This document shows positions 1 to 64,000 of a DNA stretch of 64,000 bases, one piece after another. The notes beneath the pieces are model-generated. The model was not told the DNA's origin. It did no database searches and was given only the letters and a program-made list of their open reading frames with translations. The position numbers and the translations under genes are program-made. Within the stretch, counting starts at the first letter, position 1; each line of letters opens with the position of its first letter. This DNA is from Pseudoalteromonas sp. MM1 (GTDB taxonomy: Bacteria > Pseudomonadota > Gammaproteobacteria > Enterobacterales > Alteromonadaceae). Location: the NCBI RefSeq assembly GCF_030296835.1, contig NZ_AP027922.1, forward strand, positions 558,001-622,000. Reading direction: 5' to 3'.

Positions 1-63
1 GAGTCTAGGCAGTTATCAAAAATGATATCTGCCTTAATGAAAACTATTGAAACTTGGGATTAG
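1..63 (+). CDS. 3' end of an unidentified gene (partial)
   Basis: One frame is open from the first base to a TAG at 61-63, encoding about 20 residues that end in METIONINE-rich helix-like sequence followed by KTIETWD. It lies about 180 bp upstream of a nucleotide-sugar epimerase on the same strand, so a polysaccharide or nucleotide-sugar gene would fit, but the tail is too short to assign a family. The start lies outside the window. Confidence 0.45.
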   Translation, partial: ESRQLSKMISALMKTIETWD

Positions 64-83
64 GCTTTTTTTGAGTAGTTATC

Positions 84-223
84 TTTTTACTTTGAACTTT
101 GACCTTTGAACTTTGAACTTTGACCTTTTTACTTTGAACTTTGACCTTTGACCTTTGACCTTTGACCTTTGACCTTTGAACTTTGACCTTTTTACTTTGA
201 CCTTTCACCTTTAATCTTTCAAC
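84..223 (+). repeat. Heptamer tandem array, TTTGACC/TTTGAAC type
   Basis: Twenty consecutive 7-bp units can be read from 84 to 223. They are mainly TTTGACC and TTTGAAC, with TTTTTAC recurring at about 84, 126 and 189 and decayed units (TTTCACC, TTTAATC, TTTCAAC) at the right end. The array fills the gap between the partial upstream gene and the epimerase and ends about 20 bp before its ATG. Its unit is the most divergent of the heptamer arrays in this window. Confidence 0.9.
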
Positions 224-244
224 TTTACCAAACTTAGGAATTTT

Positions 245-1249
245 ATGAAGTATTTAGTTACAGGTGCTGCGGGCTTTATTGGTGCTGCAACGTGCCAAAA
301 GTTATTGGCTGCAGGCCATGTAGTTGTTGGTATAGATAATCTAAACGATTATTACGATGTAAATTTAAAGTTGGCACGTTTAGCGCAGTTTGAAAACCAC
401 GATAACTTTACGTTTATTAAGCTTGATATAAGCGAACGTGCAGCAATGAGTGAGTTATTTACTGTAGAGCAGTTTGATAAAGTAATACATTTAGCTGCGC
501 AAGCGGGTGTACGCTATTCAATAGAAAACCCAGATGCCTATGCCGACTCTAACCTTGTAGGGCATTTAAATGTGCTAGAAGGGTGTAGGCATAACCATGT
601 TAAGCACCTAGTTTATGCATCATCAAGTTCTGTTTATGGCCTAAACGAAAAAACGCCGTTTGAAACAACCGATAGTGTTGATCATCCTGTTTCGTTTTAT
701 GCGGCAACCAAAAAAGCAAATGAGCTAATGGCACACAGCTATTCGCATTTATATAGCTTGCCGACCACTGGACTGCGCTTTTTTACGGTTTATGGCCCGT
801 GGGGTCGCCCAGACATGGCACCGTATATTTTTACTAAAAAAATACTCGACGGCGATACCATTGATATAAACAACAATGGTGATATGTGGCGTGACTTTAC
901 CTACATAGACGATATTGTAGAAGGTGTTGTACGCGCTGCTGATGTTATACCTACAGCAAACCCAGATTGGCGAGTAGAAAGCGGATCGCCTGCTACAAGC
1001 TCTGCCCCTTACGCTGTTTATAATATTGGCCACGGCAGCCCAATAAACCTAATGAAGTTTATTGAAGCAATTGAGACCGAGCTAGGTACCGAGGCAAATA
1101 AAAACTTCCGCGAAATGCAAGCAGGCGATGTTTATAAAACATATGCCGACACGCAAGATTTATTTAATGCGACTGGCTACAAAGCTCAAGTAGACGTTAA
1201 ACAAGGCGTTAGCGAGCTAATTAAATGGTATAAAAACTTTTATAAGTAA
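245..1249 (+). CDS. NAD-dependent epimerase, UDP-glucuronate 4-epimerase-like
   Basis: This is an extended short-chain dehydrogenase/reductase of 334 aa, the usual length for UDP-glucuronate 4-epimerases of capsule and O-antigen loci. The N-terminal Rossmann motif is VTGAAGFIGAATC (residues 5-17). It is followed by the catalytic serine block ASSSSVYG (about 124-131) and the YAATK Tyr-xxx-Lys pair (about 151-155). The early IDNLNDYYD stretch is typical of the UDP-GlcA/UDP-GalA epimerase branch. The predicted role is cytoplasmic interconversion of UDP-glucuronate and UDP-galacturonate for surface polysaccharide. It is co-oriented with galU, which supplies UDP-glucose, the precursor. An upstream TAGGAA supports the ATG. 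Exact substrate is inferred from resemblance only. Confidence 0.85.
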   Translation: MKYLVTGAAGFIGAATCQKLLAAGHVVVGIDNLNDYYDVNLKLARLAQFENHDNFTFIKLDISERAAMSELFTVEQFDKVIHLAAQAGVRYSIENPDAYADSNLVGHLNVLEGCRHNHVKHLVYASSSSVYGLNEKTPFETTDSVDHPVSFYAATKKANELMAHSYSHLYSLPTTGLRFFTVYGPWGRPDMAPYIFTKKILDGDTIDINNNGDMWRDFTYIDDIVEGVVRAADVIPTANPDWRVESGSPATSSAPYAVYNIGHGSPINLMKFIEAIETELGTEANKNFREMQAGDVYKTYADTQDLFNATGYKAQVDVKQGVSELIKWYKNFYK

Positions 1250-1260
1250 GCTTTATAGCG

Positions 1261-1296
1261 AAATAAACACTGCTTTTTTAAAAGCAGTGTTTATTT
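1261..1296. terminator. Perfect 17-bp palindromic terminator
   Basis: A perfect 17-bp inverted repeat (AAATAAACACTGCTTTT at 1261-1277) is separated from its complement by two bases. It lies 12 bp after the epimerase stop. The A- and T-rich outer arms would allow termination on either strand. Confidence 0.8.
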
Positions 1297-1318
1297 AAAA
1301 ATAGTTTAATTTACACTT

Positions 1319-1479
1319 TGATAGCTGATAGCTGATAGCTGATAGCTGATAGCTGATAGCTGATAGCTGATAGCTGATAGCTGATAGCTGATAGCTGATA
1401 GCTGATAGCTGATAGCTGATAGCTGATAGCTGATAGCTGATAGCTGATAGCTGATAGCTGATAGCTGATAGCTGACAGC
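1319..1479 (+). repeat. Heptamer tandem array, 22 x TGATAGC plus terminal TGACAGC
   Basis: Twenty-two uninterrupted identical TGATAGC units run from 1319 to 1472, closed by one variant unit TGACAGC (1473-1479). The array lies between the epimerase terminator and galU. The complementary strand is open in all frames and gives a spurious low-complexity ORF; the plus strand has a TGA in every unit. Confidence 0.95.
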
Positions 1480-1555
1480 TTCCCATTCATTCAGCCCCCA
1501 TCTACATTTAACCTGCTAAGTTAAAAATAATTAATTTATAAATAAAGGACTACCC

Positions 1556-2476
1556 ATGAAAGCTGTTATTCCTGTTGCTGGCCTTGGTACGCGTATGCTG
1601 CCTATGACTAAAGCAATCCCTAAAGAAATGCTACCAATTGTAGATAAGCCCCTAATTCAATACATAGTAAGTGAGTGTGTAGCTGCCGGTATTAAAGATA
1701 TTGTACTGGTAACGCATAGCTCTAAAAACGCTATAGAAAATCATTTTGATACTAGCTACGAGCTTGAAGCAACGCTTGAAAAACGCGTTAAGCGTGCTCT
1801 GCTTGAAGAAGTACGCTCTATTTGCCCTACCGATGTAACAGTTATGAGTGTACGCCAAGGCGAAGCTAAAGGCCTAGGCCACGCTATTTTGTGTGCAAAG
1901 CCAATTGTGGGCGATAACGATTTTATTGTACTGCTGCCAGATGTGATACTTGATGCTTACACAGCCGATCAAAAAACTGAAAACTTAGCAGCTATGATCA
2001 AACGCTTTAACGAAACTAAAGCAAGTCAAATTATGCTTGAGCCGGTAGCACAAGAAGATGTAAGTAAATACGGTATTGCTGATATAAACGGCGTGCAATT
2101 AACGCCAGGCAACAGTGCGGCAATTAAAACCATGGTTGAAAAGCCAGAGGCTGATAAAGCGCCTTCAAACCTTGCTGTAGTAGGGCGTTATGTACTAAGC
2201 AAAAACATTTGGCCACTGCTTGCTAAAACACCAGTAGGTGCTGGTGGTGAAATACAATTAACCGACTCTATTGATGAGCTAATGAAGAAAGAAACCGTTG
2301 AAGCGTTTCACATGAGTGGCCGCTCGCACGACTGTGGCGATAAGCTAGGCTACTTAAAAGCAATTGTAGAATACGGAATGCGCGATACTAAGCTTGGTAA
2401 CGATTTTGGCCAATACTTAACGTCGTTAGTTAACGATGAGCCAGCTGCGCAATCTGATAATGTTGTAAATTTATAA
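1556..2476 (+). CDS. galU: UTP--glucose-1-phosphate uridylyltransferase
   Basis: GalU makes UDP-glucose from UTP and glucose 1-phosphate in the cytoplasm, feeding capsule, LPS and the galE/epimerase reactions. The nucleotidyltransferase signature lies at the N-terminus: AGLGTRMLP (about 8-16), then [18 protein letters not shown] (about 19-36). The 306-aa length is normal for bacterial GalU. The ATG is preceded by AAAGGA at about 1543. The gene is separated from the upstream epimerase by a terminator and a heptamer array, so it probably has its own promoter. A GC-rich terminator follows. Confidence 0.95.
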
Positions 2477-2502
2477 TATTGTAGAATCTATATTATTTAT
2501 AA

Positions 2503-2527
2503 GCGCGGCTATTTGCCGCGCTTTTTT
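2503..2527 (+). terminator. Rho-independent terminator of galU
   Basis: A GCGCGGC / GCCGCGC stem with the loop TATTT is followed by a run of six T. It lies 27 bp after the galU stop. The hairpin resembles one of the REP-like hairpins found further on (the GCGGC-TTTAT-GCCGC type). Confidence 0.85.
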
Positions 2528-2569
2528 GTGGGTGTATGTATTTTGGCTGACAGCCAGCTATTGTGCTCT

Positions 2570-2800
2570 GCGTGAGCAAGCTTCACGCCTACAAAGAATT
2601 TAAAGCATTCATTCACAAAGAGGTTAAGAGACGCTGTGCTATAGAGGGTAACGTTGTAGGCGCCTTGCTTGCTGACGCAATTAGGCTTTATACAGCATTG
2701 AAATAATAAATTTAAACGCGAGGAAAACTCGCTGCTACTTATATGTTTTCTCATTTACTCCTCTTTTGCTTCTCTTTGTGCAATAGGCTTTTAAGTAACT
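2570..2800. repeat. REP-like hairpins and a decayed copy of the 163-bp unit
   Basis: A GCGTG/CACGC hairpin ending in CTAC lies at 2570-2592. A GTAG-headed GGCGCC..TGACGC hairpin follows near 2656. A GCGAGGAAAACTCGC hairpin ending in CTAC follows near 2715-2740. Between them is a diverged copy of the AAGAGGTTAAGAG spacer of the tandem repeat that begins at 2801. No gene is supported here; the 81-aa minus-strand ORF spanning it is made of repeat sequence. Confidence 0.75.
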
Positions 2801-3530
2801 TATTCACTAAGAGGTTAAGAGGCGCTGCGCTTTAGAGGGGAACGCTGTAGTCGCGGCTTTATGCCGCGTTAAGGCTAAACGCGAGGAAAACTCGCTACTA
2901 CTTAAATGCCTTACTCATATACTCCTCTTTTGCTTCTCTTTGTGCAATAGGGTTTTAAGTAACTTATTCACTAAGAGGTTAAGAGGCGCTGCGCTATAGA
3001 GGGGAACGCTGTAGTCGCGGCTTTATGCCGCGTTAAGGCTAAACGCGAGGAAAACTCGCTGCTACTTATATGTTTTCTCATTTACTCCTCTTTTTCTTCT
3101 CTTTGTGCAATAGGCTTTTAAGTAACTTATTCACTAAGAGGTTAAGAGACGCTGCGCTTTAGAGGGGAGCGCTGTAGCAGCGGCTTTATGCCGCGTTAAG
3201 GCTAAACGCGAGGAAAACTCGCTGCTACTTATATGTTTTCTCATTTACTCCTCTTTTGCTTCTCTTTGTGCAATAGGGTTTTAAGTAACTTATTCACAAA
3301 GAGGTTAAGAGACGCTGCGCTCTAGAGGGTAACGTTGTAGTCGCGGCTTTATGCCGCGTTAAGGCTAAACGCGAGGAAAACTCGCTGCTACTTATATGTT
3401 TTCTCATTTACTCCTCTTTTTCTTCTCTTTGTGCAATAGGCTTTTAAGTAACTTATTCACTAAGAGGTTAAGAGACGCTGCGCTTTAGAGGGGAGCGCTG
3501 TAGTCGCGGCTTTATGCCGCGCTTTTTTGT
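2801..3530. repeat. Tandem array of a ~163-bp REP-containing unit
   Basis: The landmark TATTCAC starts at 2801, 2965, 3128, 3291 and 3454, a period of 163-164 bp. Each unit contains a GTAG-headed GCGGC-TTTAT-GCCGC hairpin, an inverted GCGAG..CTCGC hairpin ending in CTAC (as at 2847-2901), and a spacer with CTCTTTGTG facing CACAAAGAG or CACTAAGAG. Units differ by scattered substitutions. The array fills most of the galU-wzi gap, and no coding region is supported in it. Confidence 0.9.
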
Positions 3531-3569
3531 GGATGTATATATTTGGTTAGTACCAAGTTATTATGTTTT

Positions 3570-3660
3570 GTGTGAGCAAGCTTCACGCCTACATAGGTTT
3601 TATGCTCGGAGTATATTGTTATTTTGTAGGCGCTTGCTTGCTGGCGCACTTAGGCTAAAT
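3570..3660. repeat. REP-like pair
   Basis: A TGTGAGCAAGCTTCACG hairpin ending in CCTAC (3570-3592) is followed by a GTAGGCGC..GGCGCA hairpin near 3630-3655. They are copies of hairpin types seen elsewhere in the window and lie between the tandem array and the wzi-family gene. Confidence 0.7.
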
Positions 3661-3705
3661 TTAAGCTTTTAGAAGCAAAGCTTTAAGGTGCGCCTTTAAT
3701 AAACT

Positions 3706-5148
3706 TTAAAAATTTGCGAATACAGCTAACCTTGCAAAGGTTTCTCCAAATACATCTTTACCTTGATAGAGCTCTGCGCCCCAGCTTTGGGCGCCCATTA
3801 TTGGTTTGCTTAACTTACGTGTATAGGCTGTTTGCAGCTCGTAGCCTGTTTTATAGCCGCTGTTTTTATTTTTAAGCGAACGAATAGTGGTATTGAACGT
3901 TTCTATAGAACTTAACTGCCAGTGCCAATTTATACTCATTGATTTAGCTGGTGTGTAGTCGGTGTAGTTGTGTTCATCGCCACCCCAGTGGCCAATAACA
4001 TTACCAGAATTACGGTTTCCATCTTTGTAAATGCTATTTGCGTACCAAAGCTTTTGCCAATTACTGTGTTCAAAGCGTAAGCTGTGGTTGTTTGCAATAA
4101 AGGGAAAATATAAACCAAAGCTATAGGCGTTATTGCGTGAACCACCCAGGGTATCTTCTAGTGCAACCTCTCCATATAGCTCAAACGGAAGTGAATATAG
4201 GCTGTTGTTGTATTCAAATGTTATAGAGCCTAGTTGATCGCCTAGCTCGTAGTTTTCTCCAAGCTCATCGGCATCCTTTCTACCTATGTTGTCTTTACTG
4301 CCAGGGCTAAAAAAGCCTTCAGCAAAATCTTTTAGTGTTACACTACGTGGCCCGCCACCAAATTGCATTAAGCGGCTTAGGCCTATAGTTAAATTATCGG
4401 TAGCTGCAAAGCTTGTGTGCAAACCAAATAAATACGGTTTACCTGGCTCGTAAACTCTTTCTACACCTGTTTGTTTACCCTCTTTTAATATGCCGCTTTG
4501 TTCTGTCATTTGGCTAATAAACATGTCGTATCTAATGTTAAAGCTAGTGATTGGTTCTACGTTACTAAGCGTTATAGAAGGTGTAGTTTTAGCTTGTGTG
4601 CTTAATAACATAGCGCTGTCTTCAAAGGGAGAGTACCAATGCTCACGGTAACCAATATCTAGTTGGGCGTATTTATACCCTAAGTATATAAAGCTTTGCG
4701 TTGGGAGTATTTCGTCTTCGTTGGCTATACCCGCAACACTAACACCAAAGTGGCGTCCAAAGTTTGCATAAGCACCGCCTTCAGCAATTAGGTTAGTTTT
4801 TGTGGTTTGCCCGCGCTGATTTGGCAGTGTTTTATCTTTTGTACCTGCGGCTATGGTTAACTTTGCAAAAGCGCCTGCATCACTTTGTATGTAGGGGCTA
4901 AGCTGATAAGAAAGTGTTTGGTATAACTCAGGGTAAGTATGCCTAACAGTTTGCAGCACTTTATAAATATCATGCGCTTTATAGGGCTTACTCATTATGT
5001 GCGTATTTTTACTTACAGCTAAAAGGCGTTGTACTTGGTGCTCAAGCTCGGGTACTTGATTTAAAGGTAAATATGGTGAAACCCCGCCTTTAGCCATTAC
5101 ATTTGCACTGATTGCCATCCCGACAAGTAGCGATATTTTTTTTAGCAT
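3706..5148 (-). CDS. wzi: Capsule assembly Wzi family outer-membrane protein
   Basis: Wzi is an outer-membrane beta-barrel lectin that helps anchor capsular polysaccharide to the cell surface. The 480-aa length matches the family (about 480). The N-terminus is a signal peptide with a Lys-Lys start, a hydrophobic core and a cleavage site near NVMA-KG (residue 20). The rest is rich in alternating aromatic strands (EHWYSPFEDSA, FGLHTSF, YSFGLYFPF), and the protein ends in Phe, the usual C-terminal signal of BAM-inserted barrels. Context fits: UDP-sugar genes lie upstream and galE further on. It stands alone, with repeat-filled gaps of more than 1 kb on both sides. The symbol is given for the family; true orthology to enterobacterial Wzi is likely but unproven. 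Confidence 0.85.
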   Translation of the reverse strand: MLKKISLLVGMAISANVMAKGGVSPYLPLNQVPELEHQVQRLLAVSKNTHIMSKPYKAHDIYKVLQTVRHTYPELYQTLSYQLSPYIQSDAGAFAKLTIAAGTKDKTLPNQRGQTTKTNLIAEGGAYANFGRHFGVSVAGIANEDEILPTQSFIYLGYKYAQLDIGYREHWYSPFEDSAMLLSTQAKTTPSITLSNVEPITSFNIRYDMFISQMTEQSGILKEGKQTGVERVYEPGKPYLFGLHTSFAATDNLTIGLSRLMQFGGGPRSVTLKDFAEGFFSPGSKDNIGRKDADELGENYELGDQLGSITFEYNNSLYSLPFELYGEVALEDTLGGSRNNAYSFGLYFPFIANNHSLRFEHSNWQKLWYANSIYKDGNRNSGNVIGHWGGDEHNYTDYTPAKSMSINWHWQLSSIETFNTTIRSLKNKNSGYKTGYELQTAYTRKLSKPIMGAQSWGAELYQGKDVFGETFARLAVFANF

Positions 5149-5375
5149 AATTATTCCGTTAGCAAAAAATTGTTTAAGTAAAAAACGTTAATGCGAGGTT
5201 AGCAATAAATAACTAAGTAAGAAAGAGAAAGACTCACCCTATGTAGATAATTACCAGCTATTTTAAGTAAGCGCCTTATTTGTAGCCCAAATGAGCTTTA
5301 GGCTAAGTTTTATTTTATAGGCCGCAGTTTGGTGGCATATTTGTAATTTATTATGCATATATATTGATGCAAAAC

Positions 5376-6031
5376 GTTTTACGCGAGGTAAACTCGCTGC
5401 TACATGTATGTTTTTTATTTACTCCTCTTTTGCTTCTCTTTGTGCAATAGGGTTTTAAGTAATTTATTCACAAAGAGGTTTAGAGGCGCTGCGCTTTAGA
5501 GGGGAACGCTGTAGTCGCGGCTTTATGCCGCGTTAAGGCTAAACGCGAGGAAAACTCGCTGCTACTTGCATGTTTTCTCTTTTGCTTCTCTTTGTGCAAT
5601 AGGGTTTTAAGTAATTTATTCACAAAGAGGTTTAGAGGCGCTGCGCTTTAGATGGTAGCGTTGTAGGCGCCTTGCTTGCTGGCGCACTTAGGCTTTATGC
5701 CGCGTTAAGGCTAAACGCGAGGAAAACTCGCTGCTACTTGCATGTTTTCTCTTTTGCTTCTCTTTGTGCAATAGGGTTTTAAGTAATTTATTCACAAAGA
5801 GGTTTAGAGACGCTGCGCTTTAGATGGTAGCGTTGTAGGCGCCTTGCTTTCTGGAGTTTAAAGGTAGTGCTTTTACAGTGGTTATTATATTTTAAAGCCA
5901 TGAGAAGCTTCGCTTCTAACGTGAGCAAGCTCTACGTCTACAGCCCAAATAAGCTCTGAAGCTAAATTTATTGTAGGCGTCTTGCTGCATAGTATAGATA
6001 TTTCAATTGCGTGAGCAAGTTTCACGCCTAC
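5376..6031. repeat. Second REP/163-bp-unit cluster
   Basis: Three more copies of the REP-containing unit have TATTCAC landmarks at 5465, 5617 and 5789. Their spacings of 152 and 172 bp reflect loss of part of the spacer and insertion of a GTAGGCGCC-type hairpin. Further hairpins follow near 5919-5941 (ending GTCTAC) and 6009-6031 (ending CCTAC). The preceding stretch 5149-5375 shows no gene and probably holds the promoter of the wzi-family gene. No coding region is supported between 5149 and 6240. Confidence 0.85.
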
Positions 6032-6086
6032 GAATAAAATATAACCGTATTTATTGTAAACGCGATGCTTAATAATTTATTCTGGC

Positions 6087-6177
6087 TAACAGCTAACAGC
6101 TAACAGCTAACAGCTAACAGCTAACAGCTAACAGCTAACAGCTAACAGCTAACAGCTAACAGCTAACAGCTAACAGC
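6087..6177 (+). repeat. Heptamer array, 13 x TAACAGC
   Basis: Thirteen identical TAACAGC units run from 6087 to 6177. They are preceded by AATTTATTCTGGC and followed by TATT. The same flanks and the same unit number recur at 10750-10840 with TAACCGC units. Confidence 0.95.
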
Positions 6178-6247
6178 TATTTTTCTTGCATAAAGTTGGT
6201 TTTTTGTTAACCTACCTGCCTTCCTTTTTTAGCTTGTTGGGGTGTAT

Positions 6248-7021
6248 ATGGCGTTGTTATCTCGTTCGATATTGGCGTTGTGTTTAGCACTTTCAAGTTC
6301 TGCAGTTTTAGCTCAGTCGCAGTGCGATGTTGAGTTGAGTCATGGCTTAATAATTACCGACGACGTTATACGTATTCTTGATAAAGGCCAAACCCGCGTG
6401 CAAATTAATAATAATAACCAGCTATTTATTCGTGGTTATTGGGTTGATTTAAGCACAGAAGAAAGCAAAGTACTTGAGCAATTTAGTAATGGTATTCGCC
6501 ATACCGTGCCTGAGCTTGTTAACTTAGCCACCGATGGGGTTAACTTAGGTTTAAGCGCCATTGAACATGTGGTTGAGGGGATGTCTGATAAAGAGCCAGA
6601 GGTACTAAAAACCCAGCTCCAGTACGTAGAGCGGGCGCTTATGGATAAATTTAAGCGCGGTGATGACTTCTTTTTTATCGCTCCTCAGTCGCTCTCGCAA
6701 ATAGATGACTTTTTCACTAAAGAAATTAGCCAACAAATACATTCTGCCGTACATGGCTCGTTAGGCGCTATTTTAATGTCGCTTGGTGATGCATTTAAAT
6801 CACGCGAAGGTAATATTGAAGACCGCATTAACGACATGGGCCAACGTATGAATATTATCTCTAAAGAAATAGATAAATCACTACAAAAAAAGGCCCAGCA
6901 ACTTGAGCTTAAAGCCTCAGAATATTGCGAATGTTTAAACGCACTTGATGTGACCGAATCGCGCTTGCAAGCGATAGTGCCTGGCATGGCTGACTTTGAT
7001 TTAGTGCAGATAAAATCGTAA
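6248..7021 (+). CDS. yggN: YggN-family (DUF2884) periplasmic protein
   Basis: This matches the DUF2884/YggN family of secreted proteins of unknown function. The protein starts with a signal peptide (MALLSRSILALCLALSSS, cleavage near VLAQ-S) and contains a CDV motif just after it and a CECLNAL motif near the C-terminus, a possible disulfide pair. The middle is predicted helical. I chose the ATG at 6248 because GGGG at 6239-6242 sits 5 bp upstream; an in-frame GTG at 6242 would overlap that site. It is flanked by heptamer arrays on both sides. Function is unknown; family membership is from recognition of the overall sequence. Confidence 0.75.
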   Translation: MALLSRSILALCLALSSSAVLAQSQCDVELSHGLIITDDVIRILDKGQTRVQINNNNQLFIRGYWVDLSTEESKVLEQFSNGIRHTVPELVNLATDGVNLGLSAIEHVVEGMSDKEPEVLKTQLQYVERALMDKFKRGDDFFFIAPQSLSQIDDFFTKEISQQIHSAVHGSLGAILMSLGDAFKSREGNIEDRINDMGQRMNIISKEIDKSLQKKAQQLELKASEYCECLNALDVTESRLQAIVPGMADFDLVQIKS

Positions 7022-7032
7022 GGAAAGTGAGG

Positions 7033-7172
7033 GTTATAAGCTATAAGCTGTTAGTTATCAGCTATCAGCTGTTAGTTATCAGCTGTTAGTTATTAGTTAT
7101 TAGTTATTAGTTATCAGTTATCAGCTATCAGTTATCAGTTATCAGCTATCAGTTATCAGTTATCAGCTATCA
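7033..7172 (-). repeat. Heptamer array, mixed GTTATCA/GCTATCA/GCTGTTA units
   Basis: Twenty 7-bp units are readable on the plus strand as GTTATCA, GCTATCA, GCTGTTA and GTTATTA, which are TGATAAC, TGATAGC, TAACAGC and TAATAAC on the minus strand. The last nine form a 21-bp higher-order repeat (GTTATCA, GTTATCA, GCTATCA) three times. This is the only long array in the opposite orientation. It lies between yggN and the four-helix-bundle gene. Confidence 0.9.
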
Positions 7173-7252
7173 GTTTTAGGCTTTAATTGCGTTTAGGGTT
7201 TCTATTTCTTCAATTACTTCTAAGCTAAAAGTAAATAGTTAGGATTAAATCC

Positions 7253-7646
<394 letters not shown>

Positions 7647-8345
7647 CTATAGTTTAACCTCTCCCTCTTTTAACTCTCTATACTCTCCACTTGCTAAGTT
7701 TTCATCCAGTATAATATTACCTATTTGCTCGCGGTGTAGCTCTACCACTTTGTTGCCTACTGAGGCTAACATGCGTTTAACTTGGTGATATTTACCTTCA
7801 CTGATTGATAAACGTAAGCTGTAGGTGGCAAGTGCTTCTGCTTTAGCTGGGCGAGTGAGACCTTTTTCGTTGTGAAGTTGTACGCCGTTACGTAGTTGCT
7901 CTAATGCGTCTTCGGTTATAGGCTCTTGGGTTTCTACTAAGTAGGTTTTTAATTTGTTGTGCTTTGGCGAGGTTATACGGTGCGACCAATCGCCATCGTT
8001 TGTAATGAGTACTAAGCCGGTGGTGTCTATATCTAGGCGACCTGCTACATGAAAGTCGGCCATATTTGGCTCATCGAGTAAATCAAATACGGTGGGGTGT
8101 AGCTCATCTACATTTGCACATACATAGCCTACAGGTTTGTGTAGCATAAAGTAGCGCTTGCCTAAAAATACCAAAGGCTCACCAGCAAATGTTACTTCAT
8201 CTTGCAGGGTTATCTGAAAATCGAACGCGGTAACCGTTTCCCCATTTACTTGCACTTCTTGGCGCTTAATTGCAGCGCGTGCTTTTGAGCGTGGTAGCTC
8301 TGCTAGGTGGCTAATAAATTTATCTAAGCGGCAGGGGAATTTCAT
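7647..8345 (-). CDS. rsuA: 16S rRNA pseudouridine(516) synthase
   Basis: RsuA isomerises U516 of 16S rRNA. An S4 RNA-binding domain opens the protein (MKFPCRLDKFISHL..RSKARAAIKRQEVQVNG, about 1-35). It is followed by the synthase core with the GRLDIDTTGLVLITNDG block, whose Asp (about 103) is the catalytic residue. The C-terminal QVKRMLASVGNKV motif is typical of the RsuA/RluB/E/F group. The 232-aa length agrees with RsuA. It is a stand-alone gene on the minus strand, and its 3' end abuts a heptamer array. Confidence 0.9.
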   Translation of the reverse strand: MKFPCRLDKFISHLAELPRSKARAAIKRQEVQVNGETVTAFDFQITLQDEVTFAGEPLVFLGKRYFMLHKPVGYVCANVDELHPTVFDLLDEPNMADFHVAGRLDIDTTGLVLITNDGDWSHRITSPKHNKLKTYLVETQEPITEDALEQLRNGVQLHNEKGLTRPAKAEALATYSLRLSISEGKYHQVKRMLASVGNKVVELHREQIGNIILDENLASGEYRELKEGEVKL

Positions 8346-8484
8346 TTTTGTTCACATTTTTAGTCGGCTACAATGGGCGCGATTATAGCTGATAGTGAAA
8401 TACCATGACAGTACACAGCCTACAAATATTAAGCCTATGCCAAGTAAAAGTAGAGGCGGAGAATTGTGTTTTAGAGGGGGCGTT

Positions 8485-8687
8485 GTAGGCGCCTTGCTTG
8501 CTGACGCATTGGTATAAAAGTATAAATGTTTCAATATCGTGCGTGGGCAAGCTTCACGCTTACGCTGAGGAATATGGTGTTGTAGACGCGCAGCTTGCTG
8601 GCGTTTAAAAGCAGCGCTTTTACAGTGTTTATTACTTTTTAAAACAATGAGAAGCTTTGCATCACCCTGAGCAAGCTCTACGTCTAC
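8485..8687. repeat. REP-like cluster between galE and rsuA
   Basis: A GTAGGCGCC..TGACGC hairpin (8485), a GCGTG..CACGC hairpin ending TTAC (8541-8563) and a pair of outward-facing GTAGAC...GTCTAC ends spanning 8582-8687 are visible. The last pair is a near copy of 10570-10676. The interval 8346-8770 contains no supported gene; a 132-aa minus-strand ORF across it is composed of these repeats. Confidence 0.8.
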
Positions 8688-8770
8688 ACCAAAAATTACG
8701 CGATGGTTAAATTTACTTGTAGGTAATTTGCCTGCTTGCGAAACAGGCAAAATCTATGAGGTATTTTTTA

Positions 8771-9787
8771 TTAACTTTTATAACCATTAGGGTTATTTGA
8801 CTGCCAGCGCCATGTGTCTTCCATCATGGCATCTATTCCACGCACTGCTTCCCAGCCAAGCTCATTAAGGGCTTTTTCTGGCGCGGCGTAACATGCAGCA
8901 ATATCGCCAGGGCGGCGTGGCGATACTTTATAAGGAACCTCTTGGCCGCTGGCTTTTATAAAGGCGTTAACCATTTGCAGTACAGAGTAACCATTGCCTG
9001 TGCCAAGGTTATATACCAGTGCGCCGGTATTGTTGGCAATTTTATCAAGCGCTTTTAAGTGCCCCATTGCTAAATCTACAACGTGAATATAGTCGCGCAC
9101 GCCTGTGCCATCAATGGTGTCGTAGTCATCACCAAATACAGCAAGCTGCTTTAGTTTACCGACTGCAACTTGGGCAATAAATGGCAGTAAGTTATTTGGT
9201 ATACCGTTAGGATCTTCGCCAATTAATCCCGACTCATGTGCGCCCACAGGGTTAAAGTAACGCAAAATAGCAAATGCGAAACGCTCATCTGATTTAGCAA
9301 TATCTTGCAGCATCATCTCAACCATCAGTTTTGATGTACCATACGGGTTTGTTGTGCCACCAACCGGGAAGTCTTCTTTAATCGGTAAGCTTGCAGGGTC
9401 GCCGTAAACGGTTGCTGATGAGCTAAATACGAGTTTAAATACGCCTGCATCACGCATGGCATCTACAAGTGTTAGCGTACCTTGTACGTTTGTTTGATAG
9501 TACTCAACAGGTTTAGCCACCGACTCACCAACCGACTTTAAGCCCGCAAAATGAATTACGCTCTCAATGGTGTGCCTTGCAAAAATGGCATCTAAAAAAA
9601 CTTTATCAAGAATGTCGCCTTGGTAAAATGTGGCTTCTTTGCCTGTGATTTGCTTTACGCGTGCAAGCGACTCTTTTGATGCGTTACTTAAGTTATCAAC
9701 AACAACAACTTCGCTGCCTTGTTGTAAAAGTTCTAAAACGGTGTGTGAGCCTATATAGCCTGCGCCGCCTGTTACTAAAATTGCCAT
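8771..9787 (-). CDS. galE: UDP-glucose 4-epimerase
   Basis: GalE interconverts UDP-glucose and UDP-galactose, in the Leloir pathway and as a precursor for surface polysaccharides. NAD-binding motif [17 protein letters not shown] lies at residues 5-21, the catalytic SSSATVYG near 122-129 and the NPYGTSK Tyr/Lys pair near 146-152. The [18 protein letters not shown] block is diagnostic of GalE. The 338-aa length is the family standard. The gene is monocistronic and shares the sugar-nucleotide theme of this region with galU and the UDP-glucuronate epimerase-like gene. Confidence 0.95.
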
Positions 9788-10014
9788 GAATGCTCCGTGG
9801 ATACCTTTTTCAATTATCTTAATTTCACCATATATTCTTACTATTTACATGCTTTATCTGTAACTTTTATTATTAAGAGAGGGTCATATAGTAAAATACT
9901 TATAAAGTAGTTTAAATGTCGTATTAAGTTATAGTTAATCAATCACTGCTAAAATTATTAGTTATATTTCTGGGCTAAGTCTAAATAATTAGTACTGCCC
10001 CTTTGGAGAATGCT

Positions 10015-10506
10015 ATGAATTCAGTTAAATCAATCGCTATGGCAATGTGTATTACATTACCTGCATTTGCACACGCTGGAGAATCGGTAGTTAAGTGGCA
10101 AAATTTTAAAGACTACCGCGATGTGCGCGCTTCTAGCCAGGGCAAAGCGTCGTACCACAAACAAATTGCTACTCAGTTCGAAAAACACTTTTCTAAACTC
10201 GCCGAGCAGTTGCCAAAAGGTTATAAGCTAAATTTAGAAATAACCGATATCGATTTAGCAGGCGATGTACGCTATGGCGGTATGGATGAAATACGCGTAG
10301 TAAAACCTATTTATTTTCCGCGTATTAAGCTCAATTACTCGCTTGTAGATAACGATGGTAGTGTAATAAGTGAAGCAAACGACGTAGAGCTGAAAGACAT
10401 GGGCTTTATGGATAAAATAAAAATGGGCCGCGACGAGCCGTTTTTTTATGAAAAACGCTTAATCACAGAGTGGTTTGGCGAGCAAATTTTAGCAAATTTA
10501 GATTAG
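10015..10506 (+). CDS. DUF3016 secreted protein, copy 1
   Basis: This is a small periplasmic protein of the DUF3016 family, function unknown. The signal peptide is MNSVKSIAMAMCITLPAFAHA (cleavage before GES). The mature part contains VKWQNFKDYRDVR and a C-terminal FFYEKRLITEWFGEQ. I use the ATG at 10015, which has GGAGA 5 bp upstream; the TTG at 10003 is less likely. About half of the mature residues are identical to the second copy at 11008, so the two are tandem paralogues. A REP cluster and a heptamer array lie between them. Confidence 0.75.
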   Translation: MNSVKSIAMAMCITLPAFAHAGESVVKWQNFKDYRDVRASSQGKASYHKQIATQFEKHFSKLAEQLPKGYKLNLEITDIDLAGDVRYGGMDEIRVVKPIYFPRIKLNYSLVDNDGSVISEANDVELKDMGFMDKIKMGRDEPFFYEKRLITEWFGEQILANLD

Positions 10507-10569
10507 GCAGTGTTGCGTAAGCAGGCTTCACTGCTTCGATTAAAATCACGAAGTTGCAATCATCGCCAA

Positions 10570-10730
10570 GTAGACGCGCAGCTTGTTGGCGTATAAAAGG
10601 AGCGCTTTTACATTGGTTATTATTTTTTAAAACCATGAGAAGCTGCGCTTCTAACGTGAGCAAGCTCTACGTCTACAACCCAAATAAGCGCTGGGGCTAA
10701 ATTTATTGTAGGCGCCTTGCTTGCTGGTGT
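10570..10730. repeat. REP-like BIME cluster
   Basis: A 107-bp element with outward GTAGAC (10570) and GTCTAC (10671-10676) ends closely resembles 8582-8687. A GTAGGCGCC..GCTGGTG hairpin follows near 10708-10730. It sits between the two DUF3016 genes. An ORF crossing it on the minus strand is repeat-derived. Confidence 0.8.
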
Positions 10731-10749
10731 ATTTGGAATTTATTCTGGC

Positions 10750-10840
10750 TAACCGCTAACCGCTAACCGCTAACCGCTAACCGCTAACCGCTAACCGCTA
10801 ACCGCTAACCGCTAACCGCTAACCGCTAACCGCTAACCGC
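10750..10840 (+). repeat. Heptamer array, 13 x TAACCGC
   Basis: Thirteen identical TAACCGC units span 10750-10840, preceded by GAATTTATTCTGGC and followed by TATT. The flanks and the unit count match the TAACAGC array at 6087-6177; only one base of the unit differs, and it differs in all 13 units. Confidence 0.95.
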
Positions 10841-11007
10841 TATTATTTAATCAAGCTACATTATTAACCTTACATGTACCTACTTTACATTAAAAATTTT
10901 TGCTGCTAATTTAAACTACTGTTATCAGTGTGAGTTTTCAGGTTTATTGACTTAAATTGAATGTGCTGTACTTGCGTTGACTTTTGATAGTTCACATGGA
11001 GACGATT

Positions 11008-11499
11008 ATGAAAAGTTTAAAATTACTAACCTTAGTAATGGGTTTAAGTTCTGTTGGTATTGCACAAGCAGGTGAGTCTACGGTTAAATGGCAAGATTTT
11101 GACAATTACCGCGATGTGCGTGCAGCAAATCAATCACCGGCTTCTTTTGAAAAGCAAATTACTATTAACTTTGAAAAGCATTTTGCGAAGTTAGCTGAAA
11201 AATTACCAAGTGGATATAAATTAAATGTAGAGGTTGCAGATCTTGATTTAGCAGGTGCTATCGAGTTTTCTGGCGCTAAAAAAACAAGAGTAATTCAACC
11301 ATTTCATTACCCACAAATTAAGCTATCTTATACGGTAACTAATCCGCAGGGTGAAGTTGTGAACCACGCCTCAGAAGTGTTATTAAAAGATAGAGGCTAT
11401 TTAGATAAAATTAAGCGCTCAACCTCTAGAGCATTTTATTATGAAAAACGCTTAGTAACTAATTGGTTTAATTCAAAAGTTTTATCTAATATAAGTTAA
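11008..11499 (+). CDS. DUF3016 secreted protein, copy 2
   Basis: This is the second DUF3016 paralogue, 163 aa from the ATG at 11008, which has GGAGA 5 bp upstream; upstream in-frame TTG and ATG codons (10984, 10996) lack a good site. The signal peptide MKSLKLLTLVMGLSSVGIAQA is cut before GES, exactly as in copy 1. Shared blocks include VKWQ-F--YRDVRA, FEKHF-KLAE-LP-GYKLN and YYEKRL-T-WF. Function is unknown. It ends before a clear terminator, so it is probably transcribed alone. Confidence 0.75.
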   Translation: MKSLKLLTLVMGLSSVGIAQAGESTVKWQDFDNYRDVRAANQSPASFEKQITINFEKHFAKLAEKLPSGYKLNVEVADLDLAGAIEFSGAKKTRVIQPFHYPQIKLSYTVTNPQGEVVNHASEVLLKDRGYLDKIKRSTSRAFYYEKRLVTNWFNSKVLSNIS

Positions 11500-11526
11500 A
11501 TACAGCTACAAAATAAATATACAAAT

Positions 11527-11551
11527 GCCGATAAACTTTATCGGCGTTTTT
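11527..11551 (+). terminator. Terminator after DUF3016 copy 2
   Basis: GCCGATAAA and TTTATCGGC form a stem followed by GTTTTTG, 28 bp after the stop codon. Confidence 0.8.
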
Positions 11552-11573
11552 GTATTTGATGTTTACTAAATTT

Positions 11574-11633
11574 AACGCGGTGTTTTTTAATATTTAACTG
11601 ACAACTGACAACTGACAACTGACAACTGACAAC
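11574..11633 (+). repeat. Half-terminator plus 5 x TGACAAC array
   Basis: AACGCGGTGTTTTTTAAT (11574-11591) is the right half of the terminator hairpins at 15474 and 25777 but has no left half here. It is followed by five TGACAAC units (11599-11633), which end 2 bp before the stop codon of the minus-strand gene at 11636. Confidence 0.85.
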
Positions 11634-11635
11634 AA

Positions 11636-11926
11636 TTATTTAAACGTAGCGAGCAGGGTAAGTAACTGTTGCAGTTTAATAACCGCTTTTTTAAGCTTTT
11701 CTTCATCAAAACCATCAGTGCTTAAGCTTTCTACATCGGCTGCTACATCAAGTACGTATGGCTTAAAACGTTTAGCTTCAAAACTAAATCCGGCATCGGC
11801 TGGGAATAAGGCTTTAAATTTACCGTGGCCTTGTTGCTGTAGTTCATCTAGTTTTTTGTCGGCATCAAGTGCTTGGCGATAAACAATTTTTAAGTTAGCG
11901 TTGAGTTGTTCAATTATAGAATCCAT
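11636..11926 (-). CDS. Small helical hypothetical protein
   Basis: This is a 96-aa protein that I do not recognise. It is predicted mostly alpha-helical with charged heptad-like stretches (RQALDADKKLDELQQQG near residues 17-33 and DEEKLKKAVIKLQQLLTLL near 74-92), and it has no signal peptide or membrane segment. Codon use is like its neighbours and the ATG is followed by a normal reading frame, so a real gene is likely. It is divergent from the small gene at 12009, 82 bp away. The stop codon sits directly beside a TGACAAC heptamer array. A coiled-coil or protein-binding role is only a guess. Confidence 0.6.
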   Translation of the reverse strand: MDSIIEQLNANLKIVYRQALDADKKLDELQQQGHGKFKALFPADAGFSFEAKRFKPYVLDVAADVESLSTDGFDEEKLKKAVIKLQQLLTLLATFK

Positions 11927-12008
11927 GGTTTTCCTAAAGCTTTGTACTGCATTGCCGATATAGTACTTGGATTACATTTAAATGTCAGGTTGATTAAGGC
12001 TTATAACG

Positions 12009-12218
12009 ATGAATATATCAGGTGGAAATCTACCCGCTATGTCTAGCTCTGGCCAAGGTGGTGAAGTTTATACTGCTGCTTTGTCTAAAAAGCAGCAATT
12101 AGTAGATGGCGCAGCAGCACTTGCACTTATTGAAGGTGCTGCGCAAGCAACAAGTGCGCAATCACCGGCTCAGTCGGTCACTGCAACACTGGGTAACAAT
12201 GTAAATATATACGTTTAA
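12009..12218 (+). CDS. Small hypothetical protein ending in GNNVNIYV
   Basis: This 69-aa protein has an Ala/Gln/Ser-rich middle (KKQQLVDGAAALALIEGAA, about 27-45) and the short C-terminal motif LGNNVNIYV. The layout (short helix, then a GN-x-(L/V)-(N/D)-(I/V)-x-V ending) recalls YjfB-like putative motility proteins found in flagellated bacteria, but I cannot confirm the family. No strong ribosome-binding site is visible upstream. A MITE-like element begins 2 bp after its stop codon. Confidence 0.5.
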   Translation: MNISGGNLPAMSSSGQGGEVYTAALSKKQQLVDGAAALALIEGAAQATSAQSPAQSVTATLGNNVNIYV

Positions 12219-12219
12219 A

Positions 12220-12489
12220 TTAGGGCGTGTTGATCTTTGCGGATTGAAATTTGTTCAATCTAGGGGCGATTAAATCGCGGCGCGAGGTTTGAAACCTAGT
12301 GGGCTAAGTAAAAACCGAGTAACAAAGAGTTCATCGCCCCTAGGAAGAACCCGAAGGGCAGCGCATGTTTGGCATTTATGCTGCGTTATCGCCTATTTAT
12401 GGGGAATAACCACACTACACAGGCTCAGTCTTGCCTAAAAGCCAAACATACTGCTGCAAATTCAACCATCAAAGGTTAACACGCCCTAA
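12220..12489. mobile_element. MITE-like non-autonomous element
   Basis: Imperfect 20-bp terminal inverted repeats (18 of 20 matching) start TTAGGGCGTGTT at 12220 and end AACACGCCCTAA at 12489. TA at both outer edges could be a TA target duplication. Inside there is no ORF, but there are an 11-bp inverted repeat (CTAGGGGCGAT at 12260-12270 against 12333-12343), an AGGTTTGAAACCT palindrome near 12285 and a GTTTGGC/GCCAAAC pair. It fills the whole gap between the small gene and epmB, and its right end is inside the epmB coding sequence. Parent transposase family is unknown. Confidence 0.8.
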
Positions 12490-13500
12490 CTTAAGGTCGA
12501 TAGGCGTTTTGCTTTTCTGACCGCCTATTTCTCTTACCAATTTAGGCACTAAAAATCCGGGCAGGGCTTCTAATAGCTCTGCCATTATTTTTATTGCCTG
12601 TGGCTCTTCTATATCAAAGTGGCTTGCGCCTTCAACCTTATCAAGCAAATATAAATAGTATGGCAGTACGTCTGCATCAAATAACGCCTCACTTAAATTT
12701 ATTTGTGCCTCAACTGTATCGTTCACTTCTTTTAAAATAACGGCTTGGTTTAATAACGTTACGCCTGCTTGCTTTAACTTTTGCATGGCTGCTTTAAACT
12801 CGTCGTCTATTTCGTTTGCATGATTTATATGGTTAATAAACACAATTTTAAGCGGTGATTGCTGCAATCTAGCGCATAGTTCATCGGTAATACGCGCAGG
12901 TATAACAACAGGCAAACGGCTGTGTATTCGCATGCGTTTAATTTGCGGTAATTGTTCAAGCTCATCTAAAAACCAACTAATGGCATCGTCTTTGGCCATA
13001 AGTGGGTCGCCACCACTTAAAATTACTTCGTTTATGTTGGCATCTGACTTTATATAGCTCAGCGCATCAAGCAGGCTTTTTTTATTAAGCTGGTTTTCTT
13101 GATACGGGAAGTGGCGCCTAAAGCAGTAACGGCAATTTACTGCACAGCCGGTTTTAAACATAATTAAAACACGGGATTTATACTTATGTAAAAGCCCAGG
13201 CTGCTCGTTGTCTTGCTCAAGTAGTGGATCTTTATTAAAACCAGTTTTAGTTAAAAACTCTTGGTGGCGCGGCATAACTTGTAGCAATAAGGGATCGTTT
13301 ACATCGCCCTTGCGCATTTTTTTTATAAATGGGACTGGCACGCGTACCGGAAATAAACTGCGGGCTTTTAGGTCGTTTTCATGGGCTTGGCTCGATAAAC
13401 CGACCATTTCAAGCAAGGTTTTTGGGCAGGTAACTACATTTGCTAATTCTTTTTGCCAGTTTTTATGCAAATTTGCTTCATTTCTTTGTATCATTGGCAC
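12469..13500 (-). CDS. epmB: EF-P beta-lysylation protein (lysine 2,3-aminomutase-like)
   Basis: EpmB converts (S)-alpha-lysine to (R)-beta-lysine, which EpmA then attaches to elongation factor P. It is a radical SAM, PLP-dependent enzyme: the CAVNCRYC cluster motif (CxxxCxxC) lies near residues 119-126, followed by RRHFPY and the SGGDPLM block. The C-terminal REIGGQKSKTPIDLKL is the family ending. After that the last residues, LGRVNL and the stop, are encoded by the terminal repeat of the neighbouring MITE-like element. At 343 aa it has normal length, so function is probably kept. It is divergent from efp, with 35 bp between start codons. Confidence 0.95.
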   Translation of the reverse strand: MPMIQRNEANLHKNWQKELANVVTCPKTLLEMVGLSSQAHENDLKARSLFPVRVPVPFIKKMRKGDVNDPLLLQVMPRHQEFLTKTGFNKDPLLEQDNEQPGLLHKYKSRVLIMFKTGCAVNCRYCFRRHFPYQENQLNKKSLLDALSYIKSDANINEVILSGGDPLMAKDDAISWFLDELEQLPQIKRMRIHSRLPVVIPARITDELCARLQQSPLKIVFINHINHANEIDDEFKAAMQKLKQAGVTLLNQAVILKEVNDTVEAQINLSEALFDADVLPYYLYLLDKVEGASHFDIEEPQAIKIMAELLEALPGFLVPKLVREIGGQKSKTPIDLKLGRVNL

Positions 13501-13535
13501 GTAGATTACTCGAAAAAAATTAAATAGAGGAAACG

Positions 13536-14102
13536 ATGGCGAATTATAGCACCAACGAGTTCAAGGGCGGCCTAAAAATTATGATGGACGGCGAACCTTG
13601 CAGTATTTTAGAAAACGAAATGGTAAAACCTGGTAAGGGCCAAGCGTTTAACCGTGTTCGTATCCGTAAGCTTATTTCTGGCAAGGTACTTGAAAAAACC
13701 TTTAAATCGGGTGAATCAGTTGAAGGTGCCGATGTAATGGATACCGACTTAGCGTACCTTTACACAGACGGTGAGTTTTGGCATTTTATGAACAACGAAA
13801 CATTTGAGCAGATTGCCGCTGACGAAAAAGCACTTGGCGATGCAGGTAAATGGCTAGTTGAAAACGATGTATGTACTATTACATTATGGAACGGTAGCCC
13901 AATCGCGGTTACGCCACCTAACTTTGTTGAGCTTGAGATCACTGACACTGATCCTGGCCTAAAAGGCGATACAGCGGGCACTGGTGGTAAACCTGCAACG
14001 CTTAGCACGGGTGCAGTAGTACGTGTTCCATTATTCGTACAAATTGGTGAAGTAATTAAAGTAGACACCCGTAGCGGTGAATACGTAGGCCGTGTTAAGT
14101 AA
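13536..14102 (+). CDS. efp: Elongation factor P
   Basis: EF-P binds ribosomes stalled at polyproline stretches and promotes peptide bond formation. The 188-aa protein has the three-domain EF-P length, and the modified-lysine loop KPGKGQAF is intact: Lys34 is the residue expected to receive beta-lysine. The C-terminal [18 protein letters not shown] is typical. GAGGAAACG precedes the ATG. It lies between epmB (divergent) and epmA (downstream, same strand), so substrate and both modifying enzymes are grouped. Confidence 0.97.
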
Positions 14103-14120
14103 GCTTGTTTACGGTTTATA

Positions 14121-14148
14121 AAATCCCGGCTTAAGCTGGGATTTTTTT
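14121..14148 (+). terminator. Intercistronic terminator efp/epmA
   Basis: AATCCCGGCTTAAGCTGGGATT forms a stem followed by eight T. It lies between efp and epmA, whose ribosome-binding site (GGAGAA) starts right after the T run. It should make efp transcripts far more abundant than epmA transcripts, which fits a substrate/enzyme pair. Confidence 0.85.
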
Positions 14149-14158
14149 TGGAGAAAAT

Positions 14159-15133
14159 ATGTCAGCAACACTTTGGGCCCCAAGCGCAAGCATAGAAACC
14201 CTTAAAAAGCGCGCAGCCATACTACGAACCATTCGTGAGTTTTTTTATACGCGTAATGTAATGGAAGTAGAAACCCCTAGCTTAAGTAGCGCAAGCGTAA
14301 CCGATGTGCATTTAGCGAGTTTTAATACGCAGTTTGTAGGCCCAGGCCACGCTGGAGGCTTGCCGCTTTATTTACAAACATCGCCCGAATTTGCCATGAA
14401 GCGCCTATTAGCCGCAGGCTCTGGGCCAATTTTCCAGCTTTGTAAGGCATTTAGAAATGAAGAAGCGGGTCGCCATCATAATCCCGAATTTACTATGCTT
14501 GAGTGGTACCGCCCTGGGTTTGATGAGTTTGCATTAATGGACGAGATGGATGAGCTAATGCAGCTTATTTTAAATGTAGAGCCTGCGGAGCGACTGACTT
14601 ATCAACAAGCATTTGAGCAGGTGTTATCACTAGACCCATTAACAGCTACGCTTACGCAATTACAAGCACTTGCCTGCGATCATGGCTTTGCCGATATAGC
14701 TAAAAACGAAACTAATAAAGACACCTTACTGCAGCTGTTATTTTGTATGAAAGTAGAGCCAACTATTGGGCAAACTAAGCCGTGTTTTGTGTATCACTTT
14801 CCGGCGTCGCAAGCGGCACTTGCACAAATTTGTGAACACGATAACCGCGTAGCAGGGCGCTTTGAGCTCTATTATAAAAATATGGAATTAGCGAACGGCT
14901 TTAACGAGCTAACTAATGCCAAAGAGCAGGCAAAACGCTTTGATGAAGATAATGCCTACCGCGCTGCCAATGGGTTAAACCACGTGCCCATGGATAGGCG
15001 TTTAATCGCCGCGCTTGAACACGGGCTTCCAAAGTGTGCAGGCGTTGCAATGGGTATAGACAGGTTAGTTATGCTAGCCACCGAAAAAGAGACGATAAAA
15101 GAAGTCATCGCGTTTGACGTAGATAGGGCGTAA
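14159..15133 (+). CDS. epmA: EF-P--(R)-beta-lysine ligase
   Basis: EpmA (PoxA/GenX) is a class II lysyl-tRNA synthetase paralogue without the anticodon-binding domain that lysylates EF-P. The 324-aa length matches. Class II motif 2 is [26 protein letters not shown] (about 101-126), and motif 3 is the C-terminal [16 protein letters not shown]. The product acts on Lys34 of the adjacent efp product using beta-lysine from EpmB. An inter-gene terminator upstream probably limits expression. Confidence 0.95.
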
Positions 15134-15143
15134 TGCTTTACCT

Positions 15144-15472
15144 GTAGGCGTGGCTTTATGCCGCGTATTGAGTCTTAACAGCTTTGCGTGAGCAAGCTTC
15201 ACGCACATTGTGTTTTAAAGTAGGCGCCTTGCTTGCTGGCGCATTTGGTATTTATGCCGTTTTAAAATAATGAACCCAGACGCGAGGTAAACTCGCTGCT
15301 ACTTGTATGTTTTCTCATTTATTCCTCTTTCACTTCTCATTGTGCAAAATATTAAGTGATTTATTTACAAAGAGGTTAGGAGGCGCTGCGCTTTAGAGGG
15401 GCATGTAGTAGTCGTGGCTTTATGCCGCGTATTGAGTCTTAACAGCTTTGCGTGAGCAAGCTTCACGCCAAT
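15144..15472. repeat. REP-like cluster after epmA
   Basis: GTAG-headed hairpins appear at 15144 and near 15408 (GCGTGGC/GTCGTGGC-TTTAT-GCCGCG) and near 15222 (GGCGCC..GGCGCA). Inverted hairpins (GCGTGAGCAAGCTTCACGC) lie at 15185 and 15449, and a GCGAGGTAAACTCGC..CTAC hairpin lies near 15279. A diverged copy of the AAGAGGTTAGGAGGCGC spacer is also present. No gene is supported here. Confidence 0.8.
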
Positions 15473-15473
15473 A

Positions 15474-15510
15474 AAAAAACACCGCGCTTTAATTAAGCGC
15501 GGTGTTTTTT
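15474..15510. terminator. Bidirectional terminator, epmA / TonB receptor
   Basis: AAAAAACACCGCGCTT faces AAGCGCGGTGTTTTTT with loop TAATT, giving a stem with A- and T-runs on the two sides, between convergent genes. It closely resembles the terminator at 25777-25815, including the sequence that follows (AATCTTAAAC and a TGACAAC array). Confidence 0.9.
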
Positions 15511-15520
15511 AATCTTAAAC

Positions 15521-15596
15521 TGACAACTGACAACTGACAACTGACAACTGACAACTGACAACTGACAACTGACAACTAACAGCTAAAACTAACAGC
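15521..15596 (+). repeat. Heptamer array, 8 x TGACAAC plus TAACAGC tail
   Basis: Eight TGACAAC units (15521-15576) are followed by TAACAGC, a 6-base TAAAAC and another TAACAGC. The array ends 5 bp before the stop codon of the minus-strand TonB-dependent receptor. Confidence 0.9.
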
Positions 15597-15601
15597 TTTA
15601 T

Positions 15602-17719
15602 TTACAGCTCTAACGTAAACGTTACTCCCGCTACTCTTGGCTCACCTAATTGTACGTAGGTATGTGTTTCGTAGCCATCAAGTGGGTTGTTACCAAACTC
15701 AAAGCCGCGGGTTGGTACTTCTTCGTCAAATACGTTACGTGCCCATGCGCGTACTGCCCACATGTCGGCTTCGTAGCCAAAGCTTAAGTTTACTAAATTG
15801 CTGCTAGGCGCTTGTGAATTATGGCTATCAGAGAAGTAATAATCGTCTTTACCTTCAACCCCAATCATACCGTACAGCTCATTAGTAAAGTTGTAACGTG
15901 CGCTAAATGCGTATTGATACTTAGGTGATTGCGCTTGCTCACGACCGTCTTGATTTAAGCCCGATTGCGTTACAAAGTCGTCAATTTCTGTGTTTAAGTA
16001 ACCGGCACTACCTGTTAAGAATAAGTCATCGGTAAGTTGGTAACTACCTTCAACCTCTAAGCCGTAGTTACTACCTGAGCTTGCATTATCAACGTAGCCT
16101 GTAAATTGCTGACCTTCTACTTGCCATGCTTTTAACTGAATGTTGTCGCGGTGCATATAAAATGCGGCTAAACGCAGGGTAAACTTATCATCAAGCGATG
16201 AGCCTTTAACGCCAAATTCGCCGCTCCAAAGGTATTCAGGGTCAAAGCTAGTATGCTGCTGGAAAAAATCAGCATTTAGGTTTAAACCTTCATCTTTAGC
16301 TTTTGCTAATGCTTCTGAGTTAATTCCGCCAGCTTTATAACCACGGGTAATGCTGGTGTAGATCATAGTGCGATCAATCACTTGGTATTCAAGTGCTATT
16401 TTACCGCCTACCATTACGTCGTCTGTCTCTTCAATAAAGCCGTTGCTGTCGGTGTAATCACCTTGATATTGCTCTACACGTAGGCCAGTAATTAGCGTGG
16501 TTTTAGGGCCAATAGGTGTGGCAACTTGGCCGTAAACAGCTACGTTACTAGTTTCATAAGTTGAAGCAAATGGACTTGCAAGCCAAGTGTATTCACGCTC
16601 TAAATCTACGTCGCGGTTTTGATAGTAAACACCCGCAACCCAGTTACCTGTTTTAGAATTTAGTTGTAAATTAGCTGATTGATCGTCACGATCACGCGTG
16701 TATACATCGGTAGAGCTATAACCCCAAGGGTGCAAGCCTGCTGCACATAATTGTGGCTCGCTTGCATCGTTACATACCCAGTCTTCGTCAAAGCTGTAAA
16801 GTAGCTCAGTATCAATGGCTGAAAGGTTTAAGCTTACGTCAAAAGCATCAAAGCCTGTGTAAGTATTGTTAATACCAATGGCGTAGCTTTGTTGGTTATC
16901 CTGGCCTGGCTCGTCGGCTACGCTATTACGGCTGTTATCAAGCGTGAACGCATCGTAGCCGTTGTTTATGTCTATGTAGTGTAGGTTTAACTCAGTGTTT
17001 AAATGTTCAGTAAGTTGGCTGTTTAATTTAAAACGGGCTACTTGTTCATCTTGTTGCTGGGTTTCGTCATTTAAATATAGGTTATCTACATAGCCATCTG
17101 ATTTTCTGCGAAAGTAGCTTACACGTGCGCTTGTATCATCGGTTAAGCCAGTACTTGCCGCAAGGCCTGCTTCGCGTGAGTTGTAAGTGCCCATACCCAC
17201 TTGCAATTTTAAACTAGGATCGGCAGTGGCTTGTGCTGATTCCATTTGGATCATACCGGCCATACCGTCTGCGCCAAAGCGAGTGCCTTGTGGGCCGCGG
17301 TAAATTTCTACGTGGTCAATATCAAATAATAAAGAGCTGCCACCTAAACCCGAGTAATTTATGCCGTCGATGACCAAGCCAACCGATGGATTAATTGGGT
17401 CTACAAATTGTGAGCGAAGTCCCACACCACGAATTTGAATATAACGACCACGAGAGGCACCTGAAGTAAAGTTTACGTTGGCTGTACTACCTAGCATTTC
17501 GTCTAAGAAACTTGCACCGCGTTGATTAATTTCAGATTCGCTAAATAGGCTCGCACTCGCGCTTAATGTTTGAATGCTTTCACGTTGAAAGTCGCCGGTA
17601 ACAACAATTCGTTCTAGGTCGCTGTCATCAGCGTTTGCTATAAGTGGTGTACTAATTAGCGGTAACAACGCCGCAGTAATTAAAGACAAACGTAAGTTCA
17701 TTAGGTTACTTAACTCCAT
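15602..17719 (-). CDS. TonB-dependent outer-membrane receptor
   Basis: This is a 705-aa outer-membrane receptor that takes up a ligand using TonB energy. A signal peptide (MNLRLSLITAALLPL..ANA, from the second Met) is followed by a TonB-box-like LERIVVTGD. The plug domain comes next (SASLFSESEINQRGASFLDEML, RGVGLRSQFVDP, VEIYRGPQGTRFGADGMAGMI, about 40-165). The beta-barrel runs to a terminal TFTLEL with the usual ARNVFDEEV block near the end. Ligand is unknown: a siderophore or other iron source is common for this type, but no transport genes adjoin it. The start may be 17719 or the Met at 17701; neither has a strong ribosome-binding site. Confidence 0.9.
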   Translation of the reverse strand: MELSNLMNLRLSLITAALLPLISTPLIANADDSDLERIVVTGDFQRESIQTLSASASLFSESEINQRGASFLDEMLGSTANVNFTSGASRGRYIQIRGVGLRSQFVDPINPSVGLVIDGINYSGLGGSSLLFDIDHVEIYRGPQGTRFGADGMAGMIQMESAQATADPSLKLQVGMGTYNSREAGLAASTGLTDDTSARVSYFRRKSDGYVDNLYLNDETQQQDEQVARFKLNSQLTEHLNTELNLHYIDINNGYDAFTLDNSRNSVADEPGQDNQQSYAIGINNTYTGFDAFDVSLNLSAIDTELLYSFDEDWVCNDASEPQLCAAGLHPWGYSSTDVYTRDRDDQSANLQLNSKTGNWVAGVYYQNRDVDLEREYTWLASPFASTYETSNVAVYGQVATPIGPKTTLITGLRVEQYQGDYTDSNGFIEETDDVMVGGKIALEYQVIDRTMIYTSITRGYKAGGINSEALAKAKDEGLNLNADFFQQHTSFDPEYLWSGEFGVKGSSLDDKFTLRLAAFYMHRDNIQLKAWQVEGQQFTGYVDNASSGSNYGLEVEGSYQLTDDLFLTGSAGYLNTEIDDFVTQSGLNQDGREQAQSPKYQYAFSARYNFTNELYGMIGVEGKDDYYFSDSHNSQAPSSNLVNLSFGYEADMWAVRAWARNVFDEEVPTRGFEFGNNPLDGYETHTYVQLGEPRVAGVTFTLEL

Positions 17720-17802
17720 TTTAGGGACTTGTATGGTAGCAATTATTTTAATACTTGTGTTATAACGCAGCGATTATACGTTAAATAATCAGGATTACTA
17801 AT

Positions 17803-18207
17803 ATGACCTTTAAAGTTGATTTTAAAGTGCGCCATTACGAATGTGACTTGCAAGGTATTGTAAATAACAGTGTGTACTTTAATTATTTAGAGCATGCCCG
17901 CCATGAGTTTTTATTTGCGAATGGGGTCGATTTTGCATTGCTTGCCAAGCAAAAGGTTAACCTAGTAGTGATACGCAGTGAGGTTGATTACAAGCATTCA
18001 CTGGTGCCTGAAGATGAATTTTATGTGTCGGTAGAGCCTGAGCGTATAAGCCGGTTAAAGTTTGCGTTTAAGCAGGCAATCGTTCGCAAAAGCGATGAAA
18101 AAATAATGCTTCAAGCTAGGGTAATTGGCACATCGGTTAACGAAAAAGGCCGCCCTTTTTTACCACCCGAAATGGATAACTTATTTAAAAATTGTGATCT
18201 AAATTAA
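17803..18207 (+). CDS. Acyl-CoA thioesterase (4HBT hot-dog family)
   Basis: This is a 134-aa single hot-dog domain protein that probably hydrolyses acyl-CoA or acyl-ACP thioesters. The N-terminal motif RHYECDLQGIVNNSVYFNYLEHAR (about 9-32) holds the conserved Asp and the Tyr-Glu helix start of the YbgC/4-hydroxybenzoyl-CoA thioesterase group. It lacks the tol-pal context of ybgC, so it is better seen as a paralogue of that group. It is divergent from the TonB receptor gene with an 83-bp gap. Substrate is unknown. Confidence 0.8.
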   Translation: MTFKVDFKVRHYECDLQGIVNNSVYFNYLEHARHEFLFANGVDFALLAKQKVNLVVIRSEVDYKHSLVPEDEFYVSVEPERISRLKFAFKQAIVRKSDEKIMLQARVIGTSVNEKGRPFLPPEMDNLFKNCDLN

Positions 18208-18327
18208 ACTGTTTAACTTTTAAACTACCATAGAACAAAAATTTACATTTAAAACATGCATTTTTAACGGATAAACCGCATAAAAATTGTTACTATTACT
18301 GTAATTAAATATTTAGTTAGTAATAGC

Positions 18328-18726
18328 ATGAAATTAGCAGCACTACCGATACTTTTGATCGGTTTATGTATTGGTTGTACAGCCACAGGGACGGTGACCA
18401 CTGAGCAGCTAAAGTACACACAATGGCAACTATCAAAGGTTGATGGGTTGGCTGTGCCGGCCTCTTACAGAGCGTCAATAAGCTTTATTGAAGCGTTGCA
18501 AGTAAACGGGTTTGCAGGATGTAATAAGTTTTTTGGTGAAGGCGAGCTTGAAGACAGCAGCATTAGCGTTAATAAACTAGGTATGACACGTAAGTCGTGC
18601 GGGGTAGATGTTGATGCGCTAGAACAGCAGTTTTTACAAGCGCTCAGAGAGGGGGCAACACTTACCATGCAAGGCTCACAGTTGGTTATGCAAGGTAATA
18701 AAACTTTTTTGTTTATTGCAAAGTAG
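18328..18726 (+). CDS. META-domain protein, probable lipoprotein
   Basis: This 132-aa exported protein carries a META/HslJ-like domain: KYTQWQLSKVDG (about 29-40), then FAGCNKFFGEGEL and a closing VMQGNKTFLFIAK. The N-terminus is hydrophobic (MKLAALPILLIGLCIGC) with a Cys that could be lipidated, although the lipobox is not ideal. META-domain proteins are linked to envelope stress and motility, and their activity is unknown. It stands alone between the thioesterase and the thiamine operon. Confidence 0.75.
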   Translation: MKLAALPILLIGLCIGCTATGTVTTEQLKYTQWQLSKVDGLAVPASYRASISFIEALQVNGFAGCNKFFGEGELEDSSISVNKLGMTRKSCGVDVDALEQQFLQALREGATLTMQGSQLVMQGNKTFLFIAK

Positions 18727-18837
18727 TGATATGAGTATTTGAGGTTGCCTCTTGCAGGCAATTTTTAACTGGCGTACACTCAGCGTAGATTTGCTAAAAA
18801 ACAATGGTAAATCAACGAACAAATTTTATATATTTTA

Positions 18838-18926
18838 CTTGTCGGAGTGCCTTAACTCGTTAAGGCTGAGATCGCGAAAGCGGGATCCGTGAACCTGATC
18901 AGGTTAAAACCTGCGTAGGGAACAAG
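18838..18926 (+). promoter_or_regulatory. TPP riboswitch (THI element)
   Basis: The aptamer consensus is complete: CTTGT/ACAAG closing stem (18838 and 18922-18926), CGGAGTGCC, GGCTGAGATCGCG, GGATCCGTGAACCTGATC and the final AAACCTGCGTAGGGAA. It lies 156 bp upstream of thiC and should shut off the operon when thiamine pyrophosphate is abundant. Confidence 0.97.
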
Positions 18927-18939
18927 CTGCCTAAAATGG

Positions 18940-18961
18940 GACGCTTGTGCGTCTTTTTTTA
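18940..18961 (+). terminator. Riboswitch expression-platform terminator
   Basis: GACGC-TTGT-GCGTC is followed by eight T, 14 bp after the aptamer. This is the expected transcriptional off switch. About 120 bp of further leader follow before thiC, with no other gene. Confidence 0.8.
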
Positions 18962-19078
18962 TGCGCACAACAAAATAACTAGCCATTTTAGGCCGCAAAG
19001 CAGCATAAACACTGCTTTACGATCTTTCTCTATTCCTTATGGAATATCTGACAAGACAACCCTTTAGCAATGAGGTAA

Positions 19079-21034
<1,956 letters not shown>

Positions 21035-21050
21035 CGCAGCTTTGAGCATT

Positions 21051-21132
21051 AGCTGTCAGTTATCGGTAATAAAGTAAGTAACATAGAGGCAATAGTTGCT
21101 TTACTGACAGCTGAAAACTGATGGCTATGGGC
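21051..21132. repeat. Two short decayed heptamer runs in inverted orientation
   Basis: AGCTGTCAGTTATCGG at 21051 reads on the minus strand as heptamers CGATAAC and TGACAGC. From 21105 the plus strand reads TGACAGC, TGAAAAC, TGATGGC, TATGGGC. The AGCTGTCAGT and ACTGACAGCT parts form a 10-bp inverted repeat about 40 bp apart. It lies inside the thi operon between thiC and thiO. Confidence 0.6.
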
Positions 21133-21149
21133 TTCATTTAGGAGGTTTT

Positions 21150-22151
21150 ATGTTTTGCAACATTGCGGTTGTGGGCTTTGGCTTAGCAGGGCGTTTAGCT
21201 GCCCTTGAGCTTAGTAAGTCGCATCATGTAACAGTGTTTGAAGCCAGTGATGAACACACACAAAATAGTGCCGGTAAAGTGGCTGCAGCAATGCTTGCTC
21301 CGCTTGCTGAGTCGGTAATGTGTGAAACAGATTTAGCCATTATGGGGCTAAATTCACTCAAGCGCTGGCCAGAGATAGTGAGCGAGCTTGAAGGTGAAGT
21401 TTTTTATCAGCAAAAAGGCACGCTGGTTGTAGCGCACCAGCAAGATAAAGGTGACTTACAAAGTTTTAGCCAGCGAATAAAGCCTATAGCAGGGCACAGC
21501 GCGCAGACGTTAAATGCTCAGCAAATAACGCAGTTAGAGCCCGAATTAGCTGATCGTTTTAATCAAGGTGTGTTTTTACCCTGCGAAGGGCAAATAGATA
21601 ATCAGGCTTTTTATAAAGCAAGTTTTACCATGCTTAATAAACGCAAGGTTAAGTTTGTTTTTAACCAACGCGTTAGCATTCAAAACGGCGAGGTGAATAA
21701 CCGCCCGTTTGATTACATTATTGATTGTCGTGGCTTAGGTGCTAAAGCCGATAAGCCACTGAGAGGAGTACGCGGAGAAGTAGCCAGGCTTTATGCGCCA
21801 GAGGTTAATTTAATGCGGCCGGTGCGTTTAATGCACCCGCGTTACCCAATTTACATAGCGCCAAAACCAAATAATGAATACGTGATCGGTGCAACCGAAA
21901 TTGAGTCTGACGATAGTGGCCCTGCAACAGTGCGCTCCACACTCGAGCTGCTCTCGGCGGCCTACACTGTGCACAGCGGGTTTGCCGAAGCGCGGCTGTT
22001 AAATATTCAAAGCGGGCTGCGCCCTGCATTTAAAAACAACCGACCAGAAGTTTTAAAAGAAGGTAACGTAATTAGCATTAACGGGTTATATCGCCATGGT
22101 TATATGTTAGGCCCTGCGTTAGTGACTGATGCGTTATCAAAAATAGGGTGA
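21150..22151 (+). CDS. thiO: Glycine oxidase-type FAD oxidoreductase
   Basis: ThiO oxidises glycine to the imine (dehydroglycine) needed for the thiazole ring. The FAD-binding motif VVGFGLAGRLAALEL sits at residues 7-21, followed by the acidic end of strand two (VTVFEAS). The C-terminal NGLYRHGYMLGPAL block is typical of DAO-family ThiO. The 333-aa length is slightly short for the family. A strong AGGAGG lies before the ATG. Position between thiC and thiS and the absence of thiH in this operon support the role. Confidence 0.9.
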   Translation: MFCNIAVVGFGLAGRLAALELSKSHHVTVFEASDEHTQNSAGKVAAAMLAPLAESVMCETDLAIMGLNSLKRWPEIVSELEGEVFYQQKGTLVVAHQQDKGDLQSFSQRIKPIAGHSAQTLNAQQITQLEPELADRFNQGVFLPCEGQIDNQAFYKASFTMLNKRKVKFVFNQRVSIQNGEVNNRPFDYIIDCRGLGAKADKPLRGVRGEVARLYAPEVNLMRPVRLMHPRYPIYIAPKPNNEYVIGATEIESDDSGPATVRSTLELLSAAYTVHSGFAEARLLNIQSGLRPAFKNNRPEVLKEGNVISINGLYRHGYMLGPALVTDALSKIG

Positions 22152-22158
22152 GTAATAA

Positions 22159-22353
22159 ATGACGATAACAATTAATGGTGAGCGGCTAACTATTAAAAGC
22201 GCAAAGCTTGTTGAAATATTACAAAATTTTGGTGCTAAGACGCCTTTTGCAGTGGCGATAAATGGCGAGTTTATTCCACAAAGCCTGCACGCCAGCACTA
22301 CGATTAATGAAGGGGATAGCATCGAGTTGTTGTCGCCTATCCAAGGCGGGTAG
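22159..22353 (+). CDS. thiS: Sulfur carrier protein ThiS
   Basis: ThiS is a 64-aa ubiquitin-like protein that carries sulfur as a thiocarboxylate for thiazole synthesis. It begins with [12 protein letters not shown] and ends in the required Gly-Gly (LLSPIQGG), which ThiF adenylates. It starts 7 bp after thiO and ends just before thiG, as expected for partners made in equal amounts. Confidence 0.95.
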
Positions 22354-22354
22354 C

Positions 22355-23149
22355 ATGATGCAAGGTAACGATAACCTAATTATTTATGGTGAACAATTTA
22401 ATAGCCGATTGTTAATAGGCTCGGCGCTTTATCCCTCTCCCGCTGTTATGGAAGAGTCAATAAAAGCCTCTGGCGCGCAAATAGTAACGGTGTCATTAAG
22501 GCGCCAGCAAAGCGTGGCAGCGGGGGATAATTTTTGGCAATTAATTAAAAATACTGGCCTTAAAATACTGCCAAACACAGCAGGGTGCCACAGTGTAAAA
22601 GAAGCTGTAACACTTGCTAAAATGTGCCGTGAAGTATTTGCAACCGATTGGATTAAGCTTGAACTAATAGGTGATGACTACAACTTACAACCCGACCCAT
22701 TTGCACTTTTAGAAGCCACAAAAATATTAATTGATGATGGCTTTAAAGTATTACCCTACTGCACCGATGACTTAGTACTTTGTCAGCGCTTAAACGAGCT
22801 AGGGTGTGAGGTGCTTATGCCGTGGGGGGCGCCAATAGGCACCGGTAAAGGCTTGTTAAATAGTTATAATCTAAAAACCATTCGCGAGCGTTTACCAAAT
22901 ACAACATTAATTGTTGATGCGGGCCTTGGCTTACCTTCGCATGCCTGCCAAGCACTTGAGTTAGGGTATGATGCGGTATTATTAAATTCAGCCATTGCAG
23001 GGGCTGGCTGCCCAGTTACGATGAGCCGTGCATTTAAAGCCGCAGTAGAGGCAGGGCGCTTTGCATTTAATGCCAAAGCAATGCCCGAAAAAGATCTAGC
23101 AGCCCCCTCAACCCCTACAATGGGTATGCCGTTTTGGCATCAGCAGTAA
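22355..23149 (+). CDS. thiG: Thiazole synthase
   Basis: ThiG is a TIM-barrel enzyme that joins DXP, dehydroglycine and ThiS sulfur into thiazole phosphate. I set the start at the ATG at 22355, just after the thiS stop, giving 264 aa; an open frame continuing further upstream overlaps thiS and has no support. Visible blocks are [11 protein letters not shown] (near 18-28), [12 protein letters not shown] (near 99-110, with the likely Schiff-base Lys), [17 protein letters not shown] and the phosphate-binding [11 protein letters not shown]. Confidence 0.95.
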
Positions 23150-23162
23150 GGAAATAAAGAGT

Positions 23163-24689
23163 ATGAATAATTTAGTGTGGACAATTGCCGGATCTGACTC
23201 TGGCGGCGGTGCAGGCATTCAAGCTGATATAAAAGCAATGCAAAGTTTTGGTGTGCATGGCTGCACGGCAATTACGGCGCTTACTGCACAAAATAGTTTA
23301 GGCGTAGAGGCTATTAATGCAGTGTCTACCGATATTATTGAATCGCAATTACTTGCACTCGAAAGCGATATGAAAGCCAAAGTAATTAAAATTGGCATGC
23401 TGGCTAATGTGCAGCAAATTCAATTAATAAGCGAGCATATAGCGCATTACAAAGCTAAATGGCCTGTACCGCCAGTGATAGTTTATGACCCCGTTGCTAT
23501 TGCATCAAGCGGTGATGTATTAACCGAAGAAGATACCGTAAGTGCTATTAAAGAATGCTTAATGCCGCTGGTGGATGTAATAACGCCTAACACGCACGAA
23601 ACGCAATTATTAACAGGGGTGTATTTAATTGGCCCAAGCGCCGTGAAAGACGCTGCAAATAAGTTATTAAGTTGGGGCGCAAAAGCGGTTGTTATTAAAG
23701 GCGGGCACTGGGATTACCCATCAGGTTATTGTATTGATTACTGCACACAAAACGGCGAAGAGTATTGGCTTGGTAATAAAAAAATTCAAAGCCCTCATAG
23801 TCATGGTACCGGTTGCAGCATGGCCTCGGTAATTGCCGCATGTTTAGCAAAAGACTTCCCGCTAAAAGATGCCTTTATTTTAGCCAAAGCTTATATAAAT
23901 CAGGGCTTAAAGCAGTCGGTTAGATACGGCGAAGGAATAGGCCCTGTTGCGCATACTGCTTTTCCTACAAATTTAGATGACTACCCGCAAGTTATAGAGC
24001 CAGGTAGCTGGCTTGGTGATGAACTAGATTTTGATGTGCCGCTTGAATTTAATATTGCTGCAGATTTTGCCCCTTGTGAGAGTAAAAATTTAGGCTTATA
24101 TGCTGTGGTCGATAGCCTAGATTGGCTAGAAAAATGTTTACAGCAAGGTATTACGACCGCGCAACTTCGTGTTAAAAATAAAACTGGCCTTGAGCTTGAT
24201 GAACTCATAAAACAGGCCGTAGAGCTGGGTAAAAAGCACCACGCTCACGTATTTATAAACGACTATTGGCAGTTGGCAATTAAGCACGGTGCCTACGGCG
24301 TACACTTAGGGCAAGAGGATTTAGAAACTGCTAATTTAGCAGCTATTAAAGAGGCTGGGTTAAGACTTGGGCTTTCTACACACGGCTTTTACGAAATGCT
24401 CCGTGCCCACAACTACCGACCAAGTTATATGGCGTTTGGTGCTATTTACCCAACCACCACCAAGGATATGAGCGGGCAAATACAAGGGCTCGATAAGCTT
24501 AAAAAGTGTGTGCCATTAATGCAAAGCTACCCAACGGTTGCCATTGGCGGCATAGATTTAGCCCGCGCAAGCGAAGTTGCAAATACAGGAGTAGGCAGTG
24601 TTGCTGTTGTACGAGCGATTACTGAATCGGATGATTATATTGCAGCAATTAGTGCGCTACAAAGAGCTATAAACCAGCCTAATGGATAA
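23163..24689 (+). CDS. thiDE: Bifunctional HMP(-P) kinase / thiamine-phosphate synthase fusion
   Basis: This 508-aa fusion joins ThiD and ThiE. Residues 1-265 are a ribokinase-fold HMP kinase: WTIAGSDSGGGAGIQADIKAMQ at the start, and SPHSHGTGCSMASVIAA with the catalytic Cys/anion hole near 216-232. Residues about 310-505 are a thiamine-phosphate synthase: TTAQLRVKN, HVFINDYWQLA, GVHLGQEDL and a YMAFGAIYPTTTK phosphate loop. It therefore phosphorylates HMP twice and couples it to the thiazole. It overlaps thiF by 8 bp, implying translational coupling. Confidence 0.95.
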   Translation: MNNLVWTIAGSDSGGGAGIQADIKAMQSFGVHGCTAITALTAQNSLGVEAINAVSTDIIESQLLALESDMKAKVIKIGMLANVQQIQLISEHIAHYKAKWPVPPVIVYDPVAIASSGDVLTEEDTVSAIKECLMPLVDVITPNTHETQLLTGVYLIGPSAVKDAANKLLSWGAKAVVIKGGHWDYPSGYCIDYCTQNGEEYWLGNKKIQSPHSHGTGCSMASVIAACLAKDFPLKDAFILAKAYINQGLKQSVRYGEGIGPVAHTAFPTNLDDYPQVIEPGSWLGDELDFDVPLEFNIAADFAPCESKNLGLYAVVDSLDWLEKCLQQGITTAQLRVKNKTGLELDELIKQAVELGKKHHAHVFINDYWQLAIKHGAYGVHLGQEDLETANLAAIKEAGLRLGLSTHGFYEMLRAHNYRPSYMAFGAIYPTTTKDMSGQIQGLDKLKKCVPLMQSYPTVAIGGIDLARASEVANTGVGSVAVVRAITESDDYIAAISALQRAINQPNG

Positions 24690-25428
24690 ACTCAACGATA
24701 AAGAAACCCTGCGTTATAGTCGCCACTTATTATTAGAAGAGGTAGGGCTAGAAGGGCAGTTAGCACTAAAAGCTGCAACTGTTGCTGTAGTCGGTGCTGG
24801 CGGGTTAGGTAGCCCTGCGCTTTTGTATTTAGCTGCGGCGGGTATTGGTACGCTAGTTTTAATAGACGATGATGCGGTTGAGCTATCTAACTTACAGCGC
24901 CAAGTGCTTTATAAAGTAAATCACCTAGGGCAAAGCAAGGTAGCGGCCGCTGGTAAAGTATTAGCGAGTCTTAATAATCAAATAGATATAGTGACACATT
25001 GTAAAAAACTCGATGATAATAACGCTGCTGAGCTTTTAAATAATGCCGATGTAGTGCTTGATTGCTCAGATAATTTTGCCACACGTTATAGTGTTAATCG
25101 CTATTGTATTGCCAATAAAACCCCATTAATTGCAGGTGCAGCACTGGCAACGAAAGGGCAGTTAATGGGGTTTGATTTTAAGAAAAGTAATAGCCCGTGT
25201 TATGGCTGCATTTTTACAAAAAATGACGCCGCCCCCGCTGTAAATTGTAGTAATGCCGGTGTAATAAGCCCATTGTTAGGGGTTATAGGCTCTATGCAGG
25301 CCCAGCTTACGCTTAATATGCTATTAGGGCATGTTGAGGGAAGTGTGTTTATTACCTTCGATGCGCTGAGCTTAAAACAACAGCATTTTAAAGTAGTTAA
25401 AGATTTAAACTGCAAAGAGTGCGGTTGA
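24682..25428 (+). CDS. thiF: ThiS adenylyltransferase
   Basis: ThiF adenylates the C-terminal glycine of ThiS before sulfur transfer. It is an E1-like protein of 248 aa with the Rossmann motif VVGAGGLGSPALLYL (about 35-49), the SNLQRQVLY Arg finger region, CSDNFATRYSVN, and zinc-binding cysteine pairs CYGC (about 173-176) and CKEC near the end. It closes the operon; MoeB is a close relative, but context and the ThiS partner support ThiF. Confidence 0.93.
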   Translation: MDKLNDKETLRYSRHLLLEEVGLEGQLALKAATVAVVGAGGLGSPALLYLAAAGIGTLVLIDDDAVELSNLQRQVLYKVNHLGQSKVAAAGKVLASLNNQIDIVTHCKKLDDNNAAELLNNADVVLDCSDNFATRYSVNRYCIANKTPLIAGAALATKGQLMGFDFKKSNSPCYGCIFTKNDAAPAVNCSNAGVISPLLGVIGSMQAQLTLNMLLGHVEGSVFITFDALSLKQQHFKVVKDLNCKECG

Positions 25429-25454
25429 TAAAGTATGAGGTAATTCACGAGGGA

Positions 25455-25772
25455 AGCCATGAGAAGCTGCGCTTCTAACGTGAGCAAGCTCTACGTCTAC
25501 AGCTGAAATTAGCATCGTGGTTTAATGAATCCGTAGGCGCCTTGCTTGCGCATTTGGAATTTATGCTGTGTACATTTATTAATGCAAAATATCCGACGCG
25601 AGGTAAACTCGCTGCTACTAGCTTTGCACTCTTTTTTTAAGAATTAATTCACAAAGAGGTTAAGAGGCGCTGCGTTTTAGAGGATAAAGTTGTAAACGCC
25701 TTGCTTGCAGGCGCGTTGATATAAAATCTATCTACGCTTTGTATTTTTAACGTGAGCAAGCTCTACGTCTAC
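25455..25772. repeat. REP-like cluster between thiF and psd
   Basis: CCATGAGAAGCTGCGCTTC followed by ACGTGAGCAAGCTCTACGT..CTAC (25478-25500), a GTAGGCGCC hairpin (about 25532), a GCGAGGTAAACTCGC..CTAC hairpin (about 25600), a spacer remnant and another GTGAGCAAGCTCTAC hairpin (25749-25772) are all copies of elements seen elsewhere. No gene is supported. Confidence 0.8.
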
Positions 25773-25776
25773 CAAT

Positions 25777-25815
25777 AAAAAAGCACCGCGTTTGTAATAA
25801 ACGCGGTGCTTTTTT
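25777..25815. terminator. Bidirectional terminator, thiF / psd
   Basis: AAAAAAGCACCGCGTTT faces AAACGCGGTGCTTTTTT with loop GTAAT, between convergent genes. It is near-identical in design to the terminator at 15474-15510 and is likewise followed by ATCTTTAAC and a TGACAAC array. Confidence 0.9.
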
Positions 25816-25824
25816 ATCTTTAAC

Positions 25825-25887
25825 TGACAACTGACAACTGACAACTGACAACTGACAACTGACAACTGACAACTGACAACTGACAGC
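25825..25887 (+). repeat. Heptamer array, 8 x TGACAAC plus terminal TGACAGC
   Basis: Eight TGACAAC units (25825-25880) end with a TGACAGC variant (25881-25887). The next base, 25888, begins the stop codon of psd on the minus strand. Confidence 0.95.
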
Positions 25888-26766
25888 TTACTGCTCTTCA
25901 CTTTCTTTAATTGTTGCAAATGCGGTGTTTAAACGCGTTACTGTTTCTGGCAGTTGGTCGTCTAAAATGTCTGCTTTATCTGCACCCCATGCTAGTACTA
26001 CTGTTGAGCCTAGTTTAAAGCGGCCCATTTCTTCCCCTTTTTTAAGGGTGATGGCGTTTTCGCCTTTAGTTGGGTAGTTCCAGCTAAATACATCGCTACC
26101 AGCGGGTGGCGTTACTGTGCCTGCCCATACGGTCTCTATGCTGGCAACAATGGTTGCGCCTACAAGTACCATAGCAAGTGGGCCAATTTCGGTTTCAAAA
26201 ATAGCCACTACACGCTCGTTACGAGCAAATAAATTTGGCACATTTTGCGCAGTGAGTGGATTTACCGAAAATAAGTCGCCCGGTACATAAATCATTTTAC
26301 TTAGTGTACCGTCTATTGGCATATGAATACGGTGATAGTCTTTTGGCGCTAAATAAATAGTCGCAAATTTACCACCTAAAAAGGGGGTAGTGTCGTCTTC
26401 AGAGCCGCCTAATAGCGCTTGTAGGCTGTAGTCATGACCTTTTGCCTGTATTAGCTGCCCATCAACAATGTCACCCAGTTGGCTAATTGCACCATCTACA
26501 GGGTGAGTAATAATGTTGTCACCCTCGGCCATTGGTCGTACGCCGTCTTTTAATGGGCGAGTAAAAAACTCATTAAATGTTTTATAATGGGCGGGGTCTG
26601 AATATTTAGCCTCATTCATGTCTATTTTATATTGCTTAATAAACAATTTGATTAGCGTTGTAGTTAATGCACCCGCTTTAGCTGCTGCTAGTTTTCCTAC
26701 TACGCGTGAAATAAAGTGCTTTGGCATTGCGTACTGCATTGCAATTTTAAATTTGTCTAAACTCAC
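25888..26766 (-). CDS. psd: Phosphatidylserine decarboxylase proenzyme
   Basis: Psd makes phosphatidylethanolamine from phosphatidylserine at the inner membrane. The self-cleaving LGST motif lies at about 252-255 ([12 protein letters not shown]); Ser becomes the pyruvoyl group. Other blocks are FFTRPLK (about 69-75), [11 protein letters not shown] (catalytic Asp, about 87-97) and KDYHRIHMP (catalytic His, about 142-150). The 292-aa length is normal. It is 15 bp downstream of rsgA, as in many gammaproteobacteria, so the two are probably cotranscribed. Confidence 0.95.
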
Positions 26767-26781
26767 AGATTGTTTCCTAAA

Positions 26782-27840
26782 TTAAACGCGAGGTGCGCGA
26801 GCACCAGCACGGCCATCGGCCATTGTTTCTAAAATACGGTGGTAGCTATCGAATCGCATTTGCGAAATATCGCCATCGGCTACCGCTTGTTGAATTATAC
26901 AGCCCGGATCGTTTAAATGCTTACAATCTCTAAAACGACATCCGCCTATAAATTCTCTAAATTCTTTAAAGCACCAAGTAACACGCTCCACCTCTAAGTG
27001 CCATAAACCAAACTCACGTATTCCTGGTGAATCAATTAGGTTACCACCACTTGGTAGGTGATGTAAGCGCGATACAGTGGTGGTATGTTGCCCTAAACCA
27101 CTGTTTTCTGATACTTCTTTTGTTAATATTTCGGCATCAGGAAGTACAGTATTAACTAAAGTTGATTTACCTACGCCACTTTGACCAACAAAAATATTAT
27201 TTTTATCGACCAGTACGCTTTTTAAATCATCAATGCCTTCGCCTGTTACACTACTTACAAGCAATACTTGATAGCCAAGGCCACGGTATATATTGAGTAC
27301 TTTTTGTATTTCACTTAGCCCTTCATCGTCGATTAAATCGATTTTGTTAAGTACTAAAATAGGTTCTATACCCATGTCTTCACAGGCTATTAAATAGCGG
27401 TCAATAATACTCGGTGTAAACTCAGGTAATACTGCGGAGACCATTAAAATTTGGTCTATGTTGGCAGCGATTACTTTTACGCCATCGTAAAAGTCGGGGC
27501 GCGTGAGTTGCGAGCGACGCTCTTGTGTTGCTTCAATAACCCCAGCTAAGTCGCCTTCGCTTACTTTTGCGCGGCGAAATAATACTTCGTCACCACACAC
27601 TAAGTTTGTAACGGTGCGGCGAATATTACAGCGTAATACGTCACCCTCTTGTGTTTCTACATCGGCGTGTTGTCCAAATCGACTGATCACAATGGCGTTT
27701 TCGGTAGCGCCCAGATTATCTGTTTGCCACTCTTGTACGCCACCTTTTGCTGATTTTGTATCGGCGTTATTTAAGCGCTTTTGATGATTAGCCTTGATCC
27801 TGCGAGATTGGCCTTTACTTAATTTTTTCTGTTTTGCCAC
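26782..27840 (-). CDS. rsgA: Ribosome small-subunit-dependent GTPase A
   Basis: RsgA (YjeQ) is a late 30S assembly GTPase. Its circularly permuted GTPase order is visible: G4 LNKIDLI (about 160-166) precedes G1 GQSGVGKST (about 218-226) and G3 DSPGI. An N-terminal OB-fold and a C-terminal zinc motif [14 protein letters not shown] flank it. A basic N-terminus ([14 protein letters not shown]) fits RNA binding. The 352-aa length is normal. It forms an rsgA-psd unit and is divergent from orn, whose product degrades short RNAs. Confidence 0.95.
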
Positions 27841-27880
27841 TTTTGGCCTATAACCTTGGTTTAAATGTCGGCTTTACGTT

Positions 27881-28039
27881 AATACCAGTTGGCAATACCT
27901 AACCATTTTGAGTGGCTAAACCTGACGCTAGCTAGGTTAAAATTTCTCATTTAGAACAACTAAATAACAAAATTTTTGCCTTGCTATCGACAAGGTTTTA
28001 CTACCTCAAAATAGATTACTTAATTAACCAAAATGGTAT
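27881..28039. repeat. Possible MITE-like palindromic element in the rsgA-orn gap
   Basis: ATACCA at 27882 and TGGTAT at 28034-28039 form short terminal inverted repeats around a 159-bp AT-rich interval without an ORF. Internal runs such as TTAGAACAACTAAATAA and CTTGCTATCGACAAGG are short inverted structures. The promoters for rsgA and orn must also lie in or beside this interval. The evidence for mobility is weak. Confidence 0.35.
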
Positions 28040-28124
28040 AAAAAAAGCTTTAGCTCGACGGTTGATGCTAATATGATATATCGAAATGCGTTGGATCTAA
28101 AGAAAAGCACTGTTTAAGGTTACT

Positions 28125-28670
28125 ATGACTATTAATGAATCTAATTTAATTTGGCTTGATCTGGAAATGACAGGACTTGAGCCGGCTACAGATAAAATAC
28201 TCGAAATTGCAACAGTAGTAACTGATGCCGATTTAAATATACTCGCGGAAGGTCCTACTATAGCTATTCACCAAAGTGATGAGCTGCTAGATGGCATGGA
28301 CGAATGGTGTACTACGCAGCATGGTAAGTCGGGTTTAACGGCGCGTTGTAAAGCCAGTACATATGATGAGGCTTATGCGGTTGAACAAACGCTTAATTTT
28401 TTAAAGCAGTGGGTGCCGGCAGGTAAATCACCTATGTGTGGTAACTCAATAGGCCAAGACCGACGCTTTATGAATAAATACATGCGCGAGCTTGAAGACT
28501 TTTTTCATTATCGCAATTTAGATGTAAGCACGATTAAAGAACTTGCCCGACGTTGGAAGCCTGAAGTTTTGGCACAGGTGAATAAAAAAGGGTCACACCT
28601 TGCGCTTGACGACATTAAAGATTCTATTATGGAATTAAAGGTGTATAGAGAAAAATTCTTTAATTTGTAA
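28125..28670 (+). CDS. orn: Oligoribonuclease
   Basis: Orn is the 3'-5' exonuclease that degrades di- to pentaribonucleotides, including pGpG from c-di-GMP breakdown. DEDDh residues are visible: [13 protein letters not shown] (about 8-20), the middle [14 protein letters not shown] (about 107-120) and [14 protein letters not shown] with the catalytic His near 158. The 181-aa length is standard. It is a monocistronic gene just upstream of the tRNA-Gly cluster. Confidence 0.97.
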
Positions 28671-28677
28671 AAAACAC

Positions 28678-28705
28678 TTGCAAACACATTAGATTATTGT
28701 AGAAT
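28678..28705 (+). promoter_or_regulatory. Putative promoter of the tRNA-Gly cluster
   Basis: TTGCAA (28678-28683), a 16-bp spacer and TAGAAT (28700-28705) lie 8 bp after the orn stop. A C/G-rich discriminator (CCTGCCCCGC) follows, as in stringently controlled stable-RNA promoters. A small leader hairpin, AACCCC-TG-CGGGGTT, follows before the first repeat unit. Confidence 0.7.
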
Positions 28706-28763
28706 CCTGCCCCGCTCAAGACGATAACCCCTGCGGGGTTGGTGTGTTTGAGTAAGTTATAAA

Positions 28764-28994
28764 GCGGCACTAGCTCAGTTGCCAGAACGTAGGACGCGAC
28801 CCGTCGCGTACCAACGGACAAATTACTGACTAACTATAAAGCGGCACTAGCTCAGTTGCCAGAACGTAGGACGCGACCCGTCGCGCACCAACGGACAAAT
28901 TACTGACTAACTATAAAGCGGCACTAGCTCAGTTGCCAGAACGTAGGACGCGACCCGTCGCGTACCAACGGACAAATTACTGACTAACTATAAA
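28764..28994 (+). repeat. Three 77-bp tRNA-Gly-like partial units
   Basis: Units start at 28764, 28841 and 28918. Each begins with the first 18 bases of tRNA-Gly (GCGGCACTAGCTCAGTTG) and then departs into CCAGAACGTAGGACGCGACC..GTCGCG, with a GCGAC-CC-GTCGC-like stem. They keep exact 77-bp phase with the true tRNA at 28995. They lack an anticodon arm and 3' acceptor strand, so they cannot be tRNAs. Confidence 0.9.
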
Positions 28995-29070
28995 GCGGCA
29001 CTAGCTCAGTTGGTAGAGCGCGACCTTGCCAAGGTCGAGGTCACGAGTTCGAGCCTCGTGTGCCGCTCCA
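28995..29070 (+). tRNA. tRNA-Gly (GCC), copy 1
   Basis: This is a 76-nt cloverleaf with acceptor strands GCGGCAC and GTGCCGC, D arm AGCTCAGTTGGTAGAGC, anticodon stem CGACC/GGTCG with loop TTGCCAA (anticodon GCC), T loop GTTCGAG and encoded CCA. It decodes GGC/GGU. Confidence 0.97.
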
Positions 29071-29128
29071 ATTTCTCACCAAAAGAAATTGGAATAGCGT
29101 ATAGCTCATAAAATTTATAGTTCATAAA

Positions 29129-29282
29129 GCGGCACTAGCTCAGTTGCCAGAACGTAGGACGCGACCCGTCGCGCACCAACGGACAAATCACTGAGTAACT
29201 ATAAAGCGGCACTAGCTCAGTTGCCAGAACGTAGGACGCGACCCGTCGCGCACCAACGGACAAATTACTGACTAACTATAAA
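29129..29282 (+). repeat. Two 77-bp tRNA-Gly-like partial units
   Basis: Units start at 29129 and 29206, of the same design as those at 28764. The spacing to the tRNA at 29283 is again exactly 77 bp. Confidence 0.9.
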
Positions 29283-29358
29283 GCGGCACTAGCTCAGTTG
29301 GTAGAGCGCGACCTTGCCAAGGTCGAGGTCACGAGTTCGAGCCTCGTGTGCCGCTCCA
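29283..29358 (+). tRNA. tRNA-Gly (GCC), copy 2
   Basis: The sequence is identical to copy 1, including anticodon GCC and encoded CCA. Confidence 0.97.
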
Positions 29359-29400
29359 ATTTCTTACCAAAAGAAATTGTACAAATATATAGTTTATAAA

Positions 29401-29554
29401 GCGGCACTAGCTCAGTTGCCAGAACGTAGGACGCGACCCGTCGCGCACCAACGGACAAATCACTGAGTAACTATAAAGCGGCACTAGCTCAGTTGCCAGA
29501 ACGTAGGACGCGACCCGTCGCGCACCAACGGACAAATTACTGACTAACTATAAA
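29401..29554 (+). repeat. Two 77-bp tRNA-Gly-like partial units
   Basis: Units start at 29401 and 29478, in 77-bp phase with the third tRNA. The block of two partials plus one tRNA repeats the block at 29129-29358 nearly exactly, so it arose by duplication. Confidence 0.9.
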
Positions 29555-29630
29555 GCGGCACTAGCTCAGTTGGTAGAGCGCGACCTTGCCAAGGTCGAGG
29601 TCACGAGTTCGAGCCTCGTGTGCCGCTCCA
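29555..29630 (+). tRNA. tRNA-Gly (GCC), copy 3
   Basis: The sequence is identical to copies 1 and 2. It is the last tRNA of the cluster. The following 184 bp up to yjbQ contain no gene or clear terminator that I can see. Confidence 0.97.
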
Positions 29631-29814
29631 ATCTCTCTAAATACCCCACTAAAATAAACACCTCTTTAAAACAATATTTTAATCTGATTTACACCTACGA
29701 AAATTATTTATAAATATTGAACGCACGAGTGGCCGCATGCCGCCGCGGGATATAAAGAATTTTAAATAATGCGAAGTGACGCGGGTAAAAGCAGGGAGGG
29801 ACGTCAATATAAGG

Positions 29815-30243
29815 TTAAAAAATTTCGCCTTGCAAGGTCGCTATAATACGCCTTGTACCGCCAGCGTCGCGATGCTCGCCTAAGTAAATACCTTGCCATG
29901 TACCAAGCGCTAAGCGGCCATTGCTTATAGGAATACTTAATTCACACCCTAACGTACTGGTTTTTATATGGGCTGGCATGTCATCGTCGCCTTCATAATC
30001 GTGACGATAGTAAGGCTGGCGCTCAGGCACAAAATGGTTAAAGTGGCTTTCCATATCCATGCGCACTGTTGGATCGGCGTTTTCGTTTATGGTTAAACTT
30101 GCAGAGGTGTGTTGAATAAATAAATGCAGTAAGCCTACTTTATAGTTAGTAAGCTCATTTAATTGGGTGAGTATTTCATCGTCAATTAAGTGAAAGCCTC
30201 GGGGGCGAGGCTTTAATGTAATCTGTTTTTGTTGCCAGCTCAT
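29815..30243 (-). CDS. yjbQ: YjbQ family (UPF0047) protein
   Basis: This 142-aa protein matches the UPF0047/YjbQ family, a compact fold with a conserved metal-site-like region; some members show secondary thiamine-phosphate synthase activity. Signatures are [21 protein letters not shown] (about 38-58), [13 protein letters not shown] (about 88-100) and the C-terminal [14 protein letters not shown]. It overlaps cheX by 4 bp, so the pair is translationally coupled, although no functional link is known. Confidence 0.9.
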
Positions 30244-30707
30244 AACTTATCAAAGCTAACTTCTATATTTGCATCACCCGCATCACAGCTAAATGGCATA
30301 ATTATTTTTTTGCCTTTGCTTTTATGAGTGATGGTGTGGCCTTTACCAGCAACAACAATGGGGGTTGCCATATCAAAGTCATAGCCTTTTTCGCCGAGCA
30401 AGTTTTTAGCGCCACCAGTTACCATATTGGTAATTTCGCCAACCATATCCGTTACTTCATCGTCAATACCGTCAGGGCGCTCACCAAGCATGCGTTCCAT
30501 AATGGTTAGTGCTAAGTTTTCATCAAAGGTAATTGAAAATGAGCCACGCGTTTGCGCGCCTACCATACCAATTAAACCTGATACATCTCCACAGGCGATT
30601 TCGTCTGTTTTTATACGCGGCTTACCTGGTTTTAACTCGGTTTGTGCCATTGTAGATAACACATTGATCAAAGAAGATAAAAATGGATTAATGAACTCAA
30701 CATTCAT
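30240..30707 (-). CDS. cheX: CheX-type chemotaxis phosphatase
   Basis: CheX proteins dephosphorylate CheY-P or related response regulators. This one is 155 aa with the characteristic helix carrying E-x-x-N ([17 protein letters not shown], about 89-105), the catalytic pair of CheX/CheC/FliY. Upstream there is a [18 protein letters not shown] block. It stands outside a che operon, as in many marine gammaproteobacteria. It overlaps yjbQ by 4 bp. Confidence 0.88.
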
Positions 30708-30779
30708 ATTAGGTACTCTTAAAATTGGTGCTAAAATGGCTATCTAAGTATGAGTATAGCTTTAAAACAAACTTTGGGC

Positions 30780-31217
30780 TTAGCTTCTACAAGACTCACA
30801 CTTACCGTGTGCTTCAATGGTTTGCCCTGATACAACAAAGCCGCTTTCAGCTGCTAAGTTGTTTAGTTCGTGAGAAATAACGGTAGAGTGTAGTTCTTTT
30901 ACAAAACCACAAGTGTCACAAATTAATAGCTGCACAGGATGAATATGATCAAAGTGATGACAAAGCATAAATGCATTGGTGCTTTCTATTTTATGAATAA
31001 AACCCAGCTCAGATAAAAAGTCTAGCGCACGGTAAATTGTTGCAGGTTTTGCTCCTGACTCTGTCATTTTTAATTGCTCAAGTAAATCGTACGCCCCTAC
31101 GCCACCTTGCGCGCTGGCCAATAGGCGAAATACTTTTTCACGGATTGGCGTAAAACGCGCACCGCGGTTATCACAAATTTGTTTTGCTTTACTTACGAGT
31201 GAATCTATATTCATCAT
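30780..31217 (-). CDS. zur: Zinc uptake regulator (Fur family)
   Basis: This is a 145-aa Fur-family winged-helix repressor. The DNA-binding half contains RFTPIREKVFRLL and KPATIYRALDFLSELGFIHKI (about 57-77). The dimerisation half has a CDTC pair (about 99-102) and a C-terminal CESC pair that form a structural zinc site, plus HHFDHIH. The sequence is closer to Zur than to Fur, judged by the short HxD..H region and the CESCRS ending. No znu genes are adjacent, so targets are elsewhere. Confidence 0.85.
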   Translation of the reverse strand: MMNIDSLVSKAKQICDNRGARFTPIREKVFRLLASAQGGVGAYDLLEQLKMTESGAKPATIYRALDFLSELGFIHKIESTNAFMLCHHFDHIHPVQLLICDTCGFVKELHSTVISHELNNLAAESGFVVSGQTIEAHGKCESCRS

Positions 31218-31308
31218 TCTCTTATCCTTACGCTACCGTGATATACTAACATACTGTATTGTACTTGCAGCGTTTTTATTAAACACTTTTTATCTAGGAA
31301 GCCCATTA

Positions 31309-31929
31309 ATGCATGAATTATTAGCTATCTTTATTTTCTTTTTTGCGGTGATAGACCCTATAGGCACAGTGCCTGTATTTATTGCTGTGACACGTGGGGA
31401 AGATGAAAAGTTTAAACGAAAAGTAATTTTTAAAGCGGTGGGTGTATCCGCTGTGGTTTTACTATTTTTTGTTATAGCCGGTGAGCAGCTACTAAATGCT
31501 ATTGAAATACCGCTGTCGGCGTTCCAAATAGCTGGCGGGATTGTATTACTTATTTTTGCGCTTTCAATGATTTTTGGTGAAAGTAAACCAGAGTCTGAAA
31601 TTAAAAGTGTACGCGACAGCACAGAAACGGCTATTTTTCCGCTAGCAATTCCCTCTATAGCAAGCCCTGGTGCCATGCTAGGGGCGGTGTTAATGACCCG
31701 CAACGAGGAGTATACCTGGGTAGAACAAGTTATGACCTCATCTATGATGTTAATAGTGCTTGCTGTTGTGTTGGTATTGCTATTGCTCGCTACACAAGTA
31801 CACAAACTAATAGGTGATAGCGGAGCGAGTATCATAAGCCGGATAATGGGACTTATTTTAAGCTCTGTTGCCGTAACTAATATTCTAAACGGTATAGCTC
31901 ATTATTTTGGTTTGCAAATACACGGCTAA
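31309..31929 (+). CDS. MarC/YhgN family inner-membrane protein
   Basis: This 206-aa integral membrane protein of the MarC (NAAT-like) family has about six hydrophobic segments, including LLAIFIFFFAVIDPIGTVPVF at the N-terminus with the family's D-P-x-G motif, and ASPGAMLGAVL in the middle. The function of the family is not established; older claims of antibiotic export are doubtful. Gene order zur (divergent) and dusA (downstream) gives no clue. Confidence 0.85.
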   Translation: MHELLAIFIFFFAVIDPIGTVPVFIAVTRGEDEKFKRKVIFKAVGVSAVVLLFFVIAGEQLLNAIEIPLSAFQIAGGIVLLIFALSMIFGESKPESEIKSVRDSTETAIFPLAIPSIASPGAMLGAVLMTRNEEYTWVEQVMTSSMMLIVLAVVLVLLLLATQVHKLIGDSGASIISRIMGLILSSVAVTNILNGIAHYFGLQIHG

Positions 31930-31931
31930 CA

Positions 31932-31960
31932 TTGATGCTAATTAGGCTTTTGTGTAAAAT
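31932..31960 (+). promoter_or_regulatory. Putative dusA promoter
   Basis: TTGATG (31932-31937), a 17-bp spacer and TAAAAT (31955-31960) lie just after the marC stop and about 50 bp before dusA. Confidence 0.5.
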
Positions 31961-32011
31961 ACAGCGCCTTTTTATGGGCGCATTTTCCTTATAATCCCCG
32001 AGGCTTTTACT

Positions 32012-33001
32012 TTGCAAGAACGCACATTAGATAATCGAACGTTAAACAGACGCTTTTCAGTTGCCCCCATGCTTGATTGGACTGATCGCCATTGCCGCAC
32101 TTTTCATCGTAAAATGAGTAAGCATGCTGTTTTATACACTGAGATGATCACCACGGGGGCGATTTTATTTGGTCGCGGCGATTACCTACACTTTAATCAG
32201 CACGAGGGGCCGGTTGCTTTACAGCTTGGAGGCTCTGATCCCGAGGCGCTTGCAAAATGCGCTAAGCTTGCCGGTGAGCGCGGTTACGATGAGATTAACT
32301 TAAATGTTGGCTGCCCATCAGATAGAGTGCAAAACGGGCGTTTTGGTGCATGCCTTATGGCAGAGCCTGAGCTAGTTGCGCAGTGCGTTGCGGCAATGAA
32401 GAGTGAAGTAAGTATTCCGGTTACCGTAAAAACGCGCATTGGTATTGATGAGCAAGACTCGTATGAGTTTTTATGTGCGCTAATTGAAGCTAGCCACAAA
32501 GTTGGCTGTGATGATTTTATTATTCATGCCCGTAAAGCGTGGCTAAATGGCCTAAGCCCTAAAGAAAACCGTGAAGTACCACCTCTTGATTACCCACGTG
32601 TTTATCAACTAAAAAAAGACTACCCACAGCTCGATTTAAGCATTAACGGCGGCGTTAAAACAATTGAAGAGAGCCTTGCGCATTTAGCGCATATAGACGG
32701 CGTTATGATTGGTCGCGAAGCGTATAGCAATCCATTTATGCTTAATGAAGTGGATGAAAAAATTTACGGTGAGGTGGCTAATACCCAGACTCGTCACGAT
32801 GTGGTGCGCGCTATGTATGATTACATAGAAGAAGAGATGCGTTTAGGTGCTAATTTTTGGCATATAGCACGCCATATGTTGGGTATTTTTCAAGGCCAGC
32901 CTGGGGCGCGTGGGTTTAGACGACACCTTTCAGAAAATGGCCACGGGAAACAGGCTGATTTGTCGGTTATGGATAAAGCCTTGAGCTTTGTACCCGAATA
33001 A
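32012..33001 (+). CDS. dusA: tRNA-dihydrouridine(20/20a) synthase
   Basis: DusA reduces U20/U20a in the tRNA D loop using FMN and [24 protein letters not shown] (about 14-32) and [19 protein letters not shown] (about 98-116, containing the catalytic Cys) are diagnostic of DusA. The 329-aa length fits. The start is a TTG at 32012 with CGAGG upstream; the first in-frame ATG (inside APMLDW) would remove conserved residues, so TTG is preferred. A terminator follows. Confidence 0.93.
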
Positions 33002-33027
33002 ATTTAAGCCGTATAAATTTTTAAATT

Positions 33028-33051
33028 AAGCCACTTTTAGTGGCTTTTTTT
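33028..33051 (+). terminator. dusA terminator
   Basis: AAGCCACTTTTAGTGGCTT, followed by a run of T, lies 27 bp after the dusA stop. Confidence 0.85.
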
Positions 33052-33187
33052 GATCCTAAAATTTAGTCAAAAGAACAAAATATTAGTTAATTATACTTTT
33101 TTATGTTCAGCTTCTGGTCACTTAAAATGATGCCTACTTAAATTTAACCTACTGTTTTTAAAGCTTAATATTTTATTTTCTGTTACT

Positions 33188-33203
33188 TGGCATAACTCTT
33201 GGA
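33188..33203 (+). promoter_or_regulatory. Sigma-54 (-24/-12) promoter of the psp locus
   Basis: TGGCAT-A-ACTC-TTGGA matches the TGGCAC-N5-TTGCA pattern with correct spacing between the GG and TTG elements, about 40 bp upstream of pspA. Psp operons are classically sigma-54/PspF driven. No pspF gene is in the window, so the activator must be elsewhere. Confidence 0.75.
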
Positions 33204-33243
33204 ATCTTCTTGTTGTTATTAATTAAAACAACAGGACAAAACA

Positions 33244-33936
33244 ATGAGTGTATTTAATCGCGTAAATGACGTTATCAAATCTAATATTGCGGCCATGCTG
33301 GATAAAGCCGAAGACCCAGAAAAACTCCTCAGTCTTATGCTAAGCGAAATGCAAGAGGCACTTAACGAGTGCAGAAGTACGGCTGCTACATTGCTGTGCG
33401 AAGAAAAAACGCTTAAGCGCCAAATTGCACAAAAACAAAAAGACTTAACTTTGTGGCAAACAAAAGCAGAGCTTGCAGTAGCTAAAAACCGTGATGATTT
33501 AGCCAAGTCTGCGTTAGTAGAAAAACAGCGAGTAGATGAGCAAATTGCACAAAAAAATACGCAATTAGGTGCTCTTAAAGCGTCGATAGAGAAAATGACG
33601 GCAGATTGTGAGCGTTTACAGCAAAAAATGGCGCAAGCTAAAGCCAAGCAAGCTCAATTAATGAAACGTCACGATATTGTTGTTGCACGTGAAAAAGTGA
33701 ATATGCAATTACACAGCGACAAAGTTGCTAATGCCCTGTCTCGCTTTGAAATGATAGAACAAAAAGTGGAAGGCATAGAAGCACAGGTTGATGCTTATGA
33801 GCTAACTAATACAGCGCAATCAACTGCTGAGCAAATTGAGTCTTTAGTCAAAAACGAAAAAATTGATGCAGAGCTCGCTCGTTTAAAAGCGAGTGCTAAG
33901 CACAATGATATTAATACAACAGCGCCAAGCGCTTAA
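33244..33936 (+). CDS. pspA: Phage shock protein A
   Basis: PspA (ESCRT-III/Vipp1 superfamily) binds damaged inner membrane and, in the classical system, restrains PspF. It is 230 aa and nearly all long coiled coil. The N-terminal amphipathic helix MSVFNRVNDVIKSNIAAML is followed by EDPEKLLSLMLSEMQEAL, both typical. AACAGGACAAAACA precedes the ATG. A sigma-54 promoter lies upstream and a short pspC 10 bp downstream. Confidence 0.93.
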   Translation: MSVFNRVNDVIKSNIAAMLDKAEDPEKLLSLMLSEMQEALNECRSTAATLLCEEKTLKRQIAQKQKDLTLWQTKAELAVAKNRDDLAKSALVEKQRVDEQIAQKNTQLGALKASIEKMTADCERLQQKMAQAKAKQAQLMKRHDIVVAREKVNMQLHSDKVANALSRFEMIEQKVEGIEAQVDAYELTNTAQSTAEQIESLVKNEKIDAELARLKASAKHNDINTTAPSA

Positions 33937-33946
33937 GGAGTTGGAA

Positions 33947-34153
33947 ATGAATAACTTTAAAACAAAGCGTGGTTGGTACAAAGATTCACTTAATAAAAAA
34001 ATATCGGGTGTATGTAGCGGCCTTGCGCACCGCCTTGATTTTCCAGTGTGGTCAACGCGCTTAGTGACTATTTTATTATTTATCAGTTTTCCGTTTGCGG
34101 TGGCGCTTGCTTATTTAATTGCACATTGCTGCCTTGAAGAGCGTGGGTATTAG
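33947..34153 (+). CDS. pspC: Short PspC-domain membrane protein
   Basis: This 68-aa protein is essentially a single PspC domain: NKKISGVCSGLAHRLDFPVWSTR followed by one hydrophobic segment (LVTILLFISFPFAVALAYLIAHCC). Enterobacterial PspC is about 119 aa with an extra C-terminal region that is missing here. I chose ATG 33947, with AAGGAG upstream, over an upstream frame overlapping pspA. No pspB gene is present between pspA and pspC. Confidence 0.88.
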   Translation: MNNFKTKRGWYKDSLNKKISGVCSGLAHRLDFPVWSTRLVTILLFISFPFAVALAYLIAHCCLEERGY

Positions 34154-34162
34154 GAGAAGGGT

Positions 34163-34489
34163 ATGAAAGCCTTAGCAATATGTGTTCTCATCTATGTGTT
34201 ACTTTTTACTGATGCGGTGTCGCTAATACATTTTGATTCATGGCAGTTTCCGTTGTGGATTGCAGATATGAGCTGGGTAGGGTTAGAGCTGGCTGGCGTA
34301 TTAGTTGCTATTATTGCCGTTGTAGCCGTAGTGGCTTTAGTGACAATGGGGTTAATAGGCGCAGGAATTGTTGCGCTGGTAGGGACCATTTTGGCACTGT
34401 TATTTGGCTCAGTTATGATTGCATGGCCATTGTTATTTGTGGCTGTACTGTGCTGGTTGGTGCTCGATAACAAAAAAGTAACCTCTTAA
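34163..34489 (+). CDS. Small integral membrane protein in the psp locus
   Basis: This 108-aa protein is almost wholly hydrophobic, with about three or four membrane segments: MKALAICVLIYVLLFTDAV, then a long Val/Ile/Ala-rich stretch (ELAGVLVAIIAVVAVVALV), an IGAGIVALVGTILALLFG segment and a last segment before a short charged tail (DNKKVTS). I do not recognise a family. It starts 9 bp after pspC with a good GGAGAAGG, so it is very likely cotranscribed and may replace the missing PspB/PspG functions; that is inference. Confidence 0.75.
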   Translation: MKALAICVLIYVLLFTDAVSLIHFDSWQFPLWIADMSWVGLELAGVLVAIIAVVAVVALVTMGLIGAGIVALVGTILALLFGSVMIAWPLLFVAVLCWLVLDNKKVTS

Positions 34490-34568
34490 GCCTTAATTTA
34501 ACTGACTATTATTAGTTAACTATGTTAAATTTAAAGTGAAATTTTATGCTTTCACAAGGAATAAAGCG

Positions 34569-35081
34569 ATGATGAAGCAGTGCTTTTTTATGGCCTCGGC
34601 GTTAATGATTAATGTGTTTTCGTCATCGGTTGCTGCACATGCTGGGCACAGCCACGATACAGACGAAGCTAAGCTTGAAGTAAGCCATGCACAAGTAAGG
34701 GCGTTTTTGCCTGGTAGTAAGTCGAGTGTTGGCTATTTTACAATTTTTAACCACGGCGGTGGTGTTGCTAAATTAACTAAAGCGACTATCGAAGGTTTAG
34801 GTCGTGTAGAAATACATGAGCACAAACATGTCAATGGCATGATGAAGATGCAACAAGTTCAAGCCGTCACCATTAAAGGCCACGAAAGCTTAAGCTTTGA
34901 GCCTGGTGGTTATCATTTAATGGTATTTGATCCACAAGAGCCACTAAAAGTAGGGCAAGAACGTAAACTCACGCTATATTTTAGTGACGGTAACCGCTTG
35001 TTTACTAATGCCCAAGTGGTTTCGCTTGAAGCGCAAGCTGCGTATTCAAAGCCATCTAAAAAACAACACGCTCATCACTAG
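34569..35081 (+). CDS. PCu(A)C-type periplasmic copper chaperone
   Basis: This is an exported DUF461/PCuAC-like protein that would bind Cu(I) and deliver it to cytochrome oxidase or detoxify it. The chosen ATG (34569, AAGGA 8 bp upstream) gives a signal peptide MMKQCFFMASALMINVF ending at AAHA. His-rich ends (HAGHSHD near the N-terminus and QHAHH at the C-terminus) and a core EIHEHKHVNGMMKMQQV plus YHLMVFDP form the H-x(n)-M-x(n)-H-x-M copper site. It follows the psp genes. Confidence 0.85.
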   Translation: MMKQCFFMASALMINVFSSSVAAHAGHSHDTDEAKLEVSHAQVRAFLPGSKSSVGYFTIFNHGGGVAKLTKATIEGLGRVEIHEHKHVNGMMKMQQVQAVTIKGHESLSFEPGGYHLMVFDPQEPLKVGQERKLTLYFSDGNRLFTNAQVVSLEAQAAYSKPSKKQHAHH

Positions 35082-35089
35082 GAGGATAA

Positions 35090-36076
35090 ATGTCGCAACA
35101 CAAAGGAAAAATAGCTGGTGCTTTGGTGGTACTACTCATTATTTTTTACGCTATTGCCGTTTATTGGAGCATTGAACCAGCACGCTTTAACGTGGTAACT
35201 AATGCAAAGGAGACCGCGCAAGCACGAAACGAAAAAATGGTAACAGGCTACACAACAACCTCAACACTAATTACTGTTGCTAGTACATTACTTGATAAGC
35301 AAGGTGGGTATTTATCAAATGATGTGATGCCGCCAAGCGTAATAATGGATGATATGCCTGCGTGGGAATATGGTGCGCTTGAAATGGTTCGCGATTTAGC
35401 GCTATCTATGCGAAAAGATTTTAGTCGCTCACAGTCGCAATCTACCGAGCACGAAGCCCTAAAAAAAGCGCAGCCGCAATTTAATATTAGCTCTGAGGCA
35501 TGGGCATGGCCAAGTGCCGAGGGAGAGTACCAAAAGGGAATTGACTATTTAGTAGTGTACCGCTCACAAATTGCTAATGAGCATGAGCGAGATAGCCAAT
35601 TTTACTCTCGTGCAGATAACCTACGTAGCTGGTTAAAAGAAGCCGAAAAGCGTTTAGGCAGTTTAAGCCAGCGTTTAAGTGCAAGTGTTGGTCAAGACAA
35701 GGTAAATACTGATTTAGCGGGTAATTCTTCAAACACGCAAGCAACTTATTCACCACTTCAGCAGCAAGTAAGGACGTCGTGGTGGGAAATAGATGACGTG
35801 TTTTACGAGTCTCGCGGAGCAACGTGGGCGTTATTACACTTTTTACAAGCGGTTGAATATGATTTTGCTGATGTACTAGAAAAGAAAAACGCACGTGTAA
35901 GTTTACAACAAATTATACGTGAACTTGAGGCAACACAAGAAACAGTGTGGAGCCCAATGATTTTAAACGGGAATGGCTTTGGCTTTGTGGCTAATCATTC
36001 TTTGGTAATGGCAAATTATATTTCAAGAGCCAATGCGGCTTTAATCGAACTTAGCGAACTACTAGCTCAAGGATAA
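35090..36076 (+). CDS. DUF2333 family membrane-anchored protein
   Basis: This 328-aa protein matches DUF2333. It has an N-terminal membrane anchor (KIAGALVVLLIIFYAIAVYWSIEP, about 6-29) and a large, probably periplasmic, helical domain with WEYGALEMVRDLALSMRKDFSRSQSQS and a conserved WWEIDDVFYESRGATWALLHFL block (about 225-246). Function is unknown. It starts 8 bp after the copper chaperone with AGGAGG and ends 3 bp before the next gene, so it belongs to the same transcription unit. Confidence 0.8.
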   Translation: MSQHKGKIAGALVVLLIIFYAIAVYWSIEPARFNVVTNAKETAQARNEKMVTGYTTTSTLITVASTLLDKQGGYLSNDVMPPSVIMDDMPAWEYGALEMVRDLALSMRKDFSRSQSQSTEHEALKKAQPQFNISSEAWAWPSAEGEYQKGIDYLVVYRSQIANEHERDSQFYSRADNLRSWLKEAEKRLGSLSQRLSASVGQDKVNTDLAGNSSNTQATYSPLQQQVRTSWWEIDDVFYESRGATWALLHFLQAVEYDFADVLEKKNARVSLQQIIRELEATQETVWSPMILNGNGFGFVANHSLVMANYISRANAALIELSELLAQG

Positions 36077-36079
36077 AAA

Positions 36080-36850
36080 ATGAAAAAGTATTGTTTAGCA
36101 GCTGCCCTTTCAATGGCATGTTTAGCCCCTGCAGCACAGGCAGACACTCTATTAGGTTTATATGTAGGCGTGGATGGTTGGCAGTCAGATAACGACGGTC
36201 AGTTTTCTTACAAAGATAATGCACCACAAGATTTTAATTTTGAAGACGAAACCTTTATTAGCTACTATGCGGCACTTGAACATCCAGTGCCATTAGTTCC
36301 TAATCTAAAGCTTAAATACACAGAGCTTGAGCTTAATGGCTCAGCAACCCTTACTGATACGTTTAGCTTTAATGGCTCAGACTACGTAGTTGGTACAACT
36401 GCCAACACACTAAGTGATTTAACGCACATTGATTACATTCTTTATTATGAAATTTTTGATAACGATCTAATTTCAATTGATTTAGGTTTAAACGCAAAGC
36501 AGTTTGACGGTGATATTGTTGTCACTGGTACTACTCAGCAAGGTGGTACTAATTTCTCTGAAACTGTTGATTTTTCGGGCTTTGTACCGCTGGCATACGG
36601 CCGTGCTGAAGCTGGCTTACCATTTACGGGTTTAAGTGTATTTTTTGAAGGCAGCTTTTTAGCCATCGACGATAGCAAAGTACAAGATTACCAAGTAGGT
36701 GTTGCGTGGGAACTGATTGATAACCTAGCGGTTGATGTAGCTGTTAAAGCCGGTTACCGCTCAATGACGCTTGAGCTTGATGATGTTGATGATATTAATA
36801 GCGATATTGATGCATCAGGCCCATTTGCGGGTATTCAGGTTCACTTTTAA
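36080..36850 (+). CDS. TIGR04219 family outer-membrane beta-barrel protein
   Basis: This 256-aa exported protein has a signal peptide (MKKYCLAAALSMACLAPAAQA-DTLLGLYVGV). Its repeating amphipathic strands and final FAGIQVHF, ending in Phe, are typical of small outer-membrane barrels of the TIGR04219 type. The function is unknown. It closes the run that starts at pspA and may be an envelope-stress-linked barrel. Confidence 0.8.
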   Translation: MKKYCLAAALSMACLAPAAQADTLLGLYVGVDGWQSDNDGQFSYKDNAPQDFNFEDETFISYYAALEHPVPLVPNLKLKYTELELNGSATLTDTFSFNGSDYVVGTTANTLSDLTHIDYILYYEIFDNDLISIDLGLNAKQFDGDIVVTGTTQQGGTNFSETVDFSGFVPLAYGRAEAGLPFTGLSVFFEGSFLAIDDSKVQDYQVGVAWELIDNLAVDVAVKAGYRSMTLELDDVDDINSDIDASGPFAGIQVHF

Positions 36851-36862
36851 TAAGTGAGGCTA

Positions 36863-37762
36863 CTACGTGGTGTGTGATTTATTCACATGCCACGTTAAAT
36901 CAAACTCTCCCTCCAAGGCATTATTAATTAATTGCTTATACACCTTATTTACAGGGTAGTTAATGAGCTTTGAAAGCTCATCGCCGGTTTGTGTAAACTT
37001 GTAATAGCTTAATACCAAGTCACTGCTTTTGGCTTTTAATGTTACTTTTTGTGATAAAAACGACAGGGTTAGCTCTTGGCCTGCCTTTAAAACCGCCGAT
37101 TCTATCTCTTTTCTGTAGAGTAAATTAAGATCCATTAGCGTTAAAATATCAGGAAAACTGATCCCCGTTTTTCCTAGATTTAGCGATACCTTATTGCCTT
37201 TTCGTAGCAAATCGAAAAGCGAAGGCTTTTTATAAAATCCTAATAAAATAAAGTGGCTATCGTCTTTTGCGTTGTAACTGCTCAGCGATACACATTTTTG
37301 TAATGCGTCTGCTTCGCGTTGGGTCATGTGTTTGAGTGTTTGTAAGCTTTTAATAGAAAACGTACCGGGGTTGAGCGTCTCGCCCGTTAAAATTTTAGCC
37401 CACAGTGTTTGCATCGATTCATTTGAGGTGTCTTCACATAGGGCAATAAAACGCTCTATCCAGTCGGCATCTGGTTGCTTATTACTTGCCACGTCTGGGC
37501 AAAACCCCATTGCTTTAGCTAAAATAGTTTCTATGTTTTGCTGCTGTTTTATAAGCAGTAAATCTTGGCGCTTTTGGGCGCGCGCTAAAATAGTGTTGTC
37601 GCTATTTATATGATACAGCGGGTTTAGATCTCCTTTAGATCCGTAACTTTGATCTGTACTTGGTTGCCCTGTATTGGTGGTTATTTTTTTTACAGGGTAA
37701 CCAAGTAAAGACTCAATTATATTGGCGAGGTTAATTCTCGCTTGGGCTGATTTTACTGTCAT
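36863..37762 (-). CDS. TIGR03899 family protein
   Basis: This 299-aa cytoplasmic protein matches the conserved hypothetical family TIGR03899 of Vibrio/Alteromonadales. It has no signal peptide or membrane segment. A region CEDTSNESMQTLWAKILTGETLNPGTFS (about 110-137) resembles the DUF2806-like core of such proteins. Its 5' end overlaps the upstream SRPBCC gene by 32 bp on the same strand, which suggests translational coupling. Function is unknown. Confidence 0.7.
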   Translation of the reverse strand: MTVKSAQARINLANIIESLLGYPVKKITTNTGQPSTDQSYGSKGDLNPLYHINSDNTILARAQKRQDLLLIKQQQNIETILAKAMGFCPDVASNKQPDADWIERFIALCEDTSNESMQTLWAKILTGETLNPGTFSIKSLQTLKHMTQREADALQKCVSLSSYNAKDDSHFILLGFYKKPSLFDLLRKGNKVSLNLGKTGISFPDILTLMDLNLLYRKEIESAVLKAGQELTLSFLSQKVTLKAKSSDLVLSYYKFTQTGDELSKLINYPVNKVYKQLINNALEGEFDLTWHVNKSHTT

Positions 37763-38312
37763 TATTATCCAGCTGTGTTTTTTGGTCGCGTAGTTGCGCT
37801 ACCGTTTGTAAATTATTTAAGCCAAGCAACACTGTATTACTTAATACATATTCATTAAACACTGAGAGATAGCCCGAAATTAGCGGGGTATTTGTTTGGC
37901 CATTAATATTACAGGTTACATTTACCATACCTTCTACTTGGGTAAATGTAATTTCACCTTCAATAATATGCTCATTTTTTAAAAGTGCATTAAAGGTCAT
38001 TTTATTTTGTGAAAGCGAAGTAATGGTCATTTCTCCATCCCCCCAGTCGCTTTGCCACGATTGATGCGCGCCTATACCGCTACTTGGTTCGCCTATAGTA
38101 AAAGTGATAGACGGGTCTACTTTGCCCCAAGGTGACCACGTATGCCAGAGGCCAAAATCTGACACGAGCGATTTAACGGTCGCTACATTGGCATTTATTT
38201 GTATGTTTTTATTTACGCTGTAATTTTGCGGCAGGGTTAAACCAATCAAAATAGCCACTAAAACTAACAATAAGAGCGTTTTTATAAGGATTTTAAAAAA
38301 TTTAATAGGCAC
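37731..38312 (-). CDS. SRPBCC (START-like) family protein
   Basis: This 193-aa protein has an N-terminal membrane anchor (FFKILIKTLLLLVLVAILIGLTLPQNY) and a polyketide-cyclase/START-like domain with VKSLVSDFGLWHTWSPWGKVDPSI (about 45-68), the usual opening strand and helix of SRPBCC proteins. It probably binds a hydrophobic ligand; which one is unknown. It overlaps the TIGR03899 gene by 32 bp. Confidence 0.8.
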   Translation of the reverse strand: MPIKFFKILIKTLLLLVLVAILIGLTLPQNYSVNKNIQINANVATVKSLVSDFGLWHTWSPWGKVDPSITFTIGEPSSGIGAHQSWQSDWGDGEMTITSLSQNKMTFNALLKNEHIIEGEITFTQVEGMVNVTCNINGQTNTPLISGYLSVFNEYVLSNTVLLGLNNLQTVAQLRDQKTQLDNNDSKISPSEN

Positions 38313-38454
38313 ACCTTTTACGAGTTTTTTAGTTTGAAATATAACAACTTTTTATTAATCGACTATAGTATGAATTAGCCTATAAACCAAAAATATATTT
38401 TTTAGTAAATAGGTATGAGTTTATTTAAGTATTAAAACTGATAAAGGGAAGATA

Positions 38455-40656
38455 ATGTCGTCAGAACAAAGCGATTTTTTATTTTTAGCGCCAGATACAG
38501 AAGAAGAAATACGCCCAGAGCTAGCTGATTTTTGGGATGTTTTAATTGTTGATGACGATCCTGAAATACATTCGGTGACTAAGCTTGCTTTATCCGGCGT
38601 TGAGTTTTGGGGGGCAGGGCTACGTTTTCATGATGCCTACTCTGGTGAGGAGGCAATCGAGATACTTAAAAATAACAAAACTATATCAGTTATATTTTTA
38701 GATGTGGTTATGGAGTCTGATGATGCGGGTTTGCAAGTTGTAAAACGCGTACGCGAGGAGCTTGATAACCAACATGTGAGAATTATTTTACGTACGGGGC
38801 AAGCTGGTAACACGCCTGAAGAAAAGGTAATTCGCGAATACGACATTAATGACTATAAAACAAAAACCGAGTTAACCCGTTCAAAGCTTGTTACATCGCT
38901 CATTACAGCAATACGCTCGTACGAACAAGTGTGTAAACTTGAGTATCAAAGCGATGCAATGAACACCATAGTGTCGGCTTCAAAGTCTATTTTAGGGCTT
39001 ACTGACATAAAAGTGCTGTGCAAGGAAATTATAAAGCACTTAGGTATTATTTTAGAGTGCCAGCAAGTGGGATTAGTGTGCAGTAAACTTGATGGTGAAA
39101 ACCATATACAAGTACTTGGTGGTAGCGGCCATTATGAAAGTTACTTTGGCGAAAAGCTTGTTAATGTAGACAGTGTTGCATTTGCTCAAGTTGAACAGTG
39201 TTTTGAAACAGCAAAGCATACTCAATCCGATTCGAGTGTCACTTTTATTGTAAAAAGTAAGCACCGCCAAGCTGCTATTTATTTAGAGTGTGAGCATAAA
39301 CCGAGTGATGCACAACTGCAATTTGCAGAGATTTTTCTTACTAATGTGAGTGTAGCTCTTGATAACGTTAGGTTGTTTGTAAAACTAAGAGATGCAGCCT
39401 ACAAAGATGTACTCACTGGTATTTCCAACCGTACTAATTTTATTGAGCGGGTGGTGCGTTATCAAAAACCACATGTGAATGACTACGTTTTTGTATTAAT
39501 TGATGTGATTGGTTTTGCCGATATTAACAATGGCTTAGGGCAAGAAATTGGCAACCACTTATTAATTGGAATTGTGAAAAGGCTTAAAGATGCTTACCCA
39601 GATGCAAAATTGCTATCACGTATAGGGGCTGATGTATTTGGCTTTATTATTCGTCAAACTGAATTTAATGTTGAGCAATTTAATGAGGTACTCAGCAAAC
39701 CTTTTAGTGCGGGTGAGCATCTTTTGCCAATCGATTTTAGAATTGGTTTGTGTCAGCAACAAGATTTTCAGAGCACAGGGTTAGATACACTCAAAGTGGC
39801 ATATATTGCCTTAAACCAAGCTAAAAAGCTTAAAAGCAAAGAAGGTGTTTATTACGATATTGATATGCAAGACAAAATGGCTTGGCGCTTAGGTATTATT
39901 AGGCAGTTACGCCATGACTTTGCCAGAGAAAAGTTACAGGTTTGGTACCAACCCCAGCTTGCACTCGATGATTTATCGTTAATTGGCTGTGAGGCCTTAT
40001 TACGTTGGCCTTCAGAGGATGGCTCGTTTATATCTCCAGCTGTATTTGTACCATTAGCAGAGGATGCTGGTTTAATTGTTGATATTGGCCAATGGGTGTT
40101 AGAACAAGCATGTCAGCAGCAAAAACGTTTAGAGGCGCTGGGTGAAGAAATTTGTATAGCTGTAAATGTATCTGTGCCGCAATTTAAGGTGAAAGGCTAC
40201 GCGACAACAGTAAAAAACACCTTACAAAAGTACGATGTTAAACCGTGCAACATAGAGTTGGAAGTGACTGAAAGTGTAGTCATGGATGAATTAGAAACTG
40301 TAATTAATACTTTAAAAGAGTTAAAGGAATTAGGCGTAGAAGTGGCGATTGATGATTTTGGAACGGGCTTTTCTTCATTAAGTTATTTACAAAGCTTGCC
40401 ACTCGATAGGCTAAAAATAGACCGTGCATTTGTAAAAGACCTACCCGATAACGACACAGGTGCCATTGCTGCTTTGGTCGTGTCGCTTGGTGCTAAACTA
40501 GGACTAAAAACAATTGCCGAAGGTGTAGAAACACAACAGCAGGCAGAGTTTTTGAAAAACTTAGGGTGTGATGAAGTACAAGGTTTTATGTACGCTAAGC
40601 CAATGCCTGAGCAAGAACTTTTAGAGTTTATTAAGGAACGAAATAAAAAAACTTAA
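38455..40656 (+). CDS. Response regulator with DUF3369, degenerate GGDEF and EAL domains
   Basis: This is a 733-aa regulator of cyclic di-GMP. The receiver domain occupies about 25-150: acidic cluster VDDD (32-35), phosphoacceptor Asp83 in FLDVVM and Lys in KTKTEL. A DUF3369 sensor region follows (about 165-300). The GGDEF domain (about 310-450) has GADVF at the active site, so cyclase activity is unlikely. The EAL domain (about 475-725) keeps EALLRW, the Asn in NVSVPQF, TES, DDFGTGFSSL, the Lys in LKIDRAF and the ETQQQAE glutamate. It is therefore predicted to be a phosphodiesterase controlled by phosphorylation. No sensor kinase is adjacent. Confidence 0.9.
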   Translation: MSSEQSDFLFLAPDTEEEIRPELADFWDVLIVDDDPEIHSVTKLALSGVEFWGAGLRFHDAYSGEEAIEILKNNKTISVIFLDVVMESDDAGLQVVKRVREELDNQHVRIILRTGQAGNTPEEKVIREYDINDYKTKTELTRSKLVTSLITAIRSYEQVCKLEYQSDAMNTIVSASKSILGLTDIKVLCKEIIKHLGIILECQQVGLVCSKLDGENHIQVLGGSGHYESYFGEKLVNVDSVAFAQVEQCFETAKHTQSDSSVTFIVKSKHRQAAIYLECEHKPSDAQLQFAEIFLTNVSVALDNVRLFVKLRDAAYKDVLTGISNRTNFIERVVRYQKPHVNDYVFVLIDVIGFADINNGLGQEIGNHLLIGIVKRLKDAYPDAKLLSRIGADVFGFIIRQTEFNVEQFNEVLSKPFSAGEHLLPIDFRIGLCQQQDFQSTGLDTLKVAYIALNQAKKLKSKEGVYYDIDMQDKMAWRLGIIRQLRHDFAREKLQVWYQPQLALDDLSLIGCEALLRWPSEDGSFISPAVFVPLAEDAGLIVDIGQWVLEQACQQQKRLEALGEEICIAVNVSVPQFKVKGYATTVKNTLQKYDVKPCNIELEVTESVVMDELETVINTLKELKELGVEVAIDDFGTGFSSLSYLQSLPLDRLKIDRAFVKDLPDNDTGAIAALVVSLGAKLGLKTIAEGVETQQQAEFLKNLGCDEVQGFMYAKPMPEQELLEFIKERNKKT

Positions 40657-40765
40657 TATAAACAGACCACATTTTAGCAAGGTGCGATATAGGCAGGTAA
40701 TGTTGTATAAATAAGCAATATATTAGGATATAATTCGCGCCTTTTGTTATTTAACGGCCAATACT

Positions 40766-42949
40766 ATGAGCTCCCTTAAAGCTGAACGCGCGCTATTTTC
40801 GTACCCCAAATATTGGGCTGAATGTTATGGTACCGCCCCATTTTTACCTACCACTCGCGAAGAAATGGACGCTCTTGGCTGGGATAGCTGCGACATTATA
40901 ATAATTAGCGGCGATGCCTATGTTGATCACCCTAGTTTTGGTATGGCAGTTATTGGCCGTGTACTTGAAGCACAAGGCTTTAGAGTCGGGATAATTGCTC
41001 AACCAGATTGGCAATCAAAAGATGCCTTTATGGGGCTTGGTAAACCAAACTTATTTTTTGGTGTAACAGCCGGCAACATGGATTCGATGATTAACCGCTA
41101 CACGGCTGAAAAGCGCATGCGCCATGACGATGCCTATACACCAGGTAATGTAGGCGGAAAGCGTCCCGACCGAGCGGTGATGATTTATTCTCAGCGCTTA
41201 CGCGAAGCCTACAAAGGCGTACCTATTGTTATTGGTGGTATTGAAGCAAGCTTGCGCCGTATTGCTCATTACGACTACTGGCAAGAAAAAGTACGCCGTA
41301 GTATTTTATTTGACTCTAAAGCCGACATTCTTATTTATGGTAATGCAGAGCGTCCGCTGGTGGAAGTGGCTCACCGTATTGCTGCCGGTGAGACTATGGA
41401 TACCATTCAGGATATTCGGGGTACCGCGGTTATTCGTAAAGAGCCAATACCGGGCTGGCGCGGAAGTGATTCAACAGCGATTGATAAAATAGGAAAAATT
41501 GATCCTATTCCAAACCCTTACGGCGCTGATGATGTTGGGTGTAGTAAATCAGAGTTTAAACAAGCCGGTATCGATTTAAAAGCAGAAGCTGCAAAGCCTA
41601 TTACTATTCAGCCTGCGCGTCCTAAACCGTGGGAAAAAACCTACGTTAAACTCCCTGCATTTGAGCAAGTAAGTGTTAATAAGCCTTTGTACGCCCACGC
41701 ATCACGAATTTTACATCAAGAGACCAACCCAGGTTGTGCTCGTGCGTTATTTCAGCGTCATGGCGATCGCTCTATCTGGGTTAACCCGCCGGCCTTTCCG
41801 CTGGAAACTCATGAAATGGATGATGTATTTGGTTTACCTTATCAGCGTATACCGCATCCAAGTTATGGTGATGCGAAAATACCCGCCTACGACATGATCA
41901 AAACGTCAGTTAATATTATGCGTGGTTGTTTTGGTGGTTGTTCGTTTTGCTCTATAACTGAACATGAAGGGCGTATTATTCAAAGTCGCTCACAAGAGTC
42001 GATTATCGACGAAATAGAACAAATTAGAGATAAAGTACCTGGGTTTACCGGTGTTATTTCTGATTTAGGTGGTCCAACGGCCAACATGTATAAATTGCGC
42101 TGTACGAGTAAAAAGGCAGAAAGTACCTGTAGGCGACTCTCATGTGTTTACCCTGATATATGTAAGCACATGGACACAGATCATACACCTACTATCGATT
42201 TGTACAAAAAGGCCCGTGAAGTCAAAGGCATTAAAAAGATTTTAATTGCCTCAGGCGTTCGTTACGATTTAGCTGTTCAAGACCCTCGTTATGTAAAAGA
42301 GTTGGTGACACATCATGTGGGTGGCTATTTAAAAATTGCCCCTGAGCACACAGAAGATGGTCCTTTGTCTAAAATGATGAAGCCAGGTATGGGTGCTTAC
42401 GATCAATTTAAAGAACTATTTGATAAGTACTCAAAAGAAGCCGGTAAAAAGCAGTATTTAATACCATACTTTATTTCAGCGCACCCAGGTACCAAAGACG
42501 AAGACATGGTTAACATGGCATTGTGGCTTAAATCTAACGATTTTAAATTGGATCAAGTGCAAAACTTTTACCCGTCGCCTATGGCCAATGCAACCACTAT
42601 TTACCATACAGAAATGAACTCGTTGCGGAATATTAAAAACAACAAAGAGCAAGTGCCAGTACCAAAAGGAGCACGCCAACGTCGCCTACACAAAGCAATA
42701 TTGCGTTATCACGATCCATCAGGATGGCCAATGATCCGCGAAGCACTGCGTAGTATGGGGAAAGCTAATTTAATTGGTAAAGGCCCTAGTTGCTTGGTAC
42801 CCGAAGAAGGGCGAGATGAAAAAAGCAAAGGCGGTAATAAAGGTAAAGGTGGGCGTCTTGCACTAACGCGCCATACTGGCTTTAGCCAATTTAAAAAGGC
42901 TAACACTAAGCCTAAAGTAGGTGGGAATCGCCAACGTGCTTCTCGGTAA
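40766..42949 (+). CDS. ygiQ: YgiQ family radical SAM protein
   Basis: This is a 727-aa radical SAM protein of the YgiQ family, function unproven. It has an N-terminal B12-binding-like domain, the cluster motif [13 protein letters not shown] (CxxxCxxC, about residue 390) and a C-terminal DUF3362-type region (about 600-700) that ends in a Lys/Gly-rich tail ([13 protein letters not shown]). Length is normal. It is a single gene ending in a bidirectional terminator. Confidence 0.93.
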
Positions 42950-42967
42950 GCGTTAAAATAAACAAAT

Positions 42968-43004
42968 AAAAAACCCGATACTGTTACTCAGTATCGGGTT
43001 TTTT
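42968..43004. terminator. Bidirectional terminator, ygiQ / chemoreceptor
   Basis: AAAAAACCCGATACTG faces CAGTATCGGGTTTTTT with loop TTACT, between convergent genes. Confidence 0.9.
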
Positions 43005-43035
43005 ATTGGGTTAATTTACTGCTATTAGGTGTGCA

Positions 43036-45063
43036 TTACACCTTAAAGTTTTCTACCGATATTCTTAGCTCTTCAGCAAGTTTGGCTACTTCTGAGCTTG
43101 AAATGTTTGTTTGATTTGCACCCTCAGCCGTTTGCTCGGCTATAGCCACAATTGACTCTAAACGTTCACTAATTTCTTGTGATACTTGTTGCTGCTCTTG
43201 CGCTGCGGTAGATATTTCTTCGCTTACGTCGTGTGCTTGCGATACTGCGAGCGTAATTGAGTCTAATGCGCTGCTTGCTAGGTCGCTTTGCTCAACACAC
43301 GATACCGCTTGCTGCTTACCTTTATCCATTGCTGTTACAGCCGCTTCTGCGCCACTTTGAAGCGATTCAATCATAGATTGTATCTCTTGGGTCGACTCTT
43401 GCGTTTTGCTTGCCAGTGAGCGTACTTCATCCGCTACTACCGCAAAACCTCGGCCATATTCACCTGCACGTGCCGCTTCAATTGCAGCGTTGAGTGCTAA
43501 TAGGTTGGTTTGCTCTGCAATGCCGCGTATTACATCTAAAATACTGCCTATAGATGCACTGTCTTGATGAAGTTTATTAATAACACCGGCTGCATCGTCA
43601 ACCTCGCGAGCAAGTTGCTCAATAGTCGCTTTATTTTGATGAGAAATACCTTTTACACGTTCAGCTTCTTTATCGGCATTTTTAATTTCGTTTAGTGCTT
43701 GTTGTGCGCTATTACTTACTGTTTGCGACGTGCTGCTCATTTCGGTTGTCGCTGTGGCTGCTTGCTCTACTTGTGCTTGTTGGTTACGGATAGCTTGGCT
43801 TGATTCACCGGTAATGGCCGATGTTTGCTCAGACGCTGCTGCTAATTGAGTTGAGCGTGAAATAATACCCTTAATTAAGCTACGTAAGCTGTCTATTAAA
43901 GTGTTACAGCTTTTTGACAGCTCGCCAAATTCATCTTTTGCAGAGTCATCTAAGCGTTGGGTCATATCACCGCTGGCGACAATATCTAAAATACGATTAA
44001 CTTCAGCCAGTGGCTTAGTGATTCTATTTACAGTAAGGATCGCGATAGCAATTGCTATTATCGTTGCGATGATCATACCTGCCCATGTCCATAAATTTGC
44101 TGAGTCTACATCTTTGCGTACACCTTCTTGCAGTTTATATGCAACAGTACTTGCCTGCGTCACTAAATCATCAATTTGCGACAGTGCCATCGCGGTAGCT
44201 TGCTCTGATTGGGCAAGTTCCTTTTCGGTAAGAGCAATGGCATCAATTAGGCGTTGTTTATTGGCTACTAAGCTATTATTGCCGTTGATATTTTCTATCA
44301 GCGTATCAACGTATTCTTGTAAATCACTATATAAATCGTTGTTATCTTGCTCTATGGCTGGTTTGATTAAAGCTAAGGTACGAATTACCTCTTCCAGATA
44401 GTAAGCTTGTTCATTTTTAACAATATCTAATGTGTTTGTTGTTTTCACCGTTAGCATATCGGTACTGTTACTTACCACCGACATAAAATTGTTTTCTAAG
44501 TTATTGGCTGCTTGATAGGCGCGCGGGTGATTTTGCTCAAAGTTATCAATATCAGTAATATCAAGTACCACAGAATTGGCATCTTCCGCTGCAATTTCTA
44601 TTGTTTCTAGTTGCGCTGTGAGAGTTTTATTAAGCGCCAGTTGTTTATCTTTATCAGCTAATAAGTTTTCTACTGTGCTTAAAAAGCTTAAGTAGGTTTT
44701 TTCTACAGCTTGGCTTTTTTGACTAAGTGATGCATCGTCTTTAACGACGCGTTGTAAGTCGGCGTGCAGTGAATTGAATTTGTCTTTTTGCTCAAGTACT
44801 TTTTGTTTTATAGGAGTGAGCTGTGCGCTTGAGGTGGTATAAAAACTAGCTTGCGCTGCTTTACTCATTAAAATAAATTCAGCTTGTAGTTCTGAGCTTT
44901 TATTTAGCGCGGGCAGTGATAACTGATTTACCTGCTGGGTAGAACGGTCAATGCTCGCAATTTTTATTAAAGAGTTACCACCAATGATTATGAGTAATAA
45001 GGTGATAAATATAAAACCGCACCAAATACGTTGGCTTACTGTCAGATTCATATGGATTTCCAT
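43036..45063 (-). CDS. Methyl-accepting chemotaxis protein
   Basis: This is a 675-aa transmembrane chemoreceptor. TM1 is near 12-32 ([17 protein letters not shown]), followed by a long helical periplasmic sensor of about 290 residues, TM2 near 325-346 ([19 protein letters not shown]) and HAMP ([21 protein letters not shown]). The signalling hairpin has its conserved tip [14 protein letters not shown] (about 545-558). There is no obvious CheB/CheR-tethering pentapeptide at the C-terminus. The ligand is unknown. The start may be the Met at 45051 rather than 45063. Confidence 0.9.
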
Positions 45064-45163
45064 TTAAAGTACTTCAATCACATCTTATCGGCTTGCTAAC
45101 CAATAAGTTAAGCAATTAATATCTATTAATTTAAATTTAACATATGTAGTGGGGTTTTACAGT

Positions 45164-45982
45164 TTATTTAGATAAAAGCGTGGATTTTTCTACTATTTTT
45201 TGCTTAGTTTGCAAGTCTATCATTGTTAAAGCGCCGCCCCATACGCACCCTGTATCAAGCGCATGTATGTGATTGAGCTGAGTAACTCCCTCAAGAGCAG
45301 CCCAGTGGCCAAAAATGAGGTTTTTTTCTAATGCTTTTATATTAGGGTGGGTAAACCAAGCTGTTAACGATTTATTATCGTTAATTGCGCCTTTTGCACT
45401 GAGCTCTAATGTGTTGCTACTGGTTAAAAAGCGCATGCGAGTAAAGTAGTTAACAATGTACCTGAACTTATCAAAATCGTTTAAATTCTCATGCCAAACA
45501 GTGGGGTGTGGCTGATACATTTTTTCAAAAAAGTGCTTCGCATTAGCTGATTGATAACAACGCTGAGCAAACTGTGCATGTTTAAGTGCGCTTTTTATAG
45601 ACCAATCTGGGTTAAGCCCTGCATGCGATATAAAGCTGTTGTGCTGAGCTAAATAAAGTGCAAGCGGTTGGGTTTGTAAATAGGCAATATAATTAGGCAG
45701 TTTTTTACTATCAAAAATATCACCGAGTTTATCCTTGGGGTTTATCGGCTTATTAAGGTAGTGGCAGGCAACCATGTGTAAATCATGATTACCTAAAGTA
45801 ACAGTCATGCTGTCTTGATGGCGATAAATATAATCTAGGCAGGCCAGAGAGTCGGGGCCACGTGCGACGATATCGCCAACTAAGTAAAGGTGATCTTTGC
45901 TTGGGTTAAAATCAACCCGTTTGAGCAAGCGACTAAACTCTTTAAAGCAGCCTTGTAAATCACCAATTGCGTAATCAGCCAT
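45164..45982 (-). CDS. apaH: Symmetrical bis(5'-nucleosyl)-tetraphosphatase
   Basis: ApaH hydrolyses Ap4A to two ADP and, in known members, decaps Np4-capped RNA. The phosphoesterase motifs are clear: YAIGDLQGCFKEF (4-16), LVGDIVARGPDSL (about 34-46), GNHDLH (about 63-68) and the C-terminal ALDTGCVWGGAL. The 272-aa length is normal. It is the last gene of the lptD-surA-pdxA-rsmA-apaG-apaH series, 11 bp after apaG. Confidence 0.95.
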   Translation of the reverse strand: MADYAIGDLQGCFKEFSRLLKRVDFNPSKDHLYLVGDIVARGPDSLACLDYIYRHQDSMTVTLGNHDLHMVACHYLNKPINPKDKLGDIFDSKKLPNYIAYLQTQPLALYLAQHNSFISHAGLNPDWSIKSALKHAQFAQRCYQSANAKHFFEKMYQPHPTVWHENLNDFDKFRYIVNYFTRMRFLTSSNTLELSAKGAINDNKSLTAWFTHPNIKALEKNLIFGHWAALEGVTQLNHIHALDTGCVWGGALTMIDLQTKQKIVEKSTLLSK

Positions 45983-45993
45983 GGTGCTTTTTA

Positions 45994-46383
45994 CTAATGT
46001 AAAATGTTAGGGCACGCTAAACGAAATACGCTTATAGGTGCTTCAAACTCAGAGCCAAATTCATTGCGCAGTGTATAATGTCCCTGCATAGTGCCAACAG
46101 GAGTATCTAATATTGCGCCACTGGTGTATTTGTAAGTTTCGCCTGGGCCTATAACGGGGGTTTCGCCCACAACGCCTTCGCCCTCTACTTCAACTTCTTT
46201 CCCGTTGGCATCGGTGATCAACCAATAACGGCTTAAAAGTTTAGCGCTGCAAAGGCTGTGGTTTTTAATTGTCACTGAGTAGGCAAAAACGTATTTTTCT
46301 AGCTCAGGCTGAGATTGCCCTTCAACATAAAAAGTCTCTACAGAGACTTTTACAGGAGAGCCAATATTACTGCTTGTTGTCAT
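45994..46383 (-). CDS. apaG: ApaG domain protein
   Basis: ApaG is a 129-aa fibronectin-III-like protein of uncertain function, linked to cobalt resistance and phenotypes of the apaGH operon. Typical blocks are [14 protein letters not shown] (about 26-39), [28 protein letters not shown] and [18 protein letters not shown]. It overlaps the end of rsmA by 17 bp. Confidence 0.95.
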
Positions 46384-47173
46384 AAATCCAATTAGCTATA
46401 TCAATAAATTGTTGTAACGTTAGGCTTTCAGCACGCAAGGTAATATCTATACCAATGCTGGTAAGCTCATCGGCGGTGAGTAAATTGCCTAAGCTGTTAC
46501 GCAGTGTTTTACGGCGCTGATTAAACGCTTCTAAACACACGGTGTTTAAAATTTTCACGCTTTTAGCGGTACGTTGCTCGGCTTTTTTAGGGATCAGACG
46601 AATAACCGCAGAGTCTACTTTAGGGGCTGGTTTAAAGCACTCTGGCGGTACTTCAACCACTGGCATTGCGTGGCAGTAGTATTGTGTCATCACACTTAAG
46701 CGGCCAAATGTTTTGCTGCCAGGGCCTGCAACCATACGTTTTACTACTTCTTTTTGCAGCATAAAGTGCATGTGCTCAATATGATCAGCAAACTCAAAAA
46801 GATGAAACAGTAATGGCGTAGAAATATTGTAAGGCAGGTTGCCAAATACTTTTAATTTTTTGTCATCGCGTACAAGGCTTGCAAAGTCAAACTTCATTGC
46901 ATCGCCTTGGTTTACGTTTAATTTAGGACCTAAAAAAGGGTGCTCAATTAAACGCTGGGCTAAGTCTTTATCTAGCTCAACAACAGTAAGTTGGCCGCTT
47001 AAATCGGCAACAGGTTCGGTAATTGCGCCTAAGCCTGGGCCAATTTCTACTAGATTGTCTTGTGGTTTAGGATCGATTGCAGTCACTATTTTATCAATGA
47101 TAGATTCATCAAATAAAAAGTTTTGCCCAAAACGTTTTCGGGCGCGGTGTCCTAAATGTACTTTATCGGTCAT
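46367..47173 (-). CDS. rsmA: 16S rRNA dimethyladenosine transferase
   Basis: RsmA (KsgA) dimethylates A1518 and A1519 of 16S rRNA during 30S assembly. SAM-binding [14 protein letters not shown] (about 42-55) and the catalytic NLPYNIS motif (about 112-118) are present. The 268-aa length is normal. It overlaps pdxA upstream by 4 bp and apaG downstream by 17 bp, so translation is coupled. Confidence 0.97.
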
Positions 47174-48162
47174 TGATTCTGTGCTTTTTCATGGGCGAGC
47201 TTAATTGCTTCGCGGATCGCTAATTCAAAACTGCCAACCTCAGCGTCACCAGTACCTGCTAAATCAAGCGCAGTACCGTGATCAACCGAAGTGCGGATAA
47301 ATGGTAAACCTAAGGTTATATTTACCGAGTTACCAAATCCTTTGTATTTTAGCACAGGTAAACCCTGATCGTGATACATAGCAAGCACGGCATCGGCTTG
47401 AGATAGGTATTTATCTTGAAATAAGGTATCGGCAGGAAGCGGACCGATTAAATTCATACCTTGGCTGTTTAAAAGCTCAAGCGTAGGTGAAATCGTTTCT
47501 ATTTCTTCTGTGCCTAAATGACCGTCTTCACCAGCATGAGGGTTCAATCCACACACTAAGATTTTTGGTTGCTCAATACCAAACTTAGTTTGTAAGTCGT
47601 GGTTTAAAATACTAACAACTTTGGTTAAACGTTCTTGTGTAATTGCACGCGATACATAAGCAAGCGGTATATGTGTGGTAACAAGGGCAACACGTAAACC
47701 TTCGGTCGCTAGCATCATTACTACATCGGAGGTACCTGATTGCTGGGCAAAGTACTCAGTGTGGCCACTAAACGAAATACCGGCTTTATTAATAATTCCT
47801 TTATGAACAGGGCCGGTGACGACGGCATCAAAGGTACCGTCCATGTTTTTTTCGCTAGCAATGCGCAAGGTATCAAGCACGTATTGACCGTTTAAATCAT
47901 CTAGTTCACCGAGCTTCACAGAGGTGCCTAAATCGACTTGGTGAATATAAACACTACCTGCTGGCGCAATGGCTGCAGGGGCATCTTCATCAAAATCAAT
48001 TAGCTCAATGTTAAGGCCTAAGTGTTGGGCGCGTTCTTTTAATAATTGCTTGTCGGCTATCACAACAAGTTGAGCTTGCCATTGTTGCTGCGCTAATTGC
48101 AGCAACAAGTCTGGACCAATCCCCGCAGGCTCACCCGGGGTAATTGCAATTCGTAATGTCAT
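47170..48162 (-). CDS. pdxA: 4-hydroxythreonine-4-phosphate dehydrogenase
   Basis: PdxA oxidises 4-phosphohydroxy-L-threonine in pyridoxal phosphate synthesis. Characteristic blocks include the N-terminal [13 protein letters not shown] (6-18), FSGHTEYFA (about 132-140), [13 protein letters not shown] (about 205-217) and [13 protein letters not shown] with metal-binding His. The 330-aa length is standard. It lies 2 bp downstream of surA. Confidence 0.97.
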
Positions 48163-48164
48163 AA

Positions 48165-49460
48165 TTACTCGTCTACAGGGAAAATTTCAACATGGGCTTG
48201 TTCGCGCATTTCTTGCTGCCAGTTAAAACTTTCTTCTTTAAATTTACGATTAAACAACATGCCGTGCGCACGGTTACGTTTAGCTAGCTCGGTTTTATCT
48301 GCTACACGTTTATCTAAAAGTTGTACTATGTGCCAACCAAATTGTGTTCTAAATGGTTCACTAATTTGATTTTTATCAAGTGATAACAAAGTATCTTTAA
48401 ACGCGGGTACATACGTTGTAGGGTCAGTCCAATCGTATTCACCGCCTTTAAGGGCTGAGCCTGGATCTTCTGAGTATTCTTTAGCAAGTTCTGCAAAGTC
48501 AGCGTTTCCTGCACGTAAATCTTTGGCAAACCCAGCGAGCATGCTACGTGCTTTTTCTTCACTTAAAATAATTGAAGGCTTAATAAGAATATGGCGTGAG
48601 CGTACTTCTGTGGTTTCTACTAATTGGCGACCACGTACATCTTGCACCTTAATTATATGAAAGCCAGCACCAGAGCGAAGAGGGCCAACAATAGCGCCTT
48701 TCTTTTGACCTTTTACTGCTTCGGCAAATAACGAAGGCATTTCGTTAATACCCATATAGCCGAGTTGTCCGCCTTCAAGTGCCTTTGAGCCACCTGATGA
48801 AGAGATTGCGATACGCTTAAACTCTTGGCCATCGTTTAATAACTCAATAACTTTATCAGCACGGGTTTTAGCACTGGTTATTTCATCGGGTGTTGCATCG
48901 TTAGGAATATCAATAAGAATGTGGCCAATATCATACTCTTCTGAATTTTGCCCTTGGCTTTCCATTATTTTTAACAGGTTATCTACTTCTTGTTGGCTAA
49001 TATAGATACGGCGATCTACATTGGCACGAGTAACTTGTTGGGTGGTTATTTCTTTACGAATTTCTTCGCGGTAAGCTTGAAAGCTCTCACCAGCGGCTTC
49101 AATGGTACGACGAAGATCGGCAATGCTGCCGCCCTGATCTTTTGCCATATTAGCGAGAGTTTGGTCTAACTGACTGTCTGAAATTTCAAGGCCCATACGC
49201 TCAGCCATCTGCATCATAAGCGTTTGGTTAACTAAACGCTCAACGGCTTGTACGCGCAATGTTTCGTCTTTAGGAAGTTGCTGGCCTTGCTCTGCGGCTT
49301 GCTTTTTAACACGATTAATTATGGTGTCTACTTCACTTTTTAAAATAACGCCTTGGTTTACAACACCAATTACTCTGTCGATTTCCTGTGGGGCAGCAAA
49401 TGCACCGTGGCATAAGCTTAAGCTTAAAATAGCTGTTGATAATAGTTTTTTTAAATTCAT
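48165..49460 (-). CDS. surA: Periplasmic chaperone / peptidylprolyl isomerase SurA
   Basis: SurA escorts outer-membrane proteins, including LptD, to the BAM complex. A signal peptide (about 1-22, ending GAFA) is followed by the SurA_N chaperone core ([12 protein letters not shown]) and two parvulin domains: [11 protein letters not shown].. (about 177-275) and [11 protein letters not shown].. (about 287-390), each with its GG-LG/GG-EYDW loop. The 431-aa length is normal. It lies 92 bp downstream of lptD. Confidence 0.97.
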
Positions 49461-49552
49461 ATTCTTTTTACTACTCTTCTAATAGTACTGCTTTAAAACA
49501 GGGCGTACTGCATTTTAGGGCTTTAAAGTATCACCTTAATTGCTCGTTTGCC

Positions 49553-51805
49553 TTAATTATTAAGAAAATACGGTCTACGGTAGCCAAAAATACCTTGTTG
49601 TAATAATTTTTGTGCATCGTAACGGCTCTTACTGCCAAGTCCTTTTAATACAAAGTTTAAACTAATACCTGAATCAAAAGTGGCTTGTTGCTGCCCGATA
49701 GACTGATTTAAATCGGTTTCAATCTGGCGGTGGCCAGTAATTTGGATTGCCCAACAGCATGACTCATACTGTAATCCGCTTAAAAATTCGATGCTTCGAT
49801 TATTTTCAAGGTCCCGGTGGTAGCTTGCAATAAATTGCCACTGCTCACTAATTGGGATGCTTGTAAATACACCCGTTTGCTCGATTGTATTTCCTGAGAC
49901 ATCATTTGCATAGCGATGGTTCAATTGAACTAGCTCATTATTGTCACCTTTGTAATCGAGGGTGACATTTGACTGGATCATTTGCTTACCATCCGTGTCG
50001 TATTGCATACCCGCTGACAAGTACCAACGGCGGTGCCAATGTAGCATCGTTTGCGCTGCAAAAAGCGCGTTGTAGTTTGTCTGAGAGTCTAAATCTTGTT
50101 CAGTCGGTTTAGCCGAATCGTTTAGGTAAAAAATTTGGCCCGCGCTAAAGTTAAATACTTCTTCGTGTTTGTTATCAAATAAGCGTGTTGTTGCACCTAA
50201 CGTAAATTGGTTAGCTGCGGCTATGCGGTCTACACCTGAAAAGCGCGTATCTCTAAATAGGCCAAAAAAGTCATCCTGTAAGCGGGTGGTGTCAAATAGG
50301 CCTATCTCAGATTGATCTTTATTCGGTGTATATAAATATTGTATTTGCGGCTCAAGGGTTTGAATGCCATCTTCAAAAAAATAGGAGGTGTCGCGTTCAA
50401 AATTAAGCTGCGAATACAAACGCACTTTAGGCAAGGTACGTGAAACGCTATCACTATATTGGGTACCCGTTAAATTTCCGCTTTGCTTGTAGTTCGTTTG
50501 TAATAAGCTCACTTCAGAGAGAAACGACCATGCATGCGTAGCATAGTCAAAGCGTGCTTTTGGCTCAATGTGCACACGGGTCGCGCTATCGATGGCAACT
50601 TCAGATGAATCATTAGTGAAGTGGCTCACTTCGCCAGATAAACTAAAGTCAAAGTTATCAAAACGCCACGGGGCGGTTTGTGTAAAGCTGATTTGCGGGA
50701 CCGCTGCATACGACTCTAAGTGGTCGCCCAGTACTTCAAAGTTTTGAAATTTAATATCGGTACGCCATGTATCACCAAGGTGAGTCACAGAGCCAGTACG
50801 ATAAAGCTGGGTATCAGTTTTATTTGCATAATTGGAGTTTAAGTCAGTAATGTAGTTATCATCACTAACATTAGTTACATCTATATTGGCGCGCCAGTCT
50901 TCACTTAAATAGCTTTGTTGCTGCCAATGAAACATGTAACGCTCATCAAGGCTTGGCTCCGAATCATCACTATCTAAGTATTCAATACCGACTAAGCCTT
51001 CATGTTGCTCACTGAGGTATCTAAACTCGGTTTGCAATTGTAAGCCTTTGCGCGACATATAACGAGGTGTAATGGTAGCGTCAAAATTAGGCGCAATATT
51101 CCAATAATAAGGTGTAACAGTTTCAAGGCCGTAACGGTCGGAGCTTGAAATACTCGGTGTTAATAAGCCCGACTTACGTCGCTCATCAAGCGGAAACGTA
51201 AAATAAGGTAAATATAAAACAGGGGTATCAAGAATACGTAAAACGGCGTTATAGGTTTCGCCCCAGCCTTCTTCACGAGAGAGGTTAATTTCGTCGGCTT
51301 CTATTTCCCACACGGGTGTATCGCTTGGACAGGTAGTAAAGCTTGCATTCATTAACAATAAGCCAGACTCATTGACGGTGAGTTTTTCGGCGCCACCTTT
51401 ACCTTGTTGTGCGGTTAAGCTGTAATCGGCACCCAATAGGCTTATTTGTGAATTATTTAAATCGGCATTTAAACCTGAGCTGTTTACTAGGCTTACACGG
51501 TCTTGATAAGTAATTGGCCCTGTTGCATTAAGTAAACCACGCTGTTTATCTATAAGCGCAGTTTGTGCGGACAAACTCATATCAAGGGTGTTAATATCAA
51601 CATTGCCGGTAAATTCAGCGCTTTGTGTGCCTAGGAGCTCTACATCGTCAGCTTGTATATCAACCGAACCTACCGCTAAATTGGGTAGAGGTTGCCAAGC
51701 TCTGGTTTGCATTGAAATGCCACATAAATTGTGTGCCAGTTCAGTTTCGGCAAGCGATGGTGCGCTAATTACGCCTAGCATCAATATGCCCCAGGTTTTG
51801 CTCAT
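49553..51805 (-). CDS. lptD: LPS assembly outer-membrane protein LptD
   Basis: LptD (OstA/Imp) is the outer-membrane barrel that inserts LPS into the outer leaflet. A signal peptide is followed by the Cys of NLCGISM (about 28) and the OstA/LptA-like jellyroll (VDIQADDVELLGTQSAEFTGNV, about 48-69). A TTCPSDTP Cys (about 158) comes next. The C-terminal barrel has the YESCCWAI Cys pair (about 690), so the disulfide set is complete. The 750-aa length fits. It is the first gene of the lptD-surA-pdxA-rsmA-apaG-apaH run. Confidence 0.97.
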   Translation of the reverse strand: MSKTWGILMLGVISAPSLAETELAHNLCGISMQTRAWQPLPNLAVGSVDIQADDVELLGTQSAEFTGNVDINTLDMSLSAQTALIDKQRGLLNATGPITYQDRVSLVNSSGLNADLNNSQISLLGADYSLTAQQGKGGAEKLTVNESGLLLMNASFTTCPSDTPVWEIEADEINLSREEGWGETYNAVLRILDTPVLYLPYFTFPLDERRKSGLLTPSISSSDRYGLETVTPYYWNIAPNFDATITPRYMSRKGLQLQTEFRYLSEQHEGLVGIEYLDSDDSEPSLDERYMFHWQQQSYLSEDWRANIDVTNVSDDNYITDLNSNYANKTDTQLYRTGSVTHLGDTWRTDIKFQNFEVLGDHLESYAAVPQISFTQTAPWRFDNFDFSLSGEVSHFTNDSSEVAIDSATRVHIEPKARFDYATHAWSFLSEVSLLQTNYKQSGNLTGTQYSDSVSRTLPKVRLYSQLNFERDTSYFFEDGIQTLEPQIQYLYTPNKDQSEIGLFDTTRLQDDFFGLFRDTRFSGVDRIAAANQFTLGATTRLFDNKHEEVFNFSAGQIFYLNDSAKPTEQDLDSQTNYNALFAAQTMLHWHRRWYLSAGMQYDTDGKQMIQSNVTLDYKGDNNELVQLNHRYANDVSGNTIEQTGVFTSIPISEQWQFIASYHRDLENNRSIEFLSGLQYESCCWAIQITGHRQIETDLNQSIGQQQATFDSGISLNFVLKGLGSKSRYDAQKLLQQGIFGYRRPYFLNN

Positions 51806-51906
51806 TTATCGACCTTAATGCTCTTTGGTTTATTATAAGCTAGACATAATAAAGGAAAACAATGGCAAATACAGTAATTGACCTATAAAAATAGACATCT
51901 TATATA

Positions 51907-52908
51907 ATGACACGCTTTGATAATTTACAACTATTTATAAATACGCACTTTGATGCTAAACCACACTCCTTAGTAGCCATTACTGGGGATGCCAGTTTTC
52001 GCCGTTATTACCGTTTAAGCTGTGCTGGAAAAGCGTTTATTGTGATGGACTCCGATCCAAAAAAAGTAAATAACGCGCCGTATATCTCTTTAAATAAAGT
52101 ATTCACCGATAACGGCTTTTTATTGCCTGAAATCATTGCAAGCGATGAAGAGCAAGGTTTTTTTGTGTTAAGTGACTTAGGAAATACACACTTAGCCGAT
52201 AAGCTCGATGAGCCAAATAGAGATGAATATTACAAACAATTAATACGTGTAGCGGCGAATTGGGCCAAAACGCCTGCATCAACAGCTATGCAAAATTATA
52301 ATAAAGAGTTTATTCACCTTGAGCTGAATATTTTTAGCCAATGGCTGGTGACTGATTTTATTGATTTAACATTAAGCACTGAGCAGCAAGCGCTTTGGCA
52401 GCAAAGCTGTGAGCTATTAACGCACGCTATGCTAGCACAGCCTACGGTCACAGTTCATCGTGATTATCACAGCCGAAATATTATGTATAGCAATGAGCAG
52501 TGGGCAATTATAGATTATCAAGATGCCGTGCGCGGCCCGCTGTGTTATGACTTAGTGTCGCTGCTACGCGATTGCTATTTTAAGTTGCCACAGGCACAGC
52601 TTAATCAACTGCTTAAGTACGGCTATGAAGAATTTAAGTCGCAAACATTAATAACAAATACCTCTTTTGAGCAGTTTAAACAGTGGTTTGATTTAACTGG
52701 TATTCAACGCCATTTAAAGGCAGCGGGAATATTTTGCCGGCTTTATTTACGTGATGGTAAAAACGGCTACCTTGATAATATTTTACCGACGTTAGATTAC
52801 ATTGTTGATGTTGCCAAGTCCTACCCAGAGCTTACAGCATTAAGTGAGTGGGTAAGCAGTACTGTTATACCGCAGGTAACACTAAAACTTGCAAAGGAGC
52901 GCACATGA
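51907..52908 (+). CDS. amgK: N-acetylmuramate/N-acetylglucosamine anomeric kinase
   Basis: This 333-aa aminoglycoside-phosphotransferase-fold kinase matches AmgK, which phosphorylates MurNAc at C1 in peptidoglycan recycling. The catalytic loop VHRDYHSRNIMY (about 177-188) and metal-binding IDYQDAVRGPLCYDL (about 196-210) are clear. It overlaps murU by 4 bp (ATGA). It is divergent from lptD by about 100 bp. A different small-molecule kinase role is possible, but murU linkage makes AmgK much the best call. Confidence 0.92.
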   Translation: MTRFDNLQLFINTHFDAKPHSLVAITGDASFRRYYRLSCAGKAFIVMDSDPKKVNNAPYISLNKVFTDNGFLLPEIIASDEEQGFFVLSDLGNTHLADKLDEPNRDEYYKQLIRVAANWAKTPASTAMQNYNKEFIHLELNIFSQWLVTDFIDLTLSTEQQALWQQSCELLTHAMLAQPTVTVHRDYHSRNIMYSNEQWAIIDYQDAVRGPLCYDLVSLLRDCYFKLPQAQLNQLLKYGYEEFKSQTLITNTSFEQFKQWFDLTGIQRHLKAAGIFCRLYLRDGKNGYLDNILPTLDYIVDVAKSYPELTALSEWVSSTVIPQVTLKLAKERT

Positions 52909-53567
52909 AAGCCATGATTTTAGCGGCTGGGCGTGGTCAGCGAATGATGCCGCTTACGCAAGCTATGCCTAAACCTATGCTAAAAGTGGCGGATAAACCG
53001 CTGATTGAGCACCATATTAATAACCTTAAAGCCGCTGGCATTACTAACATTGTTATAAACCTAGCTTGGCAAGGGGATAAAATAAAAAGCTATTTTAAAA
53101 ATGGCGCTGAGTTTGGTGTGAGCATTGAATATAGCCAAGAGGCTGAGGGCGGCCTAGAAACCGCAGGCGGAATTATTCAGGCGCTACCATTACTAGGTGA
53201 GCAATTTATTGTGATTAATGGCGATGTATATACTGATTACGATGTGAGTGCGCTTACACAGCTGCACCTGCAAGACGGCGAGGCCCACATAGTGTTGGTA
53301 GAAAACCCACCTCATAACGAAAAAGGGGATTTTGCGTTAAGTCACTTATCGGCTGAGAGCCAAAAGTATACGTTTTCGGGAATTAGCCGTTACCACGCTA
53401 ATTTTTTTAAAGGGTTAGAGCCTGGCATACGCCCGCTTGGGCCAATATTGAGAGAAAAGCTCGCCCAACAGGTTATCTCAACTGAGCTTTATATTGGTCA
53501 GTGGGACGATATAGGCACACCACAGCGGCTCACCCAGCTCAACGAGCGCATACAAAACACACTTTAA
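52905..53567 (+). CDS. murU: N-acetylmuramate alpha-1-phosphate uridylyltransferase
   Basis: MurU converts MurNAc-1-P to UDP-MurNAc, bypassing de novo synthesis and so conferring intrinsic fosfomycin tolerance in organisms with this route. The start is the ATG at 52905 within the amgK stop region, giving 220 aa; an upstream open frame is an overlap artefact. Nucleotidyltransferase signature MILAAGRGQRMMPLTQAMPK (3-22), then KPMLKVADKPLIEHH, and VINGDVYTDYD (metal site). Confidence 0.93.
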   Translation: MKAMILAAGRGQRMMPLTQAMPKPMLKVADKPLIEHHINNLKAAGITNIVINLAWQGDKIKSYFKNGAEFGVSIEYSQEAEGGLETAGGIIQALPLLGEQFIVINGDVYTDYDVSALTQLHLQDGEAHIVLVENPPHNEKGDFALSHLSAESQKYTFSGISRYHANFFKGLEPGIRPLGPILREKLAQQVISTELYIGQWDDIGTPQRLTQLNERIQNTL

Positions 53568-53584
53568 TAGAGGCAGTTAATTAG

Positions 53585-54442
53585 ATGTGGGGAAAAATAC
53601 TCGGTTTTTGTTTTGGCTTTATGTTTGGCAAAATTTTTGGCGCCATTTTAGGTTTATACCTCGGCCATTTATTTGATAAAAGCCTAAAAAACGACTTTGA
53701 TAAAGCCGGGGGCTTTTCAGGTTTGTTTAAAGGTGATGATGTAAACGAGCGCCAAGCGTTGTTTTTTTCGAGCTGCTTTGCGGTTATGGGGCATATTGCA
53801 AAGTCGAACGGTCGCGTAAGTGAGGTGCATATAAAAGCGGCAAGTATGTTTATGGATGAAATGGGGCTAAAGGGCGATGAGCGCCGCGAAGCTCAGCATG
53901 CATTTCAATCAGGTAAAGATAGCGACTTTTCGATTAAAGAAACAGTGCATGACTTTAAAGAACGCTTTGCAAAACGTTACGACTTACTGCAACTGTTTTT
54001 AGAAATTCAAATTCAAATGGCGTTTTCTGATGGTGTGCTCGCCGAGCAAGAAAAACAGCTGTTACAAGAGGTAAGTAAGCAATTAGGTATTTCTAAAACC
54101 CATTTTGCTTTTATTCTTAAGCGCTACCAAGCTGAATTTAGTTTTAGACAGCAGCAACAACAGCATAGGCAGCAGCAAGGTCAAAGTAGCAGTTACCGTG
54201 AAGGGTCTGGCCATCATGTGCCCCCTAATAACAGCATGAACCGTTCACAAGCCTTGGCTTTATTAGGGTTAAATAGTGATGCAACGCAACGAGACATTAA
54301 AGTAGCGTATCGTAAATTAATGGCGCAGCATCACCCTGATAAATTAGTATCTCAAGGGCTGCCTAAACACATGATGGAAGTGGCGGTTAAAAAAAGCCAA
54401 GACATACAAGCAGCTTACGAGTATTTAAAAAAGGCGGCGTAA
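53585..54442 (+). CDS. djlA: Membrane-anchored co-chaperone DjlA
   Basis: DjlA is a DnaK co-chaperone anchored by one N-terminal glycine-rich membrane segment (GKILGFCFGFMFGKIFGAILGLYLG, 3-27, with the family's Gly-spaced dimerisation pattern). A TerB-like helical domain follows (about 55-180), then a Gln-rich linker, and a C-terminal J domain (about 220-285) with the HPD motif in AQHHPDKL. The 285-aa length is normal. It follows murU by 17 bp and overlaps the convergent DUF3530 gene by 18 bp. Confidence 0.95.
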   Translation: MWGKILGFCFGFMFGKIFGAILGLYLGHLFDKSLKNDFDKAGGFSGLFKGDDVNERQALFFSSCFAVMGHIAKSNGRVSEVHIKAASMFMDEMGLKGDERREAQHAFQSGKDSDFSIKETVHDFKERFAKRYDLLQLFLEIQIQMAFSDGVLAEQEKQLLQEVSKQLGISKTHFAFILKRYQAEFSFRQQQQQHRQQQGQSSSYREGSGHHVPPNNSMNRSQALALLGLNSDATQRDIKVAYRKLMAQHHPDKLVSQGLPKHMMEVAVKKSQDIQAAYEYLKKAA

Positions 54443-55360
54443 AAAGCCGTCTATTTCTTTGCTTAAACGTGCATGTTGCTCTGGCGCATCACGCAGGCCA
54501 AACAGTTGGCGCTGGCGGTAATCAAATTTAGCATTACGATTTACCCAGCGCTGACGGTTTTTTAGGCTCATAAGTATATCGGTATTATCATTTGCATAGT
54601 AAATATCAAGTAACGCTGGGGTAACCAGTGATGTGGTTTGGCTTAAACTTTCATTACGCTGTGTATTGGGTAAATAACTGCTTAAGCTAATAAATGCATT
54701 AATTTGCGAGTCTGGAAAATCTGCATAGTACTCCATTAACACACCCGCACTGGCTCCTTGGGCTATCACTACAATATTATTAGGCTCGCTCATAGCACGT
54801 TGATAAAGTGCCTCATAACGCAATATTAAGTTAGTTTTATAGTTGTTAAGCACCGCATTACTTACCGAGTCAATTGCATTTACATAGTGCGGCTCAGTAT
54901 TGGGCTTTGGTGCTTCTGACTCGCTATTTTTTTGCTCAGTTTGCTCTTGCGCCGCGTTTTGTTGCGCTTCGCTAGGGGCTTGCATATCGCTGGCTTGCCA
55001 ATCTATGTCAGGCACTGTCATCGCGTAAGTGGTATAACCTAAATTATTCAGCTCCTTTCGAAGATAGCTCATGCCAGTGTTATTACTTGGAGTTGAGTTC
55101 CAATCGGGTATAAGTAACGCAACCCCTCTAAAGTCGCGGCTCATATACTCGCTGTAAAGGCTTAAAAACTCGGTATCACCAGCAAGTATTGGCTTTATTT
55201 CATCATTTGGTAAGAAACGTTTTATATCAGTGTTTTCTATTGTCGACAGGGCGGGCGGCGAAATATGATCAATTGCATTACTAGGGCTGCCAATTAACAA
55301 CCCACAAGCCAGCAGTAGGTTAACTAATACGGGTTTTAAAAATCGCGCTAATATCATCAC
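54425..55360 (-). CDS. DUF3530 family secreted protein
   Basis: This 311-aa exported protein is of the DUF3530 family. It has a signal peptide (FLKPVLVNLLLACGLLIGSPSNA), an FRGVALLIPDWNSTPSN block (about 73-89), a Gln/Glu-rich low-complexity insert (about 125-152) and a VVIAQGASAGVLMEYYADFP block (about 197-216) that looks like an alpha/beta-hydrolase nucleophile elbow. Function is unknown; a hydrolase-like fold is an inference from the elbow and the LDIYYANDNTDI loop. Confidence 0.75.
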   Translation of the reverse strand: MMILARFLKPVLVNLLLACGLLIGSPSNAIDHISPPALSTIENTDIKRFLPNDEIKPILAGDTEFLSLYSEYMSRDFRGVALLIPDWNSTPSNNTGMSYLRKELNNLGYTTYAMTVPDIDWQASDMQAPSEAQQNAAQEQTEQKNSESEAPKPNTEPHYVNAIDSVSNAVLNNYKTNLILRYEALYQRAMSEPNNIVVIAQGASAGVLMEYYADFPDSQINAFISLSSYLPNTQRNESLSQTTSLVTPALLDIYYANDNTDILMSLKNRQRWVNRNAKFDYRQRQLFGLRDAPEQHARLSKEIDGFLRRLF

Positions 55361-55414
55361 AAGCTCTAATAAATACCATTACTTAGCTATCGGCGCGAAG
55401 GATAAAAAGTTTAG

Positions 55415-56065
55415 TTAAAAATCAGGCTCGGCTTCAAAAGTAAGCACTTGCTCGCTCACAGGGTGCTTTAGTTGAAGCATTTGAGCATGCAGTTGTAAAC
55501 GCGGTGCAGCTGCAAGCGCCTCTTTGTGGGCATAGAGCCTGTCACCTAAAATAGGATGACCAAGGCTTAACATATGTACACGTAATTGGTGGGATCGCCC
55601 TGTAATGGGTGTTAGCTCCACGCGGGTAGCAAATGCTTCGCGCGTGAGTATTTTGTAATGCGTAAGCGATGGTTTGCCATTTTCATGATCAACCATTTGT
55701 TTAGGGCGGTTAGGCCAATCGCAAATAAGCGGTAAATCTACAGAGCCATTTTCTTCAAGCTGCCCATAAACACGCGCAATATAACGCTTTGCTGTTTCGC
55801 GTTCTTGAAATTGCATACTTAAATGCCTATGCGCTGCTTTATTCATGGCCAAACACAGTATGCCTGAGGTTGCCATATCTAAGCGGTGCACTATTTTAGC
55901 TGTAGGAAAAACACGGTTAACGCGGCTAATTAAGCTATCGGCATGTTTTGGATCTTTACCTGGGACGGTTAAAAGTTCGCTGGGCTTATTAACGATGAGC
56001 AAGTCGTCATCTTGATACAGTATTGTTAAATACGGACTCATTGGGGGATTGTAGTTAACTAACAC
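55415..56065 (-). CDS. rluA: Dual tRNA U32 / 23S rRNA U746 pseudouridine synthase
   Basis: RluA makes pseudouridine at U32 of several tRNAs and U746 of 23S rRNA. The catalytic block HRLDMATSGIL (about 60-70) is intact, preceded by NKPSELLTVPGKDPKHADSL and followed by TPITGRSHQLRVHM. There is no S4 domain, as expected for RluA, and the 216-aa length fits. The true start may be the second Met (MSPYLTILY, 56041). Confidence 0.92.
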   Translation of the reverse strand: MLVNYNPPMSPYLTILYQDDDLLIVNKPSELLTVPGKDPKHADSLISRVNRVFPTAKIVHRLDMATSGILCLAMNKAAHRHLSMQFQERETAKRYIARVYGQLEENGSVDLPLICDWPNRPKQMVDHENGKPSLTHYKILTREAFATRVELTPITGRSHQLRVHMLSLGHPILGDRLYAHKEALAAAPRLQLHAQMLQLKHPVSEQVLTFEAEPDF

Positions 56066-56160
56066 GGCCGACCTCAGTAATTTTGCAGGGCGCTATTTTA
56101 GTGGAGCGAGCGCAAAGCCTCAAGGGAAAAGGTAAAAGTTTAATTGCATGCTTTTTAATC

Positions 56161-56178
56161 TGGTGTAAAATTACACCA
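56161..56178. promoter_or_regulatory. Palindromic operator upstream of parDE
   Basis: TGGTGTAAAATTACACCA is an inverted repeat with 8-bp arms and a 2-bp centre, about 24 bp before the antitoxin ATG. It contains a TGTAAAAT -10-like box. Ribbon-helix-helix antitoxins usually repress their own operon through such sites. Confidence 0.7.
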
Positions 56179-56201
56179 ACCTAAAGTTATGGGAACATAT
56201 T

Positions 56202-56429
56202 ATGGCAAGGCAAAGTATTTCACTTACTGAACAAAATGATTTATGGCTACGTAATCACGTTGAAAACATAGGTGATTATGCTAATAAAAGTGAATTGGTG
56301 AACGATTTAATTCGCCGTGCAAGAAGGGCTGAAGCTATAAACAGTAAGCTTGCTCACTCAGAAAAAAGCGATTTTAACGCTCAATCTGCCGATCAAATGT
56401 TAGTAGAATTTAAAGCAAGCATTAAGTAG
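56202..56429 (+). CDS. parD: ParD-family antitoxin
   Basis: This is a 75-aa ribbon-helix-helix antitoxin. The N-terminal strand MARQSISLTEQNDLWL is followed by helices with YANKSELVNDLIRRARR (about 27-43), the ParD/CC2985 pattern. The C-terminal half is a charged, likely disordered toxin-binding segment. GGGAA precedes the ATG and a palindromic operator lies upstream. Its stop overlaps the toxin start by one base. Confidence 0.92.
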   Translation: MARQSISLTEQNDLWLRNHVENIGDYANKSELVNDLIRRARRAEAINSKLAHSEKSDFNAQSADQMLVEFKASIK

Positions 56430-56716
56430 TGCGCACATTTAAGCTTTCAAACGATGCCAAAGAGGATTTACGTCGCATTTATCAATATGACTGTCACGCA
56501 TTTTCACAACAGCAAGCGGATAATTATTTTTATAGTTTCTTCTCTATGTTTGAAAAACTAGCAGCAAATCCTTATTCATACCAATCAGTTGATCATATAC
56601 GCACAGGCTATCGACGTGCCGTTTGTGGCTCGGACAGCATTTATTACAGAATTACAGAAACTGATGTTGAAATAATGGCTATATTAGGTGGCCAAGATAC
56701 AGATGAGTGGTTCTAG
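56429..56716 (+). CDS. parE: ParE-family toxin
   Basis: This 95-aa RelE/ParE-superfamily toxin is expected to poison DNA gyrase. Visible features are KLSNDAKEDLRRIYQYDCHAF (5-25), FSMFEKLAANPYSY (about 38-51) and a C-terminal YYRITETDVEIMAILGGQD (about 72-90). The start is GTG at 56429 inside the antitoxin stop (TAGTG). The pair appears intact and is followed by a terminator. Confidence 0.92.
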   Translation: MRTFKLSNDAKEDLRRIYQYDCHAFSQQQADNYFYSFFSMFEKLAANPYSYQSVDHIRTGYRRAVCGSDSIYYRITETDVEIMAILGGQDTDEWF

Positions 56717-56726
56717 AGGTGAATGT

Positions 56727-56755
56727 AAAAAGCACGGCCTGTAAACCGTGCTTTT
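56727..56755. terminator. Terminator between parE and rapA
   Basis: AAAAGCACGG faces CCGTGCTTTT, 10 bp after the parE stop, between convergent genes. Confidence 0.8.
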
Positions 56756-56782
56756 AAAATTGTAGTTTAGCTACACCTGATC

Positions 56783-56810
56783 TAACGACTGACAGCTATA
56801 AACTGAAAGC
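56783..56810 (+). repeat. Short decayed heptamer run
   Basis: TAACGAC, TGACAGC, TATAAAC and TGAAAGC are four consecutive 7-mers that fit the general heptamer pattern but are no longer identical. They lie 11 bp from the rapA stop codon. Confidence 0.5.
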
Positions 56811-56821
56811 TCAAAAAAACC

Positions 56822-59716
56822 TTAGTGCGAAACCACAATTAAACGTATTGCATCAAGCTTTAACTGGGCTTTTTGAATATGCGTTGTCAGCTCGCTGCGC
56901 TGCTTATCGAAGAAGGTAATTTCTTCTTGGCGAATATTAGGATTAATTTGCTTAAGCGCTTCAAGGCGGGCTTGTTCTTCGCCTAGGGTGCTTTGCATTT
57001 TTTCAAGAGATGCACTGCGTATAACCTCAAGCTGCTGCTGCGCCATGTCTTTTGCGGTGTTGATCATTGGATGAACCGCACCTTGTAAAGCACCTGCTAA
57101 TTTACTTGCTGTTTGGCGACCAACGGCTGAAAGCTGCTGGTTAAAGCTATCAAACGCTACATTTTCACCTAGGTTATTACTGGCTTTATCAAGCAATATG
57201 CGAATAGGCGTTGGTGGTAAAAAGCGTCCTACTTGCAGGGCTTTTGGTGCCATAGCTTCGGCTACAAAAATCAGCTCAACAAAAAAGGTGCCTGGCGGCA
57301 ATTTTTTGTTTTTAAGCAAAGCAACCGATGCACTACCAAAGTCATCATCACAAATCATGTCCATCGTGCCTTGCACCATAGGATGATCCCAGCTAATAAA
57401 ATGCACGTCTTCTTGCGAAAGAGCAGTATCGCGGTCAAAGGTAACCGTCATGCCATCTTCTTTTAAGCTTGGGAACGAAGCACTTAGCATATGCTCTGTT
57501 GGCTTTAAAATAATGGTGTTTTCGCCTTTGTCTTCTTGGCTTACACCAAACGTGTCGAATACGTTGATCATATAACTTGGTAACTCAAATTGGTTATCAA
57601 GTGCTTCGATATCTTCAACCAGCGAGTCGGCAGCGCCTTGGCCAGATGAATGTAGCTCTAATAGACGGTCACGGCCACTTTCCATTTGCTTGCGCAACAC
57701 GGCATTTTGCTTGGCTACTTGCTCAAGTAGTGGGTCGAGCTCTTCTTCATCACAATTATGTGCAGCAATGTACTCAAGTAAGTCTTCGCTAAACTCTTTA
57801 TACAATAGTTGGCCGGTAGTTGATGTGCTCTCAAACGCATCAAGGCCTTCGTTGTACCAACGAAGTAATACTTCTTGCGCGGTGTTTTCAAAATACGGCA
57901 CATGAATATTTACATCTTGCGTTTGACCAATGCGGTCTAATCGACCGATACGTTGCTCAAGTAAGTCAGGGTTTAGTGGTAGATCAAATAACACTAAATG
58001 ATGCGAAAACTGGAAGTTACGACCTTCTGAACCAATCTCTGAACACAGCAGTATTTGTGCGTTGTCGTATTCATCAGCAAAAAATGCTGCTGCGCGGTCA
58101 CGCTCAATAATCGACATGCCCTCGTGGAACACAGAGGCTTTTATTGCTTCACGCTCACGCAAAATTTGTTCAAGGCTAATCGCAGTTTCGGCTTTGGCAC
58201 AAATAAGCAGTACTTTTTCGTGCTTTAGGGTTTTAAGTGTGTTGATTAACCAATCTACACGTGGGTCAAATGCGCCCCAGCTTGCACTTTCACCTTCAAA
58301 CTCTTGAAAGATTTTTTCAGGGAATAGCGCGCGTTGTGCACTTAGCTCTGCACTTTGTATACCGCTCATGCTGCCAAGCACCGACATAGCTGTTTTGTAC
58401 TGCTTTGGCAGTGCCATAGGGTAAGCATGTAATTTACGGCTAGGGTAGCCATCAATTCCGCTGCGGCTGTTTCTAAACAAAATACGGCCTGTGCCGTGGC
58501 GATCAAGCAGCATGTTAAGTATTTCTTTACGGGCCGGTAAATCACCTTGCTGCGCTTTTTCAAGCACATCGGTAATATCGGTCTCTTTTAATAGCTCAAT
58601 GAGTGTGGCTTTGGCTGTATCATCAAGGGCTTGCGCTTGCAGCAGCTGATTTGCCGCTTCGGCAACGTCTTTGTAGTTAGCTTCTTCTTCTTTGAATACG
58701 TCGTAGTCGTAAAACCTATCTGGGTCGAGCAATTGTAAGCGGGCAAAGTGACTACGATGACCAAGTTGATCTGGCGTTGCAGTTAATAAAATAAGCCCCG
58801 GAATATCTTGGCTAAGTTCGGCCATACGCTGATATTCGGTGCTCGGCTTACCATTGTTAATACTTAGGTGGTGCGCTTCATCAACAACTAATAAGTCCCA
58901 ATCAGCCAATGTTGCTTGTTCAAACCAACGTTTTTTCTTGGTTAAAAACTCAAGGCTGGTAAGTACCAGTTGCTCGGTATCAAACACGTTTGGTGAGTCG
59001 GCAAAGGCTTCGTCGCAACGCTCTTCATCAAAAATAGAAAAACGTAAATTAAAGCGGCGTAGCATTTCTACTAACCATTGGTGTTGTAGGTTTTCTGGCA
59101 CCACAATAAGTACACGGCTAGCACGACCGCTAATTATTTGTTGGTGTAAAATCATACCTGCTTCAATGGTTTTACCAAGGCCTACTTCATCTGAAAGCAG
59201 TACACGTGGAGCAAAACGTTTACCTACTTCTTGTGCAATGTAAAGCTGGTGCGGGATAAGGTTAGCGCGCTGACCAATCAAACCCTTAATAGGCGATTGC
59301 TGGCGCTGGAATTGGTGTTGCCATGTTTGGTAACGCAAAGTGTAGCGATCGAAACGATCTACTTGGCCCGCAAATAAACGATCTTGCGGTTTATTAAACT
59401 TAATAAAATGATCTAGAAAGGTTTCTTTTAGCTTTGCTTGCTCGCCGGTATCGATACGTGTACCTACGTAGCAAAGTAGTTCACCTTGCACTTCGATAGA
59501 CTCTACTTCTAATTCCCATTCTTCAACGCTTTTGATCACATCACCTGGATTAAATGCCACACGGGTAACCGGTGCTTCTGCTGTAGAATAAACACGGTTT
59601 TCACCACTGGCAGGAAATAAAATGCTGACCTGACGGCCTTCAATGGCAACTACGGTGCCTAATCCTAAATCTGACTCTGTATCACTGATCCAACGCTGAC
59701 CTAAGGAAAAATTCAT
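56822..59716 (-). CDS. rapA: RNA polymerase-associated SWI2/SNF2 ATPase
   Basis: RapA binds RNA polymerase and recycles it from stalled post-termination complexes. With the ATG at 59716 (start MNFSLGQRWISDTESDLGLG) it is 964 aa, matching RapA; an open frame extends 20 codons further upstream without support. N-terminal Tudor-like domains are followed by Walker A SDEVGLGKTIEAGMI (about 158-172), the DEAH box VVDEAHHL (about 260), helicase C motifs (SEIGSEGRNFQFSHHLVLFDLPLNPDLLEQRIGRLDRIGQ split over about 555-595) and a C-terminal coiled coil. It is monocistronic. Confidence 0.96.
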   Translation of the reverse strand: MNFSLGQRWISDTESDLGLGTVVAIEGRQVSILFPASGENRVYSTAEAPVTRVAFNPGDVIKSVEEWELEVESIEVQGELLCYVGTRIDTGEQAKLKETFLDHFIKFNKPQDRLFAGQVDRFDRYTLRYQTWQHQFQRQQSPIKGLIGQRANLIPHQLYIAQEVGKRFAPRVLLSDEVGLGKTIEAGMILHQQIISGRASRVLIVVPENLQHQWLVEMLRRFNLRFSIFDEERCDEAFADSPNVFDTEQLVLTSLEFLTKKKRWFEQATLADWDLLVVDEAHHLSINNGKPSTEYQRMAELSQDIPGLILLTATPDQLGHRSHFARLQLLDPDRFYDYDVFKEEEANYKDVAEAANQLLQAQALDDTAKATLIELLKETDITDVLEKAQQGDLPARKEILNMLLDRHGTGRILFRNSRSGIDGYPSRKLHAYPMALPKQYKTAMSVLGSMSGIQSAELSAQRALFPEKIFQEFEGESASWGAFDPRVDWLINTLKTLKHEKVLLICAKAETAISLEQILREREAIKASVFHEGMSIIERDRAAAFFADEYDNAQILLCSEIGSEGRNFQFSHHLVLFDLPLNPDLLEQRIGRLDRIGQTQDVNIHVPYFENTAQEVLLRWYNEGLDAFESTSTTGQLLYKEFSEDLLEYIAAHNCDEEELDPLLEQVAKQNAVLRKQMESGRDRLLELHSSGQGAADSLVEDIEALDNQFELPSYMINVFDTFGVSQEDKGENTIILKPTEHMLSASFPSLKEDGMTVTFDRDTALSQEDVHFISWDHPMVQGTMDMICDDDFGSASVALLKNKKLPPGTFFVELIFVAEAMAPKALQVGRFLPPTPIRILLDKASNNLGENVAFDSFNQQLSAVGRQTASKLAGALQGAVHPMINTAKDMAQQQLEVIRSASLEKMQSTLGEEQARLEALKQINPNIRQEEITFFDKQRSELTTHIQKAQLKLDAIRLIVVSH

Positions 59717-60022
59717 GTATGTCTCGTCTATGAAGAAAAAGGCGGCTATGTTACCTGTTACATAACACCACTGCAAGGCGCTATTTGACTCACTTTTAAT
59801 TAATTTTATAAGTGCGAATTAATCCCATTAACAGTGCTAACAAATGGCTCTTTTTTAGGTAAATAAAAACTATATTGTGTTTGTAATAAAACGGACTTTT
59901 ATGACAAATAGACTAAACTTAGATTATGCCTTAGCAATTAAGTATTGCAGGTTTAAATTTAGGCCCGTTTTACTTAGTTATTTTGGTATAGCATAAAAAT
60001 CATAAAACGTAAGGAAAGTGCT

Positions 60023-61420
60023 ATGGAAAAAGCTTCGAACCTTGAAAGTAAAATGTATGTGCTAGACACCAATGTGTTACTCCACGAACCCCTCGCTTAT
60101 TTGTCTTTCCAAGAGCATCATGTTGTCATCCCAATGACCGTTTTAGAAGAACTTGACCACATTAAAGATAGAAAACACGATGTAAGCCGCGATGCACGAG
60201 TGGCTATTCGCGGCCTAGATGAAGTACTAAAAGATGCGACTCCTGAGCAAATGTTGCAGGGGGTTGCACTGCCGAGCAATAAAAAAGCAAATGCTAATTC
60301 AACCGGTACGCTCATTATTGTTAATGACCACCTTTTTGCAGATTCTATTTCTGGATTACCGGGGGATGAAAACGACCACCGCATTATTAACTGCGCCGTG
60401 TATTTACAAAAACAGCACAGCGATTCAAAAATAGTATTGGTGACAAAAGATATAAACATGCGCCTTAAAGCGAAAGGCGCAGGCCTAAAATATGTTGAAG
60501 ATTACCGTACCGACCAACTCATTGACGATATAGCGCTTTTAACCAGTGGTTATAAAAAAATAGAGGGCGATTTTTGGCAGCACGTAGGGCAATGCGAAAC
60601 ACAGCAGCATGGCCGTGATACGTTTCATTATGTAGCAAAAAACTTAATTCCAGATGTATTTTGCAATGAGTACATACTTGATGGCAGCGAGCACTTTGCT
60701 GCGCGGGTAAAATCGTACGATAACGAGCGTATTAAATTAAAAGATATTAGTGTTGAGCGTTTAATGCACCAGCAAGCATGGGGTGTTAAACCTAAAAATG
60801 TTTATCAAGGTATGGCACTTGATGCTTTATTAGACCCAAGTATTGAGTTGGTTATTTTAACCGGCCCAGCTGGGTGTGGTAAAACGTTGCTAGCGCTTGC
60901 TAGTGCACTTGAAATGGTGATTGAACGCGGTATTTACGACAAGGTTATAGTAACGCGTAATACGCCTGAAATAGCCGAGTCTATTGGTTTTTTGCCCGGT
61001 ACCGAAGAAGAAAAAATGGCACCGTGGTTAGCGGCAATTACCGACACCTTAGAGGTGCTACACAAAGGAGATGAAAACCCAATTTCGAGCCGTAATTACA
61101 TAATGGAAAAAGCCAATATACAGTTTAAGTCGGTAAACTTTATGCGTGGGCGTAGTATTCAAAATGCAGTGGTTATTTTGGATGAGAGCCAAAACTTAAC
61201 GGCGTCTCAGCTTAAAACCATTATTACCCGCTGTGGTGAGGGAACAAAACTAATTTGTAGCGGTAATTTAGCACAAATAGATAGCAACTATTTAACCCCC
61301 GTTACTTCAGGTCTTACTTATATTGTTGAGCGTTTTAAAGACTTTGAAGGCAGTGCAACAGTTAATTTAAACGGGGTAGTGCGCAGCCGTTTAGCCTCCT
61401 TTGCAGAAGAAAATTTATAA
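60023..61420 (+). CDS. phoH: PhoH family protein with PIN domain
   Basis: This 465-aa PhoH2-type protein fuses an N-terminal PIN ribonuclease domain to a PhoH ATPase. PIN residues are in KMYVLDTNVLLHEP (10-23), with further acidic residues around ENDHRIINCAVYL and VTKDINMRLKAKG. The ATPase has Walker A LTGPAGCGKTLLALASAL (about 280-297) and Walker B VVILDESQNLT. It is predicted to be an RNA helicase/nuclease. The symbol is the family name. A long hairpin follows the gene. Confidence 0.9.
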   Translation: MEKASNLESKMYVLDTNVLLHEPLAYLSFQEHHVVIPMTVLEELDHIKDRKHDVSRDARVAIRGLDEVLKDATPEQMLQGVALPSNKKANANSTGTLIIVNDHLFADSISGLPGDENDHRIINCAVYLQKQHSDSKIVLVTKDINMRLKAKGAGLKYVEDYRTDQLIDDIALLTSGYKKIEGDFWQHVGQCETQQHGRDTFHYVAKNLIPDVFCNEYILDGSEHFAARVKSYDNERIKLKDISVERLMHQQAWGVKPKNVYQGMALDALLDPSIELVILTGPAGCGKTLLALASALEMVIERGIYDKVIVTRNTPEIAESIGFLPGTEEEKMAPWLAAITDTLEVLHKGDENPISSRNYIMEKANIQFKSVNFMRGRSIQNAVVILDESQNLTASQLKTIITRCGEGTKLICSGNLAQIDSNYLTPVTSGLTYIVERFKDFEGSATVNLNGVVRSRLASFAEENL

Positions 61421-61434
61421 CTTGCGCAGAACAA

Positions 61435-61472
61435 TTTGGCTCGATAGTCTAGTGGCTGACTATCGGGCCAAA
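61435..61472 (+). terminator. Long hairpin between phoH and the histidine kinase gene
   Basis: TTTGGCTCGATAGTC faces GACTATCGGGCCAAA: 14 of 15 positions are Watson-Crick and one is a G-T pair, with an 8-base loop. There is no T tract after it, so it may be a weak terminator, an RNA-stability hairpin, or an attenuator before the next gene, whose start is 15 bp downstream. Confidence 0.5.
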
Positions 61473-61486
61473 ACTTAGGCAAAACG

Positions 61487-64000
61487 TTGAAATTTTTACC
61501 TCTAAAAGACTATTACCGCTCTTTATTTGTAGCATTATTTGTTCCCTTATTTGTGGCATTTTTACTGTGTTTGCATTTGTATAATATAAAAGTTGATCGT
61601 GCCATAGAAAAACGCCAAGCCGATTTTGAGCAAGTATCGGCTCAAGTTAGCCATATAATGAGCTCGGTAAATGACTTTTTCGACAATGCCTTTACATCAT
61701 ATCAACAGCCTAGTGCTGAACAATTTAACCGTAACTTACTTGAAGGTATAAATCAGTACGATAATTACTACTACCGCCACTTTAGTCAGCGCCGAGGCGA
61801 AATAGTCGGTAAAGGGCAGTTTGCTTTTTCTAACCGTGCGTTGATTCAGTGGCAGCAAGCTACAAGCTTAAGCCCAACTTTTAATACCGCGTTATCACTT
61901 ATGCAATCGTTATCGGCCGTTGCCTATGTTGATGACGCGGGGTTTGCGTATGTTGTAAGACGCAACAAAAGTCAAAGCACCATGCTTAGTAAAATTTTAA
62001 ATGGCCGTTTTAAGCCTACATTTGCACCTGGCCAGCTTACTTCCAGCCCCATAGTAAAAATACACGACAGTGCCTACTTTGCCATTGGTCGCAAAAAACA
62101 GCCAAATTCGTCCGACTATATAATTTTAATATACGATTTAGAAGCCATGTCTAGCTGGCTTAAAAAGGTAGCTCCAAGCGAGGGTGAGTATGTGTTTATG
62201 AACCAATCGCATCAGGTGATAGCCAGCTCTGTTAAGCAGTTAAACGAAGCAACAGCCTTAAAAGATTATTGGCCTGAATTAACTCATGACGATAAAAAAA
62301 TAAACTTAGCGAATAACACAGATGCACAGTTTTTTATGCAAGCCATGGGGAACTTGCCTATTCATGCGGCGTTTTATGAACCGCAAATAAATATGATCAC
62401 GCCAATTAGGTATGAGGTATTTTTGGAATTTGTGTTTTTAACGTTATTTTTAAGCTTAATGTTTGCCGTATTTTTTTGGTTAAGCCAACGTATTTTTGTG
62501 AGACCAATGACCCATTTAATGCAGTATTTTGAGCAAAATGATGGCCCTAATGAAACACTTTCAAGTTACCCGATCCCATTAAATTGGCAGCCTTGGTTTT
62601 CTCGCGTTAAATATGTTTTTGATAAAAATGCGCAGTTAGTTGAGTCATTACAAGAGGCTAATAAAGAACTCGATGAGCAGCTACAGCTACAATCACAAAA
62701 GCTAAAACGCAGCTACGAAGCAAAAGAGCGACACTTAGCGCTATTAAATACGATGCTAAATAGTGTGCCTGATCTGATTTATTTTAAAAATATTGATGGC
62801 TCTTTTTTAGGGTGTAACAAAGCATTTGAAGCCTATGTAGGCAAAGAACAAGCAACCCTAGTCGGCAAGCGTATTGAAGACTTAGACAGTGACGATTTAC
62901 AGTTAAGCCTGCTTGAAAAACAAGTGCTGCAAACCAAAAGTAGTATTGAACAACGCATAGATAGCACCGATAAATCGTATCAATTAACCATTGCCCCATT
63001 TTATAACGAGCACCAGCATTTATTAGGTACTATGGGGATTGGAAGAGACATTACTGAGCAGCAGCAAACCCTATCGGCGTTAAAATCGTCAGAATCTAAA
63101 TTTAGAAGCGCGATAGAGTTTGCAGCAAACAGTGTGTTGCTACTCTCGCTTGAGCATACCATATTGCAAGTTAACAAAGCGGCTCGTAAGTTATTTTCAC
63201 AGCAAGATATTTTAACTGGTGAACCGCTTAAAAAGCTGTTTGATGAGGCGCAGTGGCAAGAAATAAAAAAAACGCTTTGTCACTTACTAGATGATAAAAA
63301 ACGGGTTTATCATTTAACGCTCTCACAAGGAAAATTAACAAGTTGGCTACAGCTGAGTGTGTCGCTGGTGTGGGATGAAAACCGAGACCCTTCTTACTAT
63401 GTTATTCATATTCAAGATGTGAGCGCGCTCACTAAAGCAAAGCATGACGCAGAGCGTGCAACAATAGCTAAAAGCCGCTTTATTGCTAATTTAAGTCATG
63501 AGATCCGCACGCCGCTTAACGCAGTACTCGGTTTGTTAGACATGATAGTAGAGCAAGGCTTAACAAATAAGCAGCTGCAACAAACAAAGCAGGCTAAAAA
63601 CGCAGCGCAAAGCTTATTGCTAATGCTAAACAGAATGCTTGACTTTGCTCGCGTAGAAAGTGCGCAAGCACAAATAAAACCGGTGCCTTTTTGTTTAGTT
63701 GAACTGATTGATATTTGCGAGAGCTTAACGGCGCCGTTATGCCAAAACAAAGGATTAAGCTTTAATATTGAAATAGACCCTTTAATTAACCCTGTGATTA
63801 TTGGTGATTCAATACGATTGCAACAAATACTAGGTAACTTACTTACCAATGCCGTTAAGTTTACTAATAAAGGCAGTATTACCTTAAAAATGGTGCTTGA
63901 TGAAAATGACGTTTTAGATCAGCAACGTATTTGTTTTCACGTGATCGACACAGGGGTAGGTATTGCCAAAGCTGACCAACGACGACTATTTGATGCGTTT
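61487..64000 (+). CDS. Membrane-bound PAS sensor histidine kinase (3' end outside window)
   Basis: An open frame runs from a TTG at 61487 (LKFLPLKDYYRSLF) to the window edge, at least 838 codons. TM1 is near residues 10-30 (VALFVPLFVAFLLCLHLYNI). A periplasmic sensor region of about 270 residues follows, then TM2 near 305-330 (FVFLTLFLSLMFAVFFWL). A coiled linker leads to a PAS domain (LNTMLNSVPDLIYFKNIDGS) and a second PAS-like segment. HisKA carries the phosphoacceptor in ANLSHEIRTPLNAVLG, and the ATPase N-box is NLLTNAVKFTNKG. It is probably a hybrid kinase of the BarA/ArcB style, but the C-terminus is not visible. The start codon is uncertain because no ATG with a good site lies nearby. 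Confidence 0.88.
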   Translation, partial: MKFLPLKDYYRSLFVALFVPLFVAFLLCLHLYNIKVDRAIEKRQADFEQVSAQVSHIMSSVNDFFDNAFTSYQQPSAEQFNRNLLEGINQYDNYYYRHFSQRRGEIVGKGQFAFSNRALIQWQQATSLSPTFNTALSLMQSLSAVAYVDDAGFAYVVRRNKSQSTMLSKILNGRFKPTFAPGQLTSSPIVKIHDSAYFAIGRKKQPNSSDYIILIYDLEAMSSWLKKVAPSEGEYVFMNQSHQVIASSVKQLNEATALKDYWPELTHDDKKINLANNTDAQFFMQAMGNLPIHAAFYEPQINMITPIRYEVFLEFVFLTLFLSLMFAVFFWLSQRIFVRPMTHLMQYFEQNDGPNETLSSYPIPLNWQPWFSRVKYVFDKNAQLVESLQEANKELDEQLQLQSQKLKRSYEAKERHLALLNTMLNSVPDLIYFKNIDGSFLGCNKAFEAYVGKEQATLVGKRIEDLDSDDLQLSLLEKQVLQTKSSIEQRIDSTDKSYQLTIAPFYNEHQHLLGTMGIGRDITEQQQTLSALKSSESKFRSAIEFAANSVLLLSLEHTILQVNKAARKLFSQQDILTGEPLKKLFDEAQWQEIKKTLCHLLDDKKRVYHLTLSQGKLTSWLQLSVSLVWDENRDPSYYVIHIQDVSALTKAKHDAERATIAKSRFIANLSHEIRTPLNAVLGLLDMIVEQGLTNKQLQQTKQAKNAAQSLLLMLNRMLDFARVESAQAQIKPVPFCLVELIDICESLTAPLCQNKGLSFNIEIDPLINPVIIGDSIRLQQILGNLLTNAVKFTNKGSITLKMVLDENDVLDQQRICFHVIDTGVGIAKADQRRLFDAF

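Follow-up and report, generated by a model that had tools for sequence, protein, structure and literature searches.

Tandem arrays of a seven-base unit recur in a 64-kb stretch of the Pseudoalteromonas sp. MM1 genome (the window, 64,000 nucleotides in all). This raises the question of what builds such arrays, what keeps each of them uniform and what sets the direction in which they face. The results point to long uniform arrays arising almost only when they face with replication, and to direction-dependent expansion rather than a regulatory code. The relation of heptamer arrays to replication direction appears to be the new part.

Heptamer arrays in the window

Tandem Repeats Finder and inspection of the letters confirmed the period-7 arrays of the original prediction, whose start coordinates were accurate to within 5 bp. 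Eight arrays fit TRAYMRC. A ninth, at 89-227 (+), falls outside this unit and consists of about 18 copies of TTTGAMC (matches 82-84%), preceded by ATCTTTTTA. At 1319-1480 (+), 23 copies of TGATAGC, the final one being TGACAGC, lie in leading orientation, and the next co-directional ORF begins 75 bp beyond. The arrays at 6085-6179 (+, TAACAGC) and 10748-10842 (+, TAACCGC) each hold 13.6 copies in leading orientation and have the left flank AATTTATTCTGG in common. The array at 7033-7175 (-) is a mixture of about 20 TGATAAC, TGATAGC, TAACAGC and TAATAAC units in lagging orientation, directly 3' of the stop codon of ORF 6242-7021. The intergenic position that was predicted does not hold strictly for every site: the eight TGACCGC copies at 7590-7646 (+, leading orientation) contain the stop codon of ORF 7253-7606, overlap its last 17 bp and directly adjoin the head-on ORF 7647-8345 at its stop codon.

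Three further arrays are built on TGACAAC. The one at 11596-11633 (+, 5.4 copies) is preceded by GCGGTGTTTTTT, a terminator-like T-run, and lies 2 bp from the end of the head-on ORF 11636-11926, which gave no Pfam match. The array at 15518-15594 (+) follows a terminator-like hairpin and T-run; its left part is pure and its right part contains variant units such as TAACAGC. The array at 25822-25885 (+, nine copies) has, by eye, a terminator-like hairpin (ACCGCGTTTGTAATAAACGCGGTGCTTTTTT) on one side and, on the other, the head-on phosphatidylserine decarboxylase gene (25888-26766), whose stop codon faces the array.

The decayed runs that had been proposed are discernible by eye as RCT spaced 7 bp, but their profile scores were weak or absent. 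Region 21049-21132 holds a facing pair of short heterogeneous runs, 21049-21064 (-, E=0.27) and 21104-21126 (+, E=0.025). The run ACTGACA-GCTATAA-ACTGAAA-GCT at 56783-56812 (+) was seen by eye only, and the profile search gave no match at 56785 up to E=0.5.

A chance origin of the period was not supported. The window contains 82 overlapping matches to three consecutive TRAYMRC units, and 100 shuffles that preserve dinucleotides gave none, which speaks against the objection that random heptamers could reach the same density. A sample of the same genome, 81 stretches that include the window and total 1.66 Mb, contained 20 exact runs of four or more copies at period 7, one each at periods 6 and 8, and none at periods 4, 5, 9, 10, 11 and 12. 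Runs of 7-bp units far beyond chance are also what defines long simple sequence repeats. Exact three-copy runs were absent from the 1.66 Mb, which fits runaway growth but block transfer as well. Seed abundance was rejected as the reason for unit choice: only 15 single CTGATAGCT copies occur outside arrays in this sample, about the 13 expected for a random 9-mer by our own arithmetic.

Orientation relative to replication

GC skew placed the origin near 0 and the terminus near 1.89 Mb on C1. In the sample, TRAYMRC lay on the leading strand in 14 of 14 pure arrays, with both replichores represented. The original prediction that almost all arrays are in plus orientation is true of the window, because the window sits on one replichore, but not of the other replichore, where the strong arrays are minus. 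The comparison of orientation with replication direction that it proposed gave the main result, leading-strand polarity.

Across 14 genomes, pure TRAYMRC arrays were leading-strand in 58 of 62 cases by coordinates and in 59 of 62 by local skew. Before counting, arrays of fewer than 3.5 copies and Tandem Repeats Finder rows overlapping a better period-7 row were removed; arrays below a 7/7 TRAYMRC fit or 95% purity did not enter the polarity counts and are reported separately where counted. After merging into loci, 30 of 32 were leading-strand (p=2.5e-7), a number of loci that is an undercount since the strict clustering still fuses ten arrays into one cluster. It replaced a first clustering in which repeats common to their flanks had fused unlinked arrays (17 of 19 clusters concordant, one discordant, one mixed; p=7e-4). 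The two pure but discordant loci include one common to several genomes; the discordant array of G068 is co-oriented, by coordinates, with its lagging-strand genes.

Some other units have a polarity of their own. With homologous loci unmerged, TGACGGC arrays had the opposite polarity in 8 of 8 cases and GAACCTC arrays one polarity in 7 of 8. Pure TAACCTT arrays had no clear polarity (3 vs 2), and two pure arrays of 6/7 TRAYMRC fit at 2.715 Mb point in both directions.

In a held-out set, from which rows with identical flanks were omitted, 18 of 24 pure arrays were concordant, below the agreement of the discovery set. On 8-kb stretches the figure was 9 of 10, and at loci of 1.5-3 kb it was 9 of 14, the skew being a poor guide at that length (342 of 402 correct at 3 kb). 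Three of the six misses resemble, by flank, one discordant locus already known, and two of the five loci with no discovery homologue were discordant. TGACGGC arrays again had the opposite polarity (5 of 5).

Gene direction was examined as a cause of polarity and rejected, as 24 of 27 arrays in convergent or divergent contexts follow the leading strand by local skew.

Array purity and orientation

Polarity was found to go together with purity. Among the fetched arrays, 59 pure ones were concordant and 3 discordant, vs 1 and 9 of the impure (Fisher p=2.5e-8). The sample of the own genome gave 14 leading and 0 lagging pure arrays vs 3 and 9 heterogeneous ones (p=7e-5), and the whole genome 15 and 0 pure arrays vs 6 and 18 other heptad hits (p=2.2e-6). 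The latter 24 comprise 23 hand-copied profile hits with E no higher than 0.031 and the mixed array at 565.0 kb, but not the two pure 6/7-fit arrays at 2.715 Mb. The array at 7033, read at first as a reversed exception, is indeed reversed but belongs to an impure class that mostly faces the opposite way.

A REP-like palindrome, GTTGGGTTTCG...ACCCAACCTAC, was seen near some heterogeneous runs. Variant units at the right end of pure arrays also show a polarity (11 vs 2, p=0.02), a weak result, since the 13 rows behind it were a manual selection from a list.

Variation between strains

Profile matches to the heptamer arrays were found in 44 of 108 genomes of the genus, the own genome included. The proposed family unit TRAYMRC describes the window, but it is one heptamer family among several in the genus, albeit the most frequent; further pure arrays consist of GAACCTC, GAACCCC, TGACGGC, TAACCTT and other units. 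Pure arrays of the fetched set run from about 5 to about 90 copies.

Arrays lie at homologous sites in separate assemblies, two-contig genomes among them, which speaks against restriction to one strain and against assembly error as explanations. The view of an extended family, uniform inside each array and present in related strains at different copy numbers, was borne out. Pseudoalteromonas sp. P1-25 carries 9.6 copies at the 6085 site vs 13.6 here (flanks 98 and 99% identical) and, at the 7033 site, 6.9 pure TGATAGC copies vs the mixed array of about 20 units (flanks 99 and 96%). One homologous locus has 10, 27 and 81 copies in three genomes. Close strains therefore differ in copy number in the manner of LSSR/VNTR loci.

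Low-copy states were also observed. At the 1319 site, P. atlantica has one CTGATAGCT before the same right flank, vs 23 copies in the window. G008 has CAGCTGATAGCTAT after a T-run common to G020 (9 copies) and G124 (17 copies), and two more homologous sites hold 3-4 copies. Of 13 homologous-site rows with another state, five carry low-copy or partial units and eight carry none, five of these eight representing a single TTATAGC locus. The evidence on the birth of arrays, by expansion from low-copy sites or by gain at unit-free sites, is thus mixed, and the low-copy sites could be contractions instead of seeds.

Origin of the arrays

The reading we favour, to which we give about an even chance, is in-place expansion from short heptad seeds, almost only where the TRAYMRC strand is the nascent leading strand and often after a T-run. 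Seeds of about one to two units, typically RCT...RCT spaced 7 bp, would be present in both orientations. The leading-strand polymerase would pause past a T-run, and the nascent 3' end would unpair and then anneal to the preceding heptamer, which leaves a 7-nt loop extruded. Loops of 7 nt exceed the size that is well repaired by MutS, so they would be fixed as one additional unit. Once a few units were present, runaway growth, ending anywhere from 5 to about 90 copies, would sweep out variants, and seeds in the opposite orientation would remain short and heterogeneous. The arrays would then have no selected function. As to the T-run, TTT occurs within the final 6 nt of the left flank at 17 of 32 loci, vs 13.9% of 122,996 intergenic 6-mers (p=1.9e-7); on the right flank it occurs at 8 of 32 (p=0.07). 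The held-out data showed the T-run less often (7 of 19).

Several simple rules for the choice of strand were rejected. Folding energies of 104 pure arrays showed the leading unit to be the more structured in 52, the less structured in 46 and equal in 6. At least four A+C occurred in the leading unit of 48 of the 104, with fewer in 56. Primase CTG sites on the lagging template, by inspection, fit TGATAGC, TGACCGC and TGACAAC, but not TAACMGC, GAACCTC or the TGACGGC class.

Arrays might instead be copied strand-preferentially, by template switching at T-runs or by spread with a repeat element on their left, which we regard as unlikely. Pure TRAYMRC arrays were compared in 215 pairs from the same genome; 19 of the pairs share flank sequence, always on the left, a pattern that is not a prediction of in-place growth. 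Such sharing between unlinked arrays is what keeps block dispersal under consideration, as do the many unlinked sites of TGATAGC despite its few single copies, the missing three-copy runs and the eight unit-free homologous rows. In six of the 19 pairs, which are not independent, the shared sequence reaches to within 25 bp of the array. However, 196 of the 215 pairs share no flank and none shares the right flank or both, and the left flank may be a mere T-run-bearing repeat family beside which arrays arise. Several homologous sites moreover carry the unit at low copy, and the heptad elements of the own genome divide almost evenly between the two orientations (leading 21, lagging 18).

It is rather improbable that expansion runs both ways and arrays whose complement is the lagging-strand template are soon deleted or broken up. 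Such loss predicts the same steady state as orientation-dependent gain, and lagging-oriented heptad runs do exist, though short and mixed. The leading unit folds less readily than its complement in TGACCGC, TAACCGC and the TGACGGC class, but slightly more readily in the commonest unit, TGATAGC, so a single hairpin rule fails. The persistence of the two pure discordant loci also argues against loss.

Selection of the arrays as 5'-UTR or 3'-UTR spacers, or as protein or RNA binding sites tuning their neighbours, appears improbable. By simple ORF calls, homologous loci unmerged, 24 of 62 pure arrays have co-directional genes on either side and share their orientation; in 20 of the 24 the next start codon follows within 150 bp. 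Another 19 of 62 lie between convergent genes, and 14 of the 18 concordant ones have the stop codon of the head-on gene no more than 20 bp away. Arrays are also retained at some loci across several genomes. Nevertheless, array orientation tracks replication even between convergent genes, copy number varies over the whole range given above, 64 of the 108 genomes have no profile match, and the 20 ORFs scanned in the window have no function in common. A role as stop-codon insulators was rejected: TRA stops all frames of the TRAYMRC strand, yet arrays are often found after head-on genes, whose reading frame the repeat leaves open. All eight pure arrays inside a called ORF lie in an opposite-strand frame left open by the repeat itself, and short ORFs predicted within arrays are probably spurious.

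Telomerase-like addition by an RNA-templated reverse transcriptase, as in DRT10 defence systems, is highly improbable: polar tandem growth after a T-run 3' end resembles primer extension, and PF00078 matches occur in 30 of 44 array-bearing vs 27 of 64 array-free genomes (p=0.011), but 14 of the 44 lack any RVT_1 match. These 14 include G104, G105, G108, G124, G015, G099 and G100, each of which has 18 to 46 profile matches. DRT10 is described as making 9-nt repeats by protein-primed cDNA synthesis (PMC12632851).

We tentatively consider a trans-acting, strand-specific heptamer expansion activity in part of Pseudoalteromonas, which would turn chance seeds of preferred sequence into long pure arrays and would be lacking in array-free genomes; this seems unlikely on present evidence. 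Its basis would lie either in the leading-strand replication apparatus or in an enzyme dedicated to newly made leading-strand 3' ends that follow T-runs.

Relation to known repeats

The STRR units of Calothrix, from the 1990 work of Mazel and co-workers, are reportedly CCCCART, TTGGTCA and CAACAGT. The likeness to cyanobacterial STRRs in the original prediction extends to tandem heptamers in a bacterial genome but not to the units, which by eye are absent from the classes found here; STRR heptamers of Calothrix are mentioned in PMC4692102.

The window arrays belong to an established type of tandem repeat and have relatives in the TAACTGA direct repeats of Beggiatoaceae, cyanobacteria and Bacteroidetes (MacGregor 2015, PMC4679880). 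Both are tandem intergenic heptamers, close strains differ in both by indels in 7-nt steps, and TAACTGA is a rotation of TGATAAC, one unit of the 7033 array. An LSVISYQ repeat query is reported there to have matched 12 Pseudoalteromonas sequences. In the main Beggiatoaceae genome the repeats have 2-6 copies, mostly just before start codons, for which a regulatory role was proposed; in contrast, the pure arrays described here have about 5-90 copies and several units, are replication-oriented and are often bounded by a T-run. TAACTGA predominates there and related heptamers are rare as repeats, whereas TGATAAC is the consensus of only two fetched arrays, both impure, and TGATAGC, TGACCGC and other units predominate. 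Eight between-stop sets of a Microcystis sample lie in one orientation, and the portion of the paper available contains no replication-strand test.

The GGGAATC heptamers of Xanthomonas and GGGGAYT of Nostoc are likewise mostly intergenic, often near stop codons and sometimes in facing pairs (PMC4692102). They are described as G-rich, with quadruplex potential and four units commonest; the TRAYMRC arrays of the window have no GGG tract. Xanthomonas repeats have no leading or lagging preference according to the same source, the opposite of the 30 of 32 leading loci here. The excess of period 7 is shared with the long simple sequence repeats for which Mrazek and co-workers proposed slippage; strand polarity, T-run and purity-orientation link are not mentioned in the summary of that work given in PMC4679880.

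Significance

Why heptamers dominate among long bacterial repeats has no agreed answer in the part of the heptamer literature available to us. The present arrays, a natural set that spans many genomes and loci, almost always follow one replication strand, show a T-run at their boundary and couple this polarity to uniformity of the units. The question of where heptamer repeats come from thereby becomes open to experiment in a genus that can be cultured. Discussions of repeat instability usually concern the lagging strand; the arrays suggest that repeat expansion can be coupled to the leading strand. If the trans-acting activity were real, the arrays would be a chromosome-wide record of replication direction.

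Heptamer arrays in the window and in the genome

The heptamer array family in the original prediction was recovered by Tandem Repeats Finder and direct reading, which revealed nine arrays of period 7 in the window, eight of them fitting the consensus TRAYMRC. Their density is not that of random sequence, as overlapping matches to three TRAYMRC units in a row numbered 82 in the window against 0 in 100 shuffles. The window spans 64 kb (C1:558001-622000) of a 4.49-Mb genome in two contigs, C1 and C2. In the whole genome, 194 exact four-unit TRAYMRC matches were found, 138 forward and 56 reverse, and 16 arrays explain all of them, as checked by the sum of array lengths. Exact runs of at least four copies were almost restricted to period 7 in 81 stretches of this genome (1.66 Mb): 20 had period 7, one had period 6 and one period 8, while none was detected at periods 4, 5, 9, 10, 11 or 12. 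In the same sample, the period-7 run lengths were bimodal, with 89 runs of two copies (sequence unrestricted), no exact run of three, and then runs of 4 to 49 copies. The sole period-6 run of at least three copies was a perfect hexamer array, AATCTC x12.5, at C1:477289-477363 (stretch L105). At window 7253-7606, a gene for a 23S rRNA-intervening-sequence protein (PF05635) has its stop codon inside a heptamer array.

Distribution among genomes

A sequence-only profile made from the window arrays (R1) matched 44 of 108 genomes of the genus, own genome counted (E<=1e-3). Four exact TRAYMRC units were present in 17/60 relatives and in 12/398 genomes across the phylum, own genome counted in both. 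The reversed pattern, used as control, was found in 6/60 and 6/398, respectively, the own genome being in neither set, so the excess over chance is small outside the genus. Other pure heptamer arrays, among them GAACCTC, GAACCCC, TGACGGC and TAACCTT, were observed in 14 closely sampled genomes (own counted), the highest copy number among them being about 92 (GGTTCAA in genome G126). The closest named relatives of one window protein were P. sp. P1-25 (100%) and P. atlantica (99%), which places the window in Pseudoalteromonas.

Replication polarity

The GC skew of C1 (68 stretches, window counted) changed sign only once within the contig, near 1.89 Mb, which places the origin near 0 and the terminus near 1.89 Mb. 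In C2, the second replicon, the skew was positive in 12/13 sampled stretches, as is expected for unidirectional replication. The G-rich strand was taken as leading throughout, i.e. origins were placed by skew. When orientation was set against replication, as originally proposed, all 14 pure arrays of the own sample (at least 95% purity, full consensus fit) had TRAYMRC on the leading strand, hereafter concordant. Over all fetched stretches, 58/62 pure arrays were concordant by coordinates and 59/62 by local skew, and merging homologous loci by flank left 30/32 (p=2.5e-7). Stretches from other genomes were picked for strong R1 matches, a choice which brings no bias to either orientation. The discordant exceptions are two loci, one common to genomes G032, G068 and G124 and the other a TGACAGC/TGACGGC array in G012. 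With homologous loci unmerged, TGACGGC arrays had the opposite direction in 8/8 and GAACCTC arrays one direction in 7/8; the polarity of TAACCTT arrays was not clear (pure 3 vs 2).

Gene direction was evaluated for the 62 pure arrays, drawn pointing right, using simple ORF calls and unmerged homologous loci. Co-directional neighbours pointed the same way as the array in 24 cases and the opposite way in 2, both of these being one homologous C2 locus that follows replication. The remaining contexts were convergent (19), divergent (8), a contig edge (1) and reverse-frame ORFs (8), the frame being kept open in the last by the array itself. Convergent and divergent sites offer no gene-direction cue, yet 24/27 follow the leading strand, so gene direction is rejected as the cause of array orientation. 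The G068 array, which lies among lagging-strand genes by coordinates, follows its genes and not replication. Among 18 convergent concordant arrays, 14 had the head-on gene's stop codon no more than 20 bp away, and 3 were as close to that of the other gene.

Purity and the left edge of the arrays

Purity was coupled to polarity: 59 pure arrays were concordant and 3 were not, against 1 and 9 impure ones (Fisher p=2.5e-8). The profile also found short heterogeneous heptad runs, such as that at C1:1337533, a chain of single units whose kinds form pure arrays elsewhere. In the own sample, heterogeneous runs were 3 leading and 9 lagging, and pure arrays 14 and 0. In the whole genome the figures were 6 and 18, and 15 and 0, purity beyond the fetched stretches being taken from profile score only. 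Heptad elements of both classes thus occur about equally in either orientation (21 leading, 18 lagging), with long, pure ones confined to the leading orientation, which speaks against orientation-biased insertion. This pattern argues for orientation-dependent expansion or survival. REP-like palindromes (GTTGGGTTTCG...ACCCAACCTAC) were noticed about 100 bp or less from heterogeneous runs in three own-genome stretches (L079:9736, L116:17533 and L093:7417).

With left and right defined by the reading direction of the array, TTT occurred in the last 6 nt on the left at 17/32 independent loci (p=1.9e-7 against a background of 13.9% among intergenic 6-mers from these stretches), and on the right at 8/32 (p=0.07). 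By inspection, many T-runs belong to intrinsic terminators (e.g. window 11596, 15518 and 25822), and other left-side ones are promoter or leader DNA.

Three predictions were fixed before further genomes were analyzed: at least 85% of pure arrays concordant, about half with a T-run, and impure arrays mostly opposite-facing. The concordance prediction was borne out where the strand call was good and missed in the pooled count: concordance was 9/10 in ten 8-kb stretches and 9/14 in loci of up to 3 kb, giving 18/24 (p=0.02). The skew sign was correct for 127/134 own 8-kb pieces and 342/402 own 3-kb pieces. Three of the six misses resemble a known discordant locus by flank sequence, and two of the six come from contig ends where the sequence spans 1.5 kb. 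Homology to loci of the main count was found for 19/24 arrays, and 3 of the other 5 were concordant. The T-run was present in 7/19 (p=0.011), and the held-out set contained no impure TRAYMRC arrays.

Turnover and origin of the arrays

Compared between strains, copy number and units both differ in P. sp. P1-25: the window 6085 array has 13.6 copies against 9.6, and the mixed run at window 7033 is a pure TGATAGC run there. The homologue of the window 1319 site (23 copies) in P. atlantica has one CTGATAGCT, and G008 carries CAGCTGATAGCTAT behind the same T-run where G020 has 9 copies and G124 17. A low-copy state of 3-4 copies was observed at two further homologous sites. Among 13 homologous rows with differing state, 8 lacked any unit, 5 of these at one TTATAGC locus.

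The simplest account, to which we give about an even chance, is replication slippage limited to one polarity. Leading-strand synthesis would pass through the T-run into a heptad seed and slip by one heptamer unit. The 7-nt loop so formed would escape mismatch repair and persist, and runaway growth of the array could follow. Computed strand-structure folding energies gave no explanation of the polarity. Abundance of single copies does not explain the preference for TGATAGC and kin, as few occur outside arrays.

Dispersal of existing arrays to new sites, rather improbable in our view, is still a serious rival because left flanks are shared. Flank sequence was common to 19/215 same-genome pairs of pure arrays, always on the left (19/19) and reaching the array in 6/19; no pair of the 215 shared both flanks. 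Within a genome, left flanks of pure arrays, and not right ones, are partly homologous to each other at C1:534426, 564085, 568748, 573518 and 583822 of the own genome, and at C1:498919, 500217 and 3382962 of G012. Judged from these flanks, arrays may preferentially form next to a dispersed repeat that has a T-run at its end; alternatively, the left side may help to copy arrays elsewhere. Orientation-dependent deletion, also unlikely and ranked just behind dispersal, would give the same picture as one-polarity slippage in these data. A bold alternative, array synthesis by a telomerase-like reverse transcriptase, is very improbable: RVT_1 was matched in 30/44 array-bearing and 27/64 other genomes (p=0.011), but 14/44 array-bearing genomes lack a match.

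Other repeats and elements in the window

Five tandem 163-bp units (94% matches) at 2713-3521 and a related-looking 172-bp pair at 5519-5854, both carrying CTAAACGCGAGGAAAACTCGC or nearly so, flank a gene for capsule assembly (Wzi-like). In P. atlantica, a repeat that is similar by eye occupies the position of the heptamer array of window 15518. At 28758-29630, three tRNA-Gly(GCC) genes each follow 2-3 tandem units of 77 bp. The units open with sequence resembling the 5' region of the tRNA (GCGGCACTAGCTCAGTTG) and differ from it further on (CCAGAACGTAGGACGCGACCCGTCGCG...); they give the impression of truncated tRNA pseudo-copies repeated within the leader. A TPP riboswitch at 18833-18938 precedes thiC and the thiamine genes that come after it.

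Relation to known heptamer repeats

Heptamer repeats are a known kind, the closest being the TAACTGA repeats (PMC4679880) and the G-rich heptamers of Xanthomonas and Nostoc (PMC4692102). In the former, LSVISYQ matches in Pseudoalteromonas were already recorded, and eight Microcystis repeat sets share one orientation. No description of the replication polarity of heptamer arrays was found in titles and abstract openings of the open-access PMC papers listed by keyword searches. For the Xanthomonas G-rich heptamers, a leading/lagging preference is reported as absent (PMC4692102); in contrast, the pure Pseudoalteromonas arrays lie with TRAYMRC on the leading strand at 30/32 loci.
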